The position numbers were made by a program, and so were the translations under genes. Source: a bacterium (GTDB lineage: Bacteria; Bacillota; Clostridia; Lachnospirales; Lachnospiraceae). From it: a stretch of DNA of 64,000 nucleotides. Positions 1 to 64,000 of this stretch are shown piece by piece (positions within the stretch are counted from its first letter, which is position 1; every line of letters begins with the position of its first letter). The stretch lies in contig JAMPGX010000001.1 of assembly GCA_023663725.1 (NCBI GenBank), positions 124,001 through 188,000 on the forward strand, given 5' to 3'. Below the pieces are notes generated by a model. That model was not told the DNA's origin and did not search any database. It saw nothing but the letters and a program-made list of their open reading frames with translations.

Positions 1-135
1 GCTTTTCTTCCCTTCATTCGTACCGACATCCAATACACATACAATATTATTCTAAGGGAAAATAGGCAGGTTGACAATATCTATATTTTACAAAATTTTC
101 ATTATTTTTTCATATTTCCTGATGCCATCCACAAA

Positions 136-1095
136 TCAGAGGCTTCTGTCCCCAGTACAATCCGGCGCCGCATTCGAACTCCGCCAATATTCACATCCGG
201 CCTCCATATCCGCTTCCAGCTGCCCTTTTAGAGCCGCCACGGAGGGAAAATGTCTCTCCGGTCTGTGAAATAACAAAAGCTGCACCGCAATCTCCTCTCC
301 GTAGAGTTGCCCGTCAAAGTCATACAAAAAAGTCTCCACGCCAGGCTGCCCTGCGTCCGTGACGGTCGGCTTGCACCCCACATTGCTGATGGCGGGAAAC
401 CAGCGGTCCTTATAGCGCACTCTGGAAAAATATACGCCAAAGGGCGGCAGCAGCTTGGTCCGAGAGGGCAGCAGATTTGCCGTAGGCATCCCCAAGTCAT
501 GGCCAAACCCCGCTCCATGACACACCTCACCCTCTATGGTATAGAAATCTCCCATCAGCTCTGCCACCTGTTTCATACGACCGGCCTCCACCTGGCCGCG
601 CACATAGGTAGAACTGACCTCTCGCCCGTGAAGCTTTATCTTCTCTATCGTGTTTACGGCATATCCATAGCGCTCCCCCAGTCTCCGCAACAGAACCGCA
701 TCCCCCGCCCCCTGGCGTCCAAAGGAAACATCCTCCCCCGCCGCCACATAGCGAGTCCTCATTCGCCCCACCAATATCTCTCTCACAAACTCCTCCGGCA
801 TCATGGCGGCGGATTCCCTCGTCAGAGGAAATTCTACCAACAGCTCCACTCCCAGCTTATCAAAAGCCTTCCACTTTTCCTCTCTGGTCATCAGCTCTCT
901 GCCGTCAGAGAGACCAAAAAGCACGGCAGGAGATGGATAAAAGGTAAACACACAGGGGGCAAGTCCCCATTCCCTCTGCTCAAGCACATGTTCCAAAAGC
1001 TTTCTGTGCCCGATATGGAGACCGTCAAACTTGCCCATCGCCACCGCCGTATCCCTGTTTAATTGAAAATCCAAAGTGTTATTGATTATTTCCAC
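136..1095 (-). CDS. ribF: Bifunctional riboflavin kinase / FAD synthetase
   Basis: Converts riboflavin to FMN and then FMN to FAD in the cytoplasm. The N-terminal half is a nucleotidyltransferase fold with the GKFDGLHIGH motif near residues 22-31 (HxGH type). The C-terminal half is the riboflavin kinase domain with the GMPTANL motif near residue 202 and a GVETFLYDF segment holding the expected catalytic Glu. Length (319 aa) is normal. It starts with GTG at 1095, whose G is shared with the truB stop codon (TAGTG), so the two genes are translationally coupled. Last gene of the rimP operon visible here; ribF next to truB is standard in Firmicutes. Confidence 0.95.
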   Translation of the reverse strand: MEIINNTLDFQLNRDTAVAMGKFDGLHIGHRKLLEHVLEQREWGLAPCVFTFYPSPAVLFGLSDGRELMTREEKWKAFDKLGVELLVEFPLTRESAAMMPEEFVREILVGRMRTRYVAAGEDVSFGRQGAGDAVLLRRLGERYGYAVNTIEKIKLHGREVSSTYVRGQVEAGRMKQVAELMGDFYTIEGEVCHGAGFGHDLGMPTANLLPSRTKLLPPFGVYFSRVRYKDRWFPAISNVGCKPTVTDAGQPGVETFLYDFDGQLYGEEIAVQLLLFHRPERHFPSVAALKGQLEADMEAGCEYWRSSNAAPDCTGDRSL

Positions 1096-2012
1096 TATTC
1101 CTGCTCCAAAAACATCTTTACCGGCTGGTATCTTCCTCTGCCCTCGTCATAGGCATAGATACCCGCAAAGCTGCCATCCAACCGACAGACCCGCACCCAG
1201 CGCCCCGAAGCGTGTCGCTCCCGCTCCACCGTCTGTTCCACAGCCAGCGCATTGCCATTATTCAGAAACCTTTCCATATCCTCCCGCACATGTATCACTG
1301 GACAGCTGCCAAATACACTTTCCACCGGAGCTATGATCTCTGCCAGACGCCCCTGATCCTTAAATGCCTGTATTTGCTCCAGCGTATAGGCGTCCTCCAA
1401 CCCAAAACCACCCACACGGGTGCGGACCAAACTCTCCATGGCTCCGCCGCAGCCCAGCTTTTCCCCTATATCCGCGCACAGCGTCCGAATGTAGGTGCCC
1501 TTACTGCACACCACCCGCAGCTTCACCAGCGGCAGATCTATTCCCTGTATCTCAATCTCCGGAATCTGCACCTCCCTGGCCTGGCGCTCTACCTCTCTGC
1601 CCTCCCTGGCCAGCTCGTACAGCTTTCTGCCATTCACCTTCAAGGCGGAATACATAGGGGGAAGCTGCCAATATCCGCCCTGAAAGGACAGCACCACCTC
1701 CCGCACCCGCTCCTCGCTCGCATCCACGGGATGCCTGTCCAACACACTGCCTGTCATATCCTGCGTGTCTGTCCTCACTCCGAGGCGCAACACGGCCTCA
1801 TATTCCTTGTCCTTGTCTGTCAGCATATCGCAGAGCTTCGTGCCGCTGCCCAGACACACAGGCAACACGCCTGTGGCCTCCGGATCCAAAGTGCCGGTAT
1901 GACCGATCTTTTTCTGTCCACAGATGCCCCGCAATTTAGCTACTACATCATGGGAGGTATAGCCTCTTTCCTTATAAACGATTATTATGCCATGATACAT
2001 TTTCTCTGTCAC
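1095..2012 (-). CDS. truB: tRNA pseudouridine(55) synthase TruB
   Basis: Makes pseudouridine 55 in the T-loop of tRNAs. The catalytic Asp lies in the HTGTLDPEATGVLP motif near residues 38-51, and the DKDKEYEAVLRLGVRTDTQD segment follows as in other TruB proteins. The C-terminal part (about residues 245-305) looks like a PUA RNA-binding domain. At 305 aa it has the usual length. It sits 16 bp after nrnA and overlaps ribF by one base, in the conserved operon order. Confidence 0.95.
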   Translation of the reverse strand: MTEKMYHGIIIVYKERGYTSHDVVAKLRGICGQKKIGHTGTLDPEATGVLPVCLGSGTKLCDMLTDKDKEYEAVLRLGVRTDTQDMTGSVLDRHPVDASEERVREVVLSFQGGYWQLPPMYSALKVNGRKLYELAREGREVERQAREVQIPEIEIQGIDLPLVKLRVVCSKGTYIRTLCADIGEKLGCGGAMESLVRTRVGGFGLEDAYTLEQIQAFKDQGRLAEIIAPVESVFGSCPVIHVREDMERFLNNGNALAVEQTVERERHASGRWVRVCRLDGSFAGIYAYDEGRGRYQPVKMFLEQE

Positions 2013-2028
2013 TCCCGATATACCGCTG

Positions 2029-3009
2029 TCACAGGTGTCCCTCGATGTGAGCGCGGGCGCTGTCCTCCATCTGCTGCTTGATCTGAAGAGACAGATTGTT
2101 TACGCAGTCATGAAAGGTCCCCTTCATAGTACACCCTGCTGCGCGCATATGTCCGCCTCCGCCAAAAAATGCCGCCACCCGCGAGACGTCCACCCAGGCG
2201 TCGGAACGCAGACTCACCTTGTATTCCAACACATCTGTCTGGTGTATAAATATCGCGCAATGAATCCCCTTGATATTGAGAAGATGATTGACAATGCCGT
2301 CCAAATCCGTGTCACCCACCATATAAAAATCCATCGTTTTGCGATCCAGGCAGCTGACGATGCAGCTCCCGTCCATAAAGCGGATGCTCTCCAGAAGCAC
2401 TCTGCCCAACACCTGCGTCTGCACATAAGTTCTCTGATAAAAAGTCTCCTGTATCAACCGTGGGAAATCAAAGCCATAACGAATCAGGTCGGCGCCGATC
2501 TCCATGGTTCTGGGAGAGGTGTTGGAGTACTGAAACACACCTGTGTCATGAATCATGCCTATGTAGATGGCCTTGGCCAACTCAGCGTCCAACGCCTCCT
2601 TATCTATCAGTTCGTAGATCAGCTCGGCAGTGGAGCTTGCGTCCGGCACGACATAAAAGCTGTCGCAGGCCCCCGTATTGCTGATATGATGGTCTATATT
2701 GACGGTTCTGCGTGCCTGTTCAAAGTGCTTGACTGCTGGCGGCATCATACGTTCCGGCACGCTGTCCAGCACAAAAAAGACATCGTAGGGCTCGGCATCC
2801 TCGCATTGGCTGTCTATCTGATCAAAGCCCTTGATCTGTGCGTAGATATCAGCAGGACGCTGCAGATACACCTTCACCAGAGCCTCGGGCATCTTTTTGC
2901 GTAAATACTGATAAAGCGCCAAGCAGGAGCCCACGCAGTCGCCATCAGGCCGGACGTGTCCGGTGATGGCGATGCGGGAAGCCCCCTGGCATTCTTGTAA
3001 AATATCCAT
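2029..3009 (-). CDS. nrnA: DHH/DHHA1 phosphoesterase (NrnA-type oligoribonuclease / pAp phosphatase)
   Basis: Probably degrades short oligonucleotides and 3'-phosphoadenosine 5'-phosphate. Metal-binding motifs of the DHH superfamily are present: RPDGDCVGS near the N-terminus, VLDS, NIDHHISN and a later HDTG. The C-terminal DHHA1 domain ends with GGGGHMRAAG. The open frame reaches 3102, but the start at 3009 (MDILQECQG) is chosen because a GGGAGG ribosome binding site stands about 8 bases before it, and the longer frame would run into rbfA. It lies 16 bp after rbfA. Confidence 0.9.
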   Translation of the reverse strand: MDILQECQGASRIAITGHVRPDGDCVGSCLALYQYLRKKMPEALVKVYLQRPADIYAQIKGFDQIDSQCEDAEPYDVFFVLDSVPERMMPPAVKHFEQARRTVNIDHHISNTGACDSFYVVPDASSTAELIYELIDKEALDAELAKAIYIGMIHDTGVFQYSNTSPRTMEIGADLIRYGFDFPRLIQETFYQRTYVQTQVLGRVLLESIRFMDGSCIVSCLDRKTMDFYMVGDTDLDGIVNHLLNIKGIHCAIFIHQTDVLEYKVSLRSDAWVDVSRVAAFFGGGGHMRAAGCTMKGTFHDCVNNLSLQIKQQMEDSARAHIEGHL

Positions 3010-3025
3010 ATCACTTTCCTCCCGC

Positions 3026-3454
3026 TCAACTCTCCTCGGCAGGCTGGTCGCCGGAGTCTGCTTCCATACCAACCAGCTCTGTACACTCTCCTGCGCCTGC
3101 ATCGGCGCTGATCACCTCGTCAATTCGCTTGGACATATTTACGCCGTACTCGATAGACTGGTCCATGACAAAGGTAATCATGGGAGTATTGCGGAGGTTG
3201 ACGGTTCGCGCCAGCTGGGAACGAATAAATCCCTCTGCGCTCCTTAGACCCTGATAGGTAGCTTCTCTGGCCTCATCCCCACCCAGGACACTGATCCATG
3301 CCTTGCAGCTCTTCAGGTCCGGAGCGACCTCGACGGCCACCACGCTGGTCAGCGGACTGATGCGGGGATCCTTGATTCCGCTACGGATAATTTCTGCCAG
3401 AGCGCGCTGGACCTCTCCGTTAATGCGGGTATTTTTAATGCTGTTTTTTCTCAT
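3026..3454 (-). CDS. rbfA: 30S ribosome-binding factor RbfA
   Basis: Late 30S subunit maturation factor with a KH-like fold. The sequence from MRKNSIKNTRINGEVQRAL through DPRISPLTSVVAVEVAPDL is typical. The frame is open to 3568, but the 38 upstream codons look non-coding and contain part of the palindrome at 3501-3612, so the ATG at 3454 is preferred; the ribosome binding site (GTAGGA) is weak and close. An 8-bp GGGGAGAA/TTCTCCCC hairpin stands about 20 bases upstream of the start codon. The C-terminal tail is acidic (DAGAGECTELVGMEADSGDQ). Confidence 0.92.
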   Translation of the reverse strand: MRKNSIKNTRINGEVQRALAEIIRSGIKDPRISPLTSVVAVEVAPDLKSCKAWISVLGGDEAREATYQGLRSAEGFIRSQLARTVNLRNTPMITFVMDQSIEYGVNMSKRIDEVISADAGAGECTELVGMEADSGDQPAEES

Positions 3455-3500
3455 AAATCCTACTTTCTGTGGAGGGGAGAAAGCCTTCTCCCCGATCTGA

Positions 3501-3612
3501 CTACTATACTGACTAACGTTAAGATTTTCCAATTTCCGCACAGCACATGTCACATAATCAGGCAACATGCACTGTGCGGAAGGGAAAATCTAATCGTTAG
3601 TGAGTATAACTT
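3501..3612. repeat. Long imperfect palindrome between infB and rbfA
   Basis: Two arms of roughly 45 bases are nearly complementary. The left arm contains ACTAACGTTAAGATTTTCC and CCGCACAG; the right arm contains their complements GGAAAATCTAATCGTTAGT and CTGTGCGG. The loop is about 14 bases (around 3552-3565). In the operon mRNA it would form one long hairpin inside the infB-rbfA spacer, which is otherwise without a gene. It could be a palindromic insertion element or an RNA processing or stability element. Only one copy is in this window. Confidence 0.7.
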
Positions 3613-3685
3613 ACTTTTTCATGCATATCGTTGGCTTTGCCTGTAATGCTGCACCGGCCTGACCAGAATATGCGGCATATATGCC

Positions 3686-6600
3686 TCAGACTCTGGGGAC
3701 CTCAACCATGATATAAGCTTCCACAATATCCAATTCCTGCATCTGGTCAAAGCCCTCGAACACAAGTCCGCATTCGAAGCCTGCCTTGACTTCCTTCACA
3801 TCATCCTTGAACCGCTTCAGCGAAGCCAGGCTGCCCTCATAGATCTGATCGCCCTCGCGGGTAATGCGTATCTTACATCCTCTCTGGAATATACCGTCAA
3901 GAACATAAGATCCGGCGATATTGCCCACTGCGGATGCCTTGAATATCTGGCGCACCTCGGCATGACCGATGACCTTCTCCTCAAAGACAGGATCAAGCAT
4001 ACCTTTCATGGCAGCCTCGATATCCTCGATCACCTGATAGATCACCTTGTACAGGCGGATGTCCACACCCTCTCTCTCGGCGGTAGCCTTGGCGGTGGCG
4101 TCAGGACGAACATTGAAGCCGATGATGATAGCGTTGGAGGCGCTGGCCAGCGATACATCCGATTCGTTGATGGCGCCCACGCCGCCGTGGATACACTTCA
4201 CCACGATCTCCTCGTTGGTCAGCTTCATCAAGGACTGCTTCACCGCCTCCACGCTGCCCTGTACATCCGCCTTAACAATCAGATTGAGCTCTTTCAGATT
4301 GCCCTCCTTGATCTGAGAGAACAGATCATCCAGCGACATGCGGGATTTGGTCTCCTCTATCATTTTCTCCTTATTCTGCGCCAAATATGTCTCGGCATAA
4401 TTTTTTGCTGTTTTATCACTGTCATGGGCGATAAACACCTCGCCCGCGCTGGGTACATCCGACAGCCCCAATATCTCCACGGGGGTGGACGGCAGAGCTT
4501 CCTTCACTCTGCGGCCCTTGTCATCAATCATCGCCCGCACCTTGCCGTGGCTGGAACCTGCGGAGATAAAATCACCTACCTGCAAACGCCCCTTCTGCAC
4601 CAATACCGTTGCCACAGGGCCACGGCCTTTATCCAGCTCCGCCTCGATCACCAGACCTCTGGCTCTTCTGTCGGGATTGGCCTTCAACTCCAGAATATCG
4701 GCAGTCAGCAGTATCGTCTCCAGCAGATTGTTGATGCCCTCTCCCGTCTTGGCGGACACGGGAACAAACTCAGTGTTTCCGCCCCAATCCACGGAGATCA
4801 GCTCATGCTCGGTCAGCTCCTGTTTCACACGCTCAATGTTTGCCGCCGGCTTATCGATCTTGTTCACAGCCACCACGATCTCGATTCCCGCGGCTTTGGC
4901 ATGGTTGATGGCCTCAATGGTCTGAGGCATCACGCCGTCGTCAGCAGCCACCACCAGCACGGCGATATCCGTGGCGTTGGCGCCCCGCATACGCATGGCG
5001 GTAAATGCCTCGTGACCCGGAGTATCCAGGAACGTGATCTTGCGCTCGCCTACAGATACGGTATACGCGCCGATATGCTGCGTGATACCGCCCGCCTCTT
5101 TGTCGGTGACATTGGTTCTGCGGATGGCGTCGAGCAGTGAGGTCTTACCGTGATCCACATGACCCATGACGCAGATGACAGGGGGTCTCTCCACCAGATT
5201 CTCCTCTGCCTCCTCATCCTCCTTCAGCAGTTCCTCGATCACATCCACCTTGACTTCTCTCTCACAGAGAATCTCATATTCCATGGCGATGCTCTCCGCA
5301 TCCTCATAAGATATCTCCTGGTTCACAGTGACAATCTTGCCCTCCAGGAACAGTTTCTTGACAATCACAGAGGGCTGCAGCTTCATTTTATCCGCCAGTT
5401 CCTTGATCGTGACAGCCTCCGGCAACACGATAACCTTGATCGCCTCCTCCGCCGACTCTTCTTTCTTTTTCTCCGGCTTGATGAAGCGTCCGGGCTTATT
5501 CTTCATGGCCCCTTCGTCCTCATACATATAATCCTTGCGGCTGCGCTTATCCTTCTCCTGACTGATACGTCTCTTTTCTTCCTCTCTATGCTTCTCGCTG
5601 TCCTTGCCAGGGGCTTCGCCGCCAAAGCCCTTGCCTCCCTGCTGCTGGCCACGGAACTTGTCTCCCTGTCCTGGTCTACCGCCTCCAAAAGAGCGTCCGC
5701 CGCCGCTGTCCTTACCAAAAGCAGGCCTGCCGCCGGAAGCAGAACCGCGCCCGCCAAACTGTCCGCCACTGGTCTGTCCTCCCTGGCGATTGCCCTGGAA
5801 GCCACCGTTTCTCTGACCGTCTCTGCCACCCTGATAGCTACCGCCTCTCTGACCGTCTCTGCCACCCTGATAGCCGCTACCTCTCTGGCCGTCTCTGCCG
5901 CCCTGATAGCCGCCACCTCTCTGACCGTCTCTGCTGCCCTGGCCTGCCTGATTCGTTCCCTGAAAGCCATCGCCCCTTTGACCATCTCTGTTTCCCTGAT
6001 AACTGCCGTCTCTACGGACTGCTCTGTCCTGATTACGGTCAGCGCCTCTGTCAAAATTCTTATTTTCCTTATTGTCATAGGCCCTGTTTTGCTCTCTGGC
6101 CGGACCGCCCTGCTGCGGCCTGACGGCGGCACCCTTCTCCTGCTGCTGGGGCCTCTCCACTACGGGAGCCTGCTGTGGAGCGCTCTCCACTACCGCCTCC
6201 TCTTTGGGCTGTTTCCTGGGTTGCGGCTTTGATGGCACCATCTGGACGCTGGGGGTGGGGGAGGGCGGTGTCAGCGGCTTGATCGGCATTCTCGCCGCCG
6301 GTCTGCCGCCAGTGCCGCCATTGTTCGAACCGCCGCGGCTATTTTGGCCCTGTCTGCCCTGACCCTGCTGTTGCCCATTGCCTCTTCCCTTCTGGCTGGG
6401 CATCTTAGAATTCTGTGAATTATTCAAAAAAATAATCGTTTTCTTTTTCTTGGGAGCCGCCGGAGCCTTATTCTGCGTCGGTTTCTCCTCTATGCTCTCC
6501 TCAGAAGGTTTTTCTCTGGTCTCCACCTTTGTGTCTTCCTTTCTGCCAAAAGCTTTCCTCACAAGCTCCACATTCTCTTCCTCCACAGAGCTGTTAGCAG

Positions 6601-6697
6601 CCTTGGCCTCTATTCCTTTTTCCTGCAAAAATGCCAGGATCTCCTTACTCTGTTTGTTTACTTCTTTAGCCAATTCATGTACTTTCATTTTTGCCAT
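3686..6697 (-). CDS. infB: Translation initiation factor IF-2 with an RGG-like repeat region
   Basis: GTPase that brings initiator tRNA to the 30S subunit. An N-terminal IF2_N domain (about residues 1-50, [18 protein letters not shown]) is followed by a very long low-complexity linker (about 55-410). The second IF2_N domain (about 430-480) and the GTPase core come next, with the P-loop GHVDHGKT near 514, DTPGH near 560 and NKID near 614, then the C-terminal beta-barrel domains. Residues 232-311 are tandem G(Y/F)QGxRDGQRG units. The ATG at 6697 is preferred over the GTG at 6703 because GGGAGG is 8 bases before the ATG but only 2 before the GTG. At about 1003 aa it is long for a Firmicute IF-2. 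Confidence 0.96.
5771..6010 (-). repeat. In-frame tandem repeat of about 36 bp inside infB
   Basis: The coding strand repeats a unit of about 36 bp encoding GGRDGQRG(S/G)(G/S)YQ-type 12-residue blocks, about five times with variation, flanked by more Gly, Arg and Gln-rich sequence. Neighbouring units differ at synonymous and conservative sites, so the array is old enough to have drifted. It is coding, not a CRISPR array: there are no unrelated spacers. Confidence 0.8.
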
Positions 6698-7034
6698 GCT
6701 CACTACCTCCCTTTACCTGGCATACGCCTTCACTTTCCAGTGCCTTAACAACCGCCTTTGCCAAACCTGCATCGCATACTGCCAGAGAAGACCTCTGTTC
6801 CTTGCCGATGGCGCTGCCCAGGCTTTCCTTGGTCCCATACTGGTAAACCGGAACACCATAGTAGGAACTCTTGTCTATAAATAACTTTTTGGTATTCGCT
6901 GACGCATCCTCTGCCACGATAACCAGCATAGCGTGCCCGCTCTTTACTGCGTTCTCCGTCTGAAACTCACCGCTTACCAAATTACGCCCTCTGATTGCCA
7001 GTCCGAGCAACGATAATACTTTATTTTGCCTCAA
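6675..7034 (-). CDS. ylxQ: L7Ae/YlxQ-type ribosomal protein
   Basis: Small RNA-binding protein of the L7Ae/L30e fold (about 119 aa), regularly encoded between ylxR and infB in Firmicutes. Recognised from [19 protein letters not shown] near the N-terminus and the following [11 protein letters not shown] strand. The frame is open upstream to an ATG at 7073 that lies well inside ylxR. A TTG at 7034 (giving [11 protein letters not shown]), preceded by AGAGGAG, overlaps ylxR by 14 bases and matches the usual N-terminus better. Its 3' end overlaps the start of infB by about 23 bases. Confidence 0.85.
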
Positions 7035-7323
7035 TACTCTCCTCTTTCCCGCATACCGCGTCCAGGCCTTCAAATTCCCTGTCCAGGGTCACATACACCT
7101 CATCGGGAATGCTCATCTTAAAGGAGCGCTCCAGCCCCTTGTTCCTGCGGGCCTTCTGCAGACATTCTCTCTGTGTACAAATATATGCGCCCCTGCCATT
7201 CTTTTTTCCTGTAACATCCAGGCAGATATCACCCTCTGCGGTCTTCAGAATTCTCAGCATTTCTCTCTTGCTCTTCATCTCGCCACAGCCGATACACTGC
7301 CGCAAGGGAACCTTTTTTGCCAT
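7021..7323 (-). CDS. ylxR: YlxR (DUF448) RNA-binding protein
   Basis: A 100-residue protein of the YlxR/DUF448 family, a nucleic-acid-binding protein reported to modulate RNase P in Bacillus. The signature VPLRQCIGCGEMKSKREMLRI is at residues 4-24 and GRGAYIC is near residue 43. Start ATG at 7323, 12 bp after the nusA stop, with a GGCGGAG ribosome binding site. Conserved neighbour of nusA and infB. Confidence 0.93.
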   Translation of the reverse strand: MAKKVPLRQCIGCGEMKSKREMLRILKTAEGDICLDVTGKKNGRGAYICTQRECLQKARRNKGLERSFKMSIPDEVYVTLDREFEGLDAVCGKEESIEAK

Positions 7324-7335
7324 TGCTCCGCCCCC

Positions 7336-8508
7336 TTATTCCTGATACTCGTCTTCGTACTCACCGGCATATTCGCCATCGTACTCTCCGTCGTATTCCT
7401 CCGTGTAGTCCTCTTCTTCGTCGTAGTCCTCGTCCAGATAATCCTCATAGCGGAAGCCCGGCGCATCCTTAGCCTGAGTCTCAGACTTGATATCAATCTT
7501 GTATCCGGTAAGTCTTGCCGCCAGTCGCGCATTCTGTCCCTCCTTGCCGATAGCCAGAGAGAGCTGATAGTCCGGCACCACCACCTTGGCGGTCTTCTCG
7601 TCCGGATCCGCAAACACCGCCACTATCTTGGCCGGAGACAGCGCATTCTGAATCAGAATACCGGGGTTCTCATCCCAGTTCACAATATCAATCTTCTCCC
7701 CTCGCAGCTCCTCTACGATGGCATTGACCCTGGCGCCGTTCAAACCCACGCAGGCGCCCACCGCATCCACGTTGGGGTTATGGGACCACACTGCAAGCTT
7801 GGTGCGGCTGCCGGCCTCCCGTGCAATGCTCATGATCTCCACTGTGCCGTCCTTGATCTCTGTCACCTCTGACTCAAACAGCCTTTTGACCAGCTCCGGA
7901 TGTGTGCGGCTCACATTGATGCGAGGGCCCTTGGGCGTGTTCTTGACCTCCAGCACATACACCTTGATGCGCTCCGTGGGCATGAAGACCTCCCCCCGCA
8001 CCTGTTCGCTCTCGCTGAGCATAGCGTCCGCCTTGCCCAGGTTGATGCTGATATTGCGACCGATGTTGCGCTGCACCACGCCGGTCACCACGTCCCTCTC
8101 CTTCTCATAATACTGATTATAGATCACACTTCGCTCTTCCTCACGGATCTTCTGCAGGATCACATTCTTGGCATTCTGGGTGGCAATACGGCCAAACTCC
8201 TTGGACTTGATCTCCACATTGAGAATATCGCCCACCTGAGCCTTCTGCGAAAGCTCCTGCGCATCCTCCAGAGCGATCTGCAGTACGGGATCTTCCACGT
8301 CCTCCTTGGTCTCCACCACTTCCTTCTCCATGTAACACAGGAAATCACAGGTCTCCCGGTCAATCTCCACCTTGACATTGTCCGCCTTGCCAAAATGGTT
8401 CTTGCAGGCAGTCAGCAGTGAATTCTCTATCGCCTCAAACAGCGTCTCCTTGCTGATCTCCTTCTCCCTCTCCAGAATATCCAGTGCCTCCATCAGTTCC
8501 TTATTCAT
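7336..8508 (-). CDS. nusA: Transcription termination/antitermination factor NusA
   Basis: Binds RNA polymerase and nascent RNA and controls pausing and termination. The N-terminal RNAP-binding domain (1-130), S1 domain (about 135-200) and two KH domains are recognisable, including AREAGSRTKLAVWS, VGACVGLNGARVNAI and LAIGKEGQNARLAARLTG. The last 40 residues form a strongly acidic tail rich in Asp, Glu and Tyr. Length 390 aa; no extra C-terminal acidic repeat domains as in E. coli. Ribosome binding site GGAGGA stands before the ATG. Confidence 0.96.
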   Translation of the reverse strand: MNKELMEALDILEREKEISKETLFEAIENSLLTACKNHFGKADNVKVEIDRETCDFLCYMEKEVVETKEDVEDPVLQIALEDAQELSQKAQVGDILNVEIKSKEFGRIATQNAKNVILQKIREEERSVIYNQYYEKERDVVTGVVQRNIGRNISINLGKADAMLSESEQVRGEVFMPTERIKVYVLEVKNTPKGPRINVSRTHPELVKRLFESEVTEIKDGTVEIMSIAREAGSRTKLAVWSHNPNVDAVGACVGLNGARVNAIVEELRGEKIDIVNWDENPGILIQNALSPAKIVAVFADPDEKTAKVVVPDYQLSLAIGKEGQNARLAARLTGYKIDIKSETQAKDAPGFRYEDYLDEDYDEEEDYTEEYDGEYDGEYAGEYEDEYQE

Positions 8509-8550
8509 TTTCTACTCATCCTCCATTCCGCCCCTTCGGGCAATTCCTGC

Positions 8551-9015
8551 TTAAAAGTCGAACGCCAGCCTGACAACCGCTATGTCACTCCTGGCAAAAT
8601 TCCTCTCACCAGCTTCCCCTGAAATCACAATGCTTTTCTCATCAAAGCCCTTCAGCACGCCGACATACTCCTTGATACCATCCAGAGGCTTATACAGCCG
8701 GATCTCCACCTCCTGGCCAATGCTGGCTGCCAGATGCCTGTCCTTTTTCAGAGCACGCCCCAGCCCGGGACTGCTCACCTCCAGAATATAGGCATCGGAG
8801 ATAAAGTCCTCCTGATCCAACGCGTCGGACAACGCCCGACTCACATTCTCGCAATCCACAATACTGACGCCCTCCGGCTTGTCGATATAGGCCCGCAGAT
8901 AATAGTCGCTTCCCTCCTTCACATATTCCACATCATAGATTTCCACTCCACAGCTCTCCGCAATGGGCTGCAGCAGAGCTTCCGTCCTCGTCTCATAGCT
9001 CTCTCTCCTCGACAT
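8551..9015 (-). CDS. rimP: Ribosome maturation factor RimP
   Basis: 30S subunit assembly factor, 154 aa. The N-terminal alpha/beta domain contains GVEIYDVEYVKEGSDYYLRAYID, followed by DCENVSRALSDALDQED and YILEVSSPGLGRALK, all characteristic. The C-terminal Sm-like domain follows. First gene of the operon; its leader carries the promoter at 9103-9131 and the hairpin at 9051-9073. Confidence 0.95.
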   Translation of the reverse strand: MSRRESYETRTEALLQPIAESCGVEIYDVEYVKEGSDYYLRAYIDKPEGVSIVDCENVSRALSDALDQEDFISDAYILEVSSPGLGRALKKDRHLAASIGQEVEIRLYKPLDGIKEYVGVLKGFDEKSIVISGEAGERNFARSDIAVVRLAFDF

Positions 9016-9050
9016 GTTGATTCCCTCATCTCCTGGCTATAACATCAAGA

Positions 9051-9073
9051 AAGAGTGGCTTGCGACCACTCTT
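9051..9073 (-). terminator. Hairpin in the rimP leader / end of the glycosyltransferase unit
   Basis: On the minus strand AAGAGTGG and CCACTCTT form a perfect 8-bp stem with a 7-base loop, followed by TTCTTG rather than a clean U run. It lies downstream of the glycosyltransferase stop (9158) and also downstream of the rimP promoter (9103-9131). It could therefore end the upstream transcript and also act as a leader attenuator for the rimP-nusA-infB operon. Confidence 0.6.
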
Positions 9074-9102
9074 ACTCTAGTAATAATCTTTAATTCTTCC
9101 TA

Positions 9103-9131
9103 AGTATATGCCCTGATAGCGCTTTTGTCAA
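9103..9131 (-). promoter_or_regulatory. Consensus sigma-A promoter for the rimP operon
   Basis: On the minus strand a perfect -35 TTGACA (9126-9131) and a TATACT -10 (9103-9108) are separated by exactly 17 bases. Predicted transcription start is near 9096, about 80 bases before rimP. Confidence 0.85.
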
Positions 9132-9157
9132 TATCTATTTTTAAAAAGTGCGGGATT

Positions 9158-10123
9158 TCAGCGGCCCATGACATCGCCGCTCTCCAATTCGTCTCTCTCC
9201 GCAGGCGCGGCCATCTGATCAATAATATACGGCGGTCGGGTTCTGGCCGCATCCAGTGTGCGCCACAGGTACTCCCCCAGAATGCCCAGCATCAGCAGGA
9301 TCAGCCCAGATGAGCACAGGACAACGCACATCAGGGAGGACCATCCCGCGATGGGGGTTCCCAATGTAAAATATTCCGCCAGAACGCTGATAAACAATAT
9401 AACGGCGCCAATATTAAAGAGCACACCGACTATCGACATAAAGCGGATCGGTATATAGGAAAAACTCATCATGGAATCCATAACCAGTTTAAACTTCTTG
9501 GCAAACGTCCATTTCGACTCCCCCTTCTCCCTGTTCCGTCTGTCAAAATACACCATATCCGTCTGAAATCCCGCCCACAAGACCTGTAGGGTCAGGCTGG
9601 AATTCTTCTCGTCCAGTCTCTCCAGCACCTCGATAACCTTGCGGTCGATCAGATAACAGTCGCAGCCGCCGGCCGGCATGTTCTTATTGACGAGCTTTCT
9701 CACCAGTACATAGTATAAATTCGCAAAAAACACTTTTACCCTGCTCTCATCCCTGGAACTTCTGACAGCCAGCACCACCTTGTTTCCCTTTTTCCAGCTG
9801 TCATACATCCGCAGGATAAGCTCCGAATCCTCCTGCAGATCCGCCTGCTTGGTAACTGCGCAATCTCCGGTGCAGACAGACAATCCAGCAAGCAACGCCG
9901 CATGCTCGCCAAAATTCCTCGACAGCTTCACCAGGCGTACGTGGCTGTCCCTTCTATGTATCTGATTCATAACCTCCCAGGACCCGTCCCCTGAACCGTC
10001 GTCCACAAAAACGATCTCGTACTCGTCCAATGCGTCCAATATCTTGGTCCGCATGTCCTCATAGAGGTCCATCAGCGTATCCTCATTATAATATACCGGC
10101 ACCACTATAGAAAGCTTACTCAC
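9158..10123 (-). CDS. Family 2 glycosyltransferase, membrane-anchored (DPM1/GtrB type)
   Basis: Probably transfers a sugar from a nucleotide donor to a polyprenyl phosphate at the membrane. The GT-A fold starts with SIVVPVYYNEDTLMDLYEDM. VFVDDGSGDGS is near residue 40, KQADLQED (the DxD-like position) is near residue 91, and FDRRNREKGESKW is near residue 195. Two hydrophobic segments (about 228-252 and 262-285) anchor the C-terminus, as in GtrB-like proteins. Start ATG at 10123 overlaps the end of the ketoisomerase gene by 8 bases, so the two are coupled. Which sugar it moves cannot be read from the sequence. Confidence 0.85.
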   Translation of the reverse strand: MSKLSIVVPVYYNEDTLMDLYEDMRTKILDALDEYEIVFVDDGSGDGSWEVMNQIHRRDSHVRLVKLSRNFGEHAALLAGLSVCTGDCAVTKQADLQEDSELILRMYDSWKKGNKVVLAVRSSRDESRVKVFFANLYYVLVRKLVNKNMPAGGCDCYLIDRKVIEVLERLDEKNSSLTLQVLWAGFQTDMVYFDRRNREKGESKWTFAKKFKLVMDSMMSFSYIPIRFMSIVGVLFNIGAVILFISVLAEYFTLGTPIAGWSSLMCVVLCSSGLILLMLGILGEYLWRTLDAARTRPPYIIDQMAAPAERDELESGDVMGR

Positions 10124-10568
10124 GGCTATCCCCCTTCACCCTACTGAGCTCCGCCAAATAATCATCATAGTCTCGTATATACTCCTCCGCGTCATAATGC
10201 CTGCTCGCCAGGATCAGCAGAATTGAATCCTGAGAGAAATCATACATATCCTTCCACAGCATAGGCGATATATACAATCCCATTCTGGGCCTGTTGAGTT
10301 CAACCACCACAGACTGCACCCCATTGTCAATCCTCACCTTACTGGTACCCGCCACATTGACCAGCAGAAACTCTGTCTCCCGATTCGCATGCTGACCTCT
10401 TACCACTTCCTCGTCGGAGCCGTATATATAGAAAACACGTTTGATATCAAAAGGAATATCCTGTCCCTCTCCCTCGATAACCACCAGATTACCCCGCTCG
10501 TCTCCCAGATCGACAAACTCAATTATCTTATATTGTTGTTCCAGCTTCATGAATACCTCATCTTCCAT
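10116..10568 (-). CDS. Cupin sugar 3,4-ketoisomerase (FdtA/QdtA/WxcM-like)
   Basis: A 150-residue protein resembling the FdtA family, which isomerises dTDP-4-keto-6-deoxyglucose to the 3-keto form. Visible features are DERGNLVVIEG near residue 23, FDIKRVFYIYG, RGQHANRETEFLLVNVAG and the terminal CW-like SPMLWKDMYDFS segment. The cupin His in RGQHAN is present. It lies between a DegT-type aminotransferase and a glycosyltransferase, the arrangement expected for a 3-amino-3,6-dideoxyhexose pathway. An alternative start is the Met at residue 7. Confidence 0.85.
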   Translation of the reverse strand: MEDEVFMKLEQQYKIIEFVDLGDERGNLVVIEGEGQDIPFDIKRVFYIYGSDEEVVRGQHANRETEFLLVNVAGTSKVRIDNGVQSVVVELNRPRMGLYISPMLWKDMYDFSQDSILLILASRHYDAEEYIRDYDDYLAELSRVKGDSRE

Positions 10569-10572
10569 TATG

Positions 10573-11667
10573 TCATACGAAGGAGTTCAACGCCTCTATC
10601 ACCATATCCTGTTCTTCCTGTGTCATACCGTTATACATCGGAATGGACAGAACCGTATCCGCATATTCCTCCGCGATGGGAAAATCTCCCCGCCGGTGTC
10701 CCAGACAGGCATATGCCTCTGACAAGTGCGGCGGTATCGGATAGTGAATAATCGTCCCTATCCCCTTTTCCTCCAGATAGGAGATCAGCCTGTCCCTCTC
10801 CCGCGTACGGACCACATATTGATGCCATACACTGTCCGCTCCCTGCCTGACCTGAGGCAGGACAATACGCTCATTATGAATCGCGCCGGCATATCTGCCC
10901 GCCAGCGCTCTTCTCTCCTCCGTCAGCTCCCACAAATGCTGCAGACGAACTCTAAGCAAGCCCGCCTGTAGCTCGTCCAGTCTGGAATTGGCTCCCACCA
11001 CTTTGTTATAATACCGCTTCTCACTTCCATAGTTCCGATATATGCGCATCCTGGAGGCAATCTCTTCATCATCGGTGACAATAGCCCCGCCATCGCCAAA
11101 TGCGCCCAGATTCTTGGACGGATAAAAGGAAAAACAACCGATATCTCCGAATGTGCCCGTCTTCCTGCCCATAAAGCACGCCCCGTGCGATTGCGCGCAA
11201 TCCTCCACAAGACGCAACTGATGCCTTTTGCATACTTCCACGATCTCCTTCATATTGGAGGCTTGACCGTACAAATGCACCACCAGAATGGCCTTCGTCT
11301 TATCCGTCACATATTGTTCAAGCTTGCCGGCATCCATGTTGTAATACTCATCAGGCTCGACAAATATCGGCGTCGCGCCATTGATGGTAATACCCATCAC
11401 GCTGGCAATATAGGCATTGGACTGTACAAGTACCTCGTCGCCAGCGCCAATTCCCAGAATGCGGAACGCAAGCCACAGGGCATCCAGACCGCTTGCCAGA
11501 CCAACACAGAAGCCGGAGCCATTAAAGTCAGCGAACTCCTTCTCAAACTCACTCACCTCCGGCCCCAGGACATACCGCCCTGAGCGAAGCACTTTCAATG
11601 CCTTCGCCTCCAGCTCCTCCTGATATCTATAGAAGACCCTATCCAATCGATTGGGCATGATTGCCAT
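10573..11667 (-). CDS. DegT/DnrJ/EryC1-type sugar aminotransferase (FdtB-like)
   Basis: PLP-dependent aminotransferase acting on a keto-sugar nucleotide. Typical features are GSGFCVGLASGLDALWLAFRI near the N-terminus, EDCAQSHGACF with the PLP-contacting Asp, and FSFYPSKNLGAFGDGG with the PLP Lys. The frame is open to 11817, but ATG at 11667 (MAIMPNRLDRV) follows GGGAGG at 9 bases and matches the family start. With the adjacent FdtA-like isomerase it probably makes a dTDP-3-amino-3,6-dideoxyhexose; the product stereochemistry is unknown. The dTDP-glucose synthesis genes are not in this window. Confidence 0.87.
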   Translation of the reverse strand: MAIMPNRLDRVFYRYQEELEAKALKVLRSGRYVLGPEVSEFEKEFADFNGSGFCVGLASGLDALWLAFRILGIGAGDEVLVQSNAYIASVMGITINGATPIFVEPDEYYNMDAGKLEQYVTDKTKAILVVHLYGQASNMKEIVEVCKRHQLRLVEDCAQSHGACFMGRKTGTFGDIGCFSFYPSKNLGAFGDGGAIVTDDEEIASRMRIYRNYGSEKRYYNKVVGANSRLDELQAGLLRVRLQHLWELTEERRALAGRYAGAIHNERIVLPQVRQGADSVWHQYVVRTRERDRLISYLEEKGIGTIIHYPIPPHLSEAYACLGHRRGDFPIAEEYADTVLSIPMYNGMTQEEQDMVIEALNSFV

Positions 11668-11968
11668 TGCGCGCATCCTCCCAGAGTGTATATTCCTTAC
11701 CAAATATAACATGTTTTGACAAGGTTTACAACACAAATCATACATCACTGACAGATATTCGCCGTGCCCCGTCCGCAATTGCTTCATCATCTCTGAACTA
11801 CGTCGGGTGTAGAACACAAAATTTGCAGATATACTATAATGGTATTTTGTTTTGAATTGAAACGAGTTAAAATATTTTCTGAATACTGTTGCTTACAATT
11901 AGCAACCGTGAAGCATTACACATACATAGATGGCATAGACATGTCCAGCCAACGAGAAAGGGGTCAAC
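11668..11968. other. Divergent intergenic region with a possible operator
   Basis: 301 bp, AT-rich, between the divergent aminotransferase and HTH genes. It contains TATACTATAATGG near 11830 on the plus strand, a plausible -10 region without an obvious -35 match. It also contains an inverted repeat GTTGCT-7-AGCAAC at 11888-11906, centred about 70 bases before the HTH start codon. That palindrome is the best candidate for an autoregulatory operator. No gene is seen. Confidence 0.5.
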
Positions 11969-12394
11969 ATGGAATTCGGTGAAAAATTATATCGTCTTAG
12001 AATAGAAAGAGGAATCTATCAGAAGCAGTTGGCGGCATATCTGCATGTGTCTGTCGGAACAATCTCCAACTACGAGAACGGCGTACATTCTCCTGACCTC
12101 AAGACACTGTGCAAGCTCGCCAACTATTTTCATGTCTCTGTTGACTATCTGCTGGACCGTACAGAATATATCCAGCCCATCGAGGATCTCAATCACGAGT
12201 TGATCGATCAATATACCACCAGTTCTATTATGAACGCAATAGTAGAACTATCTCCTGAAAGCCGTCAGGACCTGGCAAAATACCTCGCCATGCTATCCGT
12301 ATGTGATACAATGGAGCTTCCGTCCCTCTCTTCTTCGGAGCAGAATACCCCCAGTTTCATTCCTCCAGAGCCCGAACCGACATCAGAAGAATAA
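11969..12394 (+). CDS. XRE-family HTH regulator (SinR-like N-terminus)
   Basis: The first 65 residues are a HTH_3 domain: GEKLYRLRIERGIYQKQLAAYL, VSVGTISNYENGVHSPDL and YFHVSVDYLLDRTEY. This is close in layout to SinR/ImmR proteins. The remaining 75 residues have a helical stretch with no recognised domain and end in a Pro/Glu/Ser-rich tail. Ribosome binding site AAAGGGG. It is transcribed away from the aminotransferase and converges on the GDP-fucose synthase with only 12 bp between stop codons. Surface polysaccharide loci often hold such regulators; a role in controlling this cluster is an inference. Confidence 0.85.
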   Translation: MEFGEKLYRLRIERGIYQKQLAAYLHVSVGTISNYENGVHSPDLKTLCKLANYFHVSVDYLLDRTEYIQPIEDLNHELIDQYTTSSIMNAIVELSPESRQDLAKYLAMLSVCDTMELPSLSSSEQNTPSFIPPEPEPTSEE

Positions 12395-12406
12395 AAACCT
12401 GTCCAT

Positions 12407-13351
12407 CTATCGCTCTGCACGCATGGGACTGAGCAGGAAATCCTCATAGGCCAGCCGAATCCCATCCTCCAACTCTGTCTTATACTGCCAGCCCAGAGCC
12501 TTGGCCTTGCTCACATCCAAGAGCTTTCTGGGCGTACCGTTTGGCTTGCTCGTGTCCCAGCGGATCTCTCCTTCATAGCCGACAATAGAGGCCACCAGGC
12601 CCGCAAGCTCCCTGATACTCAGCTCTTTCCCTGTCCCTGCGTTCACAGTCTCATTTCCACTGTAATGATTCATCAGAAATACGCACAGCTGCGCCAAGTC
12701 ATCCACATAGAGGAACTCCCGCAGAGCGCTGCCATCCCCCCAGCAGGTTACATAGGGAAGCCGCTGCTCCTTCGCCTCGTGAAAACGCCTGATCAACGCA
12801 GGCAGAACATGGCTGTGAGTAGGGTGATAGTTGTCGTTGGGACCATACAGATTAGTGGGCATCACAGAGATGTAATCCGTCTTGTACTGCCTGTTTAAAT
12901 ATTCACAGTATTTTAAACCTGATATCTTCGCCAGCGCATAGGCCTCATTGGTTTTTTCCAGCTCGCCGGTCAAAAGGCAGTTCTCCCGTATCGGCTGCTG
13001 GGCCATTCGGGGATAGATGCAGGAAGAGCCCAGAAATTCAAGCTTCTTACAGCCATGCTTCCATGCACTGTGAATCACATTCATCTCCAACATCATATTC
13101 TCGTACATAAAATCTGCCAGAGCGCTGTCGTTAGCAGCAATTCCTCCCACCTTCGCAGCCGCCAAAAACACATATTCCGGCCTCTCTGCCGCAAAGAAGT
13201 CCTCCACCGCCTGTTGACTGCACAGATCCAACTGTTGGTGAGTGCGGGTAATAATATTGCAATACCCATTTCTCTCCAACTCCCTGACAATGGCAGATCC
13301 CACCATTCCTCTGTGACCGGCAACATATATTTTCGCATCCTCGTTCATCAT
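12407..13351 (-). CDS. fcl: GDP-L-fucose synthase (epimerase/reductase)
   Basis: Converts GDP-4-keto-6-deoxymannose to GDP-L-fucose with NADPH. The Rossmann motif GHRGMVGSA lies near residue 10, the FLGSSCIYPRMAQQPIRE segment near residue 105, and the catalytic pair YALAKISGLK near residue 135. NLYGPNDNYHPTHSHVLPALI is a GDP-fucose synthase signature. The frame is open to 13390; ATG at 13351 is chosen from homology, with a weak GGGG-type site upstream. The partner dehydratase gene (gmd) is not nearby. Confidence 0.93.
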   Translation of the reverse strand: MMNEDAKIYVAGHRGMVGSAIVRELERNGYCNIITRTHQQLDLCSQQAVEDFFAAERPEYVFLAAAKVGGIAANDSALADFMYENMMLEMNVIHSAWKHGCKKLEFLGSSCIYPRMAQQPIRENCLLTGELEKTNEAYALAKISGLKYCEYLNRQYKTDYISVMPTNLYGPNDNYHPTHSHVLPALIRRFHEAKEQRLPYVTCWGDGSALREFLYVDDLAQLCVFLMNHYSGNETVNAGTGKELSIRELAGLVASIVGYEGEIRWDTSKPNGTPRKLLDVSKAKALGWQYKTELEDGIRLAYEDFLLSPMRAER

Positions 13352-13425
13352 TTTACAGCTACCCCGTTCCATTTGTCGTGATTGTTCCACATTTTAGAAA
13401 CAATATATTTAATTTTAAAAACCCA

Positions 13426-13454
13426 TTGCCTTTTGCCATATCTCATGGTATAAT
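13426..13454 (+). promoter_or_regulatory. Sigma-A-type promoter
   Basis: TTGCCT (13426-13431), a 17-base spacer and a perfect TATAAT (13449-13454), about 70 bases before the small coiled-coil gene. Confidence 0.65.
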
Positions 13455-13523
13455 ACCATTGTAATTGATTGGCGATATTTTTGTTACACACCTATTATTT
13501 CACGGAAAGGAAAAATAATCAAT

Positions 13524-13799
13524 ATGAAAAGAAAACTAAATCTATGGCAAAAGCTTCAAATCTTATTCCGCTTTCACTGGCTGGACACGCAGGTCGAGTT
13601 CCGTGAGGTCGCCGCGCATCCCACCTGGTATTTGACGCACAACCAGAAACAGATTGATCGCCGTCTTGCCGCTTTTGAGGCCGAAATGGAAAAATACCGC
13701 AAAGAAAAGGAAATAATACTACAAAAATTTAAGGAAGCCGAAGAGGAAATACGGAGAGAAAAGATTGAGCGCTCTCAATCCGAAAATCCTTTTTCATAA
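13524..13799 (+). CDS. Small coiled-coil protein, function unknown
   Basis: A 91-residue protein. The first half is basic and aromatic (LWQKLQILFRFHWLD). The second half (about 45-85) is a highly charged heptad-like helix rich in Glu and Lys (AEMEKYRKEKEIILQKFKEA). No signal peptide, membrane segment or known domain is recognised. It has its own promoter at 13426-13454 and a GGAAAGGA site upstream of the ATG, so it is probably a real gene. Its nearest downstream neighbour is the tRNA-Leu gene on the other strand. Confidence 0.7.
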   Translation: MKRKLNLWQKLQILFRFHWLDTQVEFREVAAHPTWYLTHNQKQIDRRLAAFEAEMEKYRKEKEIILQKFKEAEEEIRREKIERSQSENPFS

Positions 13800-13870
13800 A
13801 ATTCTTCTGCGGAAATTCCATGCCGTTGCTCAGGAAAGAATCCGTACATTTCTTTCTTAATGTACAAAAT

Positions 13871-13907
13871 AGCGCAAAACACGAACTATCACGTTCTGCT
13901 TTGCGCT
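13871..13907 (-). terminator. Terminator downstream of tRNA-Leu(CAG)
   Basis: AGCGCAAA and TTTGCGCT form the outer stem and GAAC/GTTC an inner stem around a short loop. On the minus strand it is followed by ATTTTGT. It lies just downstream of the tRNA. It could also stop the convergent coiled-coil gene. Confidence 0.7.
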
Positions 13908-13912
13908 TACCC

Positions 13913-13996
13913 TGCAGGAGAAGGGACTTGAACCCTCAAGGTGTTACCACCACACGGACCTGAACCGTGCGCGTCTGCCAATTCCGCCACTCCTGC
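13913..13996 (-). tRNA. tRNA-Leu (anticodon CAG)
   Basis: On the minus strand the 84-base sequence folds as a class II tRNA. The 7-bp acceptor stem is GCAGGAG/CTCCTGC with discriminator A. The D-arm contains AATTGGCAGAC. The anticodon stem CACGG/CCGTG holds the loop TTCAGGT (anticodon CAG). A long variable arm follows, and the T-loop is GGTTCAAGTCC. CCA is not encoded. Confidence 0.95.
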
Positions 13997-14103
13997 GAAC
14001 AACACATATCATATATCATCTGCCGGGAAATGTCAATAGGAATATATAAATTTTTCAAAAAATATTTATTGTTTCTACAACTAACACGAATGCTTCGCGC
14101 CTC

Positions 14104-14132
14104 TTGACATTTTTTTCATGCTGTGATAAGGT
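14104..14132 (+). promoter_or_regulatory. Probable promoter of the ECF S-component gene
   Basis: Perfect TTGACA at 14104-14109, then 17 bases, then TAAGGT at 14127-14132. The -10 is a weak match. The predicted start near 14139 gives a leader of about 150 bases before the start codon at 14288. Confidence 0.5.
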
Positions 14133-14138
14133 TATTAA

Positions 14139-14261
14139 GGTTCAGCAGAAGCGACCTCACAGCAGACAGAAGTCTGACTTCCCTTTAATATGTCAATTTA
14201 TTGAATCAAGAACGAAGTGTCAGGAAGACATCTACGCCCAGAAGGGCTTGGATGTTTTTTT
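14139..14261 (+). promoter_or_regulatory. Structured leader ending in an intrinsic terminator (candidate riboswitch or attenuator)
   Basis: Between the predicted transcription start and the ECF S-component gene lies about 120 bases of leader. It ends in a textbook terminator: ACATC and GATGT with GCCC/GGGC inside, loop AGAA, then seven T (14228-14261). A terminator between a promoter and a vitamin-transporter-type gene is the standard layout of a transcription-attenuating riboswitch. The conserved cores of the TPP, FMN, cobalamin, THF, preQ1-I and T-box classes were looked for and not found. The ligand is unknown. Confidence 0.55.
14228..14261 (+). terminator. Intrinsic terminator in the leader of the ECF S gene
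   Basis: Stem ACATC/GATGT (14228-14232 and 14251-14255) with an inner stem GCCC/GGGC (14236-14239 and 14244-14247) and an AGAA loop. A run of seven T ends at 14261, 27 bases before the start codon. Confidence 0.85.
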
Positions 14262-14287
14262 ATGTCTGGCCAGGAAAGGAGATCTAT

Positions 14288-14815
14288 ATGAAAAAAAATG
14301 TGAAAAACCTGTGTCTCTCCGCCGTCTGTCTCGCGCTGTGTATGCTCCTGCCCTTTTTGACAGGACAGCTTCCCCAGATCGGCAATGCCTTGTCCCCCAT
14401 GCATATCCCTGTACTGATGTGCGGTCTGCTCTGCGGCTGGCCCTATGGTCTGGTGATTGGCTTCATTGCGCCGCTGCTGCGCTTTGTCCTGTTCGGGATG
14501 CCGCCTCTCATGCCCATCGGCCTGGCCATGATGTTCGAGCTTGCCGCCTACGGCGCTCTTTCCGGACTTTTGTTAAAATTCTTGCCAGACAAAACAGCAT
14601 TCCTGTATACCTCCCTCATCGGCGCCATGCTGGGCGGCCGCGTCATATGGGGAATTGCGCGGTATATTTTGGGGCTGGTGGTCGGACCCACCTTTACCCT
14701 GTCTGCATTCCTGCTGGGAGCGTTTATCAACGCCGCGCCGGGCATTATCTGCCATATTTTGCTGATCCCCCCGGTGGTGATCGGCGTGCGGCGCGCACTG
14801 AAAAATTGTGACTAG
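14288..14815 (+). CDS. ECF transporter S component (substrate unknown)
   Basis: Membrane substrate-capture subunit of an energy-coupling-factor vitamin or micronutrient transporter (PF12822-like). 175 aa with about six hydrophobic segments. MHIPVLMCGLLCGWPYGLVIGFIAPLLRF is characteristic and LLGAFINAAPGIICHILLIP is the last helix pair. ATG at 14288 is chosen over the upstream 14201 because GGAAAGGAG stands 7 bases before it and the upstream codons lie in the leader terminator. No EcfA or EcfT genes are near, so it would share a common energising module (group II). Its TAG stop lies inside the first CTAG of repeat B1. The substrate cannot be told from the sequence. Confidence 0.85.
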   Translation: MKKNVKNLCLSAVCLALCMLLPFLTGQLPQIGNALSPMHIPVLMCGLLCGWPYGLVIGFIAPLLRFVLFGMPPLMPIGLAMMFELAAYGALSGLLLKFLPDKTAFLYTSLIGAMLGGRVIWGIARYILGLVVGPTFTLSAFLLGAFINAAPGIICHILLIPPVVIGVRRALKNCD

Positions 14816-14862
14816 TGTACTGACCCGCTCATTTGGCGAAATGTGAACGGGTCAGTACACTG
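14812..14862. repeat. Family B palindrome, copy B1 (short form)
   Basis: AGTGTACTGACCCG and CGGGTCAGTACACT flank a 20-base centre resembling the inner part of copies B2 and B4 (ATTTGGCGAAATGTGAA). It begins CTAG, and the TAG is the stop codon of the ECF S-component gene. The stem bases ACCCG/CGGGT differ from B2 (TACCG/CGGTA) and B3 (ACACG/CGTGT), with pairing kept in each. Confidence 0.85.
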
Positions 14863-14896
14863 GTGTGTTGTATACATCTGAAAAAGCGGATACCGA

Positions 14897-16558
14897 TTAT
14901 TCTTCAACCTTGTATTTTTTGAGAAACTCCTCCTTGGGACAGGGTCTACTATAGTAATATCCCTGGATAAAGTCCGAGCCGAGCTGTACGATCTGTTGCT
15001 GCTCCTCCCGTTCTTCTATGCCCTCTATCACAATGCGCAGATTAATGCTATGTACCATGTTGATGATATGGCTGAGCAGCTGGCGCTCATAATCATTCTG
15101 CAGGGCTTTCAGGGTAAAGCTTCTGTCTATCTTCACAATATCCGGACTGAACCGAGCAATATTCTGTAGATTTGAATATCCTGTCCCAAAATCATCCAGA
15201 GCGATCTGGATACCTGCCTCCTTGAACCTCTGCCATTCCTTCTGCACATTAATACTGTTTTCCAGGTATCCGCTTTCCGTCAGTTCCATAATCAAAGCAT
15301 CCGGAGGCAGCTGTGTGTCATGCAACGCATCCATGACCTCCATAAAAACAGGACTTTTTGTCAGCTGGATATAAGACAGGTTAATACTGATCCGAAAGTC
15401 CGGATATTTCTTCCTGCAGATCCGACACATCTCCGCCGCCCTGTGAATAATCCATTTACCCACTGGCAAAATCAGTCCGCTTTCCTCAAGAATCGGAATA
15501 AACTCCCCAGGCGGTATGGATTCTCCGTCCGGCATCTGGTAGCGCAATAGAACCTCCGCGCCATACAGCTCCTCGCTGCTGGTATACACCAGCGGCTGAA
15601 AATGCAGATCCAAACCCGCAAAATCGTTGGAGACAGATTTCCGCAGACTCCTGCTGATATCTCTGGTGCGCAGAAACGCCGCATAATCCTTCTGCGTAAA
15701 TATATACACCTGATTTTTTCCCAGACGCTTAGCCTGCCCCAGTGCAAATTCAGACAAACGCATTACCTCTTCATAATCCGGCCTCTGCATATCCTGTATA
15801 TTGATGATACCGCCGGATATCGTGTAAACTGCCTCATAATTGCGCTGGGCAATCGCCTGCTCCACCGACAGACGTATACTGCCGTACTGCGCCTTGATCT
15901 CGTCGACAAATCCGTTGTGCAGATCCAATATCAAGAATTCATCGGAGATAACACGATAAACACATTGTCCCGGAAGTAGACAGCCCTCAATGCATTGCGC
16001 CACCTGACGCAGCACCGTGTCCCCGTAATCCACGCCCAATCTCTCATTGATGATTCGGAAGTCGTCAATGCCGATGCGCATCACAAAGCCTTCCGTCAAA
16101 TCCCTCTGACAATCCAGCAGCTCACGGAAAGAAGAAGCCCCCAACAGGCCACTCACATTGTCCGCCTTCTGCGTCCGCCCAATCTCGTTGATACAGCCCA
16201 GCATCAGGTAAGGAAGCCCCTCTTCATTCTGCACCACCCGTCCCTTGCAGATAATCCAGATCGGCGTGCCATCCTTTCCAAGCCAGCGATAACGCAGGTC
16301 ATGCTCCACCTTCTGACCAGACAACAACAATTTCAGATCCGTCTCCAGCATGGGATAATCGTCAGGATACACAAAACCTTTCAGATTCTCCAGCACATCA
16401 CAGAACCTACATCCCGGCAGAGCAAAACGCTGTGTCGCGCCCTCCGTAATATAGTACACGTCATTCACAATATCGTACACATAGAGATTATCGTTCATGC
16501 AGGCTGCAAATTGCTCCGCCACCCTGCAAAACGCATCGAAATCATGGTTTTTATTCAT
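14897..16558 (-). CDS. EAL-domain cyclic-di-GMP phosphodiesterase with degenerate GGDEF domain
   Basis: 553 aa, cytoplasmic (no membrane segments). A PAS-like sensor domain (about 30-130) is followed by a GGDEF-type domain whose signature reads VISDEF, so cyclase activity is unlikely. The C-terminal EAL domain (about 310-550) starts with GAEVLLRYQ (EVL instead of EAL). It keeps the other catalytic segments: SINLSYIQL, LIMELTESG, ALDDFGTGYSNL, KIDRSF, IEGIEE and FIQGYYYSRP. It probably hydrolyses c-di-GMP. ATG at 16558 with GGCGGAAG is preferred to the open frame up to 16609, which overlaps the upstream gene. It is 13 bp behind the SseB-family gene. Confidence 0.88.
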   Translation of the reverse strand: MNKNHDFDAFCRVAEQFAACMNDNLYVYDIVNDVYYITEGATQRFALPGCRFCDVLENLKGFVYPDDYPMLETDLKLLLSGQKVEHDLRYRWLGKDGTPIWIICKGRVVQNEEGLPYLMLGCINEIGRTQKADNVSGLLGASSFRELLDCQRDLTEGFVMRIGIDDFRIINERLGVDYGDTVLRQVAQCIEGCLLPGQCVYRVISDEFLILDLHNGFVDEIKAQYGSIRLSVEQAIAQRNYEAVYTISGGIINIQDMQRPDYEEVMRLSEFALGQAKRLGKNQVYIFTQKDYAAFLRTRDISRSLRKSVSNDFAGLDLHFQPLVYTSSEELYGAEVLLRYQMPDGESIPPGEFIPILEESGLILPVGKWIIHRAAEMCRICRKKYPDFRISINLSYIQLTKSPVFMEVMDALHDTQLPPDALIMELTESGYLENSINVQKEWQRFKEAGIQIALDDFGTGYSNLQNIARFSPDIVKIDRSFTLKALQNDYERQLLSHIINMVHSINLRIVIEGIEEREEQQQIVQLGSDFIQGYYYSRPCPKEEFLKKYKVEE

Positions 16559-16571
16559 ATCTTCCGCCTCG

Positions 16572-17387
16572 TTAATCAGCCTGTTGTTCGGCGGGCTGAA
16601 ATCTCTCAATCAGCGCCTCAATCTTATCTGCCCGCAAGACAATGTTCAGACCCATAGGATTGATCACTATACCCTTGACCTGCTTCCCCACGGCCTTTGA
16701 GATATTCTTAAACTCAATCATCGCCACACGGAACTTCTTGTCCTTGTCAAACTTGACCAACTCCTGAAAGTCCGTAAATATAGGCTGGAACATCTGCCCT
16801 GCCTTGTCTGTCACACAGGGAATCCGTACATTGGATCCATCCGGCAGGGGAGCATCCCCGTCTATCTCATGCGGCATCAGGAATCGGCTTCGCACTATAT
16901 TGACAGCCATCTCCTCCTCGTATTCCTGTAATCTCTGGGCATCGCGTTCCCGACGGTTCATCTCCTGCATAAAATGCATACCGGAGAGCTGCATCTGCGG
17001 ATTGAACGGAGGCCGCTTCTCCTCCGGCAACTCAGAAAAGTCTGGACGTCTCACCAGCTTGTCCAGTGGAATCCCCGTCAACCGCTCCTCCTCCTGAAAC
17101 ATAATGGTATCAATGCCATAATAGAACAAGCCGGAAAAAAACTGCAACAGCTTATCCGCCTGCACCTTCACTACCGCCAATATATCCTGAAAGTTCTCCT
17201 TTCTCACATCAACATAGTGCTTGGCCTTCTCCTCATTCACAAAGGTCCATATCTGGTCGGTAAAGTCCTCGTCATCACAGGTGACAAAGGGAAGCCTGGT
17301 CCCCGCGCAGAAAATCACAAACAACTGCTCCAACTGAGGAATCCTCCTCGCCTGCTCCATAAATGTATCTTGATTCTCCATCTCCAC
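16572..17387 (-). CDS. SseB-family protein
   Basis: 271 aa, no signal peptide. The sequence LPFVTCDDEDFTDQIWTFVNEEKA, a charged middle segment and KFRVAMIEFKNISKAVGKQVKGIVINPMG match SseB N-terminal-domain proteins common in Clostridia. The biochemical function is unknown. It starts at GTG 17387 or the ATG two codons later, both served by GAGAGGAA. It forms a two-gene unit with the EAL protein downstream, which hints at a link to c-di-GMP control but does not show one. Confidence 0.75.
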   Translation of the reverse strand: MEMENQDTFMEQARRIPQLEQLFVIFCAGTRLPFVTCDDEDFTDQIWTFVNEEKAKHYVDVRKENFQDILAVVKVQADKLLQFFSGLFYYGIDTIMFQEEERLTGIPLDKLVRRPDFSELPEEKRPPFNPQMQLSGMHFMQEMNRRERDAQRLQEYEEEMAVNIVRSRFLMPHEIDGDAPLPDGSNVRIPCVTDKAGQMFQPIFTDFQELVKFDKDKKFRVAMIEFKNISKAVGKQVKGIVINPMGLNIVLRADKIEALIERFQPAEQQAD

Positions 17388-17462
17388 TCATTCCTCTCAT
17401 ATTCGTACATAGATAATACTACTGTTATGATTATGATATCACAAATACCAATTACTTACAAC

Positions 17463-17490
17463 TAAAAATGGAAGCTTTCTTCAAGCTTCC
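17463..17490 (-). terminator. Terminator downstream of tRNA-Leu(AAG)
   Basis: GGAAGCTT/AAGCTTCC stem (17470-17490) followed on the minus strand by ATTTTTAG. It lies directly after the 3' end of the tRNA at 17508. Confidence 0.8.
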
Positions 17491-17507
17491 AACCAATCAA
17501 TAACCAC

Positions 17508-17591
17508 TGCGAGAGATGGGACTTGAACCCACACGCTGTTGCCAGCACAAGATCCTTAGTCTTGCTCGTCTGCCAGTTCCGACACTCTCGC
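17508..17591 (-). tRNA. tRNA-Leu (anticodon AAG)
   Basis: 84-base class II tRNA on the minus strand. Acceptor stem GCGAGAG/CTCTCGC with discriminator A, D-arm with AACTGGCAGACG, anticodon stem CAAGA/TCTTG with loop CTAAGGA (anticodon AAG), long variable arm, and T-loop GGTTCAAGTCC. CCA is not encoded. A34 would be read as inosine if deaminated. Confidence 0.94.
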
Positions 17592-17763
17592 ATATTTGTT
17601 TATCAAACAGATAGAATTTTACCATTTTATGTGTGCGCTGTCAATGCTTTTTCTTTATTTCCTGCACATATTTATTTTTTCTTTTCCTGAATGACAAAAA
17701 GCTACTTTTCCATCAGCTTTCAGCATATATGGATTCCCTGCACCGTCGCCAGAGAAAATGAAA

Positions 17764-18174
17764 CTATGCATTCCCGATCTCCTTAATATACCTGACAGCG
17801 CTTTCCACATGACTGCCAAGCGGCTGCTGAGTCACACCCGCGATGATATTGTCACATTGATTTACCGGAATCAACACCCGCCTGGCTCTGCTCTGTCCCA
17901 CTGCCACCGCCATGGCGGGCGTCACCTCACCGTACATCGCGTCGGCAATGACAATCCCAATCGGCCCAACGATCACATCCGCCCTCCGGCATCCCACGAT
18001 CACAGCGTTCTCCCCTGTGGCGGCCGCATCCGCGCCGGCCTTCAGCATGGCCGCCGTCGCGACGCCGTTGGTTCCCACCGCCGTTACATGCGCCTGTGGC
18101 AGCTGCTCCTTGATGGCGCTGACCAGCTGTCTGCCCATCCCGCCTCCCTGACTGTCTATCACCAGAATATTCAT
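17764..18174 (-). CDS. DUF3842 family protein
   Basis: 136 aa, small alpha/beta protein. The N-terminus MNILVIDSQGGGMGRQLVSAI looks like a Rossmann-type strand-loop-helix with a glycine-rich turn. VIVGCRRADVIVGPIGIVIADAMYGEVTPAMA and RRVLIPVNQCDNIIAGV follow. The family is common in Clostridia and has no assigned function. It is probably monocistronic; repeat C1 lies just upstream of its start. Confidence 0.85.
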   Translation of the reverse strand: MNILVIDSQGGGMGRQLVSAIKEQLPQAHVTAVGTNGVATAAMLKAGADAAATGENAVIVGCRRADVIVGPIGIVIADAMYGEVTPAMAVAVGQSRARRVLIPVNQCDNIIAGVTQQPLGSHVESAVRYIKEIGNA

Positions 18175-18194
18175 ATCAGCCTCTCCTCTGTTCC

Positions 18195-18259
18195 ATGCGC
18201 CTTCAGCGCATATTCTATTCAGTAGAGTTAAACGCGGAGCGTTTTACTCATTATAGCAC
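18195..18259. repeat. Family C double hairpin, copy C1
   Basis: ATGCGCCTTCAGCGCAT forms the first hairpin. AGTAGAGTTAAACGC and GCGTTTTACT form the second, followed by CATTATAGCAC. The ACGC/GCGT pair corresponds to ATGC/GCAT in C2 and C3, a paired change. It lies between the DUF3842 start and the terminator of the solute-binding protein gene. Confidence 0.75.
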
Positions 18260-18290
18260 ACAATATTGTCCTTGAAAAGCCCGCACTGCC

Positions 18291-18311
18291 GCGTCCGGCA
18301 ATGCCGGACGC
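18291..18311 (-). terminator. Hairpin downstream of the solute-binding protein gene
   Basis: GCGTCCGGC/GCCGGACGC, a perfect 9-bp stem with a 3-base loop, 14 bases after the stop codon on the minus strand. The U-rich tract is displaced (GGGCTTTTC about 12 bases later), so it is an imperfect intrinsic terminator. Confidence 0.55.
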
Positions 18312-18324
18312 ATTAACTCCTCAC

Positions 18325-20673
18325 CTACCGATTCTCATCGGCATATAACTGTGCTCTGGACTGGATGATATCGGCAACCTCCTGCACCGTTTTCTGACCG
18401 GAAAAGAAGCTTTCTGCCTCCTCCATGATGATATTGAAGATTTCTTCATTATAATATGAGGTGCGGTTCACTGTATAGATGAACTCACAGATCTGATCTA
18501 CCTCCGCCTGCGTAAACGGCTCCAGAATAACCTCCTCCCCATTGATGTACCAGATGTCGTCATAATACTCCTTCTCGCCCCTGTCATTCACCCAGTAGGG
18601 ACGCTCAGTGGCCTCCTGAGCCCTGCTCAGAAAAGCGGATTTCAATACTGGCATCTCATAGAAATCACCGCTGTTTTGATACTCCGGTGTCAAGAACTGT
18701 CGGACAAACTGCCAGGCGCCATCCATATGCTTTGTCTTGGCAGAGAGAACAAAAATATAACTGCCCGTGCCCAGAGTTGACCCCTTGGAGCTCTCCGTGG
18801 GGAAGCCTACGAAGGACACCTCCTCACCCATATATCCCTTGATCTGATATTTACAATCCCTGACATTGCCGATGTACAAATCATACAACAGGCTGCGATT
18901 CTCGCGGTACTGGTTCGCGCTTTCATCTGAATACTCGTAGTCCCCCTCCGACCCTGTATCCTTCTCTATCTCCTTGGGCAAGGCTTTGGCATACTCCAGC
19001 ATCTCCATAAAATTCTGTGACTGAAAATCACACTTGCCAGTCTCCACATCGATAAAATCCCTGGCGGCAAAATTCATAATCTGATAGAGGAAGCCCTCCT
19101 GGGTCAGTCTGCCAAATGCCTCCGCGCCCTGGGGCATCGCGGCAAGCACCGCGTCCATATCCGCCATCGTCCAGGACTGAGGTTCACCCACCAGTGATTT
19201 TTTTGCAATCATCGTTCGCACATGAAAATTGGGAACCACCGCATACAGCTTGCCCCCCACAGAATAAGCGTCCCATACGTTCTGCAGATATTCCTGACTG
19301 CTCAGCTCCGGATCTGCCGCAAGCAGGCTGGAGACATCGGCCAGCGCTCCCTTGTCCACATAACGGTTGTAGCTGTCTATATCATCCAACATCATGATAT
19401 CCGGCATCTGACCGCTGATGATATCACTGCTCAGCCTGTTTGAGCCCGCCATCTGGTCCTCGCCGACATTGTAATCCCGATAGTCTTTCAACGTGATCCT
19501 GTACTGGTCGCTGGTCTTGTTGAACTCAATTACCCTGGCCTTGACATCCGAGTCGATACTTATTCCTCCCAATATCAGACTCTCCCTGTCGGGAATGTCC
19601 TTCGGGTCCACATATGTAAAATAGGCGCACTTTTGATTCCAATCATAAATATCATTATACATCGCCACGAAATGCTTATCGTCAACGATCCGCACATAGC
19701 TCATATTGTCGGCAGGCAAATCAGAATTCACAATATTCATCAGCATCTCCGGCGCTGCATCTCCTTTTTTCCAACGGTATACCCCCATGCTGTTGGACAG
19801 TATCAGCTCCGTAGCACTGCTCCAGCTGACATCATAGCTGTCGCCAAAGGGAAGCTCTGACTGCTCTCCGAACGTCCCAGTCTCCATATCATAATTGACA
19901 AGATAACGCTGCGTATACTCCTCATTGAAAAAAAGCACTGCCAGCGTATTGGCATCTATCGCGTACATCGAAGAGCAGCGCTCAAAGGCCTCCCCCGACA
20001 ATTCCCTGCGGCTGAGTTCCTCTCCCTGCTGTGAGTAGAGCACCGCCTCATTTCTATCTCCACTCATAATCGCCAGTACCCTTCCATCGCCGCCGTCGAA
20101 CAGATAGTCGCAATACGCCCCCGCCTGCCTGTCCAGTTGCTTGGACCACTGTAGGCTCCCCTCCGGATTCCAACAGTTCAGATAGTACCGGTCCTCATAG
20201 ATGTAGTTGTCCGGATCAGAATAATCCTCATAGGTACTGTTTTCCTCCGCATAGATATAACCGCTGTCCGTGATCAGCGTCTTGTTAATCCAGCTATAGC
20301 TCTCCTCCTTTTTGGGAAGCTCCAGTTCCATGAAGCTGCTCGCAGAGCCATCCACGCCGGCCTGATAACAGCCAAATGTATTTTCCGCTGCGCTCTCCTC
20401 GCCGGAACCGCTCCAGTTATAAACCAACAAATAGAGCTTGTCATCCCGACAGGTCATGTTGCACACATTGTCATTGCTTTTAAGCAGCTTCAATTCCTGA
20501 TAGGAATATACATTTTCCTTGCCCGCCACATTGCCACCTGCCGCTCCGTCGCCACTGCCGCCGTTTCCGCCAGGATTGTCGTTACTACCGCTGTTACAGG
20601 CGGCAAGCCCCAGGCCGATCATCGCCGCCAGCGACAGAGCTATCGCCTTTTTCCATAATCCTCTCTTCATCAT
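18325..20673 (-). CDS. Large extracellular solute-binding lipoprotein with N-terminal propeller-like domain
   Basis: 782 aa, about twice the length of a usual ABC sugar-binding protein. A lipoprotein signal peptide ends at LGLAAC near residue 26, followed by a Gly/Asn/Asp linker. Residues about 50-330 contain repeated short strands around W, Y and D-rich motifs (YLNCWNPEGSLQWSKQL, RVLAIMSG, YLVNYDMETGTFGE). These read like a beta-propeller. The C-terminal half (about 360-780) has the layout of a family 1 solute-binding protein: MPDIMMLDDIDSYNRYVDKGALADVSSLL, GGKLYAVVPNFHVRTMIAKK, GSYIFVLSAKTKHMDGAWQFV. No permease or ATPase genes are adjacent, so it may serve a distant transporter or act as a surface sensor. 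Confidence 0.8.
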   Translation of the reverse strand: MMKRGLWKKAIALSLAAMIGLGLAACNSGSNDNPGGNGGSGDGAAGGNVAGKENVYSYQELKLLKSNDNVCNMTCRDDKLYLLVYNWSGSGEESAAENTFGCYQAGVDGSASSFMELELPKKEESYSWINKTLITDSGYIYAEENSTYEDYSDPDNYIYEDRYYLNCWNPEGSLQWSKQLDRQAGAYCDYLFDGGDGRVLAIMSGDRNEAVLYSQQGEELSRRELSGEAFERCSSMYAIDANTLAVLFFNEEYTQRYLVNYDMETGTFGEQSELPFGDSYDVSWSSATELILSNSMGVYRWKKGDAAPEMLMNIVNSDLPADNMSYVRIVDDKHFVAMYNDIYDWNQKCAYFTYVDPKDIPDRESLILGGISIDSDVKARVIEFNKTSDQYRITLKDYRDYNVGEDQMAGSNRLSSDIISGQMPDIMMLDDIDSYNRYVDKGALADVSSLLAADPELSSQEYLQNVWDAYSVGGKLYAVVPNFHVRTMIAKKSLVGEPQSWTMADMDAVLAAMPQGAEAFGRLTQEGFLYQIMNFAARDFIDVETGKCDFQSQNFMEMLEYAKALPKEIEKDTGSEGDYEYSDESANQYRENRSLLYDLYIGNVRDCKYQIKGYMGEEVSFVGFPTESSKGSTLGTGSYIFVLSAKTKHMDGAWQFVRQFLTPEYQNSGDFYEMPVLKSAFLSRAQEATERPYWVNDRGEKEYYDDIWYINGEEVILEPFTQAEVDQICEFIYTVNRTSYYNEEIFNIIMEEAESFFSGQKTVQEVADIIQSRAQLYADENR

Positions 20674-20873
20674 TTCCTCTTTTCCGCATATCGCAGACTA
20701 TGCCTGCGCCTTGCCTTGTATTTCCATGCAAACAGAGTCCTGTGATCCGGCCGTTTATCCCAGGCCCCTGTTGACAGTGTAAATATACCACCGCCTGTCT
20801 ACTTTGTAAACACAATTTATAAAACATTAAGATTCATCCGTGAAAAAGTGTAATTTGATCTCTCGATTCCCCA

Positions 20874-20902
20874 TTGCCGACAGAAATCGGATATGTTATA
20901 CT
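20874..20902 (+). promoter_or_regulatory. Promoter of the DtxR-like regulator
   Basis: TTGCCG (20874-20879), 17-base spacer, TATACT (20897-20902) preceded by TG one base upstream (extended -10). It is about 55 bases before the ATG at 20957. Confidence 0.6.
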
Positions 20903-20956
20903 GATACCAGCATCCATTTAAGGATGCGCAATATCGTAGAAAGAGATGGTAGAGAT

Positions 20957-21316
20957 ATGGGCACAAGCGAATCGGCTGAGAATTACCTGGAGACAATTCT
21001 GATATTGAGCAGGCAAAAGCCTGTGGTTCGCTCCGTAGACATCGCGGAGGAGCTTGGCTTCAAGAAATCCAGCGTCAGCGTTGCCATGAAGAATCTGCGG
21101 GAAAAGCATCACATCACCGTGACGCGCGAGGGCTTCATCTACCTGACAGAGAGTGGCAAGGAGATCGCCGATATGATCTATGAGCGGCACGAGCTCCTCT
21201 CTAAGTGGTTGACCCAGTTGGGGGTGAACCCTCAAGTCGCTGCAGAGGATGCCTGCCGCATTGAACATGTGATCAGCAAGGAGAGCTTCGAGGCCATCAA
21301 ACAGCATATCCGTTAA
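20957..21316 (+). CDS. Short DtxR/MntR-type metal-dependent regulator
   Basis: 119 aa. Winged HTH with SAENYLETILILSRQKPVVRSVDIAEELGFKKSSVSVAMKNL at the N-terminus, then GFIYLTESGKEIADMIYERHELLSKWL and EDACRIEHVISKESFEAIK. This is the dimerisation and metal-binding region of DtxR/MntR proteins with the EDACRIEH motif. The C-terminal FeoA/SH3-like domain is missing, as in MntR-like short forms. ATG at 20957 is preferred by homology over the open frame from 20840. Which metal and which genes it controls are not shown; no metal transporter is adjacent. Confidence 0.87.
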   Translation: MGTSESAENYLETILILSRQKPVVRSVDIAEELGFKKSSVSVAMKNLREKHHITVTREGFIYLTESGKEIADMIYERHELLSKWLTQLGVNPQVAAEDACRIEHVISKESFEAIKQHIR

Positions 21317-21333
21317 GTGAATATAGCGCACAA

Positions 21334-21379
21334 AACCGGCATTTCCGAAAGCACAATCAAGGCCACGGAAATGCCGGTT
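21334..21379. terminator. Bidirectional terminator between the DtxR-like gene and kdgK
   Basis: AACCGGCATTTCCG (21334-21347) and CGGAAATGCCGGTT (21366-21379) form a perfect 14-bp stem around an 18-base loop. T-rich sequence follows on both strands. It lies between two convergent genes. Confidence 0.8.
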
Positions 21380-21397
21380 ATTTATGTCTTACATGCG

Positions 21398-22435
21398 TCA
21401 GCGCTGCACCCGTCCGGAGGCATCGCCGCCCGCCAGCGTCTCGACCTCCTTACGAGACACCAGATTAAAGTCGCCGGGAATCGTATGCTTCAGCGCGGAG
21501 GCCGCCACGCCATACTCCAGCGCAGACCGAAAATCCTTGCCGTCCAACAGGCCGCAGATCACGCCGCCCGCAAAGGAGTCGCCGCCGCCCACACGGTCAA
21601 CAATGGGATGGATGCTGTACTCCTTGGAGTGGTAGAACTCCTTGGTATCTCTGGAATAAATACAGGCCGACCAGCCATTGTCGGAAGCGGAATGGCTCAC
21701 GCGCAGCGAGGAGACGCAGTACTCAAAATTGTAATCCGCCACCATCTGCTCAAAGATGGACTGATAGCCCGCCAGCTCCAGATCACCGCTGGTCACGTCG
21801 GTCTTACCCGGCTTGTAGCCCAGCACCAGCTCCGCATCCTCCTCATTGCCGATGCAGACATCCACATACTTCATCAGATTCTTCATCACCTTCTGCGCCT
21901 TCTCGGAGGACCACAGCTTCTTGCGGAAATTCAGGTCCACAGACACCTTTACGCCATGCTTTTTCGCCGCAATCAGCGCTTTCTCGGTCAACTGCGCCGC
22001 GCTGTCGGACACGGCGGGAGTGATGCCGGTAAAATGGAACCAGTCCGCGCCCGCAAAGATAGCGTCAAAGTCAAAATCCGCCTCGGTAGCCGTAGAGATG
22101 GAGGAATGCGCTCTGTCATATACCACCTTGGAAGGTCTCATGGAAGAGCCGCTCTCCAGATAATAGATTCCCAGTCGCTCCCCGCATCTGGCTATATGCT
22201 TCGTGCACACATTGTACTTGCGCAGCGCCGCCACTGCGCACTCGCCGATCTCATTGTCGGGAACCGCGGTGACAAACTCCGCATCATGGCCATAATTGGC
22301 CAGGGATACCGCTACATTGGCCTCGCCGCCGCCGTAGCAGACATCAAACTCATCCGCCTGAATAAATTTCTCATTGTTCGGAGTGGACAGCCGCAGCATG
22401 ATCTCCCCCATCGTTACCACCTTCGCCATAGTCAT
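21398..22435 (-). CDS. kdgK: 2-dehydro-3-deoxygluconokinase (PfkB family)
   Basis: Phosphorylates KDG to KDPG. Ribokinase-fold features are GEIMLRLSTP at the start, YGGGEANVAVSLANYG near residue 34, and the PfkB signature GGGDSFAGGVICGLL with the catalytic Asp near residue 285. At 345 aa it is normal for this family. It lies 74 bp downstream of the KDPG aldolase gene on the same strand, so the pair forms the lower part of the hexuronate/KDG pathway. Some Lachnospiraceae PfkB proteins of this group act on other 2-keto sugars, but the neighbour supports KDG. Confidence 0.9.
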   Translation of the reverse strand: MTMAKVVTMGEIMLRLSTPNNEKFIQADEFDVCYGGGEANVAVSLANYGHDAEFVTAVPDNEIGECAVAALRKYNVCTKHIARCGERLGIYYLESGSSMRPSKVVYDRAHSSISTATEADFDFDAIFAGADWFHFTGITPAVSDSAAQLTEKALIAAKKHGVKVSVDLNFRKKLWSSEKAQKVMKNLMKYVDVCIGNEEDAELVLGYKPGKTDVTSGDLELAGYQSIFEQMVADYNFEYCVSSLRVSHSASDNGWSACIYSRDTKEFYHSKEYSIHPIVDRVGGGDSFAGGVICGLLDGKDFRSALEYGVAASALKHTIPGDFNLVSRKEVETLAGGDASGRVQR

Positions 22436-22509
22436 AGCCCTCTTTTTCTCTTAATATCTCTGCATATCGCAAGTCTGCCTGCGATACTGCACTCTCTCTG
22501 CTCCGGCCC

Positions 22510-23475
22510 CTACTTCTGCACCAGATGCAGAGCAAAGCCGCCGAATTCCTCTTTCAGATAGACAGCCTTCAGCTTGCCGCTGGCATCCCTCTTGGCCGTC
22601 TCCTGAGCGATCTCCACGCCCAGTACGCCGGTCAGATAATTCACTGCCCTGTCAATATAGTTGGTCCTGATCGCGATATGTCCGTGCGCTCCCAGATAAG
22701 GCGTCTTATATACCTCCACCTCAGTTCCAGCGAACACGGAGCTGTTGCCCGCCTTGACCGGCATACCGAAGATAAAGGAGAACCGTCTGGCAATCCGCTC
22801 CGCCTCCTCCGCGCTCTCTGCGTTGATGCCGATATGCGCCAGTTCAAAGCCCAACATCGTATGTACGGCCTCCCTGGTCAATTGCTCGATCTTCTCCCAC
22901 TCTCCCGCATTGATCAGATCGCTGGGGACCATCCAGGAACCGCCGCAGGCGATGATCCTGTTATAGTCCAGATAGGACGTCAGATTCCCCGCATTGATAC
23001 CGCCGGTGGGCATAAACTTCATATTCACATAGGGCGCAGCCATGGCCTTGATCTTGGCCAGACCGCCGGATTGCTCCGCCGGAAAGAATTTCACCACCTC
23101 CAGGCCCAGCTCGATGGCCTGTTCGATATCCGAAGGACTCGATGTTCCGGGAGTGACAGGCACATTTTTCTCCTGACAGTACCTCACGGTTCTGGGGTTT
23201 AATCCCGGGCTCACAATAAACTGCGCGCCCGCTTCCACCGCGGCATCCACCTGAGCCGCATTCAGCACGGTACCCGCGCCCACACACATGTCCGGAAAAT
23301 TCTCTGTCATGGACTTGATAGCCGCAGCCGCAGCATCTGTGCGGAATGTCACCTCCGCGCAGGGCAGACCTCCCGCGCACAGGGCTCTCGCCAAAGGCAC
23401 TGCATCCTCCGCGCGGTCTATCTTTACCACCGGCACAATGCCTATTTTGCTCAGCTTCTCCAACACTGCATTCAT
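22510..23475 (-). CDS. eda: KDPG/KHG aldolase fused to a C-terminal VOC-like domain
   Basis: Residues 1-205 are the KDPG (and 4-hydroxy-2-oxoglutarate) aldolase, splitting KDPG into pyruvate and glyceraldehyde 3-phosphate. CAEVTFRTDAA holds the catalytic Glu near residue 39. GAQFIVSPGLNP and LEVVKFFPAEQSGG (Schiff-base Lys) follow. Residues about 210-321 (ELAHIGINAESAEEAERIARRF to FGGFALHLVQK) look like one glyoxalase/VOC half-barrel repeat plus part of another. Plain Eda proteins are about 210 aa, so this is a fusion with about 110 extra residues. The role of the extra domain is unknown. It is upstream of kdgK in the same unit. Confidence 0.87.
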   Translation of the reverse strand: MNAVLEKLSKIGIVPVVKIDRAEDAVPLARALCAGGLPCAEVTFRTDAAAAAIKSMTENFPDMCVGAGTVLNAAQVDAAVEAGAQFIVSPGLNPRTVRYCQEKNVPVTPGTSSPSDIEQAIELGLEVVKFFPAEQSGGLAKIKAMAAPYVNMKFMPTGGINAGNLTSYLDYNRIIACGGSWMVPSDLINAGEWEKIEQLTREAVHTMLGFELAHIGINAESAEEAERIARRFSFIFGMPVKAGNSSVFAGTEVEVYKTPYLGAHGHIAIRTNYIDRAVNYLTGVLGVEIAQETAKRDASGKLKAVYLKEEFGGFALHLVQK

Positions 23476-23821
23476 AGCTCTCCTCGCTTCCGCATGGCCT
23501 GTCGTACTGTCCCCGCACAGAGCGCCATGCCATCATCTATGCCAGTCTCTCTTTCGCACTACAGATACAATTATACACCTCATTTCCTACAGATTCCACC
23601 ACTTTTTTCAAAAATTCCCGCTTTCTGAATTCCCGTTCCACGCGCATCACCCTATTAACGCCTGTTCATCTCCACTCGCCATCCCTGTTATCTTTATACT
23701 TTCAAAATAGGGATTTCCTTTTTTTTACAAAAGCTCTATAATAATATCAAAAGCATCTCAAAATATTTATCCACCGTATAGGCGATTGTATACCTGTCTA
23801 TTGCCTATACCTAACTTGCAT
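23476..23821. other. Intergenic region upstream of eda
   Basis: No gene. The minus strand must hold the eda-kdgK promoter, but no clear -35/-10 pair stands out. At 23779-23807 there is a 29-base inverted repeat, TAGGCGATTG and TATTGCCTA around a short centre. It resembles two family A ends joined together and may be a remnant. The region ends with CTAACTTGCAT (23811-23821), repeated at 24204-24214 on the other side of element A1. Confidence 0.5.
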
Positions 23822-24203
23822 TAGGCAATTGCAAAACAGTTTATTGTCAGTACCGAATTGTGCATATTGTATATTCCATAAGCAAGCCCTTTCGCACCGT
23901 CGGTACTTAGCGAGGTCTGCCGAATTCATTCGGCACGAGCTTAGTACCGCTACGGTGAGAACGGAGCGAAAGCGTGCTTGCGTTGGAATATACAATATAC
24001 ACAATGACACTAGTGTACTGTACCGTTCACATTTCACCAAATGACTTGCCTGAATTTCCATCTGCTGCGTTGGCTTCAATCGACGTAGCCACCGCTACGC
24101 CTCATTCAGCCGCCTTGCAGACTGAAAATCCATTCTGCGTCATTTAGCTGAAAATGAACGGTACAGCACACTAGCAAAGTAACCGATTTTCGCAAACGCC
24201 TAA
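23822..24203. repeat. Family A element, copy A1, carrying nested element B2
   Basis: Left end TAGGCAATTGCAAAAC; right end complementary (TTTTCGCAAACGCCTA). Identical 11-bp sequences CTAACTTGCAT stand immediately outside (23811-23821 and 24204-24214), consistent with a target-site duplication. Inside is a nested fold: outer stem ATTGTATATTCC/GGAATATACAAT, then GCAAGC/GCTTGC, CTTTCGCACCG/CGGTGAG..GCGAAAG, CGGTACT/AGTACCG and a terminal TGCCGAA/TTCGGCA hairpin. Family B copy B2 interrupts the right arm at 24010. The element lies directly upstream of the GH27 gene. Short open frames on both strands are by-products of the palindrome. Confidence 0.85.
24010..24174. repeat. Family B element, copy B2 (long form, 165 bp)
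   Basis: Ends CTAGTGTACTGTACCGTTCA and TGAACGGTACAGCACACTAG are inverted repeats. The interior includes GCGTTGGCTTCAATCGACGT and a second, loosely complementary half. It sits within element A1, just after the GACACT that ends the A core, and separates that core from the A right end. B4 matches its left half of about 90 bases. Confidence 0.85.
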
Positions 24204-24232
24204 CTAACTTGCATATCAGAAAGGAGTTACCT

Positions 24233-25516
24233 ATGAACAATAAGAACGAATTCGCCCCCACCCCACCCATGGGCTGGAACAGCTATGACTACTACGACAC
24301 CACCGTAAACGAGCAACAGGTCAGAGCCAATGCGGACTATATGGCCACGCATCTGAAGCAGTACGGCTGGGAATATATCGTGATCGATATCGAGTGGTAC
24401 GCCATCGGCGCGGGAAGCCGCCGCGACGAGCACCAATATATTCCCTTTGCAGAGGTGGCCATGGACGAGTACTCCCGCCTGCTGCCGGATCCGGCCCGCT
24501 TCCCCTCCGCCGCGGATGGGGCAGGCTTCAGGCCTCTGGCTGACTACATACACAGTCTGGGACTGAAATTCGGCATCCATATCATGAGAGGCATTCCCCG
24601 AATCGCCGCCCACCATCACTGCGCCATCAAGGGCACCAAGGTGACTGCGGACGATGTGGCCATCGCCTCCTCAGTCTGCCCCTGGAACCCTGACATGTAC
24701 GGAGTAAAGGACACCCCAGCGGGCCAGACCTACTACGACTCCCTGATGGAGCTGTATGCCTCCTGGGGAGTGGACTTTATCAAATGTGACGATATCTGCC
24801 GCTATGACCAGCCCTCCTGCAAGGATGAGGTGCGTATGTTGTCCACGGCGATCAGGCGCTGCGGACGTCCGATTGTGCTGTCCCTGTCCCCCGGCCCCGC
24901 CAGGATCGATCAGGCCTGGTACTATGAGACCCATGCCAATATGTGGCGCATCACGGATGATTTCTGGGACAATTTCGACCTGCTGAAAAATATGTTCTAC
25001 CGCTGCGAGCTGTGGCAGGAGCATGTGTCTGCGGGCTGTTACCCCGACTGCGACATGCTGCCCATCGGTATGCTTGGCAAGGGCTTCGGGCATGAGCGCC
25101 CCTCCCATTTCACGCGGGACGAGGCCCGTACCATGATGACCCTGTGGTGTCTGTTCGGCTCCCCGCTGATGATCGGCGCGGAACTGACCCTGCTGGACCC
25201 GGCCACCCTGTCTCTGCTGACCAATGAGGAGCTGCTGGCTATGCTGCCTCCCCAGGTAAAGCCCCGCCAAATCTGTCTGTACGATAAAAAAGCCATCTGG
25301 CGGGCAGATGACTGGACGGCAGACCTCCACTATATCGCGCTGTTCAATCTGGGAGAAGAGACGCAGACCCTGTCCGTTTCTCTGGAGGAGTTGGGCTATG
25401 AGGGAAGGATTGCGCTGAAAGAGCTTTGGACTAAGGAAAACAGTCTGACAGAGTCCGCAATTTCCACAGAAATCGCCCCCCACGCCTGTGCAGTGTACCA
25501 GCTCAGTCCTCAGTAG
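24233..25516 (+). CDS. GH27 family alpha-galactosidase
   Basis: 427 aa, no signal peptide, so it acts on imported galactosides. The N-terminus APTPPMGWNSYDYYDTTVNE is the family 27 signature. GWEYIVIDIEWY, GLKFGIHIMRGIPR and VDFIKCDDICRYD (expected nucleophile Asp) follow. HANMWRITDDFWDNF holds the expected acid/base Asp near residue 250. The end of the (beta/alpha)8 barrel (GSPLMIGAEL) and a C-terminal beta domain complete it. ATG at 24233 has AAAGGAG 6 bases upstream. Related enzymes can be beta-L-arabinopyranosidases. Elements A1 and B2 replace the usual upstream region, so its promoter is either inside them or upstream. Confidence 0.85.
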   Translation: MNNKNEFAPTPPMGWNSYDYYDTTVNEQQVRANADYMATHLKQYGWEYIVIDIEWYAIGAGSRRDEHQYIPFAEVAMDEYSRLLPDPARFPSAADGAGFRPLADYIHSLGLKFGIHIMRGIPRIAAHHHCAIKGTKVTADDVAIASSVCPWNPDMYGVKDTPAGQTYYDSLMELYASWGVDFIKCDDICRYDQPSCKDEVRMLSTAIRRCGRPIVLSLSPGPARIDQAWYYETHANMWRITDDFWDNFDLLKNMFYRCELWQEHVSAGCYPDCDMLPIGMLGKGFGHERPSHFTRDEARTMMTLWCLFGSPLMIGAELTLLDPATLSLLTNEELLAMLPPQVKPRQICLYDKKAIWRADDWTADLHYIALFNLGEETQTLSVSLEELGYEGRIALKELWTKENSLTESAISTEIAPHACAVYQLSPQ

Positions 25517-25535
25517 CGCTGCAAGACGCATCAGG

Positions 25536-25578
25536 AAGGGGACGGGATACCGTTACTGGCATCTCGTCCCCTTTTCTT
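25536..25578 (+). terminator. Terminator after the GH27 gene
   Basis: AAGGGGACGGGAT and ATCTCGTCCCCTT form a long stem with GG/CC inside and a short loop, followed by TTCTTCT on the plus strand, 20 bases after the stop codon. Confidence 0.8.
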
Positions 25579-25612
25579 CTACTGCTTATGTACCGGATAA
25601 CCAACGACGCAG

Positions 25613-27919
25613 TCAACGCCGTACCTGCTCATACTTTGATAGATACCGGCCCTCAAATTCATCTACCGGCATGGGCTTGGCAAAATAATAACCCTGGAAG
25701 ATATCCGTGCCGATCTCTGTGAGGAAATCAACCTGTTCCCTGGTCTCCACACCCTCGGTAATCACTTCCATGCCCAACTGCTTGGACAGGGAGACTATCA
25801 TCTTGAGTATTGTGCGGGTACGCTCAGGATTCTCGGTTCTGCGCAAGAATTCCATATCTATCTTGAGCGTGTCCACCGTCATATTCTTGAGCATATTTAA
25901 CGATGAGTAACCGCTTCCAAAATCATCCATCTCGACACAGAAGCCGTATTCCCGCAGGCGCTGAATCAATACTAGCTGCTTTTTAAAGTCGGTCATAATC
26001 GCCGTCTCCGTAATCTCCAACCGCAGATTTCGGGGATTGATTTCGTATTTTTCCGCAAGTCCGGTAAATATCTTATATATATCCGTAAAGTAAAAATCCT
26101 TAGGCGAAATATTCACGGAAATATGATAGTTTGCGTATCCTTTCTCTTTCCACTCGCGAAGCTTCATACAGGCCATCTCCCAGATATTCATGTCCAGACG
26201 GCAGATCAGCCCTGTCCGCTCCAGAACGCCGATAAATCCACCAGGAGAAACCAGCCCGCGCTCTGGATGAATCCACCGCACCAGAGCTTCTCCGCCCAAT
26301 ACCTTCCCTGTGACAGACACCTGCGGCTGCAGATAGAAGCAGAACTGTCCATCACGCAGGGCCGTTCCGAACTCAGCGGATACCTTCTGTTCCTCAAGCG
26401 TCGCCTCGCGAATCTCGTCGTCATAGTGAGCTATCATGTCCGTAAAGCTTGATTTAATCGTAGTGATCGCCATAAATGCCCTGTCACACATAACCGACGG
26501 TTCGATATCCTTGTCGACAATATCGTAAACCCCAATATGAATATGCAGCTTATAGGTCGACGCTCCAAGGAGCTGCCCAAGGCTTCTGATTTCGTTGGCA
26601 AAAACCTCCTTATCAAAGCGCTTTTTCGGCATACAGATCGCAAAGCGATCCCCTGACAATCTGCAATAAACCGATCCCTTGCCCGAAAGCTTTCTCAGTG
26701 AATTTGCAATGCTCACAAGAATCTCGTCACCCACATTGATCCCAAAAATATCATTGATCAGCTTAAAATCCCTGATGTCCGAGCACACCATACAGTATTC
26801 TCCCGCAGGCGCGTTTCTGACTGTCTCCGCGACTCTCTCATAAAAATATTCGCGATTATAGATTCCTGTAAGCCGATCTCTGGTCGCGCGAAAGCGCTCC
26901 GCTTCCAGCTTTTTCACATCCTCCGTCTCGTCATGTATCTTAAAAAAGCATCCCACGCAGTTCCCATCCCCATCACACAATCTCTTGAACTGCGAGGCAT
27001 AATACCGCTGCGCTTCACCCTCTCCGCGCACCTCTTTCCACTCAGAGTCCTCCGTCTGTGAGAGCTCCCTGCCATTCATCCATTCCTGATAGTACGCCGT
27101 CAGCGGCTCCGTGTCATCTGTTTTAAAAAAGACATATGCCACAGAGTTGGCATACACGCAGTTCCCCTCGACGTCAAAGCAGATCACGCTGTCATCCATA
27201 TTCTTGATGCTGGAGGACAGCAGGCCCTCAATCAAGCCCTGCGGGACATAGATCACGTTAAAATAGTATATTGCCACCGCCATGATTCCGTAGGACAAGA
27301 CAGAGAAATCAATCTTCATATCCGTGAGCAGATAGACGACATTAGCGGCGATAATGACGATCAGACTCAGCAATGTCAACCAATATTTTTTGCGGTACAT
27401 GGACGGCGAGCGCACGATCTTGACTACCAGCGGGAGGACCACCATCACCACCAGCGCATAGATAATCGTCCGGTGCAGGTTGTACAGGCCGCCCCTCTCG
27501 GCAATTCCGTAAAACATCGTCCCTGACCCGTCATCCATCAGCTCGCAGCGGAATATGAATACCTTTTCGGTGAATACATTCAACAGCATTAACAGTCCAT
27601 CAACGCCGACAATGCAGTACAGCACCACCTGTTGAACAGGACGCAGCTCATATACCTTGGTATACTTCAGCGCATAAAACAGCATACAGATCAGCAGGAT
27701 GTCCGATATCGTGTAGTATGTCGCATACATCAGATCGGCAAAGGGCTGTCCGGCTGCGAGTAAGGCCCAGGCATACGCCACCATTGTGCAGGGCGCGGCA
27801 ATCATAATATAGCTGATCGATCTTGTAAGCGGTGTCTTATCTCTCTTGGCGATAATCCAACTGCAGACCAATATGACAAGAGCAAACATCAGCAGCAGCG
27901 TCATATAGATATTTCTCAT
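25613..27919 (-). CDS. Membrane GGDEF/EAL protein with 7TM sensor and PAS domain
   Basis: 768 aa from ATG 27919 (GGGGGGATAGG site). The open frame continues to 28006 without a better start. About seven membrane segments (residues 5-225) resemble the histidine-kinase 7TM sensor module. They are followed by a PAS domain (about 235-350) and a GGDEF domain with signature LSGDRFAI, too degenerate for a cyclase. The EAL domain is intact: GGEALVRWIHPERG, SVNISPKDF, LEITETAIM, MDDFGSGYSSL, LKIDMEFL, TEGVETREQ and FQGYYFAKPMP. It is therefore probably a c-di-GMP phosphodiesterase responding to a membrane or periplasmic signal. It follows the yfhO-like gene by about 100 bp. Confidence 0.88.
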   Translation of the reverse strand: MRNIYMTLLLMFALVILVCSWIIAKRDKTPLTRSISYIMIAAPCTMVAYAWALLAAGQPFADLMYATYYTISDILLICMLFYALKYTKVYELRPVQQVVLYCIVGVDGLLMLLNVFTEKVFIFRCELMDDGSGTMFYGIAERGGLYNLHRTIIYALVVMVVLPLVVKIVRSPSMYRKKYWLTLLSLIVIIAANVVYLLTDMKIDFSVLSYGIMAVAIYYFNVIYVPQGLIEGLLSSSIKNMDDSVICFDVEGNCVYANSVAYVFFKTDDTEPLTAYYQEWMNGRELSQTEDSEWKEVRGEGEAQRYYASQFKRLCDGDGNCVGCFFKIHDETEDVKKLEAERFRATRDRLTGIYNREYFYERVAETVRNAPAGEYCMVCSDIRDFKLINDIFGINVGDEILVSIANSLRKLSGKGSVYCRLSGDRFAICMPKKRFDKEVFANEIRSLGQLLGASTYKLHIHIGVYDIVDKDIEPSVMCDRAFMAITTIKSSFTDMIAHYDDEIREATLEEQKVSAEFGTALRDGQFCFYLQPQVSVTGKVLGGEALVRWIHPERGLVSPGGFIGVLERTGLICRLDMNIWEMACMKLREWKEKGYANYHISVNISPKDFYFTDIYKIFTGLAEKYEINPRNLRLEITETAIMTDFKKQLVLIQRLREYGFCVEMDDFGSGYSSLNMLKNMTVDTLKIDMEFLRRTENPERTRTILKMIVSLSKQLGMEVITEGVETREQVDFLTEIGTDIFQGYYFAKPMPVDEFEGRYLSKYEQVRR

Positions 27920-28021
27920 TCCTATCCCCCCACATTTGCAAGCAGGCATGCTCTGCGCCCGCATATCCTCCGAGGCCAGTATGTTTATATACAAATATAT
28001 TGGCATATTTTCGACAAATAG

Positions 28022-30589
28022 TCAATATTTTCCATAAAATGCTTTGCGGCGTCGCCAGAGCATGATCCCGACAAACACCAAAATGCTTACCACACTGAGC
28101 AAAATTCCCTGCCTCAGACCATAGGGCTCATATGACAATTCAATCCGATAGCTCCCCTGCTCCAGATCCAACGCCATCAGACATCCACCAACCAGCGCAG
28201 GCTCCGTCTTCTCCCCGTTTACCAGGATGCTCCACCCCTTCTCATAGGGGATGGACAGAATCAGCCTGCCGGCCTCCGCCAGCTCCAGGCTGCCGCTCAC
28301 ATGAGTATCGTCATAGCTCACCTCCTCCAGATGCCGACCTCCCAACACCTCCAGCGCCTCTGTCAGCACCTCCTCATCCATCCGCCAGGCGCTCAAGCGA
28401 AACTGCGGCGTGTCGTCGCTGTCGTCATCGTTGGCGAAGCTCACGCTCTGCCCCTCTTCAAGATATCCGACATACAGCACGGAATACGCCTTCAAATCCG
28501 CGTATTTGCGCTCCAATGCTCCCGTCATCGCAATTTTCTTGGTGCCCGAGCCTGTGAGTATCATATAGTAATAACCGTCCTGCCTGGCTGTCATCGTCAC
28601 CTTTTCCTCGGAGGATTTGCAGTCCGCCCTCACAAACAGACTGCCCTCAACTCCCAGCAGCTCCACCATCTCATTCTGCAGCTTCAGCGGCTCCCCCTTG
28701 TATCCCTCGGGCAGATCATAGCCCACAGGCGCCACATAGCCAAAGGACAGCGTGGCATTGCAGGCGTACAGCGCCACCTCGCCGCTGGTATCCACCAGCT
28801 TGTACAGACTGTTTTCCTCGCTCTGCACCTCCTCCTCATCCGCTCCGCCGGCCTCTCCAAACATATAGTTCACATTCAGAAGCGCCGAGAGAAAAGCCGT
28901 GGCCCCGTCGTAGCTGTAATATACCTTACTGTGGCGCATTCCCAGCCGCTCATAGAGATCCGCCACCGGAGAATTCATCGTCGAGGAGAACACGGAGGCC
29001 GTGGGATAGCCTGCCAGAGTGCCATCATTCTTGGTGGTGCGGGAGAATTTCTCCATCCGGAATATCGCCTCATTGCCGCCCTCCGCCTCGCGCTGTCGGG
29101 CCAGACCGACAAGCGCCTCATAATGCTCCAGCTGTCCCAGATAGGCGCTGCGGCTGGTAGTGCCCACGCTGGTATCGAAGGTGTTCACGCTTGTCTCCAA
29201 CACTACAGTCAACAGGGCAAGCACCGCCAGATATCTATTCCTCCCACCCCGACCGCAGCGGGTGTAATACAGATGCAGCAGGATGGCAGCAACCGTCACA
29301 AATACCAGAGTAACCAGCCACACCTCCTGCGAGAAATCCTCATGCTCAATAAACTGCTGGCAGCAGAGCAAAAACAGCACTGTCCCCAGATAACTGTATA
29401 AGATATACTTGGCCTCCAGATCGCGCAGATGCCAGAAGCAGTCAAAACACATCGTCAGAATCAGGAAAATATAGAGAAAGGTCTGTCTGCCCGGCAGCGA
29501 GTCGGGATAATTAAACCCATGCCACACAAAATCAAGAGCATTGGTACCAAAGCTGACCAGCATAAAGCCCGCCAGCGCCAGATGGACAAACCGCTTTCTC
29601 AGCGGTATCCCTGGATTGACCGCATACAGGGGCACCAACAGGAAAGCCGCCACGCCGCAATAGATATTGGGCCAGTGAGCCAGCCCCCGCTCCGCGGACA
29701 CACAGAGGCAATGCCTCGCCAACACCTCCAGCACAGAAAAATAGTCCTTAACCTCCGAGGGAAAGCTGCTGTGGCCAAAATCCGTGGCCAGAAGCGCACA
29801 GGCCTCCGGCACCAGCAGTATCGCCGCCATCCCACCTGCCAGCAGCGAAAACAGGATAAAATCCCACAGAATTCGCAGACTGTGTTTTTCCGCAAGCAGC
29901 TGCGCCAGAAAGTACAGCACCAGGAAGATGCACACCATGATGGAGAGATAGAAATTCGTATAGATGGACAGAGCCAGCGAGACGCAATACAGCCCGCAGC
30001 GTCCCTCCTTCACCAGCCGCTCCAGCCCCAGCAATACCAACGGCAACAGTATCACCGGGTCCAGCCACATAATATTCCAGTTGTAGGCCGCCATGAAACC
30101 GGACAGCGCATAGAAGCAGGAAAACAGCACACAGGCGAAACAGCGAGTACGGTAGCGACGCTGCAGATACAGGCAGGCCGTCAACCCACACAACCCCACC
30201 TTGCACACCACCAGATAGCTCAAAAACTCCATCATAAGAGTTTCAGGAAACAGCGCTCCCAGAAAATGCAGCGGGCAGGCCAGATAATACGCATAGAGCG
30301 CCACAAAATTGGACCCGATGCCCACATTCCAGGTATAGGCCAGGCTCCCCCCTTCGTGAAGCTTGTGATACAATTCACTGAAAAAAGGCATATACTGGTG
30401 GTACATATCCATATAGAGGAAGCTTCTCCCCCCGAACGGATAGATGGATCTGAAGAAAAAGAGCACCAGCATAATTGCGGTGGGAATGCCCCACGCGGCC
30501 ACCAATCCGACGTTAATCTGTATGCTTCGATGCCGGTCAGTCTCTTCCCCTGACCGGTCGGGTATCATTTTGCGCAATATCTTATACAC
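28022..30589 (-). CDS. YfhO-family polytopic membrane protein
   Basis: 855 aa with a dozen or more hydrophobic helices in the first 480 residues, then a large outside domain (about 490-820), and a final helix. FGGRSFLYMDMYHQYMPFFSELYHKL near the start holds the D-x-x-Q-Y pattern typical of YfhO proteins. NWNIMWLDPVILLPLVLLGLERL and the C-terminal GWSILVNGEK are also typical. YfhO proteins are GT-C-like and are linked to glycosylation of lipoteichoic acid or other surface polymers in Firmicutes. Its start overlaps the GH95 stop by 8 bases. Confidence 0.88.
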   Translation of the reverse strand: MYKILRKMIPDRSGEETDRHRSIQINVGLVAAWGIPTAIMLVLFFFRSIYPFGGRSFLYMDMYHQYMPFFSELYHKLHEGGSLAYTWNVGIGSNFVALYAYYLACPLHFLGALFPETLMMEFLSYLVVCKVGLCGLTACLYLQRRYRTRCFACVLFSCFYALSGFMAAYNWNIMWLDPVILLPLVLLGLERLVKEGRCGLYCVSLALSIYTNFYLSIMVCIFLVLYFLAQLLAEKHSLRILWDFILFSLLAGGMAAILLVPEACALLATDFGHSSFPSEVKDYFSVLEVLARHCLCVSAERGLAHWPNIYCGVAAFLLVPLYAVNPGIPLRKRFVHLALAGFMLVSFGTNALDFVWHGFNYPDSLPGRQTFLYIFLILTMCFDCFWHLRDLEAKYILYSYLGTVLFLLCCQQFIEHEDFSQEVWLVTLVFVTVAAILLHLYYTRCGRGGRNRYLAVLALLTVVLETSVNTFDTSVGTTSRSAYLGQLEHYEALVGLARQREAEGGNEAIFRMEKFSRTTKNDGTLAGYPTASVFSSTMNSPVADLYERLGMRHSKVYYSYDGATAFLSALLNVNYMFGEAGGADEEEVQSEENSLYKLVDTSGEVALYACNATLSFGYVAPVGYDLPEGYKGEPLKLQNEMVELLGVEGSLFVRADCKSSEEKVTMTARQDGYYYMILTGSGTKKIAMTGALERKYADLKAYSVLYVGYLEEGQSVSFANDDDSDDTPQFRLSAWRMDEEVLTEALEVLGGRHLEEVSYDDTHVSGSLELAEAGRLILSIPYEKGWSILVNGEKTEPALVGGCLMALDLEQGSYRIELSYEPYGLRQGILLSVVSILVFVGIMLWRRRKAFYGKY

Positions 30590-33044
30590 TGGTTACTCCC
30601 TTTTGATCTGCCTGAAAGTCCTCCGCCGTAAGCACGGCGTTCTCTCCCCCCTCTATCCACAGAGGACGGATGGCCCCCCCATATCGAATCACTGTGCTCA
30701 AATCATCACTGCCCGCATAGATCTGACAGCGCTCCAGCACGCCATCCTTCCATGACAGGTCCATCGCCGCGTTCCCCTGTATCCGCAGTCCCCTTGCCTT
30801 GCCGCTTCTCCAGGCGTCCGGCAGGGCAGGCAGCAGCACCACACGCCTGTCATTGCTCTGCACCAGCATCTCCACCATGGCCGCCGCGCCGCCAAAATTG
30901 CCATCAATCTGGAACGGCGGATGCTTGTCAAACAGATTGGGATAGGTGGAATGTCCCAACAGCTGTTCAATGTGCCAGTACGCCGTATTCCCATCCCACA
31001 GCTTGGCATAATGGTTGATAATCCACGCCCGACTCCAACCCGTGTGACCTCCCCCGTGAGCCAGACGCTGCTCCAGGGTGGCTCTGGCAGCCTGGGCCAG
31101 CTCCGGAGTACCGTCCGCCGTGATCTGTTCTGAGGGATGCAGACCGTAGAGATGGGAGATGTGCCTGTGCCCCGGCTCCCACTCCTCATAGTCCTCTCTC
31201 CACTCCAGTATTGTGCCCCTTTTGCTGATCTGAGTCGGGATCAGACGCTCCCTGGCCTCCTCCACCTGCCTGATAAATACTGGAAGATCCTCAATCTCCG
31301 CCTCAGCCAGCGCAGCGTATATCGCCTCGTCGAAGCCTCCCCGCTCAGTGATCACCTGGTATGCCGCAAGACACTGCCCAAACAAATCCCGCAGTATCTG
31401 ATTGTCCATCGTCACGCCGACCCCGTTGGCGCCCTTCTCCCCGTTGGGCAAAATATAAGTATTCTCCGGCGACACAGAGGGACAGGTCACCAGATAAGGG
31501 CCGTCCTCCACCAGAAAATCCAGGAAAAACAGCGCTGCCTCACACATGATGGGAAACTGCTGCCTCAGAAAGACGATATCCCGCGTGTACTGATAATGCT
31601 TCCACTGATGGGTGCAGAGCCAGGCCGCCCCCATCACCCAGTATGTGCCGGGCAACCACTGATCCTGCGGCGCCGTATCCGCGTTGATATCCGTGTTATG
31701 ATGAGCGACGAACCCCCGACAGCCGTACATCACCCTGGCCGTTCTGCGTCCGTTCGGCACCATATTGCATATCAGATCAAACAGCGGCATATGGCAGGGG
31801 GACAGATTGGCGCTCTCCGCCAGCCAGTAGTTCATCTCCGTATTGATATTGATCGTATATTTGCTGTCCCAGGGCGGGGTCATATCCTTGTTCCACAGCC
31901 CCTGCAGCGTGGCGGGCAATCCTCCCAGACGGCTGCAGGCGATGAGCAGATACCGGCCATAGGCAAAATACAGCGGCGCCAAGCCAAGGTCCGCATGCTG
32001 CGCATGAGCCTGCTCCACCCGCCTGTCTGTGGGCAATTGCTCCGCCTGGTGATCCCATTCGAGCTCCAGACTCGCCCGGTCAAACAGCTCCCGATAATCC
32101 GCAATATGGCCCCTCAGCAGCTCCTCATAGCTCTGGCCCGAAGCCTGATCGAGCCTTTGGCGCAGCCTGCTGCCCAGCAGCTCCTGCAGCCCCTGCTGCA
32201 TCTGAAGCTCCCGCAATTCAGAGGGACACATGCGCCCCGCGTTCATCAGATGCCCCTGCCACTCTCCCGCTCTTCTATCTCCATCTCTATCTCTATCCAC
32301 CCAGGCCAACACTGCGGCCTCCTTCTCCTCGGGGCTGTAATGCCAGGTGGTATCCGCGCTGAAGTACAACTCCGCCTCGTCCGCGCCCTCCACCAGAATA
32401 TGCTCGCCCAGGAGCCGCACGGTTCCGCCCTTCGTCCTGACCCGCAGCAGCATCGCGAACTCTGCGCCGCCCCTGCCCAGATTGCCGTACAGACAGAGCT
32501 CCCCCTGACCGCTCTGTCTCACGCCGTCAAAGAAGCGGCCCCGCTCCAGCGCGGCCCAGAAGCTGACCTTTCCCTGCTTGTCCGCGTCAAATCGCATCAC
32601 CATGCAATCCGCCGGATGGGAGATAAAGTATTCACGCTGATATCCCACTCCCCCCGCTGTGAAACGAACCCTGCACAGGGCATGCTCCAGATCCAGCTCA
32701 CGCTCGTATTCCCGCACCTCTCCGATTCCGTCGAAGCCGATCTGGATATCTCCCAATGTCTGATAGGGATGCTGACTGTTCGGACAGCCGGACATGGCAT
32801 GCCACATGAGCTGCTCTGCCTGGGCGATCTCTCCGTCAAACAAAAGCCTTCTGATCTCGGGGAGCTGTTCCCTCATGTCTGGATTGTTGCGCTCCACAGG
32901 CCCGCCATACCAGACGCTCTCCTCATTCACCTGTATATGCTCATGCTCCGCGCCGCCATATACCATGGCTCCCAGGCGGCCATTGCCCAGCGGCAGGGCC
33001 TCCTCCCACTCCCTGGCCGGAGATGTGTACCATAATCTGTTCAT
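30582..33044 (-). CDS. GH95 family alpha-L-fucosidase (or related alpha-L-galactosidase)
   Basis: 820 aa, no signal peptide, so probably intracellular. The N-terminal domain MNRLWYTSPAREWEEALPLGNGRLGAMVYGG is the GH95 signature. The catalytic (alpha/alpha)6 domain contains NINTEMNYW (the two Asn that activate water), CPSVSPENTY (catalytic Glu) and HPPFQIDGNFGGAAAM (catalytic Asp position), as known for Bifidobacterium AfcA. A C-terminal beta domain ends the protein. It is translationally coupled to yfhO downstream. Together with GH27 it points to use of host or plant glycans. Repeats C2, A2 and B3 fill the space upstream. Confidence 0.92.
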   Translation of the reverse strand: MNRLWYTSPAREWEEALPLGNGRLGAMVYGGAEHEHIQVNEESVWYGGPVERNNPDMREQLPEIRRLLFDGEIAQAEQLMWHAMSGCPNSQHPYQTLGDIQIGFDGIGEVREYERELDLEHALCRVRFTAGGVGYQREYFISHPADCMVMRFDADKQGKVSFWAALERGRFFDGVRQSGQGELCLYGNLGRGGAEFAMLLRVRTKGGTVRLLGEHILVEGADEAELYFSADTTWHYSPEEKEAAVLAWVDRDRDGDRRAGEWQGHLMNAGRMCPSELRELQMQQGLQELLGSRLRQRLDQASGQSYEELLRGHIADYRELFDRASLELEWDHQAEQLPTDRRVEQAHAQHADLGLAPLYFAYGRYLLIACSRLGGLPATLQGLWNKDMTPPWDSKYTININTEMNYWLAESANLSPCHMPLFDLICNMVPNGRRTARVMYGCRGFVAHHNTDINADTAPQDQWLPGTYWVMGAAWLCTHQWKHYQYTRDIVFLRQQFPIMCEAALFFLDFLVEDGPYLVTCPSVSPENTYILPNGEKGANGVGVTMDNQILRDLFGQCLAAYQVITERGGFDEAIYAALAEAEIEDLPVFIRQVEEARERLIPTQISKRGTILEWREDYEEWEPGHRHISHLYGLHPSEQITADGTPELAQAARATLEQRLAHGGGHTGWSRAWIINHYAKLWDGNTAYWHIEQLLGHSTYPNLFDKHPPFQIDGNFGGAAAMVEMLVQSNDRRVVLLPALPDAWRSGKARGLRIQGNAAMDLSWKDGVLERCQIYAGSDDLSTVIRYGGAIRPLWIEGGENAVLTAEDFQADQKGVTSV

Positions 33045-33067
33045 CGTCTGCGTCCTCCCTGCGCACA

Positions 33068-33144
33068 GTATACCATAATTTCGTGCGCTTCAGCGCACAT
33101 CTCGTTCAGTAAAGTTAAATGCACAGCATTTTACTTATTATACC
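33068..33144. repeat. Family C double hairpin, copy C2
   Basis: AGTATACCATAATTTCGTGC leads into the hairpin GTGCGCTTCAGCGCAC. The second hairpin is AGTAAAGTTAAATGC and GCATTTTACT, ending CTTATTATACC. It lies 23 bp upstream of the GH95 start codon and directly beside element A2. Confidence 0.75.
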
Positions 33145-33147
33145 TTA

Positions 33148-33443
33148 TCAGGCGATTGTAAAAGCTAGTGTACTGACACGTTCATAATTTGACTAATGAG
33201 CGTGTCAGCACACTAGATGCTATGCGAGTGTCATTGTGCATATTGTATACTCCAACGCAAGCACGCTCTCGCTCCGTTCTCACCGTAGCGGTACTAAGTT
33301 CGTGCCGAATAAATTCGTCAAACCTCACTAAGTACCGACGGCTCGTGGTGTTACGGTTGCAAACCGTAACACGAGGCATTGCTTATGGAATATACAATAT
33401 ACACAATTCGGTACTGGCGATAGACAGTTTTGCAATTGCCTAA
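33148..33443. repeat. Family A element, copy A2 (inverted relative to A1), carrying nested B3
   Basis: Ends TCAGGCGATTGTAAAAG (left) and TTTTGCAATTGCCTAA (right). Read on the minus strand it has the same nested fold as A1: TATTGTATATTCC/GGAGTATACAATA, then GCAA/TTGC, then CGGTACT/AGTACCG. It also carries an additional inserted hairpin, TGTTACGG/CCGTAACA. Family B copy B3 interrupts the arm next to the left end, as B2 does in A1. No clear target duplication is visible. Confidence 0.82.
33165..33216. repeat. Family B palindrome, copy B3 (short form)
   Basis: CTAGTGTACTGACACG and CGTGTCAGCACACTAG flank a 20-base centre. It is a short version like B1. The stem pair ACACG/CGTGT differs from B1 and B2 with pairing preserved. 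Nested in A2. Confidence 0.85.
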
Positions 33444-33728
33444 GTGTATTTATTGTACCATCTTTTCCTACTCTTGGAAATGAATTCATAAAAAATTAAG
33501 GGTTTTCATATGTTATTAGGAGTCAAATACCCCTCAGCAAGTTGACGGGGCATCACTCCTGCAAAGCTGCAGGGTATCTGACCCTCGCGGCGTTCGCCAA
33601 TATGCTCAGGCCAACCAAGGTTGACTATAGGCACCGGCACAAAGTCAACTATGTTGACTTGGCTCATTGCTCGCGGGAATAAACAGAGCAAGACAGTATC
33701 ACAAGCACGCTTGTAATATGGGGGATTT
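33444..33728. other. Intergenic region with several hairpins before the glutamine amidotransferase gene
   Basis: No gene is supported. The region contains AGTCAAATACCC paired with GGGTATCTGAC (33521-33584), an inner CCTGC/GCAGG hairpin, and a palindrome AGTCAACTATGTTGACTT (33644-33661) near a separate GTTGACTATAGGCACC. It ends in a good ribosome binding site (GGGGG). The density of complementary segments suggests a structured leader or a further repeat element. Only one copy occurs here. Confidence 0.4.
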
Positions 33729-34364
33729 ATGAAAATCGGAATTGTGGGAAAGAAAAAAGATACCGGCAATTATGAAGCTTTTATGAGAAATCATCAGATC
33801 GAATATCTGACCAGCCTCTCCATCAGTGAGCTGGGCAGCTGTGACAGCCTGCTCTTTCCGGGGGGAGGCGATATCACGCCCGCCTTTTTTGGAGAGCTTG
33901 ACCGTGGGTCCCGCTCTATCGACACAGAGTTGGATATCCTGCAGCTGCAGGCGCTGGAATACGGCGTGCAGCGCGGCATCCCCATTCTCGGCATCTGCAA
34001 GGGAATGCAGATCATCAATGTGGGACTGGGCGGCAGCATCATTCAGGATCTGCCCACAGCGGGCATACACCGGTATCAGGGTGCAGACCAATATCACGAG
34101 GCGGTCAATCTTCCCGACAGCTTCATCGCCGAGCTGTACGGAGAAACCATGGTGGTAAACAGCGCCCATCACCAGGGGCTGGGCAAGCTGGGCAAGGGGC
34201 TGCGTATCGTGTCCCGCTGCCCTCTTGATCAGTGCGTTGAAGCCGTCTGCCACGAATCCCTGCCGATCATTGGAGTCCAGTGGCACCCTGAACGACTCGA
34301 CCCTCTGCGTACAAGCGTCTCCGGCTCAGCGCTCCTGCACTATTTTCTGTCTCTCGGAGGATGA
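33729..34364 (+). CDS. Class I glutamine amidotransferase-like peptidase C26 (PuuD type)
   Basis: 211 aa. LLFPGGGDITPAFFGE near residue 40, GIPILGICKGMQIINVGLGG with the nucleophilic Cys near residue 89, and GVQWHPERLDP with the catalytic His near residue 180. This is the gamma-glutamyl-gamma-aminobutyrate hydrolase / peptidase C26 family, which removes gamma-glutamyl groups from amines or peptides. It is shorter than E. coli PuuD (about 254 aa). No putrescine genes are adjacent, so the substrate is open. Ribosome binding site GGGGGATTT. Confidence 0.88.
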   Translation: MKIGIVGKKKDTGNYEAFMRNHQIEYLTSLSISELGSCDSLLFPGGGDITPAFFGELDRGSRSIDTELDILQLQALEYGVQRGIPILGICKGMQIINVGLGGSIIQDLPTAGIHRYQGADQYHEAVNLPDSFIAELYGETMVVNSAHHQGLGKLGKGLRIVSRCPLDQCVEAVCHESLPIIGVQWHPERLDPLRTSVSGSALLHYFLSLGG

Positions 34365-34384
34365 ATGCGGCTGCCTGGAACCCC

Positions 34385-34473
34385 AGTGTACTGTACCGCT
34401 CACATTTCGCCAACTGATTTGCCTGCGTTTCCAACTGCTGCGTTGGCTTCCATCGACGTAGCAGTCGCTATCG
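34385..34473. repeat. Family B element, copy B4 (left half only), inside a coding sequence
   Basis: AGTGTACTGTACCGCTCACA begins a stretch of about 89 bases closely matching the left half of B2, including GCGTTGGCTTCCATCGACGT. The right half is missing. The 3' end of the DUF2974 gene on the minus strand lies inside it. Confidence 0.8.
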
Positions 34474-35602
34474 CCTCTGTCTCCCTCTTGGGGGCTCTCG
34501 CCCTAAGCTCCTGCTTCATACGCAGACCCGCGATCTCAAACAGCGATTTGACAGTCCTGCGCAGCGCTTTCTGGGTATCCTCGTCCAATCCTCTCATCGC
34601 CTCCACGACACCCTTCATGCTGCGTTTCAGATTGGTGGTAAAATCAATCAGGTTGTCCGCCTCTGAAGCTGACAGAATCTGAAACAGCGTGTCCACAAAG
34701 GTGCGCAGACTCTGCTCGTCCAGGGAGAGAATCCACTCGTTCAGCGTGTCATCCATAAAACGTCTGGTTTCATAGATATCAGACACCGTCACAAAATGCC
34801 CATCCTGCACCAGCCAGGTGAAGGGATTGTGCTGAGCTAAGCCAAAGGTGCGACTCTCCACTACCTGATAGCGGATATCCTTCTCAAACAGCATCCCCAC
34901 CAGCGAGGAGTGGGGCAAAATCTTGCAGGTGCGCTCCTCGATCTGTCCAAAATCACACTTTTCCAGAACCTCCGGACGAAAGCCGGGGCCATCCATACTG
35001 TAAATCTTGATAATGCGCTCCCTCACCTGAGGCGAACAGTTCATGGCCGCATAGACCGCTAGATTGCCGCCCTTGGAATGTCCGCCGATATAGAACCTGT
35101 GCGGAAGCCTCTCCGTGACCATATTCAGATATTTCACGGCAAACTCCTGCCCCGGCACCGGCGACAGAAAAGCCATATTGAAATCTTCCTTCCACCCCAC
35201 AATGGTCTCATCTGTCCCACGGTATGCGACATACATGCTGCCATCCTCCAGCAGCAAGGTCACAGCGGAAAATTGTGTCTCGAAATCCGCTCGGGTCTCG
35301 ATAATATTGACATAGCAGTTCAGCTTCATTTTCCGAAAGCGAACACTTTTTTGCATGGCTTCAAACAGAGCCCTGTTCTCCTTCTCATATCGCTCGTCCC
35401 CGTAGAGCTTTTCATAGTCCGGATGCCCGTATATCTGCTGCAGGGACACCGACCGGCCGTTCTCCGTCACCAGCGGCACCAGCCCGTCAAATTTCAGATA
35501 AGAGAACTGACACAGCACCAGGCTGTCCACGTCGTTCATCGGCTCTTCCTGCAGACTCACATCCGCGTATTCTCTCAGATAATCAATGATTGTTCCCTTC
35601 AT
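34400..35602 (-). CDS. DUF2974 (Mbeg1-like) alpha/beta-hydrolase with a repeat-derived C-terminus
   Basis: 400 aa. The N-terminus GTIIDYLREYADVSLQEEPMNDVDSLVLCQFSYL is typical of DUF2974. SMYVAYRGTDETIVGWKEDF and the nucleophile elbow FYIGGHSKGGNLAVYAAM (GxSxG) follow, so it is a probable lipase or esterase of the cytoplasm. Helical residues about 310-375 precede a tail. The last 24 residues (from AIATATSMEANAAVG to the stop) are encoded by repeat B4, so the original stop has been lost. The start codon overlaps the LCP gene stop (ATGA). Confidence 0.85.
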   Translation of the reverse strand: MKGTIIDYLREYADVSLQEEPMNDVDSLVLCQFSYLKFDGLVPLVTENGRSVSLQQIYGHPDYEKLYGDERYEKENRALFEAMQKSVRFRKMKLNCYVNIIETRADFETQFSAVTLLLEDGSMYVAYRGTDETIVGWKEDFNMAFLSPVPGQEFAVKYLNMVTERLPHRFYIGGHSKGGNLAVYAAMNCSPQVRERIIKIYSMDGPGFRPEVLEKCDFGQIEERTCKILPHSSLVGMLFEKDIRYQVVESRTFGLAQHNPFTWLVQDGHFVTVSDIYETRRFMDDTLNEWILSLDEQSLRTFVDTLFQILSASEADNLIDFTTNLKRSMKGVVEAMRGLDEDTQKALRRTVKSLFEIAGLRMKQELRARAPKRETEAIATATSMEANAAVGNAGKSVGEM

Positions 35603-36882
35603 GGCTCCTCCTGCTCTGTACCCTGCTGCTCCCCATAGATCTGTGTGCGGATAAACTCCTTGTTCTTCTCAAAGTCCACCTGCAGTACCGACATCTTGCG
35701 GATCGTAGCGTTCTGAAAGCTTCCCTCTATCGGGATGCTGGCCTGCACCAGATCATAGGTCAGCAGCTTGGGAGCCTCCAGGCTCAGGGCATAGCACTCT
35801 GACTTGCTGAGATTGGTAGTCAGATTGGGCAGGATGCCATCGATCATATCGCCTGCATTGGTGAGCAGAGAGGAGGGCAGCTGATGGAATACCGCCTCCA
35901 GAATCTTGCGCTGGCGCTCCGTGCGCCCGAAGTCCGTGCCAATATAGCGATTGCGGCTGTAGGCCAGGGCCTGAGGACCATTGAGATGCAGCCGCCCGCT
36001 GGCATCCGCCGGCAGATAGTCCGTATCTATAGGCCGCCCCTCCAGCATGTTATACTCATTCAGATAGGCGTTGACCAGCTGTACTTCCTCGTTCGTCAGC
36101 TCCAGCTCCACGCCGCCCACCGCGTCGATCAGATTGGCAAAGGCCTGGAAATTTACCTGCACATAGCGGTTCACCTCGATGTCCAGATTCAGCTTGATGG
36201 TCTCCAGGAGCAGCTCCGGTCCGCCAAAGGCGTAGGCCGCATTGAGCCGGTTGCCCTCATGTCCCGGAATCTCCACATAGATATCCCGCAGCAGGGATGT
36301 CATATAGATCGTCTTGGTGCGGTTGCTGACAGATACCAGAATCATGGCGTCGGAACGCCCATCCTCCCCGTTTTTCCGCGAGTCGTTGCCAATCAGGAGA
36401 ATATTGATGACGCCGTCCTCCTTCATGGGCTCGCCGGAGAGTATATCCGTCGGCGCATGTCCCACTCTGTCGTACAGATAGGATACAGCGGTATACCACA
36501 GGCCGACCAGCGCCAACAACAGCACCAGCACTACTGCCAGAAATCGTTTCAAACCTCTGCGCTTTTTCTTCTTTTTGCCCTGCGGACCGGATGCCTGCCC
36601 CCGTCCGCCCCGCTGCGGTTTCCTCTGCCCCGCGGATGTATCTGTCCTGTTCTGTGCCATAGCTGTCCTCACCGTTTCCCCGTCTCTATCTTCTCTGCTG
36701 TCTTCCTCTTCGCTGTCTTCTTTTTCATTATCTTCCTTTTCACTGTATTCCTTTTCCCCGTATGCTCCAGATCGGGACGCATACTCCTCATAGACCTCTT
36801 TCTCCAGAAATTCCTCCAGTCCTCTGTGGATTTGCTCCATCTCCGATCGCTTTCCTCTGCTATCCGCCTCCGCCATATTCAC
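35599..36882 (-). CDS. LytR-CpsA-Psr (LCP) family cell-wall polymer ligase
   Basis: 427 aa. A charged cytoplasmic N-terminus of about 125 residues (with EKEYSEKEDNEKEDSEEED and a KKKKKRRG stretch) is followed by one membrane helix (about 133-152). The outside LCP domain contains INILLIGNDSRKNGEDGRSDAMILVSV, MTSLLRDIYVEIPGHEGNRLNAAYAFGG and SRNRYIGTDFGRTERQRKIL. These hold the Arg and Asp residues that bind the polyprenyl pyrophosphate substrate. LCP proteins attach teichoic acids or capsule to peptidoglycan. It is cotranscribed with the DUF2974 gene and has its own promoter at 36935-36963. Confidence 0.93.
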   Translation of the reverse strand: MNMAEADSRGKRSEMEQIHRGLEEFLEKEVYEEYASRSGAYGEKEYSEKEDNEKEDSEEEDSREDRDGETVRTAMAQNRTDTSAGQRKPQRGGRGQASGPQGKKKKKRRGLKRFLAVVLVLLLALVGLWYTAVSYLYDRVGHAPTDILSGEPMKEDGVINILLIGNDSRKNGEDGRSDAMILVSVSNRTKTIYMTSLLRDIYVEIPGHEGNRLNAAYAFGGPELLLETIKLNLDIEVNRYVQVNFQAFANLIDAVGGVELELTNEEVQLVNAYLNEYNMLEGRPIDTDYLPADASGRLHLNGPQALAYSRNRYIGTDFGRTERQRKILEAVFHQLPSSLLTNAGDMIDGILPNLTTNLSKSECYALSLEAPKLLTYDLVQASIPIEGSFQNATIRKMSVLQVDFEKNKEFIRTQIYGEQQGTEQEEP

Positions 36883-36909
36883 ACCTTGCTTTCACATACC
36901 TCAAAATAC

Positions 36910-36937
36910 AATAATCGGGACTCACTTCCCGATTATT
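36910..36937 (-). terminator. Terminator after the sensor kinase gene
   Basis: AATAATCGGGA (36910-36920) and TCCCGATTATT (36927-36937), an 11-bp stem with a 6-base loop, followed on the minus strand by GTATTTTG. The -10 box of the LCP promoter (36935-36940) overlaps one arm, so the complete hairpin forms only in transcripts coming from upstream. Confidence 0.75.
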
Positions 36938-36963
36938 ATATTGCCCTTTTCGCTGAATGGCAA
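36935..36963 (-). promoter_or_regulatory. Promoter of the LCP-DUF2974 unit
   Basis: On the minus strand TTGCCA (36958-36963), 17 bases, TATAAT (36935-36940). TTGCC and GGCAA just before the -10 form an inverted repeat across the spacer. The response regulator promoter at 41189-41217 has the same layout. Confidence 0.75.
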
Positions 36964-36969
36964 GGCACT

Positions 36970-37875
36970 TTATGGAGAATTAATCAATTCTTTATTTTTG
37001 GTTTGCAAAGACAACAGAATACGCAGCCTCCCCTCCACCAGTTTGGCGCTCACTTGTCCGCCCATGCTCTCGGCCAACTCCTTTACAATGAACAGGCCCA
37101 GTCCGGAGGAGCCCTTTTGACGGGCCGGGTCCGCCTTATAGAATCTGTCAAAAATGTGTTCGGGGTCAGGTCTGTTGCCTGGCGGCACCTCATTGTCAAA
37201 TGTCAGACAACCTCCCTCCTGCCGGATTCTGATTTCCCCTGAGCCGTGAATCAGTCCATTCTGAATCAGGTTGAGAAAAATTCGACGCAGACATTCCTCG
37301 TCCGCCCACACCCGAATCTCCTCCTGCTGAAACTCCACTTCGGGAGAGACCCCTTTTTCCTCAAAGCTTCGGTACAATCCTACCAGACACTCGCTCAGAA
37401 GAGGCAATACCTGAATGTCCCGCATGTCCGGCGCATAGCCCTCACTGGTGAGCTTCGTGTATAGAAATAGCTCCTCCAGCATATCCTGCAGATCGCCCAG
37501 CCGCTCCTGTGCCACTCCCAGATAGTAATCCCGACGCTCATTCTCCGAGCACTCACGGGCAAGCTGCAGATATCCCGCGGCGCCGGTAAGCGGCGTGCGG
37601 ATATCGTGGGCCAGCCCCGCGATATTCTGCTTTAGCCGGTTTTCTGCCCTCTCATAGCGAATCTGGCCCTGACACCAATATGCGCGGAGATGATTCAGCT
37701 CCCGATACAGGGCCAGCATATCACGCTGCCGCCCCATTGTACCCAGCTCTATATGACTCCCCCGCTCCAACTCCTGAAGCTGCCTGCACAGGAACCGAAG
37801 CTCCTGAACACGGTGAATATGTCCCACCAGCAGAATCCCACAAAATATCGCCAATATCACCACTGCCACAACCAT
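36970..37875 (-). CDS. Sensor histidine kinase
   Basis: 301 aa. One membrane helix at residues 1-20, a short linker with little or no outside domain, and the dimerisation domain with LAHDIRTPLTGAAGYLQLA (phospho-acceptor His near residue 89). The catalytic domain has NLIQNGLIHG (N box), DRFYKADP (F box) and GSSGLGLFIVKELAE (G2 box). Small kinases of this form usually work with ABC transporters in sensing antimicrobial peptides. It is downstream of the ABC permease and ATPase genes. The likely partner regulator is at 40295, separated from this set by elements A3 and A4. Confidence 0.92.
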   Translation of the reverse strand: MVVAVVILAIFCGILLVGHIHRVQELRFLCRQLQELERGSHIELGTMGRQRDMLALYRELNHLRAYWCQGQIRYERAENRLKQNIAGLAHDIRTPLTGAAGYLQLARECSENERRDYYLGVAQERLGDLQDMLEELFLYTKLTSEGYAPDMRDIQVLPLLSECLVGLYRSFEEKGVSPEVEFQQEEIRVWADEECLRRIFLNLIQNGLIHGSGEIRIRQEGGCLTFDNEVPPGNRPDPEHIFDRFYKADPARQKGSSGLGLFIVKELAESMGGQVSAKLVEGRLRILLSLQTKNKELINSP

Positions 37876-37900
37876 ATCAATACTCCTATTAAAACTCCTA

Positions 37901-38737
37901 TTAAATGTCCTGCCGCCGCAGCACCAGTCCGGCTGTCACGGTATAGAGAAGCAGGAAACCGGCGCCCACCCCGTAGACATACAGATCCGCAGGGGAAGTG
38001 TAGCTGCCTGCACCCTGTTGGATACTCAGATAGATCGTATATTTCATCCAACCCGCCGCATGGAAGTTATTCAGTATCCCGTACAGAGCCATAGGAATCA
38101 GACCGCCTCCTATCAACACCGCCGTCAGCGTTCCCGCCGCCACGCTGCGGGTCCAGATACTGACCAGTATCACCATTGCGGCGAAGGCTGTGGTGAGCAG
38201 CCATACCCAGGACAGGTAGAACAGCAGACTTCCCACTCCGGTGTAGGGCACCATATTGCCAAACAGAAAGTTGAGCAGTATCGTAAAGCCCAACTGCAGC
38301 ACCAGATAGACGAGGTTCAACAGACCTGCCGTCAACACCTTGCTGCCCACATAGCTCCACCGGTTTTTATGGTGTGCCAGAATATTTTTGATAAATCCGC
38401 TCTGATAGTCCATGCACACAAACAATATGACCCATATCCCGAACACCAGGCTGTACATTCCTCCATTCATATCGCTCTGCCGGAACATGACCAAAGTGTC
38501 CACGCCATCCAATACACCGGAGAACTCCGCATACATCGCCTGCATCCCCCCGGCTTCCTCGATATCCTCCTCCCTGAACATACCGATGCTCAGCGCCACC
38601 TGCTGCCCCTGCGGTGTTCCTATCAGCCACAGCAGCCCATAGCAGAGTACTATCGTCACCAGCAGACAGGCCAGACAGACATAAGTCGATTTGCTCCTCA
38701 CCATTCTGTACAGATCCATGCGAAATTGATTAAACAT
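37901..38737 (-). CDS. ABC-2 type transporter permease
   Basis: 278 aa with six hydrophobic segments. It begins FRMDLYRMVRSKSTYVCLACLLVTIVL, and the first outside loop (about 45-95) carries charged residues. FILLNFLFGNMVPYTG and further helices follow. The layout is that of ABC-2 permeases of lantibiotic-immunity or multidrug exporters (LanE/G-like). Its start overlaps the ATPase gene by 8 bases. Role by context: export or detoxification of a membrane-active compound. Confidence 0.85.
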   Translation of the reverse strand: MFNQFRMDLYRMVRSKSTYVCLACLLVTIVLCYGLLWLIGTPQGQQVALSIGMFREEDIEEAGGMQAMYAEFSGVLDGVDTLVMFRQSDMNGGMYSLVFGIWVILFVCMDYQSGFIKNILAHHKNRWSYVGSKVLTAGLLNLVYLVLQLGFTILLNFLFGNMVPYTGVGSLLFYLSWVWLLTTAFAAMVILVSIWTRSVAAGTLTAVLIGGGLIPMALYGILNNFHAAGWMKYTIYLSIQQGAGSYTSPADLYVYGVGAGFLLLYTVTAGLVLRRQDI

Positions 38738-39659
38738 CTTCTTTTCCCCCCTCCATGCACTCCAGGAAATATTCCTCCAGGTTAATATGATGAAATCCTG
38801 ATGCGTATACCGCCGCGCCGCCCCTCGCCAGTATCCCGTTCAGCTCCGCGCCATCCGCAGGACCGTACACCCTTATCGTGCGCGCGTCAAACACCTCGGT
38901 TCGCAGCTGGGGAAAAGCCTCCTGAATCAGCGGCAACGCCACGCGCACATCCTCCACCTCAACCTGAAAATAATCCTGACTTTTATCCTCCAGCTCCTGA
39001 CGAGTGATCTGCTCGATCAGTTCCCCGTCCTTGATGATGCCGTAGTTGGTGGCTATCTTGCTCAGCTCTCCCAGAATATGGGAACTGAGCAGGATTGTTT
39101 TGCCCTCCTCCTGCAACTGTAGGAGGAGCTGCCTCAGCTCCTTGAATCCCTCCGGGTCCATGCCGTTGATAGGTTCGTCCAGGATCAGCAGATCGGGATT
39201 CCCCAGCAATGCCAGCGCCACTCCCAGCCGCTGTTTCATCCCCATGGAAAAATGTCTGACCTGCTTTTTTCCGGTATCCGCAAGTCCTGTCAGCTCCAGC
39301 ACCTCATCCACGCTCTTTTTCTCGGAAAGCCCCATGCATCTGGCTTTCATGACCACATTCTGCCTGGCCGTCATGTTGGGGTACAGGCCCGCAGACTCGA
39401 TCAGCACGCCCAGACGCCTGCGCACCACCGGATCGCTGACCGGCCTGTCGAACAGCATGGCCTCCCCCGATGTGGGAGCGACCAGACCGCTGAGCATCTT
39501 CAGGGTCGTGGATTTGCCGGCGCCGTTCCTGCCGATAAAGCCGTATATCTGCCCCACCCCCACCTGTAAATTCAGATCCTTTACCGCCGCCTTATCGCCG
39601 TAGCGCTTTGTCAGCCCTACCGTTTCCACGGCATATGCTTTTCTTTTTTCTGTACTCAC
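38730..39659 (-). CDS. ABC transporter ATP-binding protein
   Basis: 309 aa from GTG at 39659, chosen because AAAGGAG is 8 bases upstream. The frame continues to 39722 only by reading into repeat A3. Walker A GRNGAGKSTTLKML, signature FSMGMKQRLGVALALLGNPDLLILDEP (Walker B) and the H-loop SSHILGE are all present. A C-terminal extension (about 220-309) is like that of BcrA-type ATPases. It pairs with the permease downstream. Confidence 0.93.
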   Translation of the reverse strand: MSTEKRKAYAVETVGLTKRYGDKAAVKDLNLQVGVGQIYGFIGRNGAGKSTTLKMLSGLVAPTSGEAMLFDRPVSDPVVRRRLGVLIESAGLYPNMTARQNVVMKARCMGLSEKKSVDEVLELTGLADTGKKQVRHFSMGMKQRLGVALALLGNPDLLILDEPINGMDPEGFKELRQLLLQLQEEGKTILLSSHILGELSKIATNYGIIKDGELIEQITRQELEDKSQDYFQVEVEDVRVALPLIQEAFPQLRTEVFDARTIRVYGPADGAELNGILARGGAAVYASGFHHINLEEYFLECMEGGKEDV

Positions 39660-39691
39660 TTTTCTACTCCTTTCTGTCCAGAGAAGGTTCA

Positions 39692-39899
39692 TAGGCAGTT
39701 GCGAAACCTGGTTACTATGCAAGTGTCATGGTGCACATTGTATAATCCAACGTAGGCACGCTCTCGCTTCGTGAAAAACGTAACAGTGCTAAGCTCGAAA
39801 AAACCTCACTAAGCACTGACGTTTTTCAAGAGCCTACTTATGGAATATACAATATACACCATTCGATACCAGCAAAAAGATGGTTTGCGATTGCCTGTA
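39692..39899. repeat. Family A element, copy A3
   Basis: Left end TAGGCAGTTGCGAAACC; right end GGTTTGCGATTGCC. Read on the minus strand it has ATTGTATATTCC/GGATTATACAAT, GTAGGC/GCCTAC, TGAAAAACG/CGTTTTTCA and CAGTGCTTAG/CTTAGCACTG. Each differs from A1 by paired changes, and the innermost hairpin is deleted. Flanking 10-mers AGAAGGTTCA and ATAAGGTCCT agree at 7 of 10 positions, a possible decayed duplication. It lies immediately upstream of the ABC ATPase gene. Confidence 0.8.
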
Positions 39900-39911
39900 G
39901 ATAAGGTCCTA

Positions 39912-40232
39912 TAGACAATTGCAAAATCTTCTACAAGTAACGAAATTGTTCAATATAGGCAAAATGTTGTGCAAGTAAATCTACTATCCATATATGCTTT
40001 AATGCGGTGACAGAGTTGCCCTTATTTGTCTCTATTGCCAGTACCGAATTGTGTATATTGTATATTCCATAAGCAGACTCTTGAAAAACGTCGGCACTTA
40101 GCGAGGTCTGCCGAATTTATTCGGCACGAGCTTAGTGCCGTTACGTTTTTCACGAAGCGAGAGCGCGTCTGCGTTGGAATATACAATGTGCACAATGACA
40201 CTCGCATAGTAACTAAATTTGGAAAATGCCTA
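39912..40232. repeat. Family A element, copy A4, with about 110 bp of extra sequence on its left side
   Basis: Left end TAGACAATTGCAAAATC, right end GGAAAATGCCTA. The conserved core starts near 40030 and folds like A1 with paired substitutions: GCAGAC/GTCTGC instead of GCAAGC/GCTTGC, TGAAAAACG/CGTTTTTCA instead of the ACCG/CGGT region, and CGGCACT/AGTGCCG instead of CGGTACT/AGTACCG. The extra left part (39930-40028) has no counterpart in A1. A3 and A4 stand almost side by side in opposite orientation. Confidence 0.8.
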
Positions 40233-40294
40233 TAACTGTTATCTCATACACAAAGAGTATAAAATGGAATGTTTTAAAAAGCGTTCAGAAATGT

Positions 40295-41047
40295 TTAAGA
40301 AAGTTTAAAGCCTATTCCCCACACGGTCTGGATATAGGAATCTGTACCGCTTTTTTTGAGCTTGGAGCGGATATTGCTGATATGTACGTTGATGGTCTTG
40401 TCCTCCGCCAGATATTCTTCCCCCCAGGCGTACTCGTAGATCATCTGCTTGGTGAACACTCTCCTGGGATTGCGGATCAGCAGCTCCAGGATCAGGAATT
40501 CGTGGCGGGTCAGCTCCACCGGCTCTCCGCAGGCAGTCACCTCCTGCGTGTCTGGAGACAGTGTCCAATCTCGGTATGTATAGGTCTTTCTCACTCCAAA
40601 ATCTCCGCTCTCCCCGTGGGAGTCCTCATCCTGCGGTTTGCTGTCTCCCACCCCTGCTTCGGATGTCAGGCTGGGCGCGGCGGCATTCTTTTCCCTGCTG
40701 CGGCGCAGGCGTATCTGTATCCGCACCAGCAGCTCCGGCAAGTCAAAGGGCTTGCAGAGATAGTCCTCGGCGCCCGCCGACAACACCTCCACCTTGCTGT
40801 CGGTTCCGCTCTTGGCGGACAGCACGATCACCGGAGCCTTCTCTGAGAACAGCCCCACCAGCTCCTCCCCCGGAATACCGGGCAGCATCAGATCCAGCAA
40901 CACCAGATTGTATTCCTCCATGGAAAACAGCAGCTTGCCCTCACTGCCAGAATAAGCCTGGGTACAGGCATATCCGTGATTCTCCAGATATTCCTTTATC
41001 ATCTGGCTGTTGGACGCGTCATCTTCTACGATCAATATTTTCTCCAT
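40295..41047 (-). CDS. OmpR/PhoB-family response regulator
   Basis: 250 aa. Receiver domain with EDDASNSQMI at the start, phospho-acceptor Asp in LVLLDLMLPGIPGEE near residue 52, and VLSAKS with the conserved Lys. A Pro/Ser/Asp-rich linker of about 30 residues (137-165) is longer than usual. The winged-helix DNA-binding domain follows, with ELTRHEFLILELLIRNPRRVFTKQMIYEYAWG and INVHISNIRSKL. It was probably the first gene of a regulator-ATPase-permease-kinase operon, now interrupted by elements A3 and A4. Confidence 0.93.
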   Translation of the reverse strand: MEKILIVEDDASNSQMIKEYLENHGYACTQAYSGSEGKLLFSMEEYNLVLLDLMLPGIPGEELVGLFSEKAPVIVLSAKSGTDSKVEVLSAGAEDYLCKPFDLPELLVRIQIRLRRSREKNAAAPSLTSEAGVGDSKPQDEDSHGESGDFGVRKTYTYRDWTLSPDTQEVTACGEPVELTRHEFLILELLIRNPRRVFTKQMIYEYAWGEEYLAEDKTINVHISNIRSKLKKSGTDSYIQTVWGIGFKLS

Positions 41048-41144
41048 ACTCTCTCTTCTCCGTCATATTCACTGTGCCTGTGAAACTCTCCCTCTCTGCC
41101 AGTTGTAGCTGACTGAACCGGCCTGAATATTGCGCATATACAAA

Positions 41145-41186
41145 TCAGAGCGAAGCATACAGCATTCCCTGTATCCTCCGCTCTGA
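41145..41186. terminator. Hairpin between the MerR-type gene and the response regulator gene
   Basis: TCAGAGCG (41145-41152) and CGCTCTGA (41179-41186) form the outer stem, ATACAG/CTGTAT an inner stem. On the minus strand TTTGTAT follows. It would end the MerR-type gene transcript. It lies right at the start of transcripts from the promoter at 41189-41217. Confidence 0.65.
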
Positions 41187-41188
41187 AT

Positions 41189-41217
41189 ATTATATTGCGA
41201 TTTCACTCATATGGCAA
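41189..41217 (-). promoter_or_regulatory. Promoter of the response regulator gene
   Basis: Minus strand TTGCCA (41212-41217), 17 bases, TATAAT (41189-41194). The spacer ends CGCAA, partly complementary to the TTGCC at the -35, as in the LCP promoter. Confidence 0.75.
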
Positions 41218-41251
41218 GTTGCTTTTTGATTTCGAATTTATACGCCACTTT

Positions 41252-42202
41252 TCAAGAGTCCTGTAATTTTATGGGCGTATAGAGATTCATCTGGTGATAT
41301 CCGAGGCCTTGCTTGATCTCATCGTCCACATAGATCATATGTCCCATCAGGCCGCGATCTTTGTCCACGACAAAGTTGGTCCCTTCCAGCCATCTCTCCA
41401 TCTTGCCTCTCACCCTGCCATTGCTTTCCCCGTCGCCGTCCATACTGACCGCAGCCGCGTACAGACCGCCAGGGAACTCAATGATACTGTATGGAGCTAC
41501 GTCGGCTCCCGTCACATCGTCTTTTAGCGCCCATATCCACTGCACTTTGCCGCCTTTTTCGCACAAAAAATCAGCGGCATCGAAGATGACGGGCTTGAAC
41601 AGATGATTGTGCGCTTCCTGCCAGGGCTCGAACCCTCCTCCGAAAAGCTCCTCGAATGTGACAAGTCCAGACGTTACCGCCCTGAACCTGGGAATTCTGA
41701 CAATCGTAATATCCGGTACCTTATTGTCCAGTCTCTCCGTGACCTCCAACAGACGGTTCACCGTTGACGGATTGCCACTGTAATTGACATTTACAAGCTG
41801 TGTCTTGACCTCTCTGGCCTTTTCATACAACAGCTTTACATCCGATTCCCTGCCAAAGTCCGCCAGCTCAATCTGCTGGATAAACTCCAGGACAATATTC
41901 CTCAGTTCATGCAGAAGAGCGATTTCCCCATCAATATCGTCAACCTTTTTGCCGAGCACCTCCAGAACGATCTCCGAGCCGGATGTCTGGAATATGCGCT
42001 GTATATCCTTAATGCTGATATTAAGCTTGCGCAGAATCAGAATCTGCTCCAGCCGCTTAACATTGGCCTCATCATACATCCGATAGGCATAGCCTTCCCT
42101 GCGGACACTCTCAATCAGTCCCATATCCTCATAATAGCGAAGTGTGCGGGCTGAGAGATCATATCTGCTCGTCATGTCCCTGATCTTGATCAATTCCTTC
42201 AT
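41252..42202 (-). CDS. MerR-family regulator with GyrI-like effector domain
   Basis: 316 aa. N-terminal MerR winged HTH: MTSRYDLSARTLRYYEDMGLIESVRREGYAYRMYDEANVKRL. A coiled-coil linker follows (about 75-125), then a C-terminal GyrI/AraC-type effector-binding domain (about 165-316) with IPRFRAVTSGLVTFEELFGGGFEPW and WIWALKDDVTGADVAPYSIIEFPGGLYAA. Such proteins (BmrR/TipA style) usually sense small organic or toxic molecules and switch on efflux genes. It is transcribed alone on the minus strand; no direct target gene is adjacent. Confidence 0.9.
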   Translation of the reverse strand: MKELIKIRDMTSRYDLSARTLRYYEDMGLIESVRREGYAYRMYDEANVKRLEQILILRKLNISIKDIQRIFQTSGSEIVLEVLGKKVDDIDGEIALLHELRNIVLEFIQQIELADFGRESDVKLLYEKAREVKTQLVNVNYSGNPSTVNRLLEVTERLDNKVPDITIVRIPRFRAVTSGLVTFEELFGGGFEPWQEAHNHLFKPVIFDAADFLCEKGGKVQWIWALKDDVTGADVAPYSIIEFPGGLYAAAVSMDGDGESNGRVRGKMERWLEGTNFVVDKDRGLMGHMIYVDDEIKQGLGYHQMNLYTPIKLQDS

Positions 42203-42275
42203 GTTATTGTCCTCCTGTCGTTATGTGGTAGTGTCAGTATACACGGTTCCCCAACGGCAGAGTCAATAACCAAAA

Positions 42276-43448
42276 TCAACTTCCGCAAAACACCTGATAC
42301 CGCTTCAGAGCGGATTGTACCCCGCTTTCCAGCTTTTTCGTCACCCTCACCCCCGGTTCATACCAGATATGACGAACATCAAGCTGCCGATTTTTCCTGT
42401 CATACACCATCTCAATCCGACCCACCAGCCGTTCGCCATACAGGATGGGCAGCACATAGTAGCCGTATTTGCGCTGGGACTGGGGCGTATAGATCTCCCA
42501 CTTGTAATCAAAATCAAATATCTCCCTGATCAGGTTCCGGTCCCACATCATATTATCCAGCGGCGCGATGAATTCACAGCGCTGCTTTTTAACGATATCT
42601 TCCCGAATGATTCCGGCGATCTCCGCATCCTCGGCCAGACAGTACAGCGTGTGGGTCAGCCCCTCCACTTTGACAGGCAGAATGCGCTCCTTGTCCAAAA
42701 GCTTGGCAAATACCTCATTTCGCTCCTTCGCCTTAAAGGAATTGTACTGCGAAGGTATGCCCAGCCAGGCATCGGAGGGCCGATTCCACAGCAGGCCCAC
42801 AGCGCTGATCCGGCGCAGCACGCGCCATTCCAGATACGCCATATCCTCAGGACAGGGCTCCGGCGCATCCACGATCTGAGCCGGAATGCAGTTGCGGATC
42901 AGGTCATAATATTTCATATTCCCCCGCTTGTGATGTACTGCCAGCTCACCGCAAAAATACATATGCTCCAGGGCCGCCCGCGAGAGCTTGGTCTCACTCC
43001 AGTACCAGTCCACTTTCTCAGCGATATCCAGGTCTGCGGAGCAGAGCGGCCCTCTCTCGGCGATCTCGGCGATAATCCGGTCATGTACCTTACTGATCTC
43101 CTGGTGGCTTCGCTCCCAGCCGCGATGATTAGCCCGCTCTCTCCCAAAATATTTCCAGTCCTCCACGAGCAGGATGGCCAGATTCTTGTCAAAATAGTCC
43201 ACCAGTCTTCGGTCTTCATACAACAGCTCATAGAGCATGGCTTTGGTGAATCCGGCCACTCTGGACTGCAGTGTGATCTCCGGACTCTTGCCGCACACGT
43301 CGATGGGGTCAAACTGGACACAACCGGCCTGGCGTATGAAGTCCAGGACTCCTTCTTTTCCCCTGAATCTGTACTCTCCCAACAGACCCTGCTTATACAG
43401 GATAAATCTTCGGGCCTGCGCTTTGGTCAGAAATATTTCATCACTCAT
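42276..43448 (-). CDS. Winged-helix DNA glycosylase-like protein (YcaQ/AlkZ family)
   Basis: 390 aa from ATG at 43448 (AAAGGAG 8 bases upstream); the longer frame reads into element A5. The pattern LTKAQARRFILYKQGLLGEYRFRGKEGVLDFIRQAGCVQFDPID, then SQYNSFKAKERNEVF and LDNMMWDRNLIREIFDFDYKWEIYTPQSQRKYGYYVLPILYG, is the HTH_42/AlkX family. E. coli YcaQ (AlkX) and Streptomyces AlkZ of this family unhook interstrand DNA crosslinks. Whether this one does is not known. The QxQ catalytic motif of AlkZ corresponds to QSQ here. Confidence 0.85.
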   Translation of the reverse strand: MSDEIFLTKAQARRFILYKQGLLGEYRFRGKEGVLDFIRQAGCVQFDPIDVCGKSPEITLQSRVAGFTKAMLYELLYEDRRLVDYFDKNLAILLVEDWKYFGRERANHRGWERSHQEISKVHDRIIAEIAERGPLCSADLDIAEKVDWYWSETKLSRAALEHMYFCGELAVHHKRGNMKYYDLIRNCIPAQIVDAPEPCPEDMAYLEWRVLRRISAVGLLWNRPSDAWLGIPSQYNSFKAKERNEVFAKLLDKERILPVKVEGLTHTLYCLAEDAEIAGIIREDIVKKQRCEFIAPLDNMMWDRNLIREIFDFDYKWEIYTPQSQRKYGYYVLPILYGERLVGRIEMVYDRKNRQLDVRHIWYEPGVRVTKKLESGVQSALKRYQVFCGS

Positions 43449-43476
43449 GGGGCTCTCCTTTGCTTTGTTCCCATAG

Positions 43477-43621
43477 TAGGTAATTATGAAACGACTCTTT
43501 CTTGGAACAGGGAATGGGCAATATATACAAAATAAGGGCGACTTGCCACTGCATCGGAGCCCGTTTTTGTATATATTGACCAGTCCCGTCACTTGCGGAG
43601 AGAGTTTCGCAACTGACTATT
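43477..43621. repeat. Short family A-like element, copy A5, with a 9-bp target duplication
   Basis: Left end TAGGTAATTATGAAACGAC; right end GTTTCGCAACTGACTA. The same TTCCCATAG stands on both sides (43468-43476 and 43622-43630). The centre is a different palindrome, CAATATATACAAAA and TTTTTGTATATATTG around about 30 bases. It shares ends and size of duplication with family A but not the nested fold. It lies upstream of the AlkZ-like gene. Confidence 0.75.
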
Positions 43622-43650
43622 TCCCATAGAAAGGCAAATGCCTCTCTTGT

Positions 43651-44250
43651 TTAACGGAAAGTGTGTGGTTTCAGCAGCACATAGTAGTCCCCGTAAACCT
43701 TATCATCGTCTCCGCCGATCAATTTCTCCTCCGAAAGCCTAAAGCCCATGTGCTCCGCCGCCTCTTTCCGTCTGGCAGCAGCAGGCGGAATCTTTGTAGC
43801 GATCATCTGGCAGGCAAAAAGCGCAAAGGCCGGCTCCACAATCAGGGAAAGGATCTCTTCGATCTGTGCCGCCTCCTCGTAATCGCTCCGCAAATCCAGC
43901 CGCAGCAGGCCGCATTCGTTAAAATAGTCTCTGGGCTCTTGCCCCTCCAAAGCTCTACGGTTGAAAAGTTCGATGGTGCCTATGGCCTGCCCCGCATGCC
44001 TGTCCACGATGGCCCAGCGCACAAAACCTCTATCCTGATAGGCCCAGAGCCAGAATTCAATAGCGCTCTGCATACGCTCCAATGTGGTGTAGTGAAAATC
44101 GTCGCCATTGCAGTTGTCTCCGTTGAAAAATGGCACCGCTTTTTCATCGGAGTACACTCGCAGCAGATCGGGCGCGTCCGTGGCCTCCACCAGCCGCAAC
44201 CTGTAGTTGTCATTTTCCAGAATGGGACATTTGTCGTATGGACTTACCAT
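43651..44250 (-). CDS. GNAT-family N-acetyltransferase
   Basis: 199 aa with the RimJ/RimL-like layout: NDNYRLRLVEATDAPDLLRVYSDE, VRWAIVDRHAGQAIGTIELFNR, LRLDLRSDYEEAAQIEEIL, and EAAEHMGFRLSEEKL near the end. It transfers an acetyl group from acetyl-CoA; the acceptor is unknown. Ribosome binding site AGGAGG stands 8 bases before the ATG. No operon partner; the YafY-type regulator upstream is on the same strand 64 bp away. Confidence 0.85.
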   Translation of the reverse strand: MVSPYDKCPILENDNYRLRLVEATDAPDLLRVYSDEKAVPFFNGDNCNGDDFHYTTLERMQSAIEFWLWAYQDRGFVRWAIVDRHAGQAIGTIELFNRRALEGQEPRDYFNECGLLRLDLRSDYEEAAQIEEILSLIVEPAFALFACQMIATKIPPAAARRKEAAEHMGFRLSEEKLIGGDDDKVYGDYYVLLKPHTFR

Positions 44251-44314
44251 GATGATACCTCCTGTTTTCTATATTTTTTCAACAGTATAGCATGGCATAT
44301 ACGACAGCAGCATG

Positions 44315-45229
44315 TCATACTTTTCCATACAGGGAAACTATTTTTTGTGCGGATTCGAGTAACCTTTCGCGAATCTCCTCCGGTGAGACTACCTCTACCG
44401 CATCCCCCAGAGACAACAGCGTTCCCAGCCAGAACTGTTCGTTTTCCACCACCGTGGCTTTCATCAGGGCGCTGCCATCAGGAAATTCCTGGATGACACT
44501 TCCCTCCAGATATTCCCTGACCCTGGCCTTGGCCGCCTTCGTACACCTGATCACAATCTCCATGTATCTGCGCGAGTCGCTGCCATCCGTCTCCCGCAAG
44601 ATATCAGCGGCAGGCTTATGCTCCCGCTCAAAGGGTTGATCTGTGACCTTCAAATCGCTCATGCGCACCAGCTTATAGGTCCGGTAATCCTGCTTAAATC
44701 GGGAATAGGCCAGCAGATACCATGCATACCACCTATACAGGACAGCCACCGGCTCCACGGTGTGCGTGCGGGTCTCCAGATTGTTGTTGGTGTAGGTGAA
44801 TTCCACTGTGTGTTTCTCCAGCGCCGCCGTCTGCAAAGTCCGCAGCAGTTCCCGATCCACCTCCTGCAGCGCCGAAAAATCCAGGATCATGCCGTTTTCA
44901 CCGGGATTGGACGCATGGGAAATCTTTTCCAATATGATCTTGGCCTTCTGGTCCTCGGTGGCCGACACCAGCCCCTGCAACGCCGTCAAGATATAGGAAT
45001 AGTCGTCTGAGGTGACAAAACCTCTATCCATGACAAAGCGCTCCGAGATCTCATACCCTCCTGCCGCCCCGTTGACCGCAGTAATCGGTATCCCCGCCAG
45101 GCACAGCGAGTCCATGTCCCGCTGCACGGTCCGCAGCGACACCTCAAAATGCCGGGCCAGCTCAGCCGCCGAGGTTCTGCCGTGGTTTAACAAATATACA
45201 GTTATCGCGTAGAGACGTTCGATTTTCAT
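44315..45229 (-). CDS. YafY-type regulator (HTH_11 + WYL domain)
   Basis: 304 aa. N-terminal HTH: IERLYAITVYLLNHGRTSAAELARHFEVSLRTVQRDMDSL. The WYL domain (about 140-215) has AVLYRWYAWYLLAYSRFKQDYRTYKLVRM, and a WCX-like C-terminus follows. WYL proteins bind small ligands or nucleic acids. It may control the acetyltransferase gene downstream, by proximity only. Confidence 0.9.
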   Translation of the reverse strand: MKIERLYAITVYLLNHGRTSAAELARHFEVSLRTVQRDMDSLCLAGIPITAVNGAAGGYEISERFVMDRGFVTSDDYSYILTALQGLVSATEDQKAKIILEKISHASNPGENGMILDFSALQEVDRELLRTLQTAALEKHTVEFTYTNNNLETRTHTVEPVAVLYRWYAWYLLAYSRFKQDYRTYKLVRMSDLKVTDQPFEREHKPAADILRETDGSDSRRYMEIVIRCTKAAKARVREYLEGSVIQEFPDGSALMKATVVENEQFWLGTLLSLGDAVEVVSPEEIRERLLESAQKIVSLYGKV

Positions 45230-45302
45230 ATCCTTAGATTCTCCGCCAAATCATCTTACAGGCAGCTTGATAATATACTAAAAATGATACCACAAATGCT
45301 CA

Positions 45303-45635
45303 TTAGTTATCAATATCTTCTGTACATAATTCAGGAACTCCTTGCTCATTCAATGACATTCTGTCCTCATAAGACAGGGGATTTTTATGAAATCTACCGT
45401 CTGTTTTATACTTATCTTCTACAATATCCGCGTACAGGCCACCCAAAACCTCCAACCATGCTGTTGCATACTTTTCTGGATTAACAACATGAAAAAAGTC
45501 ATATCCTCCCGCTTTATAAAAAACCTGTATAGCCTCATGTAGAAAATTGTCCTCGGTTAGTTGTAATTCCGTCGGAATGATGAAAGCAGGATTGTCCCAT
45601 TCTTCATAGTATACTCTTTCAGGCGTTTCTAACAT
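45303..45635 (-). CDS. Hypothetical protein of 110 aa
   Basis: Acidic cytoplasmic protein with no recognised domain. Aromatic-rich N-terminal half (YYEEWDNPAFIIPTELQL, YKAGGYDFFHVVNPEKYATAW) and a C-terminal segment with FHKNPLSYEDRMSLNEQGVPEL. It is considered real because GAGGAGG stands 8 bases before the ATG and the codon use looks coding. It may be an immunity or cargo-type small protein, but nothing in the sequence shows this. Confidence 0.65.
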   Translation of the reverse strand: MLETPERVYYEEWDNPAFIIPTELQLTEDNFLHEAIQVFYKAGGYDFFHVVNPEKYATAWLEVLGGLYADIVEDKYKTDGRFHKNPLSYEDRMSLNEQGVPELCTEDIDN

Positions 45636-45707
45636 AGTTTTCCTCCTCTTAATCCTGTTTGGGATATAATTGTTGTACGCCCAGCCTGTTCCTCTCCATG
45701 CTTTATT

Positions 45708-45788
45708 CAGTATACCACGATTCCGTGCGCTTTAGCGCACATCCAGTTCAGTAGAGTTAAATGCGGAGCATTTTACTCAGTATAGCAC
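45708..45788. repeat. Family C double hairpin, copy C3
   Basis: CAGTATACCACGATTCCGTG leads into GTGCGCTTTAGCGCAC, then AGTAGAGTTAAATGC and GCATTTTACT, ending CAGTATAGCAC. Close to C2 over about 75 bases, with single changes mostly in loops or as paired changes. It lies upstream of the 110-aa gene and before the divergent NYN gene. Confidence 0.75.
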
Positions 45789-45933
45789 AAAACCATACAG
45801 AATCCACCAAATTCTAAACGATTCCAAAGTAAAATGAGAGAAATGCGAAAAAACCTATTTGCCACCACATTTACAGAATCCTCCTCTCCTGCTATAATAA
45901 AATCACAATCAAAAACAAACAGGAGGAAATCCA

Positions 45934-46707
45934 TTGATAAACATCCGAACGCTTTTTCACAAACACACAGGCACGCCAAAACAAGCTATGGCATTCGTAG
46001 ACTATGAACACTGGTACTACTCCTACCAGAACCTGTACGGAATCAAGCCCCAGTTAATCGCCTGGCGCAAAGAACTGGAAAACCGCTTCTATCTCACGGA
46101 TATCCTGGTATTCGGCGACTTCTCTCAGACACCCATAAATCAGGAACTCCCCAAAATACGGGAAGCCACCAACACCATCATAGAGACCGCCAATCCCAGC
46201 TTCAAAAAGGACATGACGGACTTCATCATGCTGGACAGCCTCTATCAAACAGCCGCCGAAAACAAACACATAGATACCTACATACTCTTTACTGGCGATG
46301 GCCACTTCCAGCCTGTGACAAGATACCTCACCCAGAAAAAGAATAAAGAAGTCATTGTCTACGGGGTCCAAAACGCTTTCAGCAGCCAGTTAAAAGCCGC
46401 CGCCACAAAATACATCGAATACCCCTACCCTGCAGAACTCACTCGTAGATATTACGACATGATCATACAGAATTTTGACTACATCTCCGACAAAAACATC
46501 ACCCCCACCTTCATAAAGACCGTGGAAGCCGTGGCGGAACACAACCAGATACCCCAGGACACCGTCCGAGCAGCCCTCCAGGAAATGCTGGACAAAGGGT
46601 ACATCTACCAGAAAGATGTCTCCATAGCCTTCAATCGCAAAATAAAAATTGTCTGTGCTAACTGGGAACAGCTCATAAAAGACGGACTGTGGGACCCCAA
46701 TGCCTAA
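45934..46707 (+). CDS. NYN (PIN-like) domain protein with winged-helix C-terminus
   Basis: 257 aa. The NYN/LabA-type domain (about 15-165) has QAMAFVDYEHWYYSYQNLYG with the first acidic residue and KKDMTDFIMLDSLYQTAAE with another. DTYILFTGDGHFQPVTRYLTQK carries the GDGxF-type motif. These are the acidic positions of PIN-like nucleases. A C-terminal winged-helix-like part (about 180-250) follows. It is probably an RNA or DNA nuclease. It starts with TTG at 45934; AGGAGG is 7 bases upstream and no ATG is close. The following gene is a small HTH protein on the same strand. Confidence 0.8.
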   Translation: MINIRTLFHKHTGTPKQAMAFVDYEHWYYSYQNLYGIKPQLIAWRKELENRFYLTDILVFGDFSQTPINQELPKIREATNTIIETANPSFKKDMTDFIMLDSLYQTAAENKHIDTYILFTGDGHFQPVTRYLTQKKNKEVIVYGVQNAFSSQLKAAATKYIEYPYPAELTRRYYDMIIQNFDYISDKNITPTFIKTVEAVAEHNQIPQDTVRAALQEMLDKGYIYQKDVSIAFNRKIKIVCANWEQLIKDGLWDPNA

Positions 46708-46847
46708 TGCTGTCACAACCTGCCATATTTTTTTATTCCTCTACTTCTCTTCTGAAAAGTACTTGCTAAGGGAATTTGGTTCTAATCATTTTTTACAAAT
46801 ACACATACAATAGCATTATGATACTTCGGAAAAGAGGTGGGTAATGC

Positions 46848-47168
46848 TTGTGCATAGAAGATTATGTACCAATGAGGATTGAGGAGCTCTGCTCAAAAGG
46901 CGGAATCACCAGATACCAGCTATCCAGCCGGACGGGTATCTCACAGTCTGCACTGTCAGATATCGTGAGAAAGAAAAATGTGCCGAGCCTGATCACAATA
47001 GAGAGAATCTGCGCCGCCTTCGGGATCACCATCGCACAGTTCTTCACACAGGGCGAACACCTCCCTGACTTGTCCGACGAACAGAAAGAACTCCTGCTGC
47101 TATGGAACGGTCTAAAGCTGGAAGAAAAAGAGATTGTCACCATCTTTATAAAAAGTATACGGAAATGA
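46848..47168 (+). CDS. Small XRE-family HTH regulator
   Basis: 106 aa. HTH_3 domain: MRIEELCSKGGITRYQLSSRTGISQSALSDIVRKKNVPSLITIERICAAFGITIAQFF. A short C-terminal helix follows (LSDEQKELLLLWNGLKLEEKEIV). The TTG at 46848 is used because GAGGTGG stands 8 bases before it; the ATG at 46872 has no such site. Similar proteins are common in mobile and accessory DNA of Clostridia. Confidence 0.8.
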   Translation: MCIEDYVPMRIEELCSKGGITRYQLSSRTGISQSALSDIVRKKNVPSLITIERICAAFGITIAQFFTQGEHLPDLSDEQKELLLLWNGLKLEEKEIVTIFIKSIRK

Positions 47169-47209
47169 GGGATAGCTGCCAGACAACATGCCGCTGTCCC
47201 TCATTTTTC
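47164..47209 (+). terminator. Terminator between the HTH gene and the GPH transporter gene
   Basis: AATGAGGGA-AGC and GCT-TCCCTCATT form a long stem around a roughly 18-base loop, followed by TTTCA. It includes the TGA stop of the HTH gene. Convergent genes lie on both sides. Confidence 0.75.
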
Positions 47210-47231
47210 ATGGAAGCAGAAGACTACCGCC

Positions 47232-48605
47232 TCACCGCCCCTCTCTCCTCGCCTGCACCTGCGCGGCGATCTCTTCTACCTTCTGCTCCGACAGCATATA
47301 TTTTTTATGGAAATATAACACCGCGATCAGCAGGCCCGCAATGGGGATCAGCGTCATGGTCATGCGCAGCCCCACCACGTTGCCTCCCATAGCGGGGACC
47401 TCACTCTCCGTATCCCGACTGATATTGCACAGGCTCAGGGCCACGGATGCCACCAACGCAGCCACGCCGGACGCCAGCTTTACTACAAAGGTCTGCATGG
47501 AAAAGATCACGCTCTCGTCCCGCCGGTTGTTTTTCAGCTCTCCATAATCCACGGTATTCGCCAGAAATACAGTAGTCAGCACACTCAGAATACCGTTGGC
47601 GGCAAAGATAAAGAAAGCCGGAATAAACAACAGGTACACGCTCTGCAGACTGATAAACATCAGGCACAACAGCACCGCATAGCCGACGATCGCCATGCAG
47701 AAGCTTACATAGAATACTTTGATGGAACTCATAAATCTGCGCAGCAGCGGAAACAGCAGCATCATGGACAGGATCTGGACGGCCCCGCCAAAGATATTGA
47801 AGAGGGTATAGCTCGCCAGCCAGCCCAGTCCGCCAAAGTCATATTTAAAATAATAGATCACCAGATTGGAGGTGATGTAGATGGAGCTGTTGATCAGCAC
47901 GATGGCGATCACCACCGTCATAGCCTGGTCGTTCTGAACCAGCGCCTTAAACATCTGCCCCACGGAGGGCGCCTCCACATCCACGGTGGACTTCTCCCTG
48001 ATGGTCAGGCAAGTGATCAGGATGAACACGGAGAACAACACGGCAATGATCAGAGAAAAGAACTGGAATCCCACTCTCTCATTGCCTTGCCCCAGCCAGT
48101 TCACGCAGAGCATGGTGATGACGGTGATAATGGCCGAACCCACACCCGCGCAGGAGCGTGCCAGCGTGGACAGATTTTCCCGCTCTCTGCCGCCCTGGGT
48201 AAAGGCGGGGATCATGGACCAGTAGGGAATATCCATCATCGTGTAGGTCACGCCCCACAGGATGTAGATCACGGCGGCGTAAACCACCAGACCGCTGCCG
48301 TCCAGCGCGGGAGGCGCAGTGAACAACAGATACAGCACCACCGAGTTGAGCAGCGTGCCGATCAGCAGCCAGGGCCGGAATTTGCCGAAGCGGGTGCGGG
48401 TCTTAGCCACCAGCACTCCCATGACGGGATCGTTGAACGCGTCAAAGACCCTGGCGGCCATCAGAATCATGCCCATGGCGATGGCGCTCACCCCCAGGAT
48501 ATCCTGATAGTAGTAGAGCACATAGCTGGCGGAGAGCATATAAACCATATCCTTGCCCACTGCGCCCAATCCGTAAGATACCTTTTCTTTCCATGTCAGT
48601 TTCAT
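47232..48605 (-). CDS. GPH-family sugar:cation symporter (MelB/YicJ-like)
   Basis: 457 aa with twelve hydrophobic helices. The start KVSYGLGAVGKDMVYMLSASYVLYYYQDILG and ARVFDAFNDPVMGVLVAKTRTRFGKFRPWLLIG are signatures of the glycoside-pentoside-hexuronide family. The conserved Asp pair for cation binding is in DAFNDP. The imported sugar is unknown; glucuronides or galactosides would fit the window. It is third in a unit with the TetR regulator and the GT-B-like protein upstream. Confidence 0.92.
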   Translation of the reverse strand: MKLTWKEKVSYGLGAVGKDMVYMLSASYVLYYYQDILGVSAIAMGMILMAARVFDAFNDPVMGVLVAKTRTRFGKFRPWLLIGTLLNSVVLYLLFTAPPALDGSGLVVYAAVIYILWGVTYTMMDIPYWSMIPAFTQGGRERENLSTLARSCAGVGSAIITVITMLCVNWLGQGNERVGFQFFSLIIAVLFSVFILITCLTIREKSTVDVEAPSVGQMFKALVQNDQAMTVVIAIVLINSSIYITSNLVIYYFKYDFGGLGWLASYTLFNIFGGAVQILSMMLLFPLLRRFMSSIKVFYVSFCMAIVGYAVLLCLMFISLQSVYLLFIPAFFIFAANGILSVLTTVFLANTVDYGELKNNRRDESVIFSMQTFVVKLASGVAALVASVALSLCNISRDTESEVPAMGGNVVGLRMTMTLIPIAGLLIAVLYFHKKYMLSEQKVEEIAAQVQARREGR

Positions 48606-48630
48606 ATCGTCCTCCTCACATTTTCCCTGT

Positions 48631-50106
48631 CTATTTTGTCAGACCGTTCTTTTTCAGTCCCATGGCCAGTTCCACCACCCGGTAAGCGCCGTCATAGACC
48701 CCCGCCTGCCGATTACGCAGGATTGCGTCGCACATACCGCCCAAATAATTCTTATCCTCCAGAAAGAGTTCCAACATCTGGAGCGTGTGGGGGATATCCC
48801 GACACTCCAACGTCCCCTCACCCAGTTCCGCTGAGTGGATAGCGCCCCACTGCTCATGGCCGCCCACCCGCTTGATAAACAGTTTGGGAACCGGATAAAA
48901 GGCCAGTTCGCTGGGCTTGGTGACCAGCACATCGCAGCTGCGCATCAGCAGATTGGTACAGTATACCGCCCGAAAAATGTCCCTGTGCCAAAAACTGTGT
49001 ATGCCCTCCACCTTCCCGTCCAGCGCCGCCTGCGCAAACGTCTGGGTCTGTTCCCAGTTGTCAAAATGCTTCGTACACATTTCCCCCATCTCTGGAATCT
49101 GTTCCAAAAGCTGCTCCCACACATTCCGGTAATCACCTACATTCACATACAGAGCCGCACGGCCCTCGCGTATATGGGGCAGCAGATAGCGGATGATCTG
49201 CGCGAATATCTCCCGCTGGGCTCCGGCGCCGCCTACGGTCAGCAGGAACCGCATCGGTTCCCCCGCCGTTTTTCTGGCTTTTCTCCGGCTACAGTCCGTC
49301 TCAATATTGCACACAAGCTCATGGTCAATATAGTGTCCGGTATACACCAGATCTTTATCTCCCATAGGCTTTAGCACTTCTTTGCCCTGCATACCATTCA
49401 GTATTCGATACCCCTGATAGGCGTAATGAGTCTGAACTGTATGCAGACTCCCCTGAGCAAGATGCAGCGCCATGGGCCAATTGTCCAGAATAGCGTTGAC
49501 CACATACCGCATCCCCGCATGAACGGCAGCCTGGGCAGGCCATACATGAGTCGCCACCACCGGGATCTCTTTGGGGATATGCCGGTATACCGGCGCCATC
49601 AACTCCGCATTTTTCTGATCCGACGCGTTGTAGGAAAGTTTTCGGAATCCCTCATAGTTCATGGGTTCCCAGACCAGACGGTTGAACAGTCTGCTCTTTT
49701 GAGAGAGCCTGGAACCCAGGGAATACAGATCGTTCTGGGCGCTGATCACCTTGGTACAGGTGGTCTGGGGAAAGGAATTCAGATCCATCCAATATGGGAT
49801 ATAGCCCATCGACTTCGCGGCGGAGGCAATCGCCATGGAAATACGGTAGTGTCCGAAGCCCATGCGGATATTGCCCACAATGATCCCTTTCTGCGCATCA
49901 AAAGTCTCCTGTCCCGGCTGCTCGCCCAACCCCACATTCCAGACGCCCAGGCTCTCGCCGATATGCGGATTCTTCTTTACCGTCACCTGATAATCCGCCT
50001 GACTGTCGTCTCCAAATTTCTTTTGATATTTCTGTTTAGATTTCACAGCCTTTCGATAGGTCGAAGCTTTCATCTCATTGCCAAAAATAACCTTTGATCG
50101 CTCCAT
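48631..50106 (-). CDS. GT-B-fold glycosyltransferase-like protein
   Basis: 491 aa, no signal peptide. GIIVGNIRMGFGHYRISMAIASAAKSMGY (about 74-102) has the glycine-rich loop of GT28/MGD synthase-like enzymes. A middle part contains PVVATHVWPAQAAVHAGMRYVVNAILDNWP. The C-terminal Rossmann half has PMRFLLTVGGAGAQREIFAQI and SCDVLVTKPSELAFYPVPKLFIKRVGGHEQWGA, a donor-site-like segment. Reading it as a UDP-sugar binding protein is an inference; there may be no transferase activity. It lies between TetR and GPH genes with short gaps (36 and 25 bp). Confidence 0.65.
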   Translation of the reverse strand: MERSKVIFGNEMKASTYRKAVKSKQKYQKKFGDDSQADYQVTVKKNPHIGESLGVWNVGLGEQPGQETFDAQKGIIVGNIRMGFGHYRISMAIASAAKSMGYIPYWMDLNSFPQTTCTKVISAQNDLYSLGSRLSQKSRLFNRLVWEPMNYEGFRKLSYNASDQKNAELMAPVYRHIPKEIPVVATHVWPAQAAVHAGMRYVVNAILDNWPMALHLAQGSLHTVQTHYAYQGYRILNGMQGKEVLKPMGDKDLVYTGHYIDHELVCNIETDCSRRKARKTAGEPMRFLLTVGGAGAQREIFAQIIRYLLPHIREGRAALYVNVGDYRNVWEQLLEQIPEMGEMCTKHFDNWEQTQTFAQAALDGKVEGIHSFWHRDIFRAVYCTNLLMRSCDVLVTKPSELAFYPVPKLFIKRVGGHEQWGAIHSAELGEGTLECRDIPHTLQMLELFLEDKNYLGGMCDAILRNRQAGVYDGAYRVVELAMGLKKNGLTK

Positions 50107-50142
50107 ACTGCACCCTCCTTCTCATCCATTTCGTACCATCGC

Positions 50143-50715
50143 TTATGCCTCAATATCCCGCGCAGTAATGCCGCACATCAGAATATCCACCACCTGCTCC
50201 AGCGCATCCACATAGTTCATGCGGTTCTGAATCAGTATATCCCTCTGAAAAAATTGCTCCAGCGACGCCTCCAGCATCATCTTCACCAGAGGGATGGACA
50301 CTGGACGAATCACGCCCTCTTCCACTCCCCTGGCAATCAGGGCAACGGTGGACTCCCAGCCGTTTTCCAGGCGCTCCTCCACCTTGGCATAAATGCGGGG
50401 AAATCTGTCCCTCAGGGCATAGAGCTGCCGCAGGTCGATCTCCCTGTAGCCGTCTGGCATGATCCCCAGTATCCTGCGGATCTTCTCAAGCGTTGTCAGG
50501 CTCCCGTCCTCCAACACCTGCCGCTCACTGTCCTTGATCTGGTCAAAAATATAATCCACCATGGTCAGAAACAGGCTCTCCTTGTCCTCGAACACGGTAT
50601 AGATCGTCTTTTTGCTGATGGACAACACCCTGGCCACATCATCCATCGTGAACTTCAAACCCTTTTGATTAAAAACAAGAATGGTTCCCTCCAATATTGT
50701 CTCTTTAAGCTCCAT
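50143..50715 (-). CDS. TetR-family regulator
   Basis: 190 aa from ATG at 50715 (AAAGGGAT site); the frame is open to 50823 without a better start. The N-terminal HTH KETILEGTILVFNQKGLKFTMDDVARVLSISKKTIYTVFEDKESLFLTMVDYIF is typical. The C-terminal domain is helical without a recognised ligand pocket. First gene of the TetR-GT-B-GPH unit, so it probably represses it in response to a sugar or lipid-linked compound. Confidence 0.9.
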   Translation of the reverse strand: MELKETILEGTILVFNQKGLKFTMDDVARVLSISKKTIYTVFEDKESLFLTMVDYIFDQIKDSERQVLEDGSLTTLEKIRRILGIMPDGYREIDLRQLYALRDRFPRIYAKVEERLENGWESTVALIARGVEEGVIRPVSIPLVKMMLEASLEQFFQRDILIQNRMNYVDALEQVVDILMCGITARDIEA

Positions 50716-50871
50716 ATTTATCCCTTTCCCGCATACTGCAAACATTCCGATCTCTTCATTGTAGGAAACTACTTTTTCACTTTTAGTTTCCTCAATTATA
50801 GCAATATCTTCCTCTTTTTTCAAGAAACTCTTTTTACAAAATCAGTTTCCGAATTTTGTGTAATCTATACA

Positions 50872-50914
50872 AAAAGAAAGCTGCCTCCGCGAGAACTTAC
50901 GCGGATACAGCCTT
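50872..50914 (-). terminator. Terminator after the CmpX-like channel gene
   Basis: AAGGCTG-ATCCGCG and CGCGGA-GCAGCTT form a long stem on the minus strand, followed by TCTTTTTG. It lies about 40 bases after the channel stop codon. Confidence 0.8.
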
Positions 50915-50955
50915 CCATTCTATCAATCGATACTCTATCCAGATTAGGCTACCTC

Positions 50956-52152
50956 TTACTCAGCCTTCTCCTCTTTCTTGTCTTCTTTCTTCTCCTCCAG
51001 CTTCTTCAGCGTCTTAGCCGCGAATTCCTTGCCGCCGATACCAAAGGCAATCGCAAAGGCAATCGCTACAGCGGAAAGAATCAGGGTGAACGCCTCGTTC
51101 ACAATCGCCGAAGCGATATGCAGCTGGCTCAGAATCATGAATACACCCACAATGATGATGGCAACTTTGGACACTACAGCATAGTTGTTCATACCGTTCT
51201 TGCGCAACGCCTTCTCAACCATGGAGCTCACAATCATGGTAGCCGCCAGGATCAGAACAGCCGCCAGAGCGGTGGGCATGAAGCCGATGATATCAGAGCC
51301 GATATCCGTCAACACATCCAGCCTCAGTACATTCAGTCCCTCCACAACGAAGAAGATTACCACCACAGCATACACCACGCCGCCTGTCACCTTGGACAAC
51401 ACAAACTTCTGGGCCTTCTCATCCAGCAATCCCTGAAGCTTGGCATCCAGACCGGCGGAAGCGATCAGCCGAGTCACAATCTGCCCTGCCAGCTTGCCGA
51501 TCATGCATCCGATCACAATGATGATCAGACCAATCACCAGGCTGGGGATAAAGCTGATTACCGTGTTCAACATACCGATGGCAGGTCCGGATATCACCGT
51601 GATATTCAGCACATTCAGCGCCATCACCACAGTGGGGATCAGGATCAACACATACACGATGTAAGCCAGCGTGTTGGAGAGCCTGTCCGCATTCTTGACC
51701 TCGATTCCAGCCTTCTCCTGCAGCTTGTTGATGTTCAGCTTATCAAAGACAGGTACCAACAGCTGACTGACCAGCTTGGCAATCAGATTGCCCACGACCA
51801 GGACGATACCCGCAGCCACGATATTGGGTACATACCCCCAAATTGTGTCCAGAATGTTGTTGATCGGTGACATCACGCTACCCAGTCCCAGCACAGAGAA
51901 GATCGCCGGCACGAACAACAGGAATACCAGCAGATATACCAGCTTACCGATAAACTCCTTGGCGCTCCCAGGCTTGCCCTCCGTATCCGCCTTAGTCAGA
52001 ACATCCTTCAGCTTGGTCTTGTCCACCAGCTTCAGCACCAGAGACTTGACGATTGAAGCCACCACGAAAGCTACCAGCAGAATCAGCAAAGCAGCGACAA
52101 TGGCGCCAACCCCTCCCAAAACTTTTTCCAGTAGATCGCGTAAAAAATCCAT
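50956..52152 (-). CDS. CmpX-like mechanosensitive channel family protein
   Basis: 398 aa with about ten to twelve hydrophobic helices in repeated pairs, each pair with a GxxIGKLAGQIV- or GNLIAKLVSQLL-type turn. This is the conserved TM-helix repeat of CmpX/MscS-related proteins. The last repeat (LSAVAIAFAIAFGIGGKEFAAKTL) resembles the pore helix of MscS. A highly charged tail follows (EEKKEDKKEEKAE). There is no large cytoplasmic MscS beta domain. Probably an osmotic or membrane-stress protein. The extended -10 at 52208-52213 serves it. Confidence 0.85.
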   Translation of the reverse strand: MDFLRDLLEKVLGGVGAIVAALLILLVAFVVASIVKSLVLKLVDKTKLKDVLTKADTEGKPGSAKEFIGKLVYLLVFLLFVPAIFSVLGLGSVMSPINNILDTIWGYVPNIVAAGIVLVVGNLIAKLVSQLLVPVFDKLNINKLQEKAGIEVKNADRLSNTLAYIVYVLILIPTVVMALNVLNITVISGPAIGMLNTVISFIPSLVIGLIIIVIGCMIGKLAGQIVTRLIASAGLDAKLQGLLDEKAQKFVLSKVTGGVVYAVVVIFFVVEGLNVLRLDVLTDIGSDIIGFMPTALAAVLILAATMIVSSMVEKALRKNGMNNYAVVSKVAIIIVGVFMILSQLHIASAIVNEAFTLILSAVAIAFAIAFGIGGKEFAAKTLKKLEEKKEDKKEEKAE

Positions 52153-52205
52153 TTCTTTCCCTCCTTAATTATATGTTCCAGAGTCCTTACGCCTCCATGT
52201 AAAAA

Positions 52206-52216
52206 ATATTATAACA
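52206..52216 (-). promoter_or_regulatory. Extended -10 promoter element of the CmpX-like gene
   Basis: Minus strand TGTTATAAT (TATAAT at 52208-52213 on the plus strand as ATTATA). No good -35 at 17 bases, as expected for an extended -10 promoter. Confidence 0.5.
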
Positions 52217-52363
52217 CAATATTTGGCAAAAAGAAACTATTTTGTTTGAAAATTCTGTCAAATTATAGATTTGCAACTGCAACATACTTTGAGTGTCAAA
52301 CGACGGTTGCAGAAATGAGTCGGCCTGCCTGACACAGGCGCTCATGCTTAGATATTCCTCATA

Positions 52364-53179
52364 TTATCTGTTGAAAATCAAAGACGTATCCTCATCCGTA
52401 TAGACAAACTCTATGTTCCATCCGGCATTTGCCGCACGGTCCTTCCATATCGCTTCGTACAGCTCCATATACTCGAAATATTCGATTACAGCTTTTAAGT
52501 GCGCCGCAATAAAATATATACTTCTCCAGATATGGTGATAGATCACCACTTCACACCTGCTCTCCTGAAATTCCTTGACCACCACATTTTCTCCGTTGAT
52601 CCGGCATTCGTACCAGGCACAGTACGCAATATAGGAGAGTCTGTCACGATAGAACGGAACCCATGATCTAGCGCATATGAACTCGCCTCCCCCATCATGG
52701 AAACAGGCCAATGCTTCCTCCTTGCCGATAAGCTCCCTGAATTTCAGATAGAAATACACCAGTTGGGTTATTTCTTTTTCTCTTCGTATCCATATCTCTT
52801 TTTTATCCAAAGGGCGGAACTCAGAATATGGAAAGTTGTTCATATCTGAGACTGGAAGTGTGATACATTCTATAAACGCGAGCCGCCATGAAGTCCCATC
52901 GGACAAGAAATCAAATCGGTAATCGTCATCCGCGCAATGAGAAACAACCGAGACCCGATCAGCGCCCTCATAGATATCATACGGCGAATCCAGATATTTC
53001 TGTCTTCTCTGCACCGTGTGCTCCCCGCACAATAGCGGCTGCAAATATGCACACATTTCTGTAGTAAAGTCAGCCGCGGTAAGGGTATCGTGCTTCAATT
53101 TGTCCTGGAACTCGCGCCAAATATCAGCAGCATTCCGCCGCTCTGCAATTTTTTGTATATCTCCGCTATTACAAGCCAT
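52364..53179 (-). CDS. Unknown protein of 271 aa coupled to a receiver-like protein
   Basis: No family is recognised. It is acidic, rich in Tyr, Trp and Cys, with no membrane segment. It contains EFQDKLKHDTLTAADFTTEM near the N-terminus, DDYRFDFLSDGTSWRLAFIECITLPV in the middle and a helical C-terminal third (YHHIWRSIYFIAAHLKAVIEYFEYMELYEAIW). It starts 6 bp after the receiver-like gene, so the two are one unit and probably work together. It lies in the lower-GC stretch that also holds the restriction-modification genes. Confidence 0.6.
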   Translation of the reverse strand: MACNSGDIQKIAERRNAADIWREFQDKLKHDTLTAADFTTEMCAYLQPLLCGEHTVQRRQKYLDSPYDIYEGADRVSVVSHCADDDYRFDFLSDGTSWRLAFIECITLPVSDMNNFPYSEFRPLDKKEIWIRREKEITQLVYFYLKFRELIGKEEALACFHDGGGEFICARSWVPFYRDRLSYIAYCAWYECRINGENVVVKEFQESRCEVVIYHHIWRSIYFIAAHLKAVIEYFEYMELYEAIWKDRAANAGWNIEFVYTDEDTSLIFNR

Positions 53180-53185
53180 GAACCA

Positions 53186-53587
53186 TCATCTCCTTCCCAA
53201 CACTTCCTGAAAAGCCGCCTCCATATCAGTTAAGCGGTTATACCATACGCATCCGAGTGCCTCAGGAATCTCTGTATAATTTATTCGTGAACAGATGATG
53301 ACCGGAATCTCGATTTCCTCCTCCTTGAGTCTCGTGATGAGTTTAAATCCACTTTCCCTGTCTGGGGTCTCTCCCCTGATCAGCGGGTACTGCATATCTG
53401 TGACAATCAAGTCTACCGGTTCTCCGTCTTCCTGGCTTCGGTAGATTTCTTCCCAAAGCCTGTCCTGACTGCCGACAATCTTCACATCAAACACCCTATT
53501 AAACTCCAGCGCTTTCCTGATATCCACCGCTTTCAAAATCTCATCGTCAGCTATGACCGCGCGACGAATTTTGCGCCCGTTTTCCAT
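53186..53587 (-). CDS. Stand-alone receiver-like (CheY-fold) protein
   Basis: 133 aa. RRAVIADDEILKAVDIRKAL at the start (acidic pair near 14-15) and VDLIVTDMQYP with the phospho-acceptor Asp near 64 fit a response-regulator receiver. ESGFKLITRLKEEEIEIPVIICSR follows. The conserved Lys near the end is replaced (CVWYNRL), so signalling may be altered. There is no output domain. Its ATG overlaps the stop of a broken upstream reading frame (TAATG), which suggests it was once coupled to a larger partner gene now lost. Confidence 0.75.
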   Translation of the reverse strand: MENGRKIRRAVIADDEILKAVDIRKALEFNRVFDVKIVGSQDRLWEEIYRSQEDGEPVDLIVTDMQYPLIRGETPDRESGFKLITRLKEEEIEIPVIICSRINYTEIPEALGCVWYNRLTDMEAAFQEVLGRR

Positions 53588-53715
53588 TATTGCAATTCCT
53601 CCAGAATCTCAATCGGCACATCCTCATACAGCATCGCCCATGCCATTTGCGATCTCATCAAATGCCGCTAATCCCTTTCCGCTTTCTGTTTCCTGCTTTA
53701 AATCCACATGATATG
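53588..53715 (-). pseudogene. Broken 3' remnant of a gene upstream of the receiver-like gene
   Basis: On the minus strand one frame reads TYHVDLKQETESGKGLAAF then DEIANGMGDAV and a stop. The next frame continues MLYEDVPIEILEELQ and stops exactly at the receiver start codon (TAATG). Joined by one frameshift the two give a continuous protein-like C-terminus with a GKGL motif. Upstream of about 53715 the similarity to coding sequence ends. It may be the tail of a kinase-like partner; that identity is a guess. Confidence 0.4.
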
Positions 53716-53901
53716 TGTTGGCAACCTAAGGTAATGTGTCAAAGTAATGAATATTCATATTGACTCCCTTCTGCCTTCTTTGGGGGGCTCAAATCAGAAT
53801 ATGAAGTCAGCTCTATCTCTTATGTGACTTATTGTCTGTAGACTCATTGTGTTCATCTGGGGATAATATACATATCAATATCTTAAATATGAGGTAGTTA
53901 C
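53716..53901. promoter_or_regulatory. Control region of the restriction-modification operon
   Basis: A C-box-like sequence at 53826-53853 contains two similar half-sites, GACTTATTGTCT and GACTCATTGTGT, separated by GTA, as in operators of PvuII/EcoRV-type controller proteins. GGGGATAATATA follows near 53860 as a -10 region. The C gene starts at 53902. Confidence 0.65.
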
Positions 53902-54129
53902 ATGGATCTTTTACATATTTTTGCTACAAATGTCAGGAACTATAGATCCCAGGCTGGATTATCCCAGGAAAAATTGGCGGAACTCACGGGCTTACATCGC
54001 ACCTATATCAGTGCTGTTGAAAGAGAAAAAAGAAATATCTCTATCGACAATATCCAGCAGATAGCGGAAGCTCTTAATATTGAGCCTTACAAATTATTCA
54101 TTGAAAGGACTGACACTAATGTATTATAG
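53902..54129 (+). CDS. Restriction-modification controller (C) protein
   Basis: 75 aa, almost all HTH_3: VRNYRSQAGLSQEKLAELTGLHRTYISAVEREKRNISIDNIQQIAEALNIEPYKLF. Size and sequence match the C proteins of type II systems, which activate their own gene and the endonuclease gene from a C-box. The gene overlaps the endonuclease gene by 11 bases and has a C-box-like operator upstream. The GAGGTAG site precedes the ATG. Confidence 0.88.
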   Translation: MDLLHIFATNVRNYRSQAGLSQEKLAELTGLHRTYISAVEREKRNISIDNIQQIAEALNIEPYKLFIERTDTNVL

Positions 54130-55021
54130 AAAACGCGAACAATTATTTCACAGCTATAATAAGGCCCGTGATCATTTTACAGCTCATCCTGATCAACTAA
54201 TCAAATTAGAGAAGTACTGTACAGAGCTTGTTAACAATATTATACAAGATAACTACAGTGAGATCGAAGCCGATTATAACGAAGCCACTTACCTCAACGC
54301 TTTCTGGGCAAAATACCCTCCTGACGATAGAGGCCGCCAGCCTGTTGGTGACCAGATTCCTTGGATAGAGGTTGGAGAACACGCTATCGGCCATAAACTC
54401 AGTCGCATAATTGGTTCATCATATCGTGTTTCCGAGATTGGTCTTCCTTCCGGAGCCGATAATCGTTTCGTGTTATATTCTGACGAAATCTCCGATATAA
54501 CTGATGGTTTTACCAATTGCGCTCTCTTTTTCCTTGATATCAAATCGGTAGGCCCCCGCGACAATTTCGATCATACTGTTATTTCACCGTATCAAGTATC
54601 AGGTGACGGTATCTGGAATAATCCAAATGAGGACATGGAAAACACAACTATGTATGCTCAAGGCAAAATAGCGGCTCACGAATTTTACCCTGCAATCTCT
54701 CCAATTTACCCCCTTACCAGGGGAGATACTGCCCCAACCATTCATCTATTTGTCAAACCAGTTTATCGGATGCTCAGTTTAGCTTCAGACGGATTGAGAG
54801 GACAACCGTTAGAAAGTATCAAAAATATTTGTGTTCCAAACGGGCTGCTTCTCTCAGAAAATCCTGGGTATCTGAACAAATATCCTGGATTATTCTTCCC
54901 TGGCAAAGACGACAAAGCAAAGGCTCCTCGTAAAATTCGAGTTCGTGTTTCGTTCAAAATATTGAGAGAAATTGCCCCTTGGCGAGTAACAGAATTTCCT
55001 CGCACTGATAAAAACTTATGA
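54119..55021 (+). CDS. Type II restriction endonuclease, BglI-like
   Basis: 300 aa. From memory it resembles R.BglI (299 aa; GCCNNNNNGGC) along its length, for example SEIEADYNEATYLNAFWAKYPP, GDQIPWIEVGEHAIGHKLSR, IGLPSGADNRF, FFLDIKSVGPRDNF and PTIHLFVKPVYRM. The PD-DxK catalytic set is visible as Asp114, Asp140 and Lys142 (DIK), at nearly the same spacing as Asp116, Asp142 and Lys144 of BglI. ATG at 54119 lies inside the end of the C gene, with AAAGGA upstream. The gene is AT-richer than the chromosome around it, which suggests transfer. Whether the recognition site is the same needs testing. Confidence 0.88.
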   Translation: MYYRKREQLFHSYNKARDHFTAHPDQLIKLEKYCTELVNNIIQDNYSEIEADYNEATYLNAFWAKYPPDDRGRQPVGDQIPWIEVGEHAIGHKLSRIIGSSYRVSEIGLPSGADNRFVLYSDEISDITDGFTNCALFFLDIKSVGPRDNFDHTVISPYQVSGDGIWNNPNEDMENTTMYAQGKIAAHEFYPAISPIYPLTRGDTAPTIHLFVKPVYRMLSLASDGLRGQPLESIKNICVPNGLLLSENPGYLNKYPGLFFPGKDDKAKAPRKIRVRVSFKILREIAPWRVTEFPRTDKNL

Positions 55022-55033
55022 CTTTGCCATTAT

Positions 55034-55984
55034 TCAGATAACGACGTCTGTGCAGCTCTGTGGAATGAATTGTTCGATATTCTTTTTTGCGAGTTGCACA
55101 GATTTTTTCTCTTTATCTATTCCAATATAGTGACGCTTTTCCATTAACGCTGCGACAGCCGAGGTTCCACTTCCCACAAAGCAATCAAGAACTATATCTC
55201 CTTCATCCGAAAAAAGCTTTATCACTCTTCTGGGAAGTTCAACAGGGAATTTGGCCTCATGATCGTCATTTCGCTGGACCGAATGTATATTCCATACAGC
55301 TCGGCTCCCCCACTCAGTCCATTCATCCTTCGTTAATCGCTTCCGATCCACCTTTGTTATTCCTGGTTTCCAGAAAATGTATACATACTCATATTCATCA
55401 ACAGCACGATAAGAGTTTGTCGTCCAATTACTGTTAGCCCATGCAGCATCCTTAACCCAAACCCTTCTATCATAGAGATATAGGCCGGCATCCAAAGCCA
55501 TCTCTTCCAGCATCCCCCCGACAATTTTCACGCGAGTCTGTGTGTTATATTTGCCACCGCGAATATTATTTCCATGCAATCGACGGTCTATCGTTTGTTC
55601 ACTACATTCAAGAAGCTTAGCAAGTTGGTATCTGTTATAGTCAGGATGTTCCTCCACCGCTTTTTTTACGTCTTCTTCAGTAACCTTACATTTTCTCATA
55701 CTAACATTATCCGCCTGAATCCGAGGCATGTTATGATCAGGAAAGCAGAGAATATCTCCTATATTTATTGCCAAAAAACCGCCAGCCTTAAGGACTCTGA
55801 CATGATTTTTAATTACACATCTCAACATTTCCTTCCATTCTTCATAAGTCTGATCACTCTCGTAGTTCTTCCCAACATGATAGGGCGGTGACCATACGCT
55901 AACCGCTATCGAATCCTGTTTTATCCGAGGCATAAGTTTTTCTGCCAGACCGCAATATATGTCATCGACTTTTAAATACTTCAT
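55034..55984 (-). CDS. DNA (cytosine-N4)-type methyltransferase of the BglI-like system
   Basis: 316 aa. Motif order IV, target region, I places it in the beta class: SPPY at residues 32-35 (serine type, usual for N4-cytosine methylation), and the SAM-binding DCFVGSGTSAVAA near residue 275. The middle contains a HTH-like insertion (TEEDVKKAVEEHPDYNRYQLAKLLECSEQTIDRRL) that may help recognise the target. ATG at 55984 has GGGGAG 9 bases upstream. It converges on the endonuclease gene with 12 bp between them and should protect the sites that enzyme cuts. Confidence 0.88.
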   Translation of the reverse strand: MKYLKVDDIYCGLAEKLMPRIKQDSIAVSVWSPPYHVGKNYESDQTYEEWKEMLRCVIKNHVRVLKAGGFLAINIGDILCFPDHNMPRIQADNVSMRKCKVTEEDVKKAVEEHPDYNRYQLAKLLECSEQTIDRRLHGNNIRGGKYNTQTRVKIVGGMLEEMALDAGLYLYDRRVWVKDAAWANSNWTTNSYRAVDEYEYVYIFWKPGITKVDRKRLTKDEWTEWGSRAVWNIHSVQRNDDHEAKFPVELPRRVIKLFSDEGDIVLDCFVGSGTSAVAALMEKRHYIGIDKEKKSVQLAKKNIEQFIPQSCTDVVI

Positions 55985-56030
55985 GCTTCTTACTCCCCGC
56001 ACTATGTTTTATACATACTGGTAACCCGCT

Positions 56031-57449
56031 CTATTTACAGGAAAGCACCACCACCGTCTCCACATTCGCCGTCCAGGGGAACTGGTCCACCGCCACGGCC
56101 CGCTCAACCCGATAGCCGCCGTCCAGGAAGGCCGCCAGATCCCTTGCCAGGCTGGTGGGCTTGCAGGAGATGTACACGATCCGCTCCACGCCATAGCCGA
56201 TGATCTTCGGCAGCGCCTTGGGATGGATGCCGTCGCGGGGCGGGTCCAGGATGATCATATCCGGCTTCTCGGTGAGCTCGTCCAACACCTTCAGCACGTC
56301 TCCAGCGATGAAGCCACAATTATCCAGGCCGTTCAGCGCCGCATTCTCCCTGGCGGCTTCCACGGCCTCCTCCACGATCTCCACGCCGATGACACGGTCC
56401 GCAGCCGGCGCCATCAACTGGGCGATAGTGCCGGTGCCGCTGTAGAGATCATAGAGCAGTCCACCCTGCTTCCCCACATATTCGCGAGCCGTCTCATACA
56501 GTACCTCGGCGCTGTAAGTATTCGTCTGAAAAAAGGAAAAGGGGGAAATCTTGAACCGCAGACCCAGCAGCTCCTCATAGATGTAGTCCCTGCCGTACAA
56601 AATGTCAGTGCGGTCGCTCTGCACCACGTCCGCCAGGGAGTCGTTAGTGATATGTAAGATTCCCGCCAGAACGCCCTCCAGCGCCCCTCTCTCCTGCAGC
56701 TCCAGCAGACAGGCCCGAAACCCATCCATCAGGGCGCGTATCTCCCCCTCATCGCCGGACTGCCCGTAAACGCCGCCCCTCGGCGCCTGGGAGGAAGTCA
56801 CCAGCGCTACCAGTATCTCCCCCGTCCTGGCCGCCTTCCTGACCAGCAGATGACGCAGGAAGCCCTCATGCCGCAGCTTGTGATGAAAACCAGTGCCCTG
56901 CCTCTGAAAATAGGATAACACCGCCTGCAGGATCGCCCGATAATCCCCGTCCACGATCTTACAGTCCTTCACATGCACCACGTCATACATGCTGCCCCGC
57001 CTGTGCATTCCCAGTGACAGCGGCCCACCCTTTTCCTCATCCCCGAAGGAGAATTCCATCTTGTTCCGATATTCATAGGGCCGTGGGCTTCCCTTGATGC
57101 CCTCCCACTGCCAGGGCTCCCGCTGTCCCTCCAACGCCTGTCCCAGCAGCGCTCTCACCTGCTGCTCCTTGATCCGAAGCTGCTCCTCATAGGGCAAGGA
57201 CAGATAAGTGCAGCCTCCGCACAATCCAAAAAGGGAACACGGTTCACCAGTCTCCAGAGGGGATGCTTCTATCACCTCCAAAAGTCTGGCTTCCGCCTTC
57301 CCGTGTCGCACTTTATTGATGAGAAAAGAGACCTTCTGTCCGGGCAGGCTGTTCTTTACGATGCAGGTTCCCTCCTTGGCCCTTACAACGCCTTTATTGG
57401 GAAAATCCACACGCTCCACGACCCCTGTATACACCTGTCCCTTTTTCAT
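56031..57449 (-). CDS. rlmD: 23S rRNA (uracil-C5)-methyltransferase, RlmD/RumA type
   Basis: 472 aa. N-terminal TRAM domain (GQVYTGVVERVDFPNKGVVRAKEGTCIVKNSLPGQKV), then the iron-sulfur Cys cluster CSLFGLCGGC near residue 77 plus a later Cys in VHVKDCKIVD. The methyltransferase domain has LLYDLYSGTGTIAQLMA (motif I), MIILDPPRDGIHPKAL (motif IV) and VYISCKPTSLARDL with the nucleophilic Cys. TrmA-family paralogues in Firmicutes (RlmCD) modify U747 and U1939; which base is modified here is not determined. It is 3 bp after the small membrane protein gene. Confidence 0.92.
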   Translation of the reverse strand: MKKGQVYTGVVERVDFPNKGVVRAKEGTCIVKNSLPGQKVSFLINKVRHGKAEARLLEVIEASPLETGEPCSLFGLCGGCTYLSLPYEEQLRIKEQQVRALLGQALEGQREPWQWEGIKGSPRPYEYRNKMEFSFGDEEKGGPLSLGMHRRGSMYDVVHVKDCKIVDGDYRAILQAVLSYFQRQGTGFHHKLRHEGFLRHLLVRKAARTGEILVALVTSSQAPRGGVYGQSGDEGEIRALMDGFRACLLELQERGALEGVLAGILHITNDSLADVVQSDRTDILYGRDYIYEELLGLRFKISPFSFFQTNTYSAEVLYETAREYVGKQGGLLYDLYSGTGTIAQLMAPAADRVIGVEIVEEAVEAARENAALNGLDNCGFIAGDVLKVLDELTEKPDMIILDPPRDGIHPKALPKIIGYGVERIVYISCKPTSLARDLAAFLDGGYRVERAVAVDQFPWTANVETVVVLSCK

Positions 57450-57452
57450 GAA

Positions 57453-57704
57453 TCAGTTCTCTCCCTCGTCCTCGAAGATATCCTCTTCCTCGTCGTCCTC
57501 ATCCTCGAACTCGTCTTCGAAATCGTCCTCGAAGTCCTCCAGATAGGTGGGAGTGAGGTAGCGATATACCGCATAGGCGATGGCTGCCACGGCCGCGATC
57601 ACGCCGATGATGGCCAGTATCCAAACCAGCACATTACCCTTCTTCTCCTCTTCCTTCCTGCAACCGACCAAATCACTGATTTTCTTCAATTCTGCCAAAT
57701 TCAT
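57453..57704 (-). CDS. Small single-span membrane protein with acidic tail
   Basis: 83 aa. A short cytoplasmic head (MNLAELKKISDLVGCRKEEEKK), one membrane helix (about 25-49, VLVWILAIIGVIAAVAAIAYAV) and a tail of nearly only Asp, Glu and Phe. No catalytic motif. Similar small proteins occur widely in Lachnospiraceae without known function. It is upstream of rlmD with a 3-bp gap and has a possible promoter at 57830-57859. Confidence 0.75.
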   Translation of the reverse strand: MNLAELKKISDLVGCRKEEEKKGNVLVWILAIIGVIAAVAAIAYAVYRYLTPTYLEDFEDDFEDEFEDEDDEEEDIFEDEGEN

Positions 57705-57829
57705 ATCGCTATCATCCTTTCTGATATGCTGTTATACCCACGACCATCAATTCTTCCTCTCCGCATAGCATATGCTGTGCAATTGGACAATATGCTCTGT
57801 ATGGTAGCTGAAAAATCTTAGCGTTCGTC

Positions 57830-57859
57830 AGTATATGTATAGGATACCACAAATGTAAA
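57830..57859 (-). promoter_or_regulatory. Possible promoter of the small membrane protein-rlmD unit
   Basis: Minus strand TTTACA (57854-57859), 18 bases, TATACT (57830-57835). It is about 125 bases before the start codon. Confidence 0.45.
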
Positions 57860-57866
57860 GAATTTA

Positions 57867-60140
57867 CTACACTTTTTTTAGTTTTGCAAAAGATGCGTAC
57901 ATGATTTTTTGCCCTGCCTGCTCAAAGACCACCGTAACCTTATAGTCTCTGGGTTCACGGGATATCTGCGTCACGGTGCCTTCGCCGTATTTCAGGTGAC
58001 GCACGCGATCCCCCTCTTGATACTCCAGTTCTCCCGGTGTCTTCATGCTGTCGCCCCTGGTAATGCCGGCGATCCTGTTCAGGTCACTGATCCCCTGGGC
58101 GATATAGGGTTTGTTCTCACTCGGTGTCGTGCGGGGCCGCAGGATAGCCTTGGGGCGAAAATCCTTAACGGGAACAGCCCCCTCATAGACATCTGGCATC
58201 CGTGTGCGGGGAGCCCTATTGTCCAGCAGCTCAGGCGGAATCTCCTGCACAAAACGGCTCACCGGATTGTACTGGTTCTCCCCGCGCACCATGCGGCTGC
58301 GGGCGCAGGTCAGAGTCAGCTCCTCCATTGCCCTGGTGATGCCCACATAGGCGAGTCTTCGCTCCTCCTCCAGATCTCCCGGGTCGTCTGAGGTGATACA
58401 CATATAGCTGGGAAACAGACCGTCCTCCATACCAACCAGATACACAAAGGGGAATTCCAGTCCCTTGGCGCTGTGCAGCGTCATCAGCAGGATGCGGTCG
58501 CTCCCGCTCTCCAGGCTGTCAATATCCGCCACCAGTGCAATCTCCTCCAGAAACTCGCTCATGGATATCTCATCATGGGTCTGTTCATAGAACAAAGCCC
58601 TGTTAATGAATTCCTCTACATTCTCCATGCGGTCATTGGCGTCCTCGTCGTCGAGCTCCTGCAGATACTCTTCATATTTGATGGTATCCATGATCTCATG
58701 AATCATATCCACCACGCCATAATACTTCGCCTTGGCCCTAAATACCTGAATCATCTTCACAAAAGGCTCCAGCTTGATGGCCGCCCTGCCCAGACTGGTA
58801 ATCTGTTCCATCTGCTCCAATGCCTGCCAGAACGTGATTCCCCGCATATCTGCATAGCTCTGCACCTTGTCCAGCGTGGCATTGCCAATGCCACGTTTCG
58901 GTACATTGATAATCCGCTTTACCGCCAGATCATCCCTGCCGTTGTCAATCGTCTTCAGATAAGCCAGGATATCCTTGATCTCCCGACGGGCGTAGAAATT
59001 GATTCCCCCTACGATATTGTAGGGCATACCGTCCGTTACCAGCCGCTCCTCCAGCGCCCGCGACTGAGCGTTGGTGCGGTAGAGTATGGCGCAGTCGCCA
59101 TAGCGGATATCTCCTTTTCTCACCCGCGCCGCGATATCGTCTGAGATATACTCCGCCTCCTCATAGCCGTTGTCAAACTGGCGGAAATGAATCCTGCTGC
59201 CCTCTTCCCTGGCCGTCCACAGCGTCTTCTCCTTGCGCCCCCTGTTGTTGCGTATCACGGCGTTGGCCGTATTCAGAATATTGCCGGTAGAACGGTAATT
59301 CTGCTCCAGCTTGATGACCTTAGCCTCCGGATACACCTTCTCGTAATCCAGAATATTGCGGATATTGGCGCCGCGGAACTTGTAGATAGACTGATCGTCA
59401 TCCCCCACCACGCAGAGATTGCGGTACTTGTCCGCCAACAGCCGGATCAGCTCAAACTGCGCGGTGTTGGTGTCCTGATACTCATCCACCATGATATAGT
59501 GGAATCGCTCCTGATATTGATTCAATACCTCCGGACAGCTTTTAAAAAGCTCGACCGTCATTACCAATAGATCGTCGAAATCCAGGGCGTTGCTCTTTTT
59601 CAGTTCCCGCTGGTATTCCTTGTAAGCCCCCGCTATCTTTTTTCTCTGATAATCGCCCATGGCCTGCAGCTCATACTCTGTGGGAGAGATAAGCTCATTT
59701 TTAGCAGTGGAGATGGCGGACAGCACCGACCGCTCCTTCAGCGTCTTAGAGTCGATCATCTGTCTCTTGCACACGTCCTTGATCACGGACTTCTGATCGT
59801 CCGTATCATAGATCGTAAAATGATTGTCATACCCCAGCCGGTCAATATGTCTGCGCAGGATTCTCACACAGGTGGAATGAAATGTAGACACCCACACCTG
59901 GTCTGCGCCGAAACCCACAATATTGTCCACCCGCTCCCGCATCTCCCCGGCGGCCTTGTTCGTAAAAGTGATCGCCAGAATATTCCAGGGATTGATACCC
60001 AACTCGTCGATCAGATAGGCAATCCGGTGAGTCAGTACCCTCGTCTTGCCGGAGCCGGCGCCCGCCAACAGCAGCAGAGGCCCCTCCGTCGTCATGACAG
60101 CCTCTTTTTGTTCTTTATTCAATGTGTCATAGATACTCAT
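57867..60140 (-). CDS. pcrA: ATP-dependent DNA helicase PcrA (UvrD/Rep family)
   Basis: 757 aa from ATG at 60140 (MSIYDTLNKEQKEAV), the usual family start; the frame is open to 60218 into the upstream gene. 3'-5' helicase for repair and removal of blocks to replication. Motifs in order: LLLLAGAGSGKTRVLTHRIAYL (Walker A), WNILAITFTNKAAGEMRERV (Ia), IMVDEYQDTNTAQFELI (II), VVGDDDQSIYKFRGA (III), LEQNYRST (IV), LMTLHSAKGLEFPFVYLVGMEDGLFP (V), and LAYVGITRAMEELTLTCA (VI). The C-terminal Tudor-like domain is present (GDRVRHLKYGEGTVTQI). Confidence 0.97.
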   Translation of the reverse strand: MSIYDTLNKEQKEAVMTTEGPLLLLAGAGSGKTRVLTHRIAYLIDELGINPWNILAITFTNKAAGEMRERVDNIVGFGADQVWVSTFHSTCVRILRRHIDRLGYDNHFTIYDTDDQKSVIKDVCKRQMIDSKTLKERSVLSAISTAKNELISPTEYELQAMGDYQRKKIAGAYKEYQRELKKSNALDFDDLLVMTVELFKSCPEVLNQYQERFHYIMVDEYQDTNTAQFELIRLLADKYRNLCVVGDDDQSIYKFRGANIRNILDYEKVYPEAKVIKLEQNYRSTGNILNTANAVIRNNRGRKEKTLWTAREEGSRIHFRQFDNGYEEAEYISDDIAARVRKGDIRYGDCAILYRTNAQSRALEERLVTDGMPYNIVGGINFYARREIKDILAYLKTIDNGRDDLAVKRIINVPKRGIGNATLDKVQSYADMRGITFWQALEQMEQITSLGRAAIKLEPFVKMIQVFRAKAKYYGVVDMIHEIMDTIKYEEYLQELDDEDANDRMENVEEFINRALFYEQTHDEISMSEFLEEIALVADIDSLESGSDRILLMTLHSAKGLEFPFVYLVGMEDGLFPSYMCITSDDPGDLEEERRLAYVGITRAMEELTLTCARSRMVRGENQYNPVSRFVQEIPPELLDNRAPRTRMPDVYEGAVPVKDFRPKAILRPRTTPSENKPYIAQGISDLNRIAGITRGDSMKTPGELEYQEGDRVRHLKYGEGTVTQISREPRDYKVTVVFEQAGQKIMYASFAKLKKV

Positions 60141-60181
60141 CGTCTTGTCATTCTCCAAATACTGCGGATTCAATCCTTTTC

Positions 60182-60949
60182 CTACTTTTCCACCATTATC
60201 ACATCCGTGAAGTTCCACGCCTTGAGGTTCAACTCCAGCACGGGACTGTCACAGTAGGCACAGGTCTTGGCCCCCAGCGCCGGCAGCGGAGCTCCACAGT
60301 TGGGACACACCATCGCCAGGCCCATATCCGAAGTATTCTCCACCTGCTCCACATCCTGTATGTAGCTGACCTCCACATTATATTTGGCCTGCTCCAGCCT
60401 GTCCTTGCGCCCCTTCACTACAGCGCCGCCCTGCTCCTGATAGTGAATATGCTCCGCCGCCGACTGAAACACTATACTGCAGCGCCCCTTGTCCTTGCGA
60501 TACTTGTGGATCTCAGTTCTGTGAACCTTAATCTTCTCATAGTGCTCCTGTATCTCCGTATTGCGCAGCATACTGATCTTCATGTCCAGCTTATCCCGCA
60601 GCTCCCTTGTTCCCTCCGTCAGCAGATTACTGTTTCCTGCGTCTATGCCACGCAGATAGGAGGTCAACACATTCTGCGCCCGGCTCTTCATCTCCTCCAG
60701 ATGAAACTCCGGGAAATCCCTCATAATGCTGGGCAAGTATAAGCCCGTAGCAGAGGATACGGATTTGGGCGTAGCGGCATATTCCATCTCCATCTTCCGC
60801 ACGCCTTCCTTCACATCCTCCGTCCCGAAGATCATCCGGCTATAGCTTTTGACCGTCCTGCTGATCTTCCGATAAGCCAGATAAATCACACCGGCCAGAA
60901 CAAGCAGCAATACCAGCACAATAATGATTCCGATCATCTTCCCTCTCAT
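60182..60949 (-). CDS. Membrane-anchored protein with C-terminal zinc ribbon
   Basis: 255 aa from ATG at 60949 (GAGGAAAT site). N-terminal membrane helix (about 5-27, IGIIIVLVLLLVLAGVIYLAY). A cytoplasmic helical and beta part (about 70-210) loosely recalls Tim44-like domains (YLPSIMRDFPEFHLEEMKSRAQNVL). A C-terminal zinc ribbon has VCPNCGAPLPALGAKTCAYCD. The function is unknown. It stands 88 bp downstream of the SPFH zinc-ribbon protein on the same strand, and both end in zinc ribbons, so they may act together at the membrane. Confidence 0.75.
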   Translation of the reverse strand: MRGKMIGIIIVLVLLLVLAGVIYLAYRKISRTVKSYSRMIFGTEDVKEGVRKMEMEYAATPKSVSSATGLYLPSIMRDFPEFHLEEMKSRAQNVLTSYLRGIDAGNSNLLTEGTRELRDKLDMKISMLRNTEIQEHYEKIKVHRTEIHKYRKDKGRCSIVFQSAAEHIHYQEQGGAVVKGRKDRLEQAKYNVEVSYIQDVEQVENTSDMGLAMVCPNCGAPLPALGAKTCAYCDSPVLELNLKAWNFTDVIMVEK

Positions 60950-61037
60950 ATTTCCTCTTTCCTGTGTCCTTTGCACAAAGACGCCGGCTCAGCCGAAAAG
61001 CTTTGCCGGCGCCTCTCTATCCTATTCTCATGGATCT

Positions 61038-62390
61038 CTATGACACAATATCGCCATCATCAAATACGTCTCCACACTCCGGACAGAATTTGGGCGGATG
61101 TGCAGGGTCCTCCGGCTCCCAGCCACACTTGTCACACTTGTAGACCGGTGCACCCACAGGCTTCTTGCTGCCGCACTCTGAGCAGAATCTCCCCTGGTTC
61201 ACCGCGCCGCAGCTGCAGGTCCAGCCTGCGTCGTCAGGTTTTTTTTTGCCGCAATCCTCACAGAACTTACCCGTGTTGCCTGCCTTGCCACAGCTACAGG
61301 TCCAGCCCGGAATCGGAGCCTGCGCGCGCGGGGCCATAGTCTGTTGCGCCGGTGCAGCCTGCTGCGCGGGTTGCTGTCCCTGCTGAGCTCCCATGGCAAA
61401 CAGGGAATTGGCGTCGAAGCCGCCCGCCTGATTTGCCAGATTCATACCTGCAAAAGCCATCATCGGACCGGTGGATGTGTTGGAGGCAGCGGCCTTCATA
61501 GCCTCCGCCTGCGCTCCCACCAGAGTGGCGGCCGCCATATTCGCATTGCGCATTACGGCGGTCTTCTGCAGATCCTTGATCATCTTCTCATCTTCGTCTG
61601 GAAGCTTCACACTGTTGAAGCCGATGGAAACAATCTCAATACCCCGCAGATTGCTCCACTTCTCACTGAGCACCTCGTTGAGAGCCGCCGCCATCTGCTC
61701 CGTGTTACCCGCCAGCTCATAGTAGCGGATGCCCATGGCGGATATCTTGGCCAGCGCGGGCTGCAGCGCCGTCAGGAACTCCGTCTTCAATGTGGCAAGC
61801 AACTCGGACTTATTATAGTCCTGTGTCACATTGCCGCACACATTCTTGTAGAACAGCAGGGGATCTGATATCTTGAAGGAGTACTGGCCATTGCACTTGA
61901 CGGAGGTGTCTACGTCAAGGCCGATATTGTTGTCCACCACCCGAAACGGAATGGGGCTGGCCGTGCCAAAGAGATTGTTCATGATCTCCTTGATGTTAAA
62001 GAAGTACACCCTCTGATCCTTACCCGTATTGCCGCCGAAGGTAAAACGCTTGCCGATATTCTTGAACGTGCCCACCACGTTCTCACCCAGGTTGCCATAG
62101 AACAGGCTGGCCTCGGTCGAAGTGTCATAGACGAACTCACCCGCGTCCGCACAGAACTCCACGATCTCCCCCTGATCCACGATGATCATGCACTGCCCCT
62201 CGTTGACAGCGATAATGGAGCCATTGGTGATGATGTTGTCCACTCCCTTATTGCTGTTTTTGTTGTTGGTGCGAACCTTTCCCTTGCTCACCAGCACGTC
62301 GTTGGGAAGCGCATCACAGTAGAAAAACTCTCTCCACTGATCCGCCATCATGCTGCTGATCGCGTCTTTTGCCGCTTTGATTAAGCCCAT
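61038..62390 (-). CDS. SPFH-domain protein with three C-terminal zinc ribbons (YdjI-like)
   Basis: 450 aa. The SPFH/virion-core-like domain covers about 1-310 (EFFYCDALPNDVLVSKGKVRT, GQCMIIVDQGEIVEF, LRGIEIVSIGFNSVKLPDEDE). A Gln/Ala-rich linker follows (about 320-360), then CSCGKAGNTGKFCEDCG, CSCGAVNQGRFCSECG and CDKCGWEP...FCPECG. Bacillus YdjI is the closest recalled relative and is linked to membrane stress with PspA-like YdjF. No pspA homologue is adjacent here. There is no membrane helix, so the SPFH domain may dock on the membrane surface. Confidence 0.85.
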   Translation of the reverse strand: MGLIKAAKDAISSMMADQWREFFYCDALPNDVLVSKGKVRTNNKNSNKGVDNIITNGSIIAVNEGQCMIIVDQGEIVEFCADAGEFVYDTSTEASLFYGNLGENVVGTFKNIGKRFTFGGNTGKDQRVYFFNIKEIMNNLFGTASPIPFRVVDNNIGLDVDTSVKCNGQYSFKISDPLLFYKNVCGNVTQDYNKSELLATLKTEFLTALQPALAKISAMGIRYYELAGNTEQMAAALNEVLSEKWSNLRGIEIVSIGFNSVKLPDEDEKMIKDLQKTAVMRNANMAAATLVGAQAEAMKAAASNTSTGPMMAFAGMNLANQAGGFDANSLFAMGAQQGQQPAQQAAPAQQTMAPRAQAPIPGWTCSCGKAGNTGKFCEDCGKKKPDDAGWTCSCGAVNQGRFCSECGSKKPVGAPVYKCDKCGWEPEDPAHPPKFCPECGDVFDDGDIVS

Positions 62391-62517
62391 ATGTATTTCC
62401 TCCTCAAAATATTTGTTTACAGGTAAAAAAGATCATAGTTTATTTTAACAGATTTCCGGCGATTCCTCAACCGATTTGTGTAACATTTTCAGAAACATTT
62501 TCCAGGAAATATTTTTC

Positions 62518-62546
62518 TTTACAAAACAGCGGGAATCCGATACACT
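62518..62546 (+). promoter_or_regulatory. Promoter of the 161-aa HTH gene
   Basis: TTTACA (62518-62523), 17 bases, TACACT (62541-62546), about 65 bases before the ATG at 62613. Confidence 0.5.
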
Positions 62547-62612
62547 GAAATCAGTTTCTTTTATACCCATATAACCATAAAATTAGTATACATCAACGAG
62601 GACAGACAGACC

Positions 62613-63098
62613 ATGAGTAAAAAAGCCACAAAAGCCGCCGATAACATGTATTATCTCGCACGTTGCGAGGCCGCTGAAAAGAGCGACGACTTCTCCAGCA
62701 GGGAAAAGGCTGCGGAGATCGTCGGCATCGACCGCACCCGCCTTGCCAGGATCGAGCTGGACACTATTGCGCCCTATCCCGAGGAGGTCAAGGCCATGGC
62801 CGAGTCCTACAACACTCCGGAGCTGTGCAATGCCTACTGCGCCAGAGAGTGTCCCATCGGCAGAGACAGCGTCCCTGAGGTCACTATCGACGATTTCGAC
62901 AGGCTGGCGCTGAAGGTCCTGGGCTCCCTGAAGGACATAGACGGACTTCGGGCCTCCCTGATCGCGATATCCGAGGACGGATACATCGACGAGTCCGAGA
63001 GGCCCGCTTTTCAACACATATTGGATTCTCTGGAGAAGATCAGCGCCAACGCCACGGCGCTGCGCCTCTGGGCGGAGAAGAATATCCGCCTCAAATAG
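62613..63098 (+). CDS. XRE-like HTH protein, 161 aa
   Basis: The first 65 residues form a Cro/CI-like HTH: NMYYLARCEAAEKSDDFSSREKAAEIVGIDRTRLARIELDTIAPYPEEVKAMAESYNTPEL. CNAYCARECPIG follows (three close Cys that could bind metal), then a helical C-terminal half without a known domain. It may sense redox state or metal through the Cys cluster; that is a guess. It is convergent with the NMT1-type gene and divergent from the SPFH gene. Confidence 0.8.
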   Translation: MSKKATKAADNMYYLARCEAAEKSDDFSSREKAAEIVGIDRTRLARIELDTIAPYPEEVKAMAESYNTPELCNAYCARECPIGRDSVPEVTIDDFDRLALKVLGSLKDIDGLRASLIAISEDGYIDESERPAFQHILDSLEKISANATALRLWAEKNIRLK

Positions 63099-63110
63099 AT
63101 TCCGCGGCGA

Positions 63111-64000
63111 TTACTTTTTGGCCGCGTTCTCCGCATAGACTGTAGTCACCAGATCCTCGTAGGGAACCCGCTTTTCCAGCACCTTGGAGTCCTCCAGAAT
63201 ATTCTGCAGCAGATCAAAGGAGGACTTCTCGAAGATCAGATTCTCTTTCCAGGTATCCTGATCATAATATCTGGCCACGATAGTCACCAGTGCCTGCTTG
63301 TCGGTCTCCGCGAACTGAGGGGCAATCACGTCCGCGATCTCCTGCGGACTGTGGGACTGCACAAAGTCCATCCCCTTCTGCAGCGCATTGGTAAACGCCT
63401 GGATGGTCTCGCCATTTTGATCGATGTAACTCTTTTTGGCGCTGAATGCCGTATAGGGCACATAGCCGGAATCTTCGCCCAGAGAGGCCACCACATAGCC
63501 GTCCCCCTTCTGTTCCAGCGCGGTGGCGTGAGGCTCAAACTCTACTGTGAAATCCGCGTCCCCGCCGGAGAAGGCCGCCGCCGTAGAGCCAAAGTCAATG
63601 CTCTGATCAATCCGCACATCCGCCGCCGGATCAATATTATTCTTGCGCAGGATATACTCAAACACCATCTGAGGCATCCCACCCGCTCTGCCGCCGAGCA
63701 CATCCTTATCCCTGAGCATATTCCAGGAGAAATCCTCAATCGGCTCCCTGGACACCAGGAAATTGCCAGCCCGCTGCGTCAGCTGGGCAAAATTCACCAC
63801 ATAGTCATCGGTGCCGCCCACATAAGTATAGATCGTGGACTCGCTGCCCATAAATCCGATATCCGCATCGCCGGTCAGCACGGCCGTCATGGTCTTGTCG
63901 GCTCCAAAGCCGGTCACCAATGTCACCTCGAGCCCCTCTTCCCGAAAATATCCCTCCTCGATTGCCACGTACATCGGCGCGTAGAAGATGGAGTGGGCCA
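63111..64000 (-). CDS. NMT1/THI5-type ABC substrate-binding protein (partial, cut by window end)
   Basis: The 3' end is complete; the N-terminus with any signal peptide lies beyond 64000. The frame is open to the edge and reads WAHSIFYAPMYVAIEEGYF at the start. EGLEVTLVTGFGADKTMTAVLTGDADIGFMGSESTIY is typical of ThiY/SsuA-like periplasmic-binding proteins. DVLGGRAGGMPQMVFEYILRKN and AFSGGDADFTVEFEPHATAL follow. Such proteins bring thiamine precursors, sulfonates or nitrate to ABC permeases; the ligand cannot be told. Permease genes would be expected nearby but do not follow it downstream. Confidence 0.87.
   Translation of the reverse strand, partial: AHSIFYAPMYVAIEEGYFREEGLEVTLVTGFGADKTMTAVLTGDADIGFMGSESTIYTYVGGTDDYVVNFAQLTQRAGNFLVSREPIEDFSWNMLRDKDVLGGRAGGMPQMVFEYILRKNNIDPAADVRIDQSIDFGSTAAAFSGGDADFTVEFEPHATALEQKGDGYVVASLGEDSGYVPYTAFSAKKSYIDQNGETIQAFTNALQKGMDFVQSHSPQEIADVIAPQFAETDKQALVTIVARYYDQDTWKENLIFEKSSFDLLQNILEDSKVLEKRVPYEDLVTTVYAENAAKK

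What the first reader, a model, noticed from the sequence alone, without database searches (positions are those of the whole stretch)
23811..40232. Family A: dispersed palindromic elements with a nested fold kept by paired base changes
Four elements (A1 23822-24203, A2 33148-33443, A3 39692-39899, A4 39912-40232) share ends close to TAGGCAATTGCRAAAC and the same order of helices. Several helices change on both sides between copies: GCAAGC/GCTTGC (A1), GCAGAC/GTCTGC (A4), GTAGGC/GCCTAC (A3); CGGTACT/AGTACCG (A1, A2), CGGCACT/AGTGCCG (A4), CAGTGCT/AGCACTG (A3); and ACCG/CGGT (A1) against TGAAAAACG/CGTTTTTCA (A3, A4). Unpaired CTTAG(C/T)GAGGT is constant in sequence. Such a pattern is expected if the folded form, as RNA or as extruded single-stranded DNA, is what is selected. 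Short parallel open frames are a by-product. It fits a non-autonomous mobile element whose helper is elsewhere, or a mobile structured RNA.
Basis: partly seen in the sequence, partly recalled or inferred. Interest (0 to 1): 0.82.

Follow-up and report, generated by a model that had tools for sequence, protein, structure and literature searches.

The report
Mobile hairpin DNA repeats of Lachnospiraceae
The four repeats are copies of a mobile, non-coding DNA element that folds into one elaborate hairpin; the same hairpin core is scattered through many genera of the gut-bacterial family Lachnospiraceae inside several different kinds of transposon ends, and its pairing seems to be kept at the level of DNA rather than RNA.

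Summary
I extracted 64 copies from the own genome. Of 45 with both inverted ends, 18 have a 9-13 bp target duplication, 0.10 expected. A ~100-nt hairpin core with a three-way junction occurs in 79 of 101 genomes of the genus, 128 of 250 genomes of the family (105 below E 1e-6) and 5 of 196 of the class, all five in that family. It is not in Rfam 15. Covariation is overwhelming: 579 double-changed cells, 147 in shuffles. But G-U pairs are no commoner than A-C mismatches (ratio 0.9), while 6S RNA of the same family gives 24, and orientation to genes is inconsistent. So the pairing looks kept in DNA, not as RNA. The same core sits in three end types with 10-12, 8-11 and 8 bp duplications. For the 8 bp type the helper is an IS66-family element with the same ends. 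The window's own helper was not found. Best reading: a family-wide MITE-like DNA hairpin carried by several transposon types, a new variant of a known kind.

The parts
23811..23821 (.). left target duplication of A1 (CTAACTTGCAT)
   Evidence: read directly; repeated at 24204-24214
23822..24202 (+). element A1, inverted ends 23822-23837 and 24187-24202
23874..23989 (+). conserved hairpin core of A1
   Evidence: cmsearch R1 100.6 bits
24010..24174 (.). second inverted-repeat element nested in the right arm of A1 (ends CTAGTGTACTG / CAGCACACTAG)
   Evidence: absent from the same place in the other A copies looked at
24204..24214 (.). right target duplication of A1 (CTAACTTGCAT)
33149..33442 (-). 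element A2, ends 33149-33164 and 33427-33442
33165..33216 (.). copy of the nested CTAGTGTACTG element inside A2
33249..33362 (-). conserved hairpin core of A2, with an extra hairpin inserted in the 5' strand
   Evidence: cmsearch R1 58.4 bits; read
39692..39897 (-). element A3, ends 39692-39707 and 39882-39897
39744..39845 (-). conserved hairpin core of A3 (short apical loop)
   Evidence: cmsearch R1 111.3 bits; DNA fold z -6.8 for the element
39912..40232 (+). element A4; left part 39912-40033 resembles another repeat family with the same ends
   Evidence: by eye against the left flank of L014
40065..40180 (+). conserved hairpin core of A4
   Evidence: cmsearch R1 106.9 bits; DNA fold z -9.6 for 40034-40232

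Best explanation
Family A is one lineage of a Lachnospiraceae-wide group of non-autonomous mobile DNA hairpins (MITE-like). Each copy is an extragenic palindrome with inverted ends, inserted with a short target duplication by a transposase acting in trans. For one end type (GTTACTKTTCACAC / GTAACAGTTCAGCC, 8 bp duplication) an IS66-family element with the same ends exists (shown by sequence); for the window's end type (TAGGCRATTGYRAAAC, 10-12 bp) the helper was not identified. Mobility itself is inferred from ends, duplications and copy number. Inside sits a conserved ~100-nt core: stem P2, a two-pair helix beside a GCGNRAGC mini-hairpin, stems P3 and P4, and an apical ACTTAGCGAGGU...CGAGCUUAGU hairpin with a kept T.T mismatch (shown by alignment). 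The stems stay complementary through DNA-level processes: the arms are copied from each other when either strand folds during replication (template switching; inferred), and copies whose hairpin no longer fits a DNA-binding partner are not propagated (inferred). Since the core is conserved while the ends change, it has been carried by at least three transposon end types (shown), presumably moved by different transposases (inferred for types i and ii).
For: Copies: 61 blast matches in the own genome, some partial or antisense self-matches; 64 distinct copies extracted. Ends: 45 of 64 copies have both ends within 60 nt of the core, length 202-245 bp; 18 of these 45 have a 9-13 bp direct repeat with at most 1 mismatch (up to 2 bases offset allowed), 0.10 expected from mispaired flanks. 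Other end types: AATGTCATT, 5 of 8 testable of 20 copies fetched, 0.14 expected; GTAACAGTTCAGCC/GTTACTTTTCACAC, at least 6 of 8 bases in 7 of 12, 0.0076 expected per element. Helper of the last type: six IS66-family elements of 1984-2358 bp with such ends on both sides (16-23 of 24 bases alike), exact 8 bp duplications in 2 of 5 testable; in genome G174 the core element L356 has the ends of the local IS66 element L417 and an exact 8 bp duplication. Distribution: 79 of 101 genus genomes at E<=0.01 (72 below 1e-6), 128 of 250 family genomes and 127 of 249 genera at E<=0.001 (105 genomes below 1e-6), 5 of 196 class genomes, all 5 in that family. Fold: 579 double-changed cells against 147 +/- 9, covariation score 0.478 against 0.168, slid versions at most 0.105. 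DNA rather than RNA: G-U 1.9% and A-C 2.1% of variable-pair cells against 24.3% and 1.0% in 6S RNA of the same family; with one pipeline for both, ratio 1.24 against 24. Template-switch-like changes: L027 and L029 carry an adjacent two-base change in the left P3 arm that makes it fully complementary to an unchanged right arm; G017 P3 arms differ by runs of adjacent paired changes. Orientation, same:opposite direction in co-directional gaps: 29:16 in G000, 7:7 in G032, 2:11 in G017.
Against: For the window's own end type no helper was found: no Y1 transposase in G000, one DDE_Tnp_1 gene with only isolated 4-mismatch end-like hits, no relative of the IS66 transposase P0001 in G000. IS66 was found in only 2 of 11 genomes chosen for 8 bp-type ends, and P0001 relatives also occur in genomes without a core match (G130, G138). 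Within single genomes P1 is not strand-neutral: G-U 86 against A-C 14 in G000 (9 against 6 when each column-type counts once), 61:22 in G032, but 15:45 in G017; 121:127 over the 15 genomes (G032 and G017 included, G000 not). Copies in one genome share ancestry, so I read these as founder effects, but a weak strand preference in G000 is not excluded. In G000 none of the 61 copies with both neighbours called lies between converging genes, which a pure DNA parasite need not show; in G032 2 of 17 do. No insertion was caught against an empty site. 27 of 45 copies show no clean duplication at 1 mismatch.
Confidence: 0.65

Rival explanations
1. Mobile structured RNA: the element is transcribed, and the folded RNA (a trans RNA, or a cis element of 5' leaders) is what selection keeps; transposition only spreads it.
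For: Very strong covariation with conserved unpaired residues and a GNRA-like hairpin. In G000 no copy of 61 lies between converging genes and 45 of 61 have the downstream gene in the same direction. P1 in G000 has G-U 86 against A-C 14.
Against: G-U:A-C is 0.8-1.2 in the core against 24 for 6S RNA from the same family. Orientation is 7:7 in G032 and 2:11 in G017. No Rfam match. Several solo hairpins lie after terminators or beside tRNA genes (read by eye).
Confidence: 0.16
2. REP/BIME-type elements moved by a Y1 (RAYT, HUH) transposase that reads the hairpin as single-stranded DNA.
For: Extragenic imperfect palindromes with conserved mismatches, high copy number, solo hairpins in tandem pairs 43-51 bp apart.
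Against: Y1_Tnp was found in 21 of 54 genomes with the core and 18 of 26 without it, and in none of G000, G017, G027, G032. Inverted ends with target duplications, and IS66 elements with the same ends, fit a DDE-type reaction (IS200/IS605 route recalled).
Confidence: 0.06
3. Neutral palindrome: an ordinary MITE whose arms are homogenised by template switching, with no selection on the fold at all.
For: Absence of a G-U bias, template-switch-like clustered changes, long copy-specific inverted arms such as 29 bp in L311; the mechanism is described for rRNA stems in PMC8794818 (abstract and passages read).
Against: The apical loop, T.T mismatch, YTA bulge and GCGNRAGC hairpin recur across genera and in different end types; arm homogenisation alone would erase mismatches and would not conserve loops.
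Confidence: 0.13

Closest known systems
IS66-derived MITEs (for the 8 bp end type)
   Same: Same ends as IS66-family elements of the same family of bacteria, 8 bp duplications
   Different: Internal hairpin core shared with elements that have other ends and 10-12 bp duplications
MITEs of bacteria (e.g. Correia, RUP, bcr1; examples recalled)
   Same: Short, non-coding, inverted ends, target duplications, extragenic, many copies
   Different: The ends are not the conserved part: one core is shared between at least three end types across many genera of a family
REP / BIME / CGTC-tagged palindromes (PMC3733652, abstract and passages read)
   Same: Extragenic imperfect palindromes in high copy, often as doublets; CGTC REPs also lack a dedicated transposase, and that paper suggests that many transposases may move them
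   Different: Core of ~100 nt with a three-way junction, larger than 20-40 bp REPs; not tied to Y1 transposases. That text has no hit for Firmicutes, Clostridi, Butyrivibrio or Eubacterium. The string CGTC stands at the foot of P4 in many copies but not in the solo hairpins read, so no kinship is claimed
ERIC-type long stem-loop repeats (PMC2267715, passages read)
   Same: A single long stem-loop predicted on both strands
   Different: Different hosts and internal architecture; no covariation test seen in the passages
Template-switch-maintained hairpins (PMC8794818, abstract and passages read)
   Same: Multibase paired changes explained by one replication event
   Different: There the object is rRNA; here a mobile DNA palindrome without G-U excess

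Membership tests
MITE (non-autonomous TIR element) | terminal inverted repeats | tested here: met
   174 end hits against 10 for the reversed pattern in the genome; 45 of 64 copies have both ends near the core
MITE (non-autonomous TIR element) | target-site duplication | tested here: met
   18 of 45 (0.10 expected) at 9-13 bp for type i; 7 of 12 at 8 bp for type iii; 5 of 8 for type ii
MITE (non-autonomous TIR element) | too short to encode a transposase | tested here: met
   202-245 bp for 45 measured copies
MITE (non-autonomous TIR element) | autonomous partner with the same ends, for the window's end type | tested here: inconclusive
   none found; only 100 of 174 end hits were listed and draft assemblies lose multi-copy IS
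IS66-derived MITE (end type iii only, not the window's) | ends and 8 bp duplication of an IS66-family element, both in one genome | tested here: met
   G174: IS66 element L417 and core element L356 (2 and 4 mismatches of 22, duplication 8 of 8). G377: transposase P0001 with a right end of this type (PF03050 57.6 bits; NCBIfam IS66 126 bits, under its cut-off of 180) and core element L258; its left end was not found. But IS66 in only 2 of 11 genomes searched
REP/RAYT | association with Y1_Tnp (PF01797) | tested here: not met
   21 of 54 genomes with core, 18 of 26 without; absent in G000
REP/RAYT | 20-40 bp palindrome with GTAG (or GGAG, recalled) at its foot | not tested
   the solo hairpins often follow GGAG or GAG by eye; no count was made
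Structured RNA family | G-U pairs tolerated more than A-C in variable helices | tested here: not met
   ratio 0.81-1.24 against 24 for 6S
Structured RNA family | match to a described Rfam 15 family | tested here: not met
   window gathering: only a tRNA; 7 loci at E up to 5: five weak hits under the families' cut-offs
Structured RNA family | transcribed and processed | not testable with these tools
   no expression data

The most novel reading that the evidence does not exclude
The core is a transferable DNA-hairpin module that exploits several unrelated transposition systems (IS66 for one end type, others for the rest): it is kept because its folded DNA, on either strand, is recognised, for example by a host or replication protein that brings transposase or fork to it, while the surrounding transposon ends are exchanged as hosts and helpers change. 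It would be a parasite of transposons defined by DNA shape rather than by end sequence.
Probability: 0.3. Interest if true: 0.82.

Novelty: new variant of a known kind. Interest (0 to 1): 0.62.

Why it matters
Between two fifths and half of the sampled genera of a dominant gut family carry a hairpin element, sometimes dozens of copies per genome, that Rfam does not name and that my paper searches did not find. It is also a warning: covariation this strong is usually taken as proof of a functional RNA, yet the missing G-U excess says that the pairing is maintained in DNA. And one hairpin core in several transposon end types is a natural experiment on what a transposition system sees in folded DNA.

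Tried and rejected
Cis-regulatory 5' leader RNA: suggested and partly (same direction 29, opposite 16, none convergent), dropped after G032 (7:7, 2 convergent) and G017 (2:11). The gene caller was my own codon-usage script trained on the window, so contexts are approximate; a first longest-ORF version (which gave 8 convergent contexts) was discarded. One search used 18 of the 20 G032 loci.

RNA strand signature: I first read G-U-like mismatches by eye in G032 as RNA evidence; P1 in G000 agreed (86:14), other genomes did not, and the core-level test against 6S RNA decided against it. tRNAs (26 G-U of 374 pairs) were not a fair control because the program brackets valid pairs only.

Helpers: Y1 and IS4-type not supported. 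I raised the confidence of the best explanation from 0.62 to 0.65 and lowered the RNA and REP rivals by 0.01 and 0.02 for this reason. Outer arms in G174 that I had taken for copy-specific host sequence proved to be the ends of the local IS66 element and are no longer cited as such. Apical pattern in 2.9 million viral contigs: 0 matches. A4 core against 72,556 plasmid records: none.

Rows dropped: one search used 104 of 117 rows of A2 (identical rows and rows under 90 nt removed); one search used the rows of at least 90 nt (112 of 117, counted), near-duplicates included; one search used 62 of 64 copies; one search left out one G017 copy for a short alignment and did not include L332; could test 8 of 20 G032 copies; one search was given 100 and 93 of the loci then held. 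In one search the best match was at least 59 bits in 45 of 93 sources, 48-53 bits in 3, under 40 bits in 42 (mostly the apical hairpin alone), none in 3. 6S: 30 of 58 matches aligned. In one search the right end of L200 was set by motif inside the script. Counts 'below E 1e-6' are my own count of the printed lists.


Full report
WHAT WAS CLAIMED AND WHAT IS THERE. All are present. A search of the own genome (window = contig C11:124001-188000; 3.63 Mb, 49 contigs) gave 61 matches to A4, some partial or antisense self-matches. From the fetched loci I extracted 64 distinct copies, a lower bound. The ends TAGGCRATTGYRAAAC occur 174 times in the genome at up to 2 mismatches, against 10 for the reversed pattern; some belong to other short families without the core, so several miniature elements share one set of ends.

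INSERTION. In 45 of 64 copies both ends are recognisable within 60 nt of the core (at most 4 mismatches each); lengths are 202-245 bp. Direct repeats of 9-13 bp, with up to two bases of offset, flank the element at no more than one mismatch in 18 of 45 copies (0.10 expected from mispaired flanks), without mismatch in 8 of 45 (0.01), with two in 27 of 45 (0.61). A1 has CTAACTTGCAT on both sides. These are the marks of a transposase acting on terminal inverted repeats.

THE CORE IS FAMILY-WIDE. The 181 bp around the A4 core matched 15 of 60 relatives by blastn, all in the same genus. In several of those genomes the outer stem has an unrelated sequence yet is still complementary. I aligned 24 copies from 15 genomes. 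RNAalifold found the structure that I had drawn by hand: P2, a two-pair helix next to a GCGNRAGC mini-hairpin, P3, P4 and an apical hairpin. A covariance model (R1) then matched 79 of 101 genomes of the genus at E<=0.01 (72 below 1e-6), 128 of 250 genomes and 127 of 249 genera of the family at E<=0.001 (105 genomes below 1e-6), and 5 of 196 genomes of the class, all five in the same family. No match in viral contigs or, for the A4 core, in plasmids. Rfam 15 has no family for it.

SOLO FORMS. In many records only the apical hairpin is present. Of 93 pattern loci, the best match is at least 59 bits in 45, 48-53 in 3, under 40 bits in 42 (mostly the ~30-nt hairpin) and absent in 3; in 11 of the 42 two hairpins start 43-51 bp apart. 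Several lie, by eye, after terminators or beside tRNA genes. Two apical variants recur, ACTTAGCGAGGT...CGAGCTTAGT and ACTTAG-stem-loop-CTTAYGT.

DIFFERENT ENDS AROUND ONE CORE. Type i is the window's TAGGCRATTGYRAAAC with 10-12 bp duplications, also seen in another genus (L369). Type ii (AATGTCATTTAGTT, genome G032) has duplications of at least 8 bp, up to 11 by eye, in 5 of 8 testable copies (0.14 expected). Type iii (GTAACAGTTCAGCC or GTTACTTTTCACAC) has 8 bp duplications: at least 6 of 8 identical in 7 of 12 elements (0.0076 expected per element), in records of Acetatifactor, [Clostridium] symbiosum bin S32_Bin7 and others. One of the seven (L198:1210-1462) gave no R1 match. In L143 and L198 type iii ends enclose type ii ends.

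HELPERS. For type iii the partner is an IS66-family element. In G377, the genome of core element L258, a 387-aa transposase (P0001; PF03050 57.6 bits; NCBIfam IS66 126 bits, below that model's cut-off of 180) is followed by an exact type iii right end; a left end was not found. Relatives of P0001 were found in 21 of 299 family genomes, several as fragments, none in G000. Six of their loci hold type iii ends on both sides of the gene, 1984-2358 bp apart and alike in 16-23 of 24 bases; exact 8 bp duplications in L415 and L420, 2 of 5 testable; the broken pair L419/L435 of one genome also shares an 8-mer. In G174 the IS66 element L417 ends in GTTACTTTTCACGGGGTGGGGAAA, and of the four core elements fetched there L356 has that end (2 and 4 mismatches of 22) with an exact 8 bp duplication; L355 is more diverged, L354 and L357 decayed. 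Against this, IS66 turned up in only 2 of 11 genomes chosen for type iii ends and P0001 relatives occur in two genomes without a core match (G130, G138). For types i and ii no helper was found: Y1_Tnp is in 21 of 54 genomes with the core and 18 of 26 without, not in G000; G000 has one DDE_Tnp_1 gene without the ends. Draft assemblies lose multi-copy insertion sequences, so absence is weak evidence.

FOLD KEPT BY PAIRED CHANGES. On 109 distinct sequences 92.9% of cells pair (shuffled 74.7), 579 cells are changed on both sides (147 +/- 9), the covariation score is 0.478 (0.168 +/- 0.006); sliding the partners gives at most 0.105. That alignment was fitted to the model; the unfitted one of 24 sequences gives 89 double-changed cells against 25 +/- 4 and 0.376 against 0.166 +/- 0.012. 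Relatedness inflates such counts, but the slid controls leave little doubt.

RNA OR DNA. A fold selected as RNA tolerates G-U and not A-C, and A-C on one strand is G-T on the other. Control: 6S RNA from the same family (30 of 58 matches aligned). In variable pairs 6S has G-U 24.3% and A-C 1.0%; the core 1.9% and 2.1%. With one pipeline for both the ratios are 24 and 1.24. 22 of the 63 A-C cells lie in one column. Within single genomes P1 is uneven in both directions: G000 86:14, or 9:6 when each column-type counts once; G032 61:22, G017 15:45, 121:127 over the 15 genomes (G000 not included). Orientation to genes varies: same:opposite 29:16 in G000 with no convergent gap in 61, 7:7 in G032 with 2 convergent of 17, 2:11 in G017. 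So I give up the RNA reading as the main one.

HOW THE ARMS STAY ALIKE. Template switching inside a hairpin copies one arm onto the other in one event and is proposed for rRNA stems (PMC8794818; abstract and passages). It needs no G-U intermediate. In G000, L027 and L029 differ by an adjacent two-base change in the left P3 arm that makes it fully complementary to an unchanged right arm. In G017 the P3 arms differ by runs of adjacent paired changes. In G032 some copies have long copy-specific inverted outer arms, 29 bp in L311. But template switching alone cannot conserve a T.T mismatch, a YTA bulge, the apical loop and the mini-hairpin across genera, so I infer selection for recognition by a DNA-binding partner. 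The share of double changes that are transversions (241 of 599 in the core, 33 of 108 in 6S) does not separate the cases clearly.

KNOWN KINDS. The element meets the MITE criteria tested here; its type iii form is an IS66-derived MITE in at least one genome; its layout recalls REP/BIME palindromes without their transposase. CGTC-tagged REPs also lack a dedicated transposase (PMC3733652, passages). Paper searches for a description in Lachnospiraceae found none; the library holds open-licence papers only. I call it a new variant of a known kind.

Noticed in passing
window 43477-43619: A further miniature element with type i ends (TAGGTAATTATGAAAC / TAGTCAGTTGCGAAAC); R1 does not match it. End pairs at a similar spacing lie at C44:212180, C29:17834 and C48:34921.
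   Followed up: partly
window 14812-14863, 24010-24174, 33165-33216: Another small inverted-repeat family (CTAGTGTACTG...), twice nested inside family A elements (nesting by eye).
   Followed up: no
window 23779-23807: A 29-bp mini-palindrome TAGGCGATTG...TATTGCCTA just left of A1, possibly a remnant of an earlier type i element.
   Followed up: no
L010 minus-strand copy (G000:C17:26115-26293): Left arm of one P3/P4 type joined to the right arm of the other, so the fold is broken: probable recombination between copies.
   Followed up: no
G000, 61 copies with both neighbouring genes called: No copy between converging genes; many lie, by eye, just upstream of a Shine-Dalgarno sequence.
   Followed up: partly
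L166:3273-3502 and L182:5686-5805: Tandem arrays of the two apical hairpin types, about 101 and 92 bp per unit.
   Followed up: no
L144:307-349: A 42-bp minimal element with type iii ends and almost nothing between them; the 8 bp next to its ends do not match (3 of 8).
   Followed up: no
L403:656-1069 (G377): A 137-aa open frame, perhaps coiled-coil, upstream of the IS66-like transposase; Pfam gives only matches under the cut-offs.
   Followed up: no
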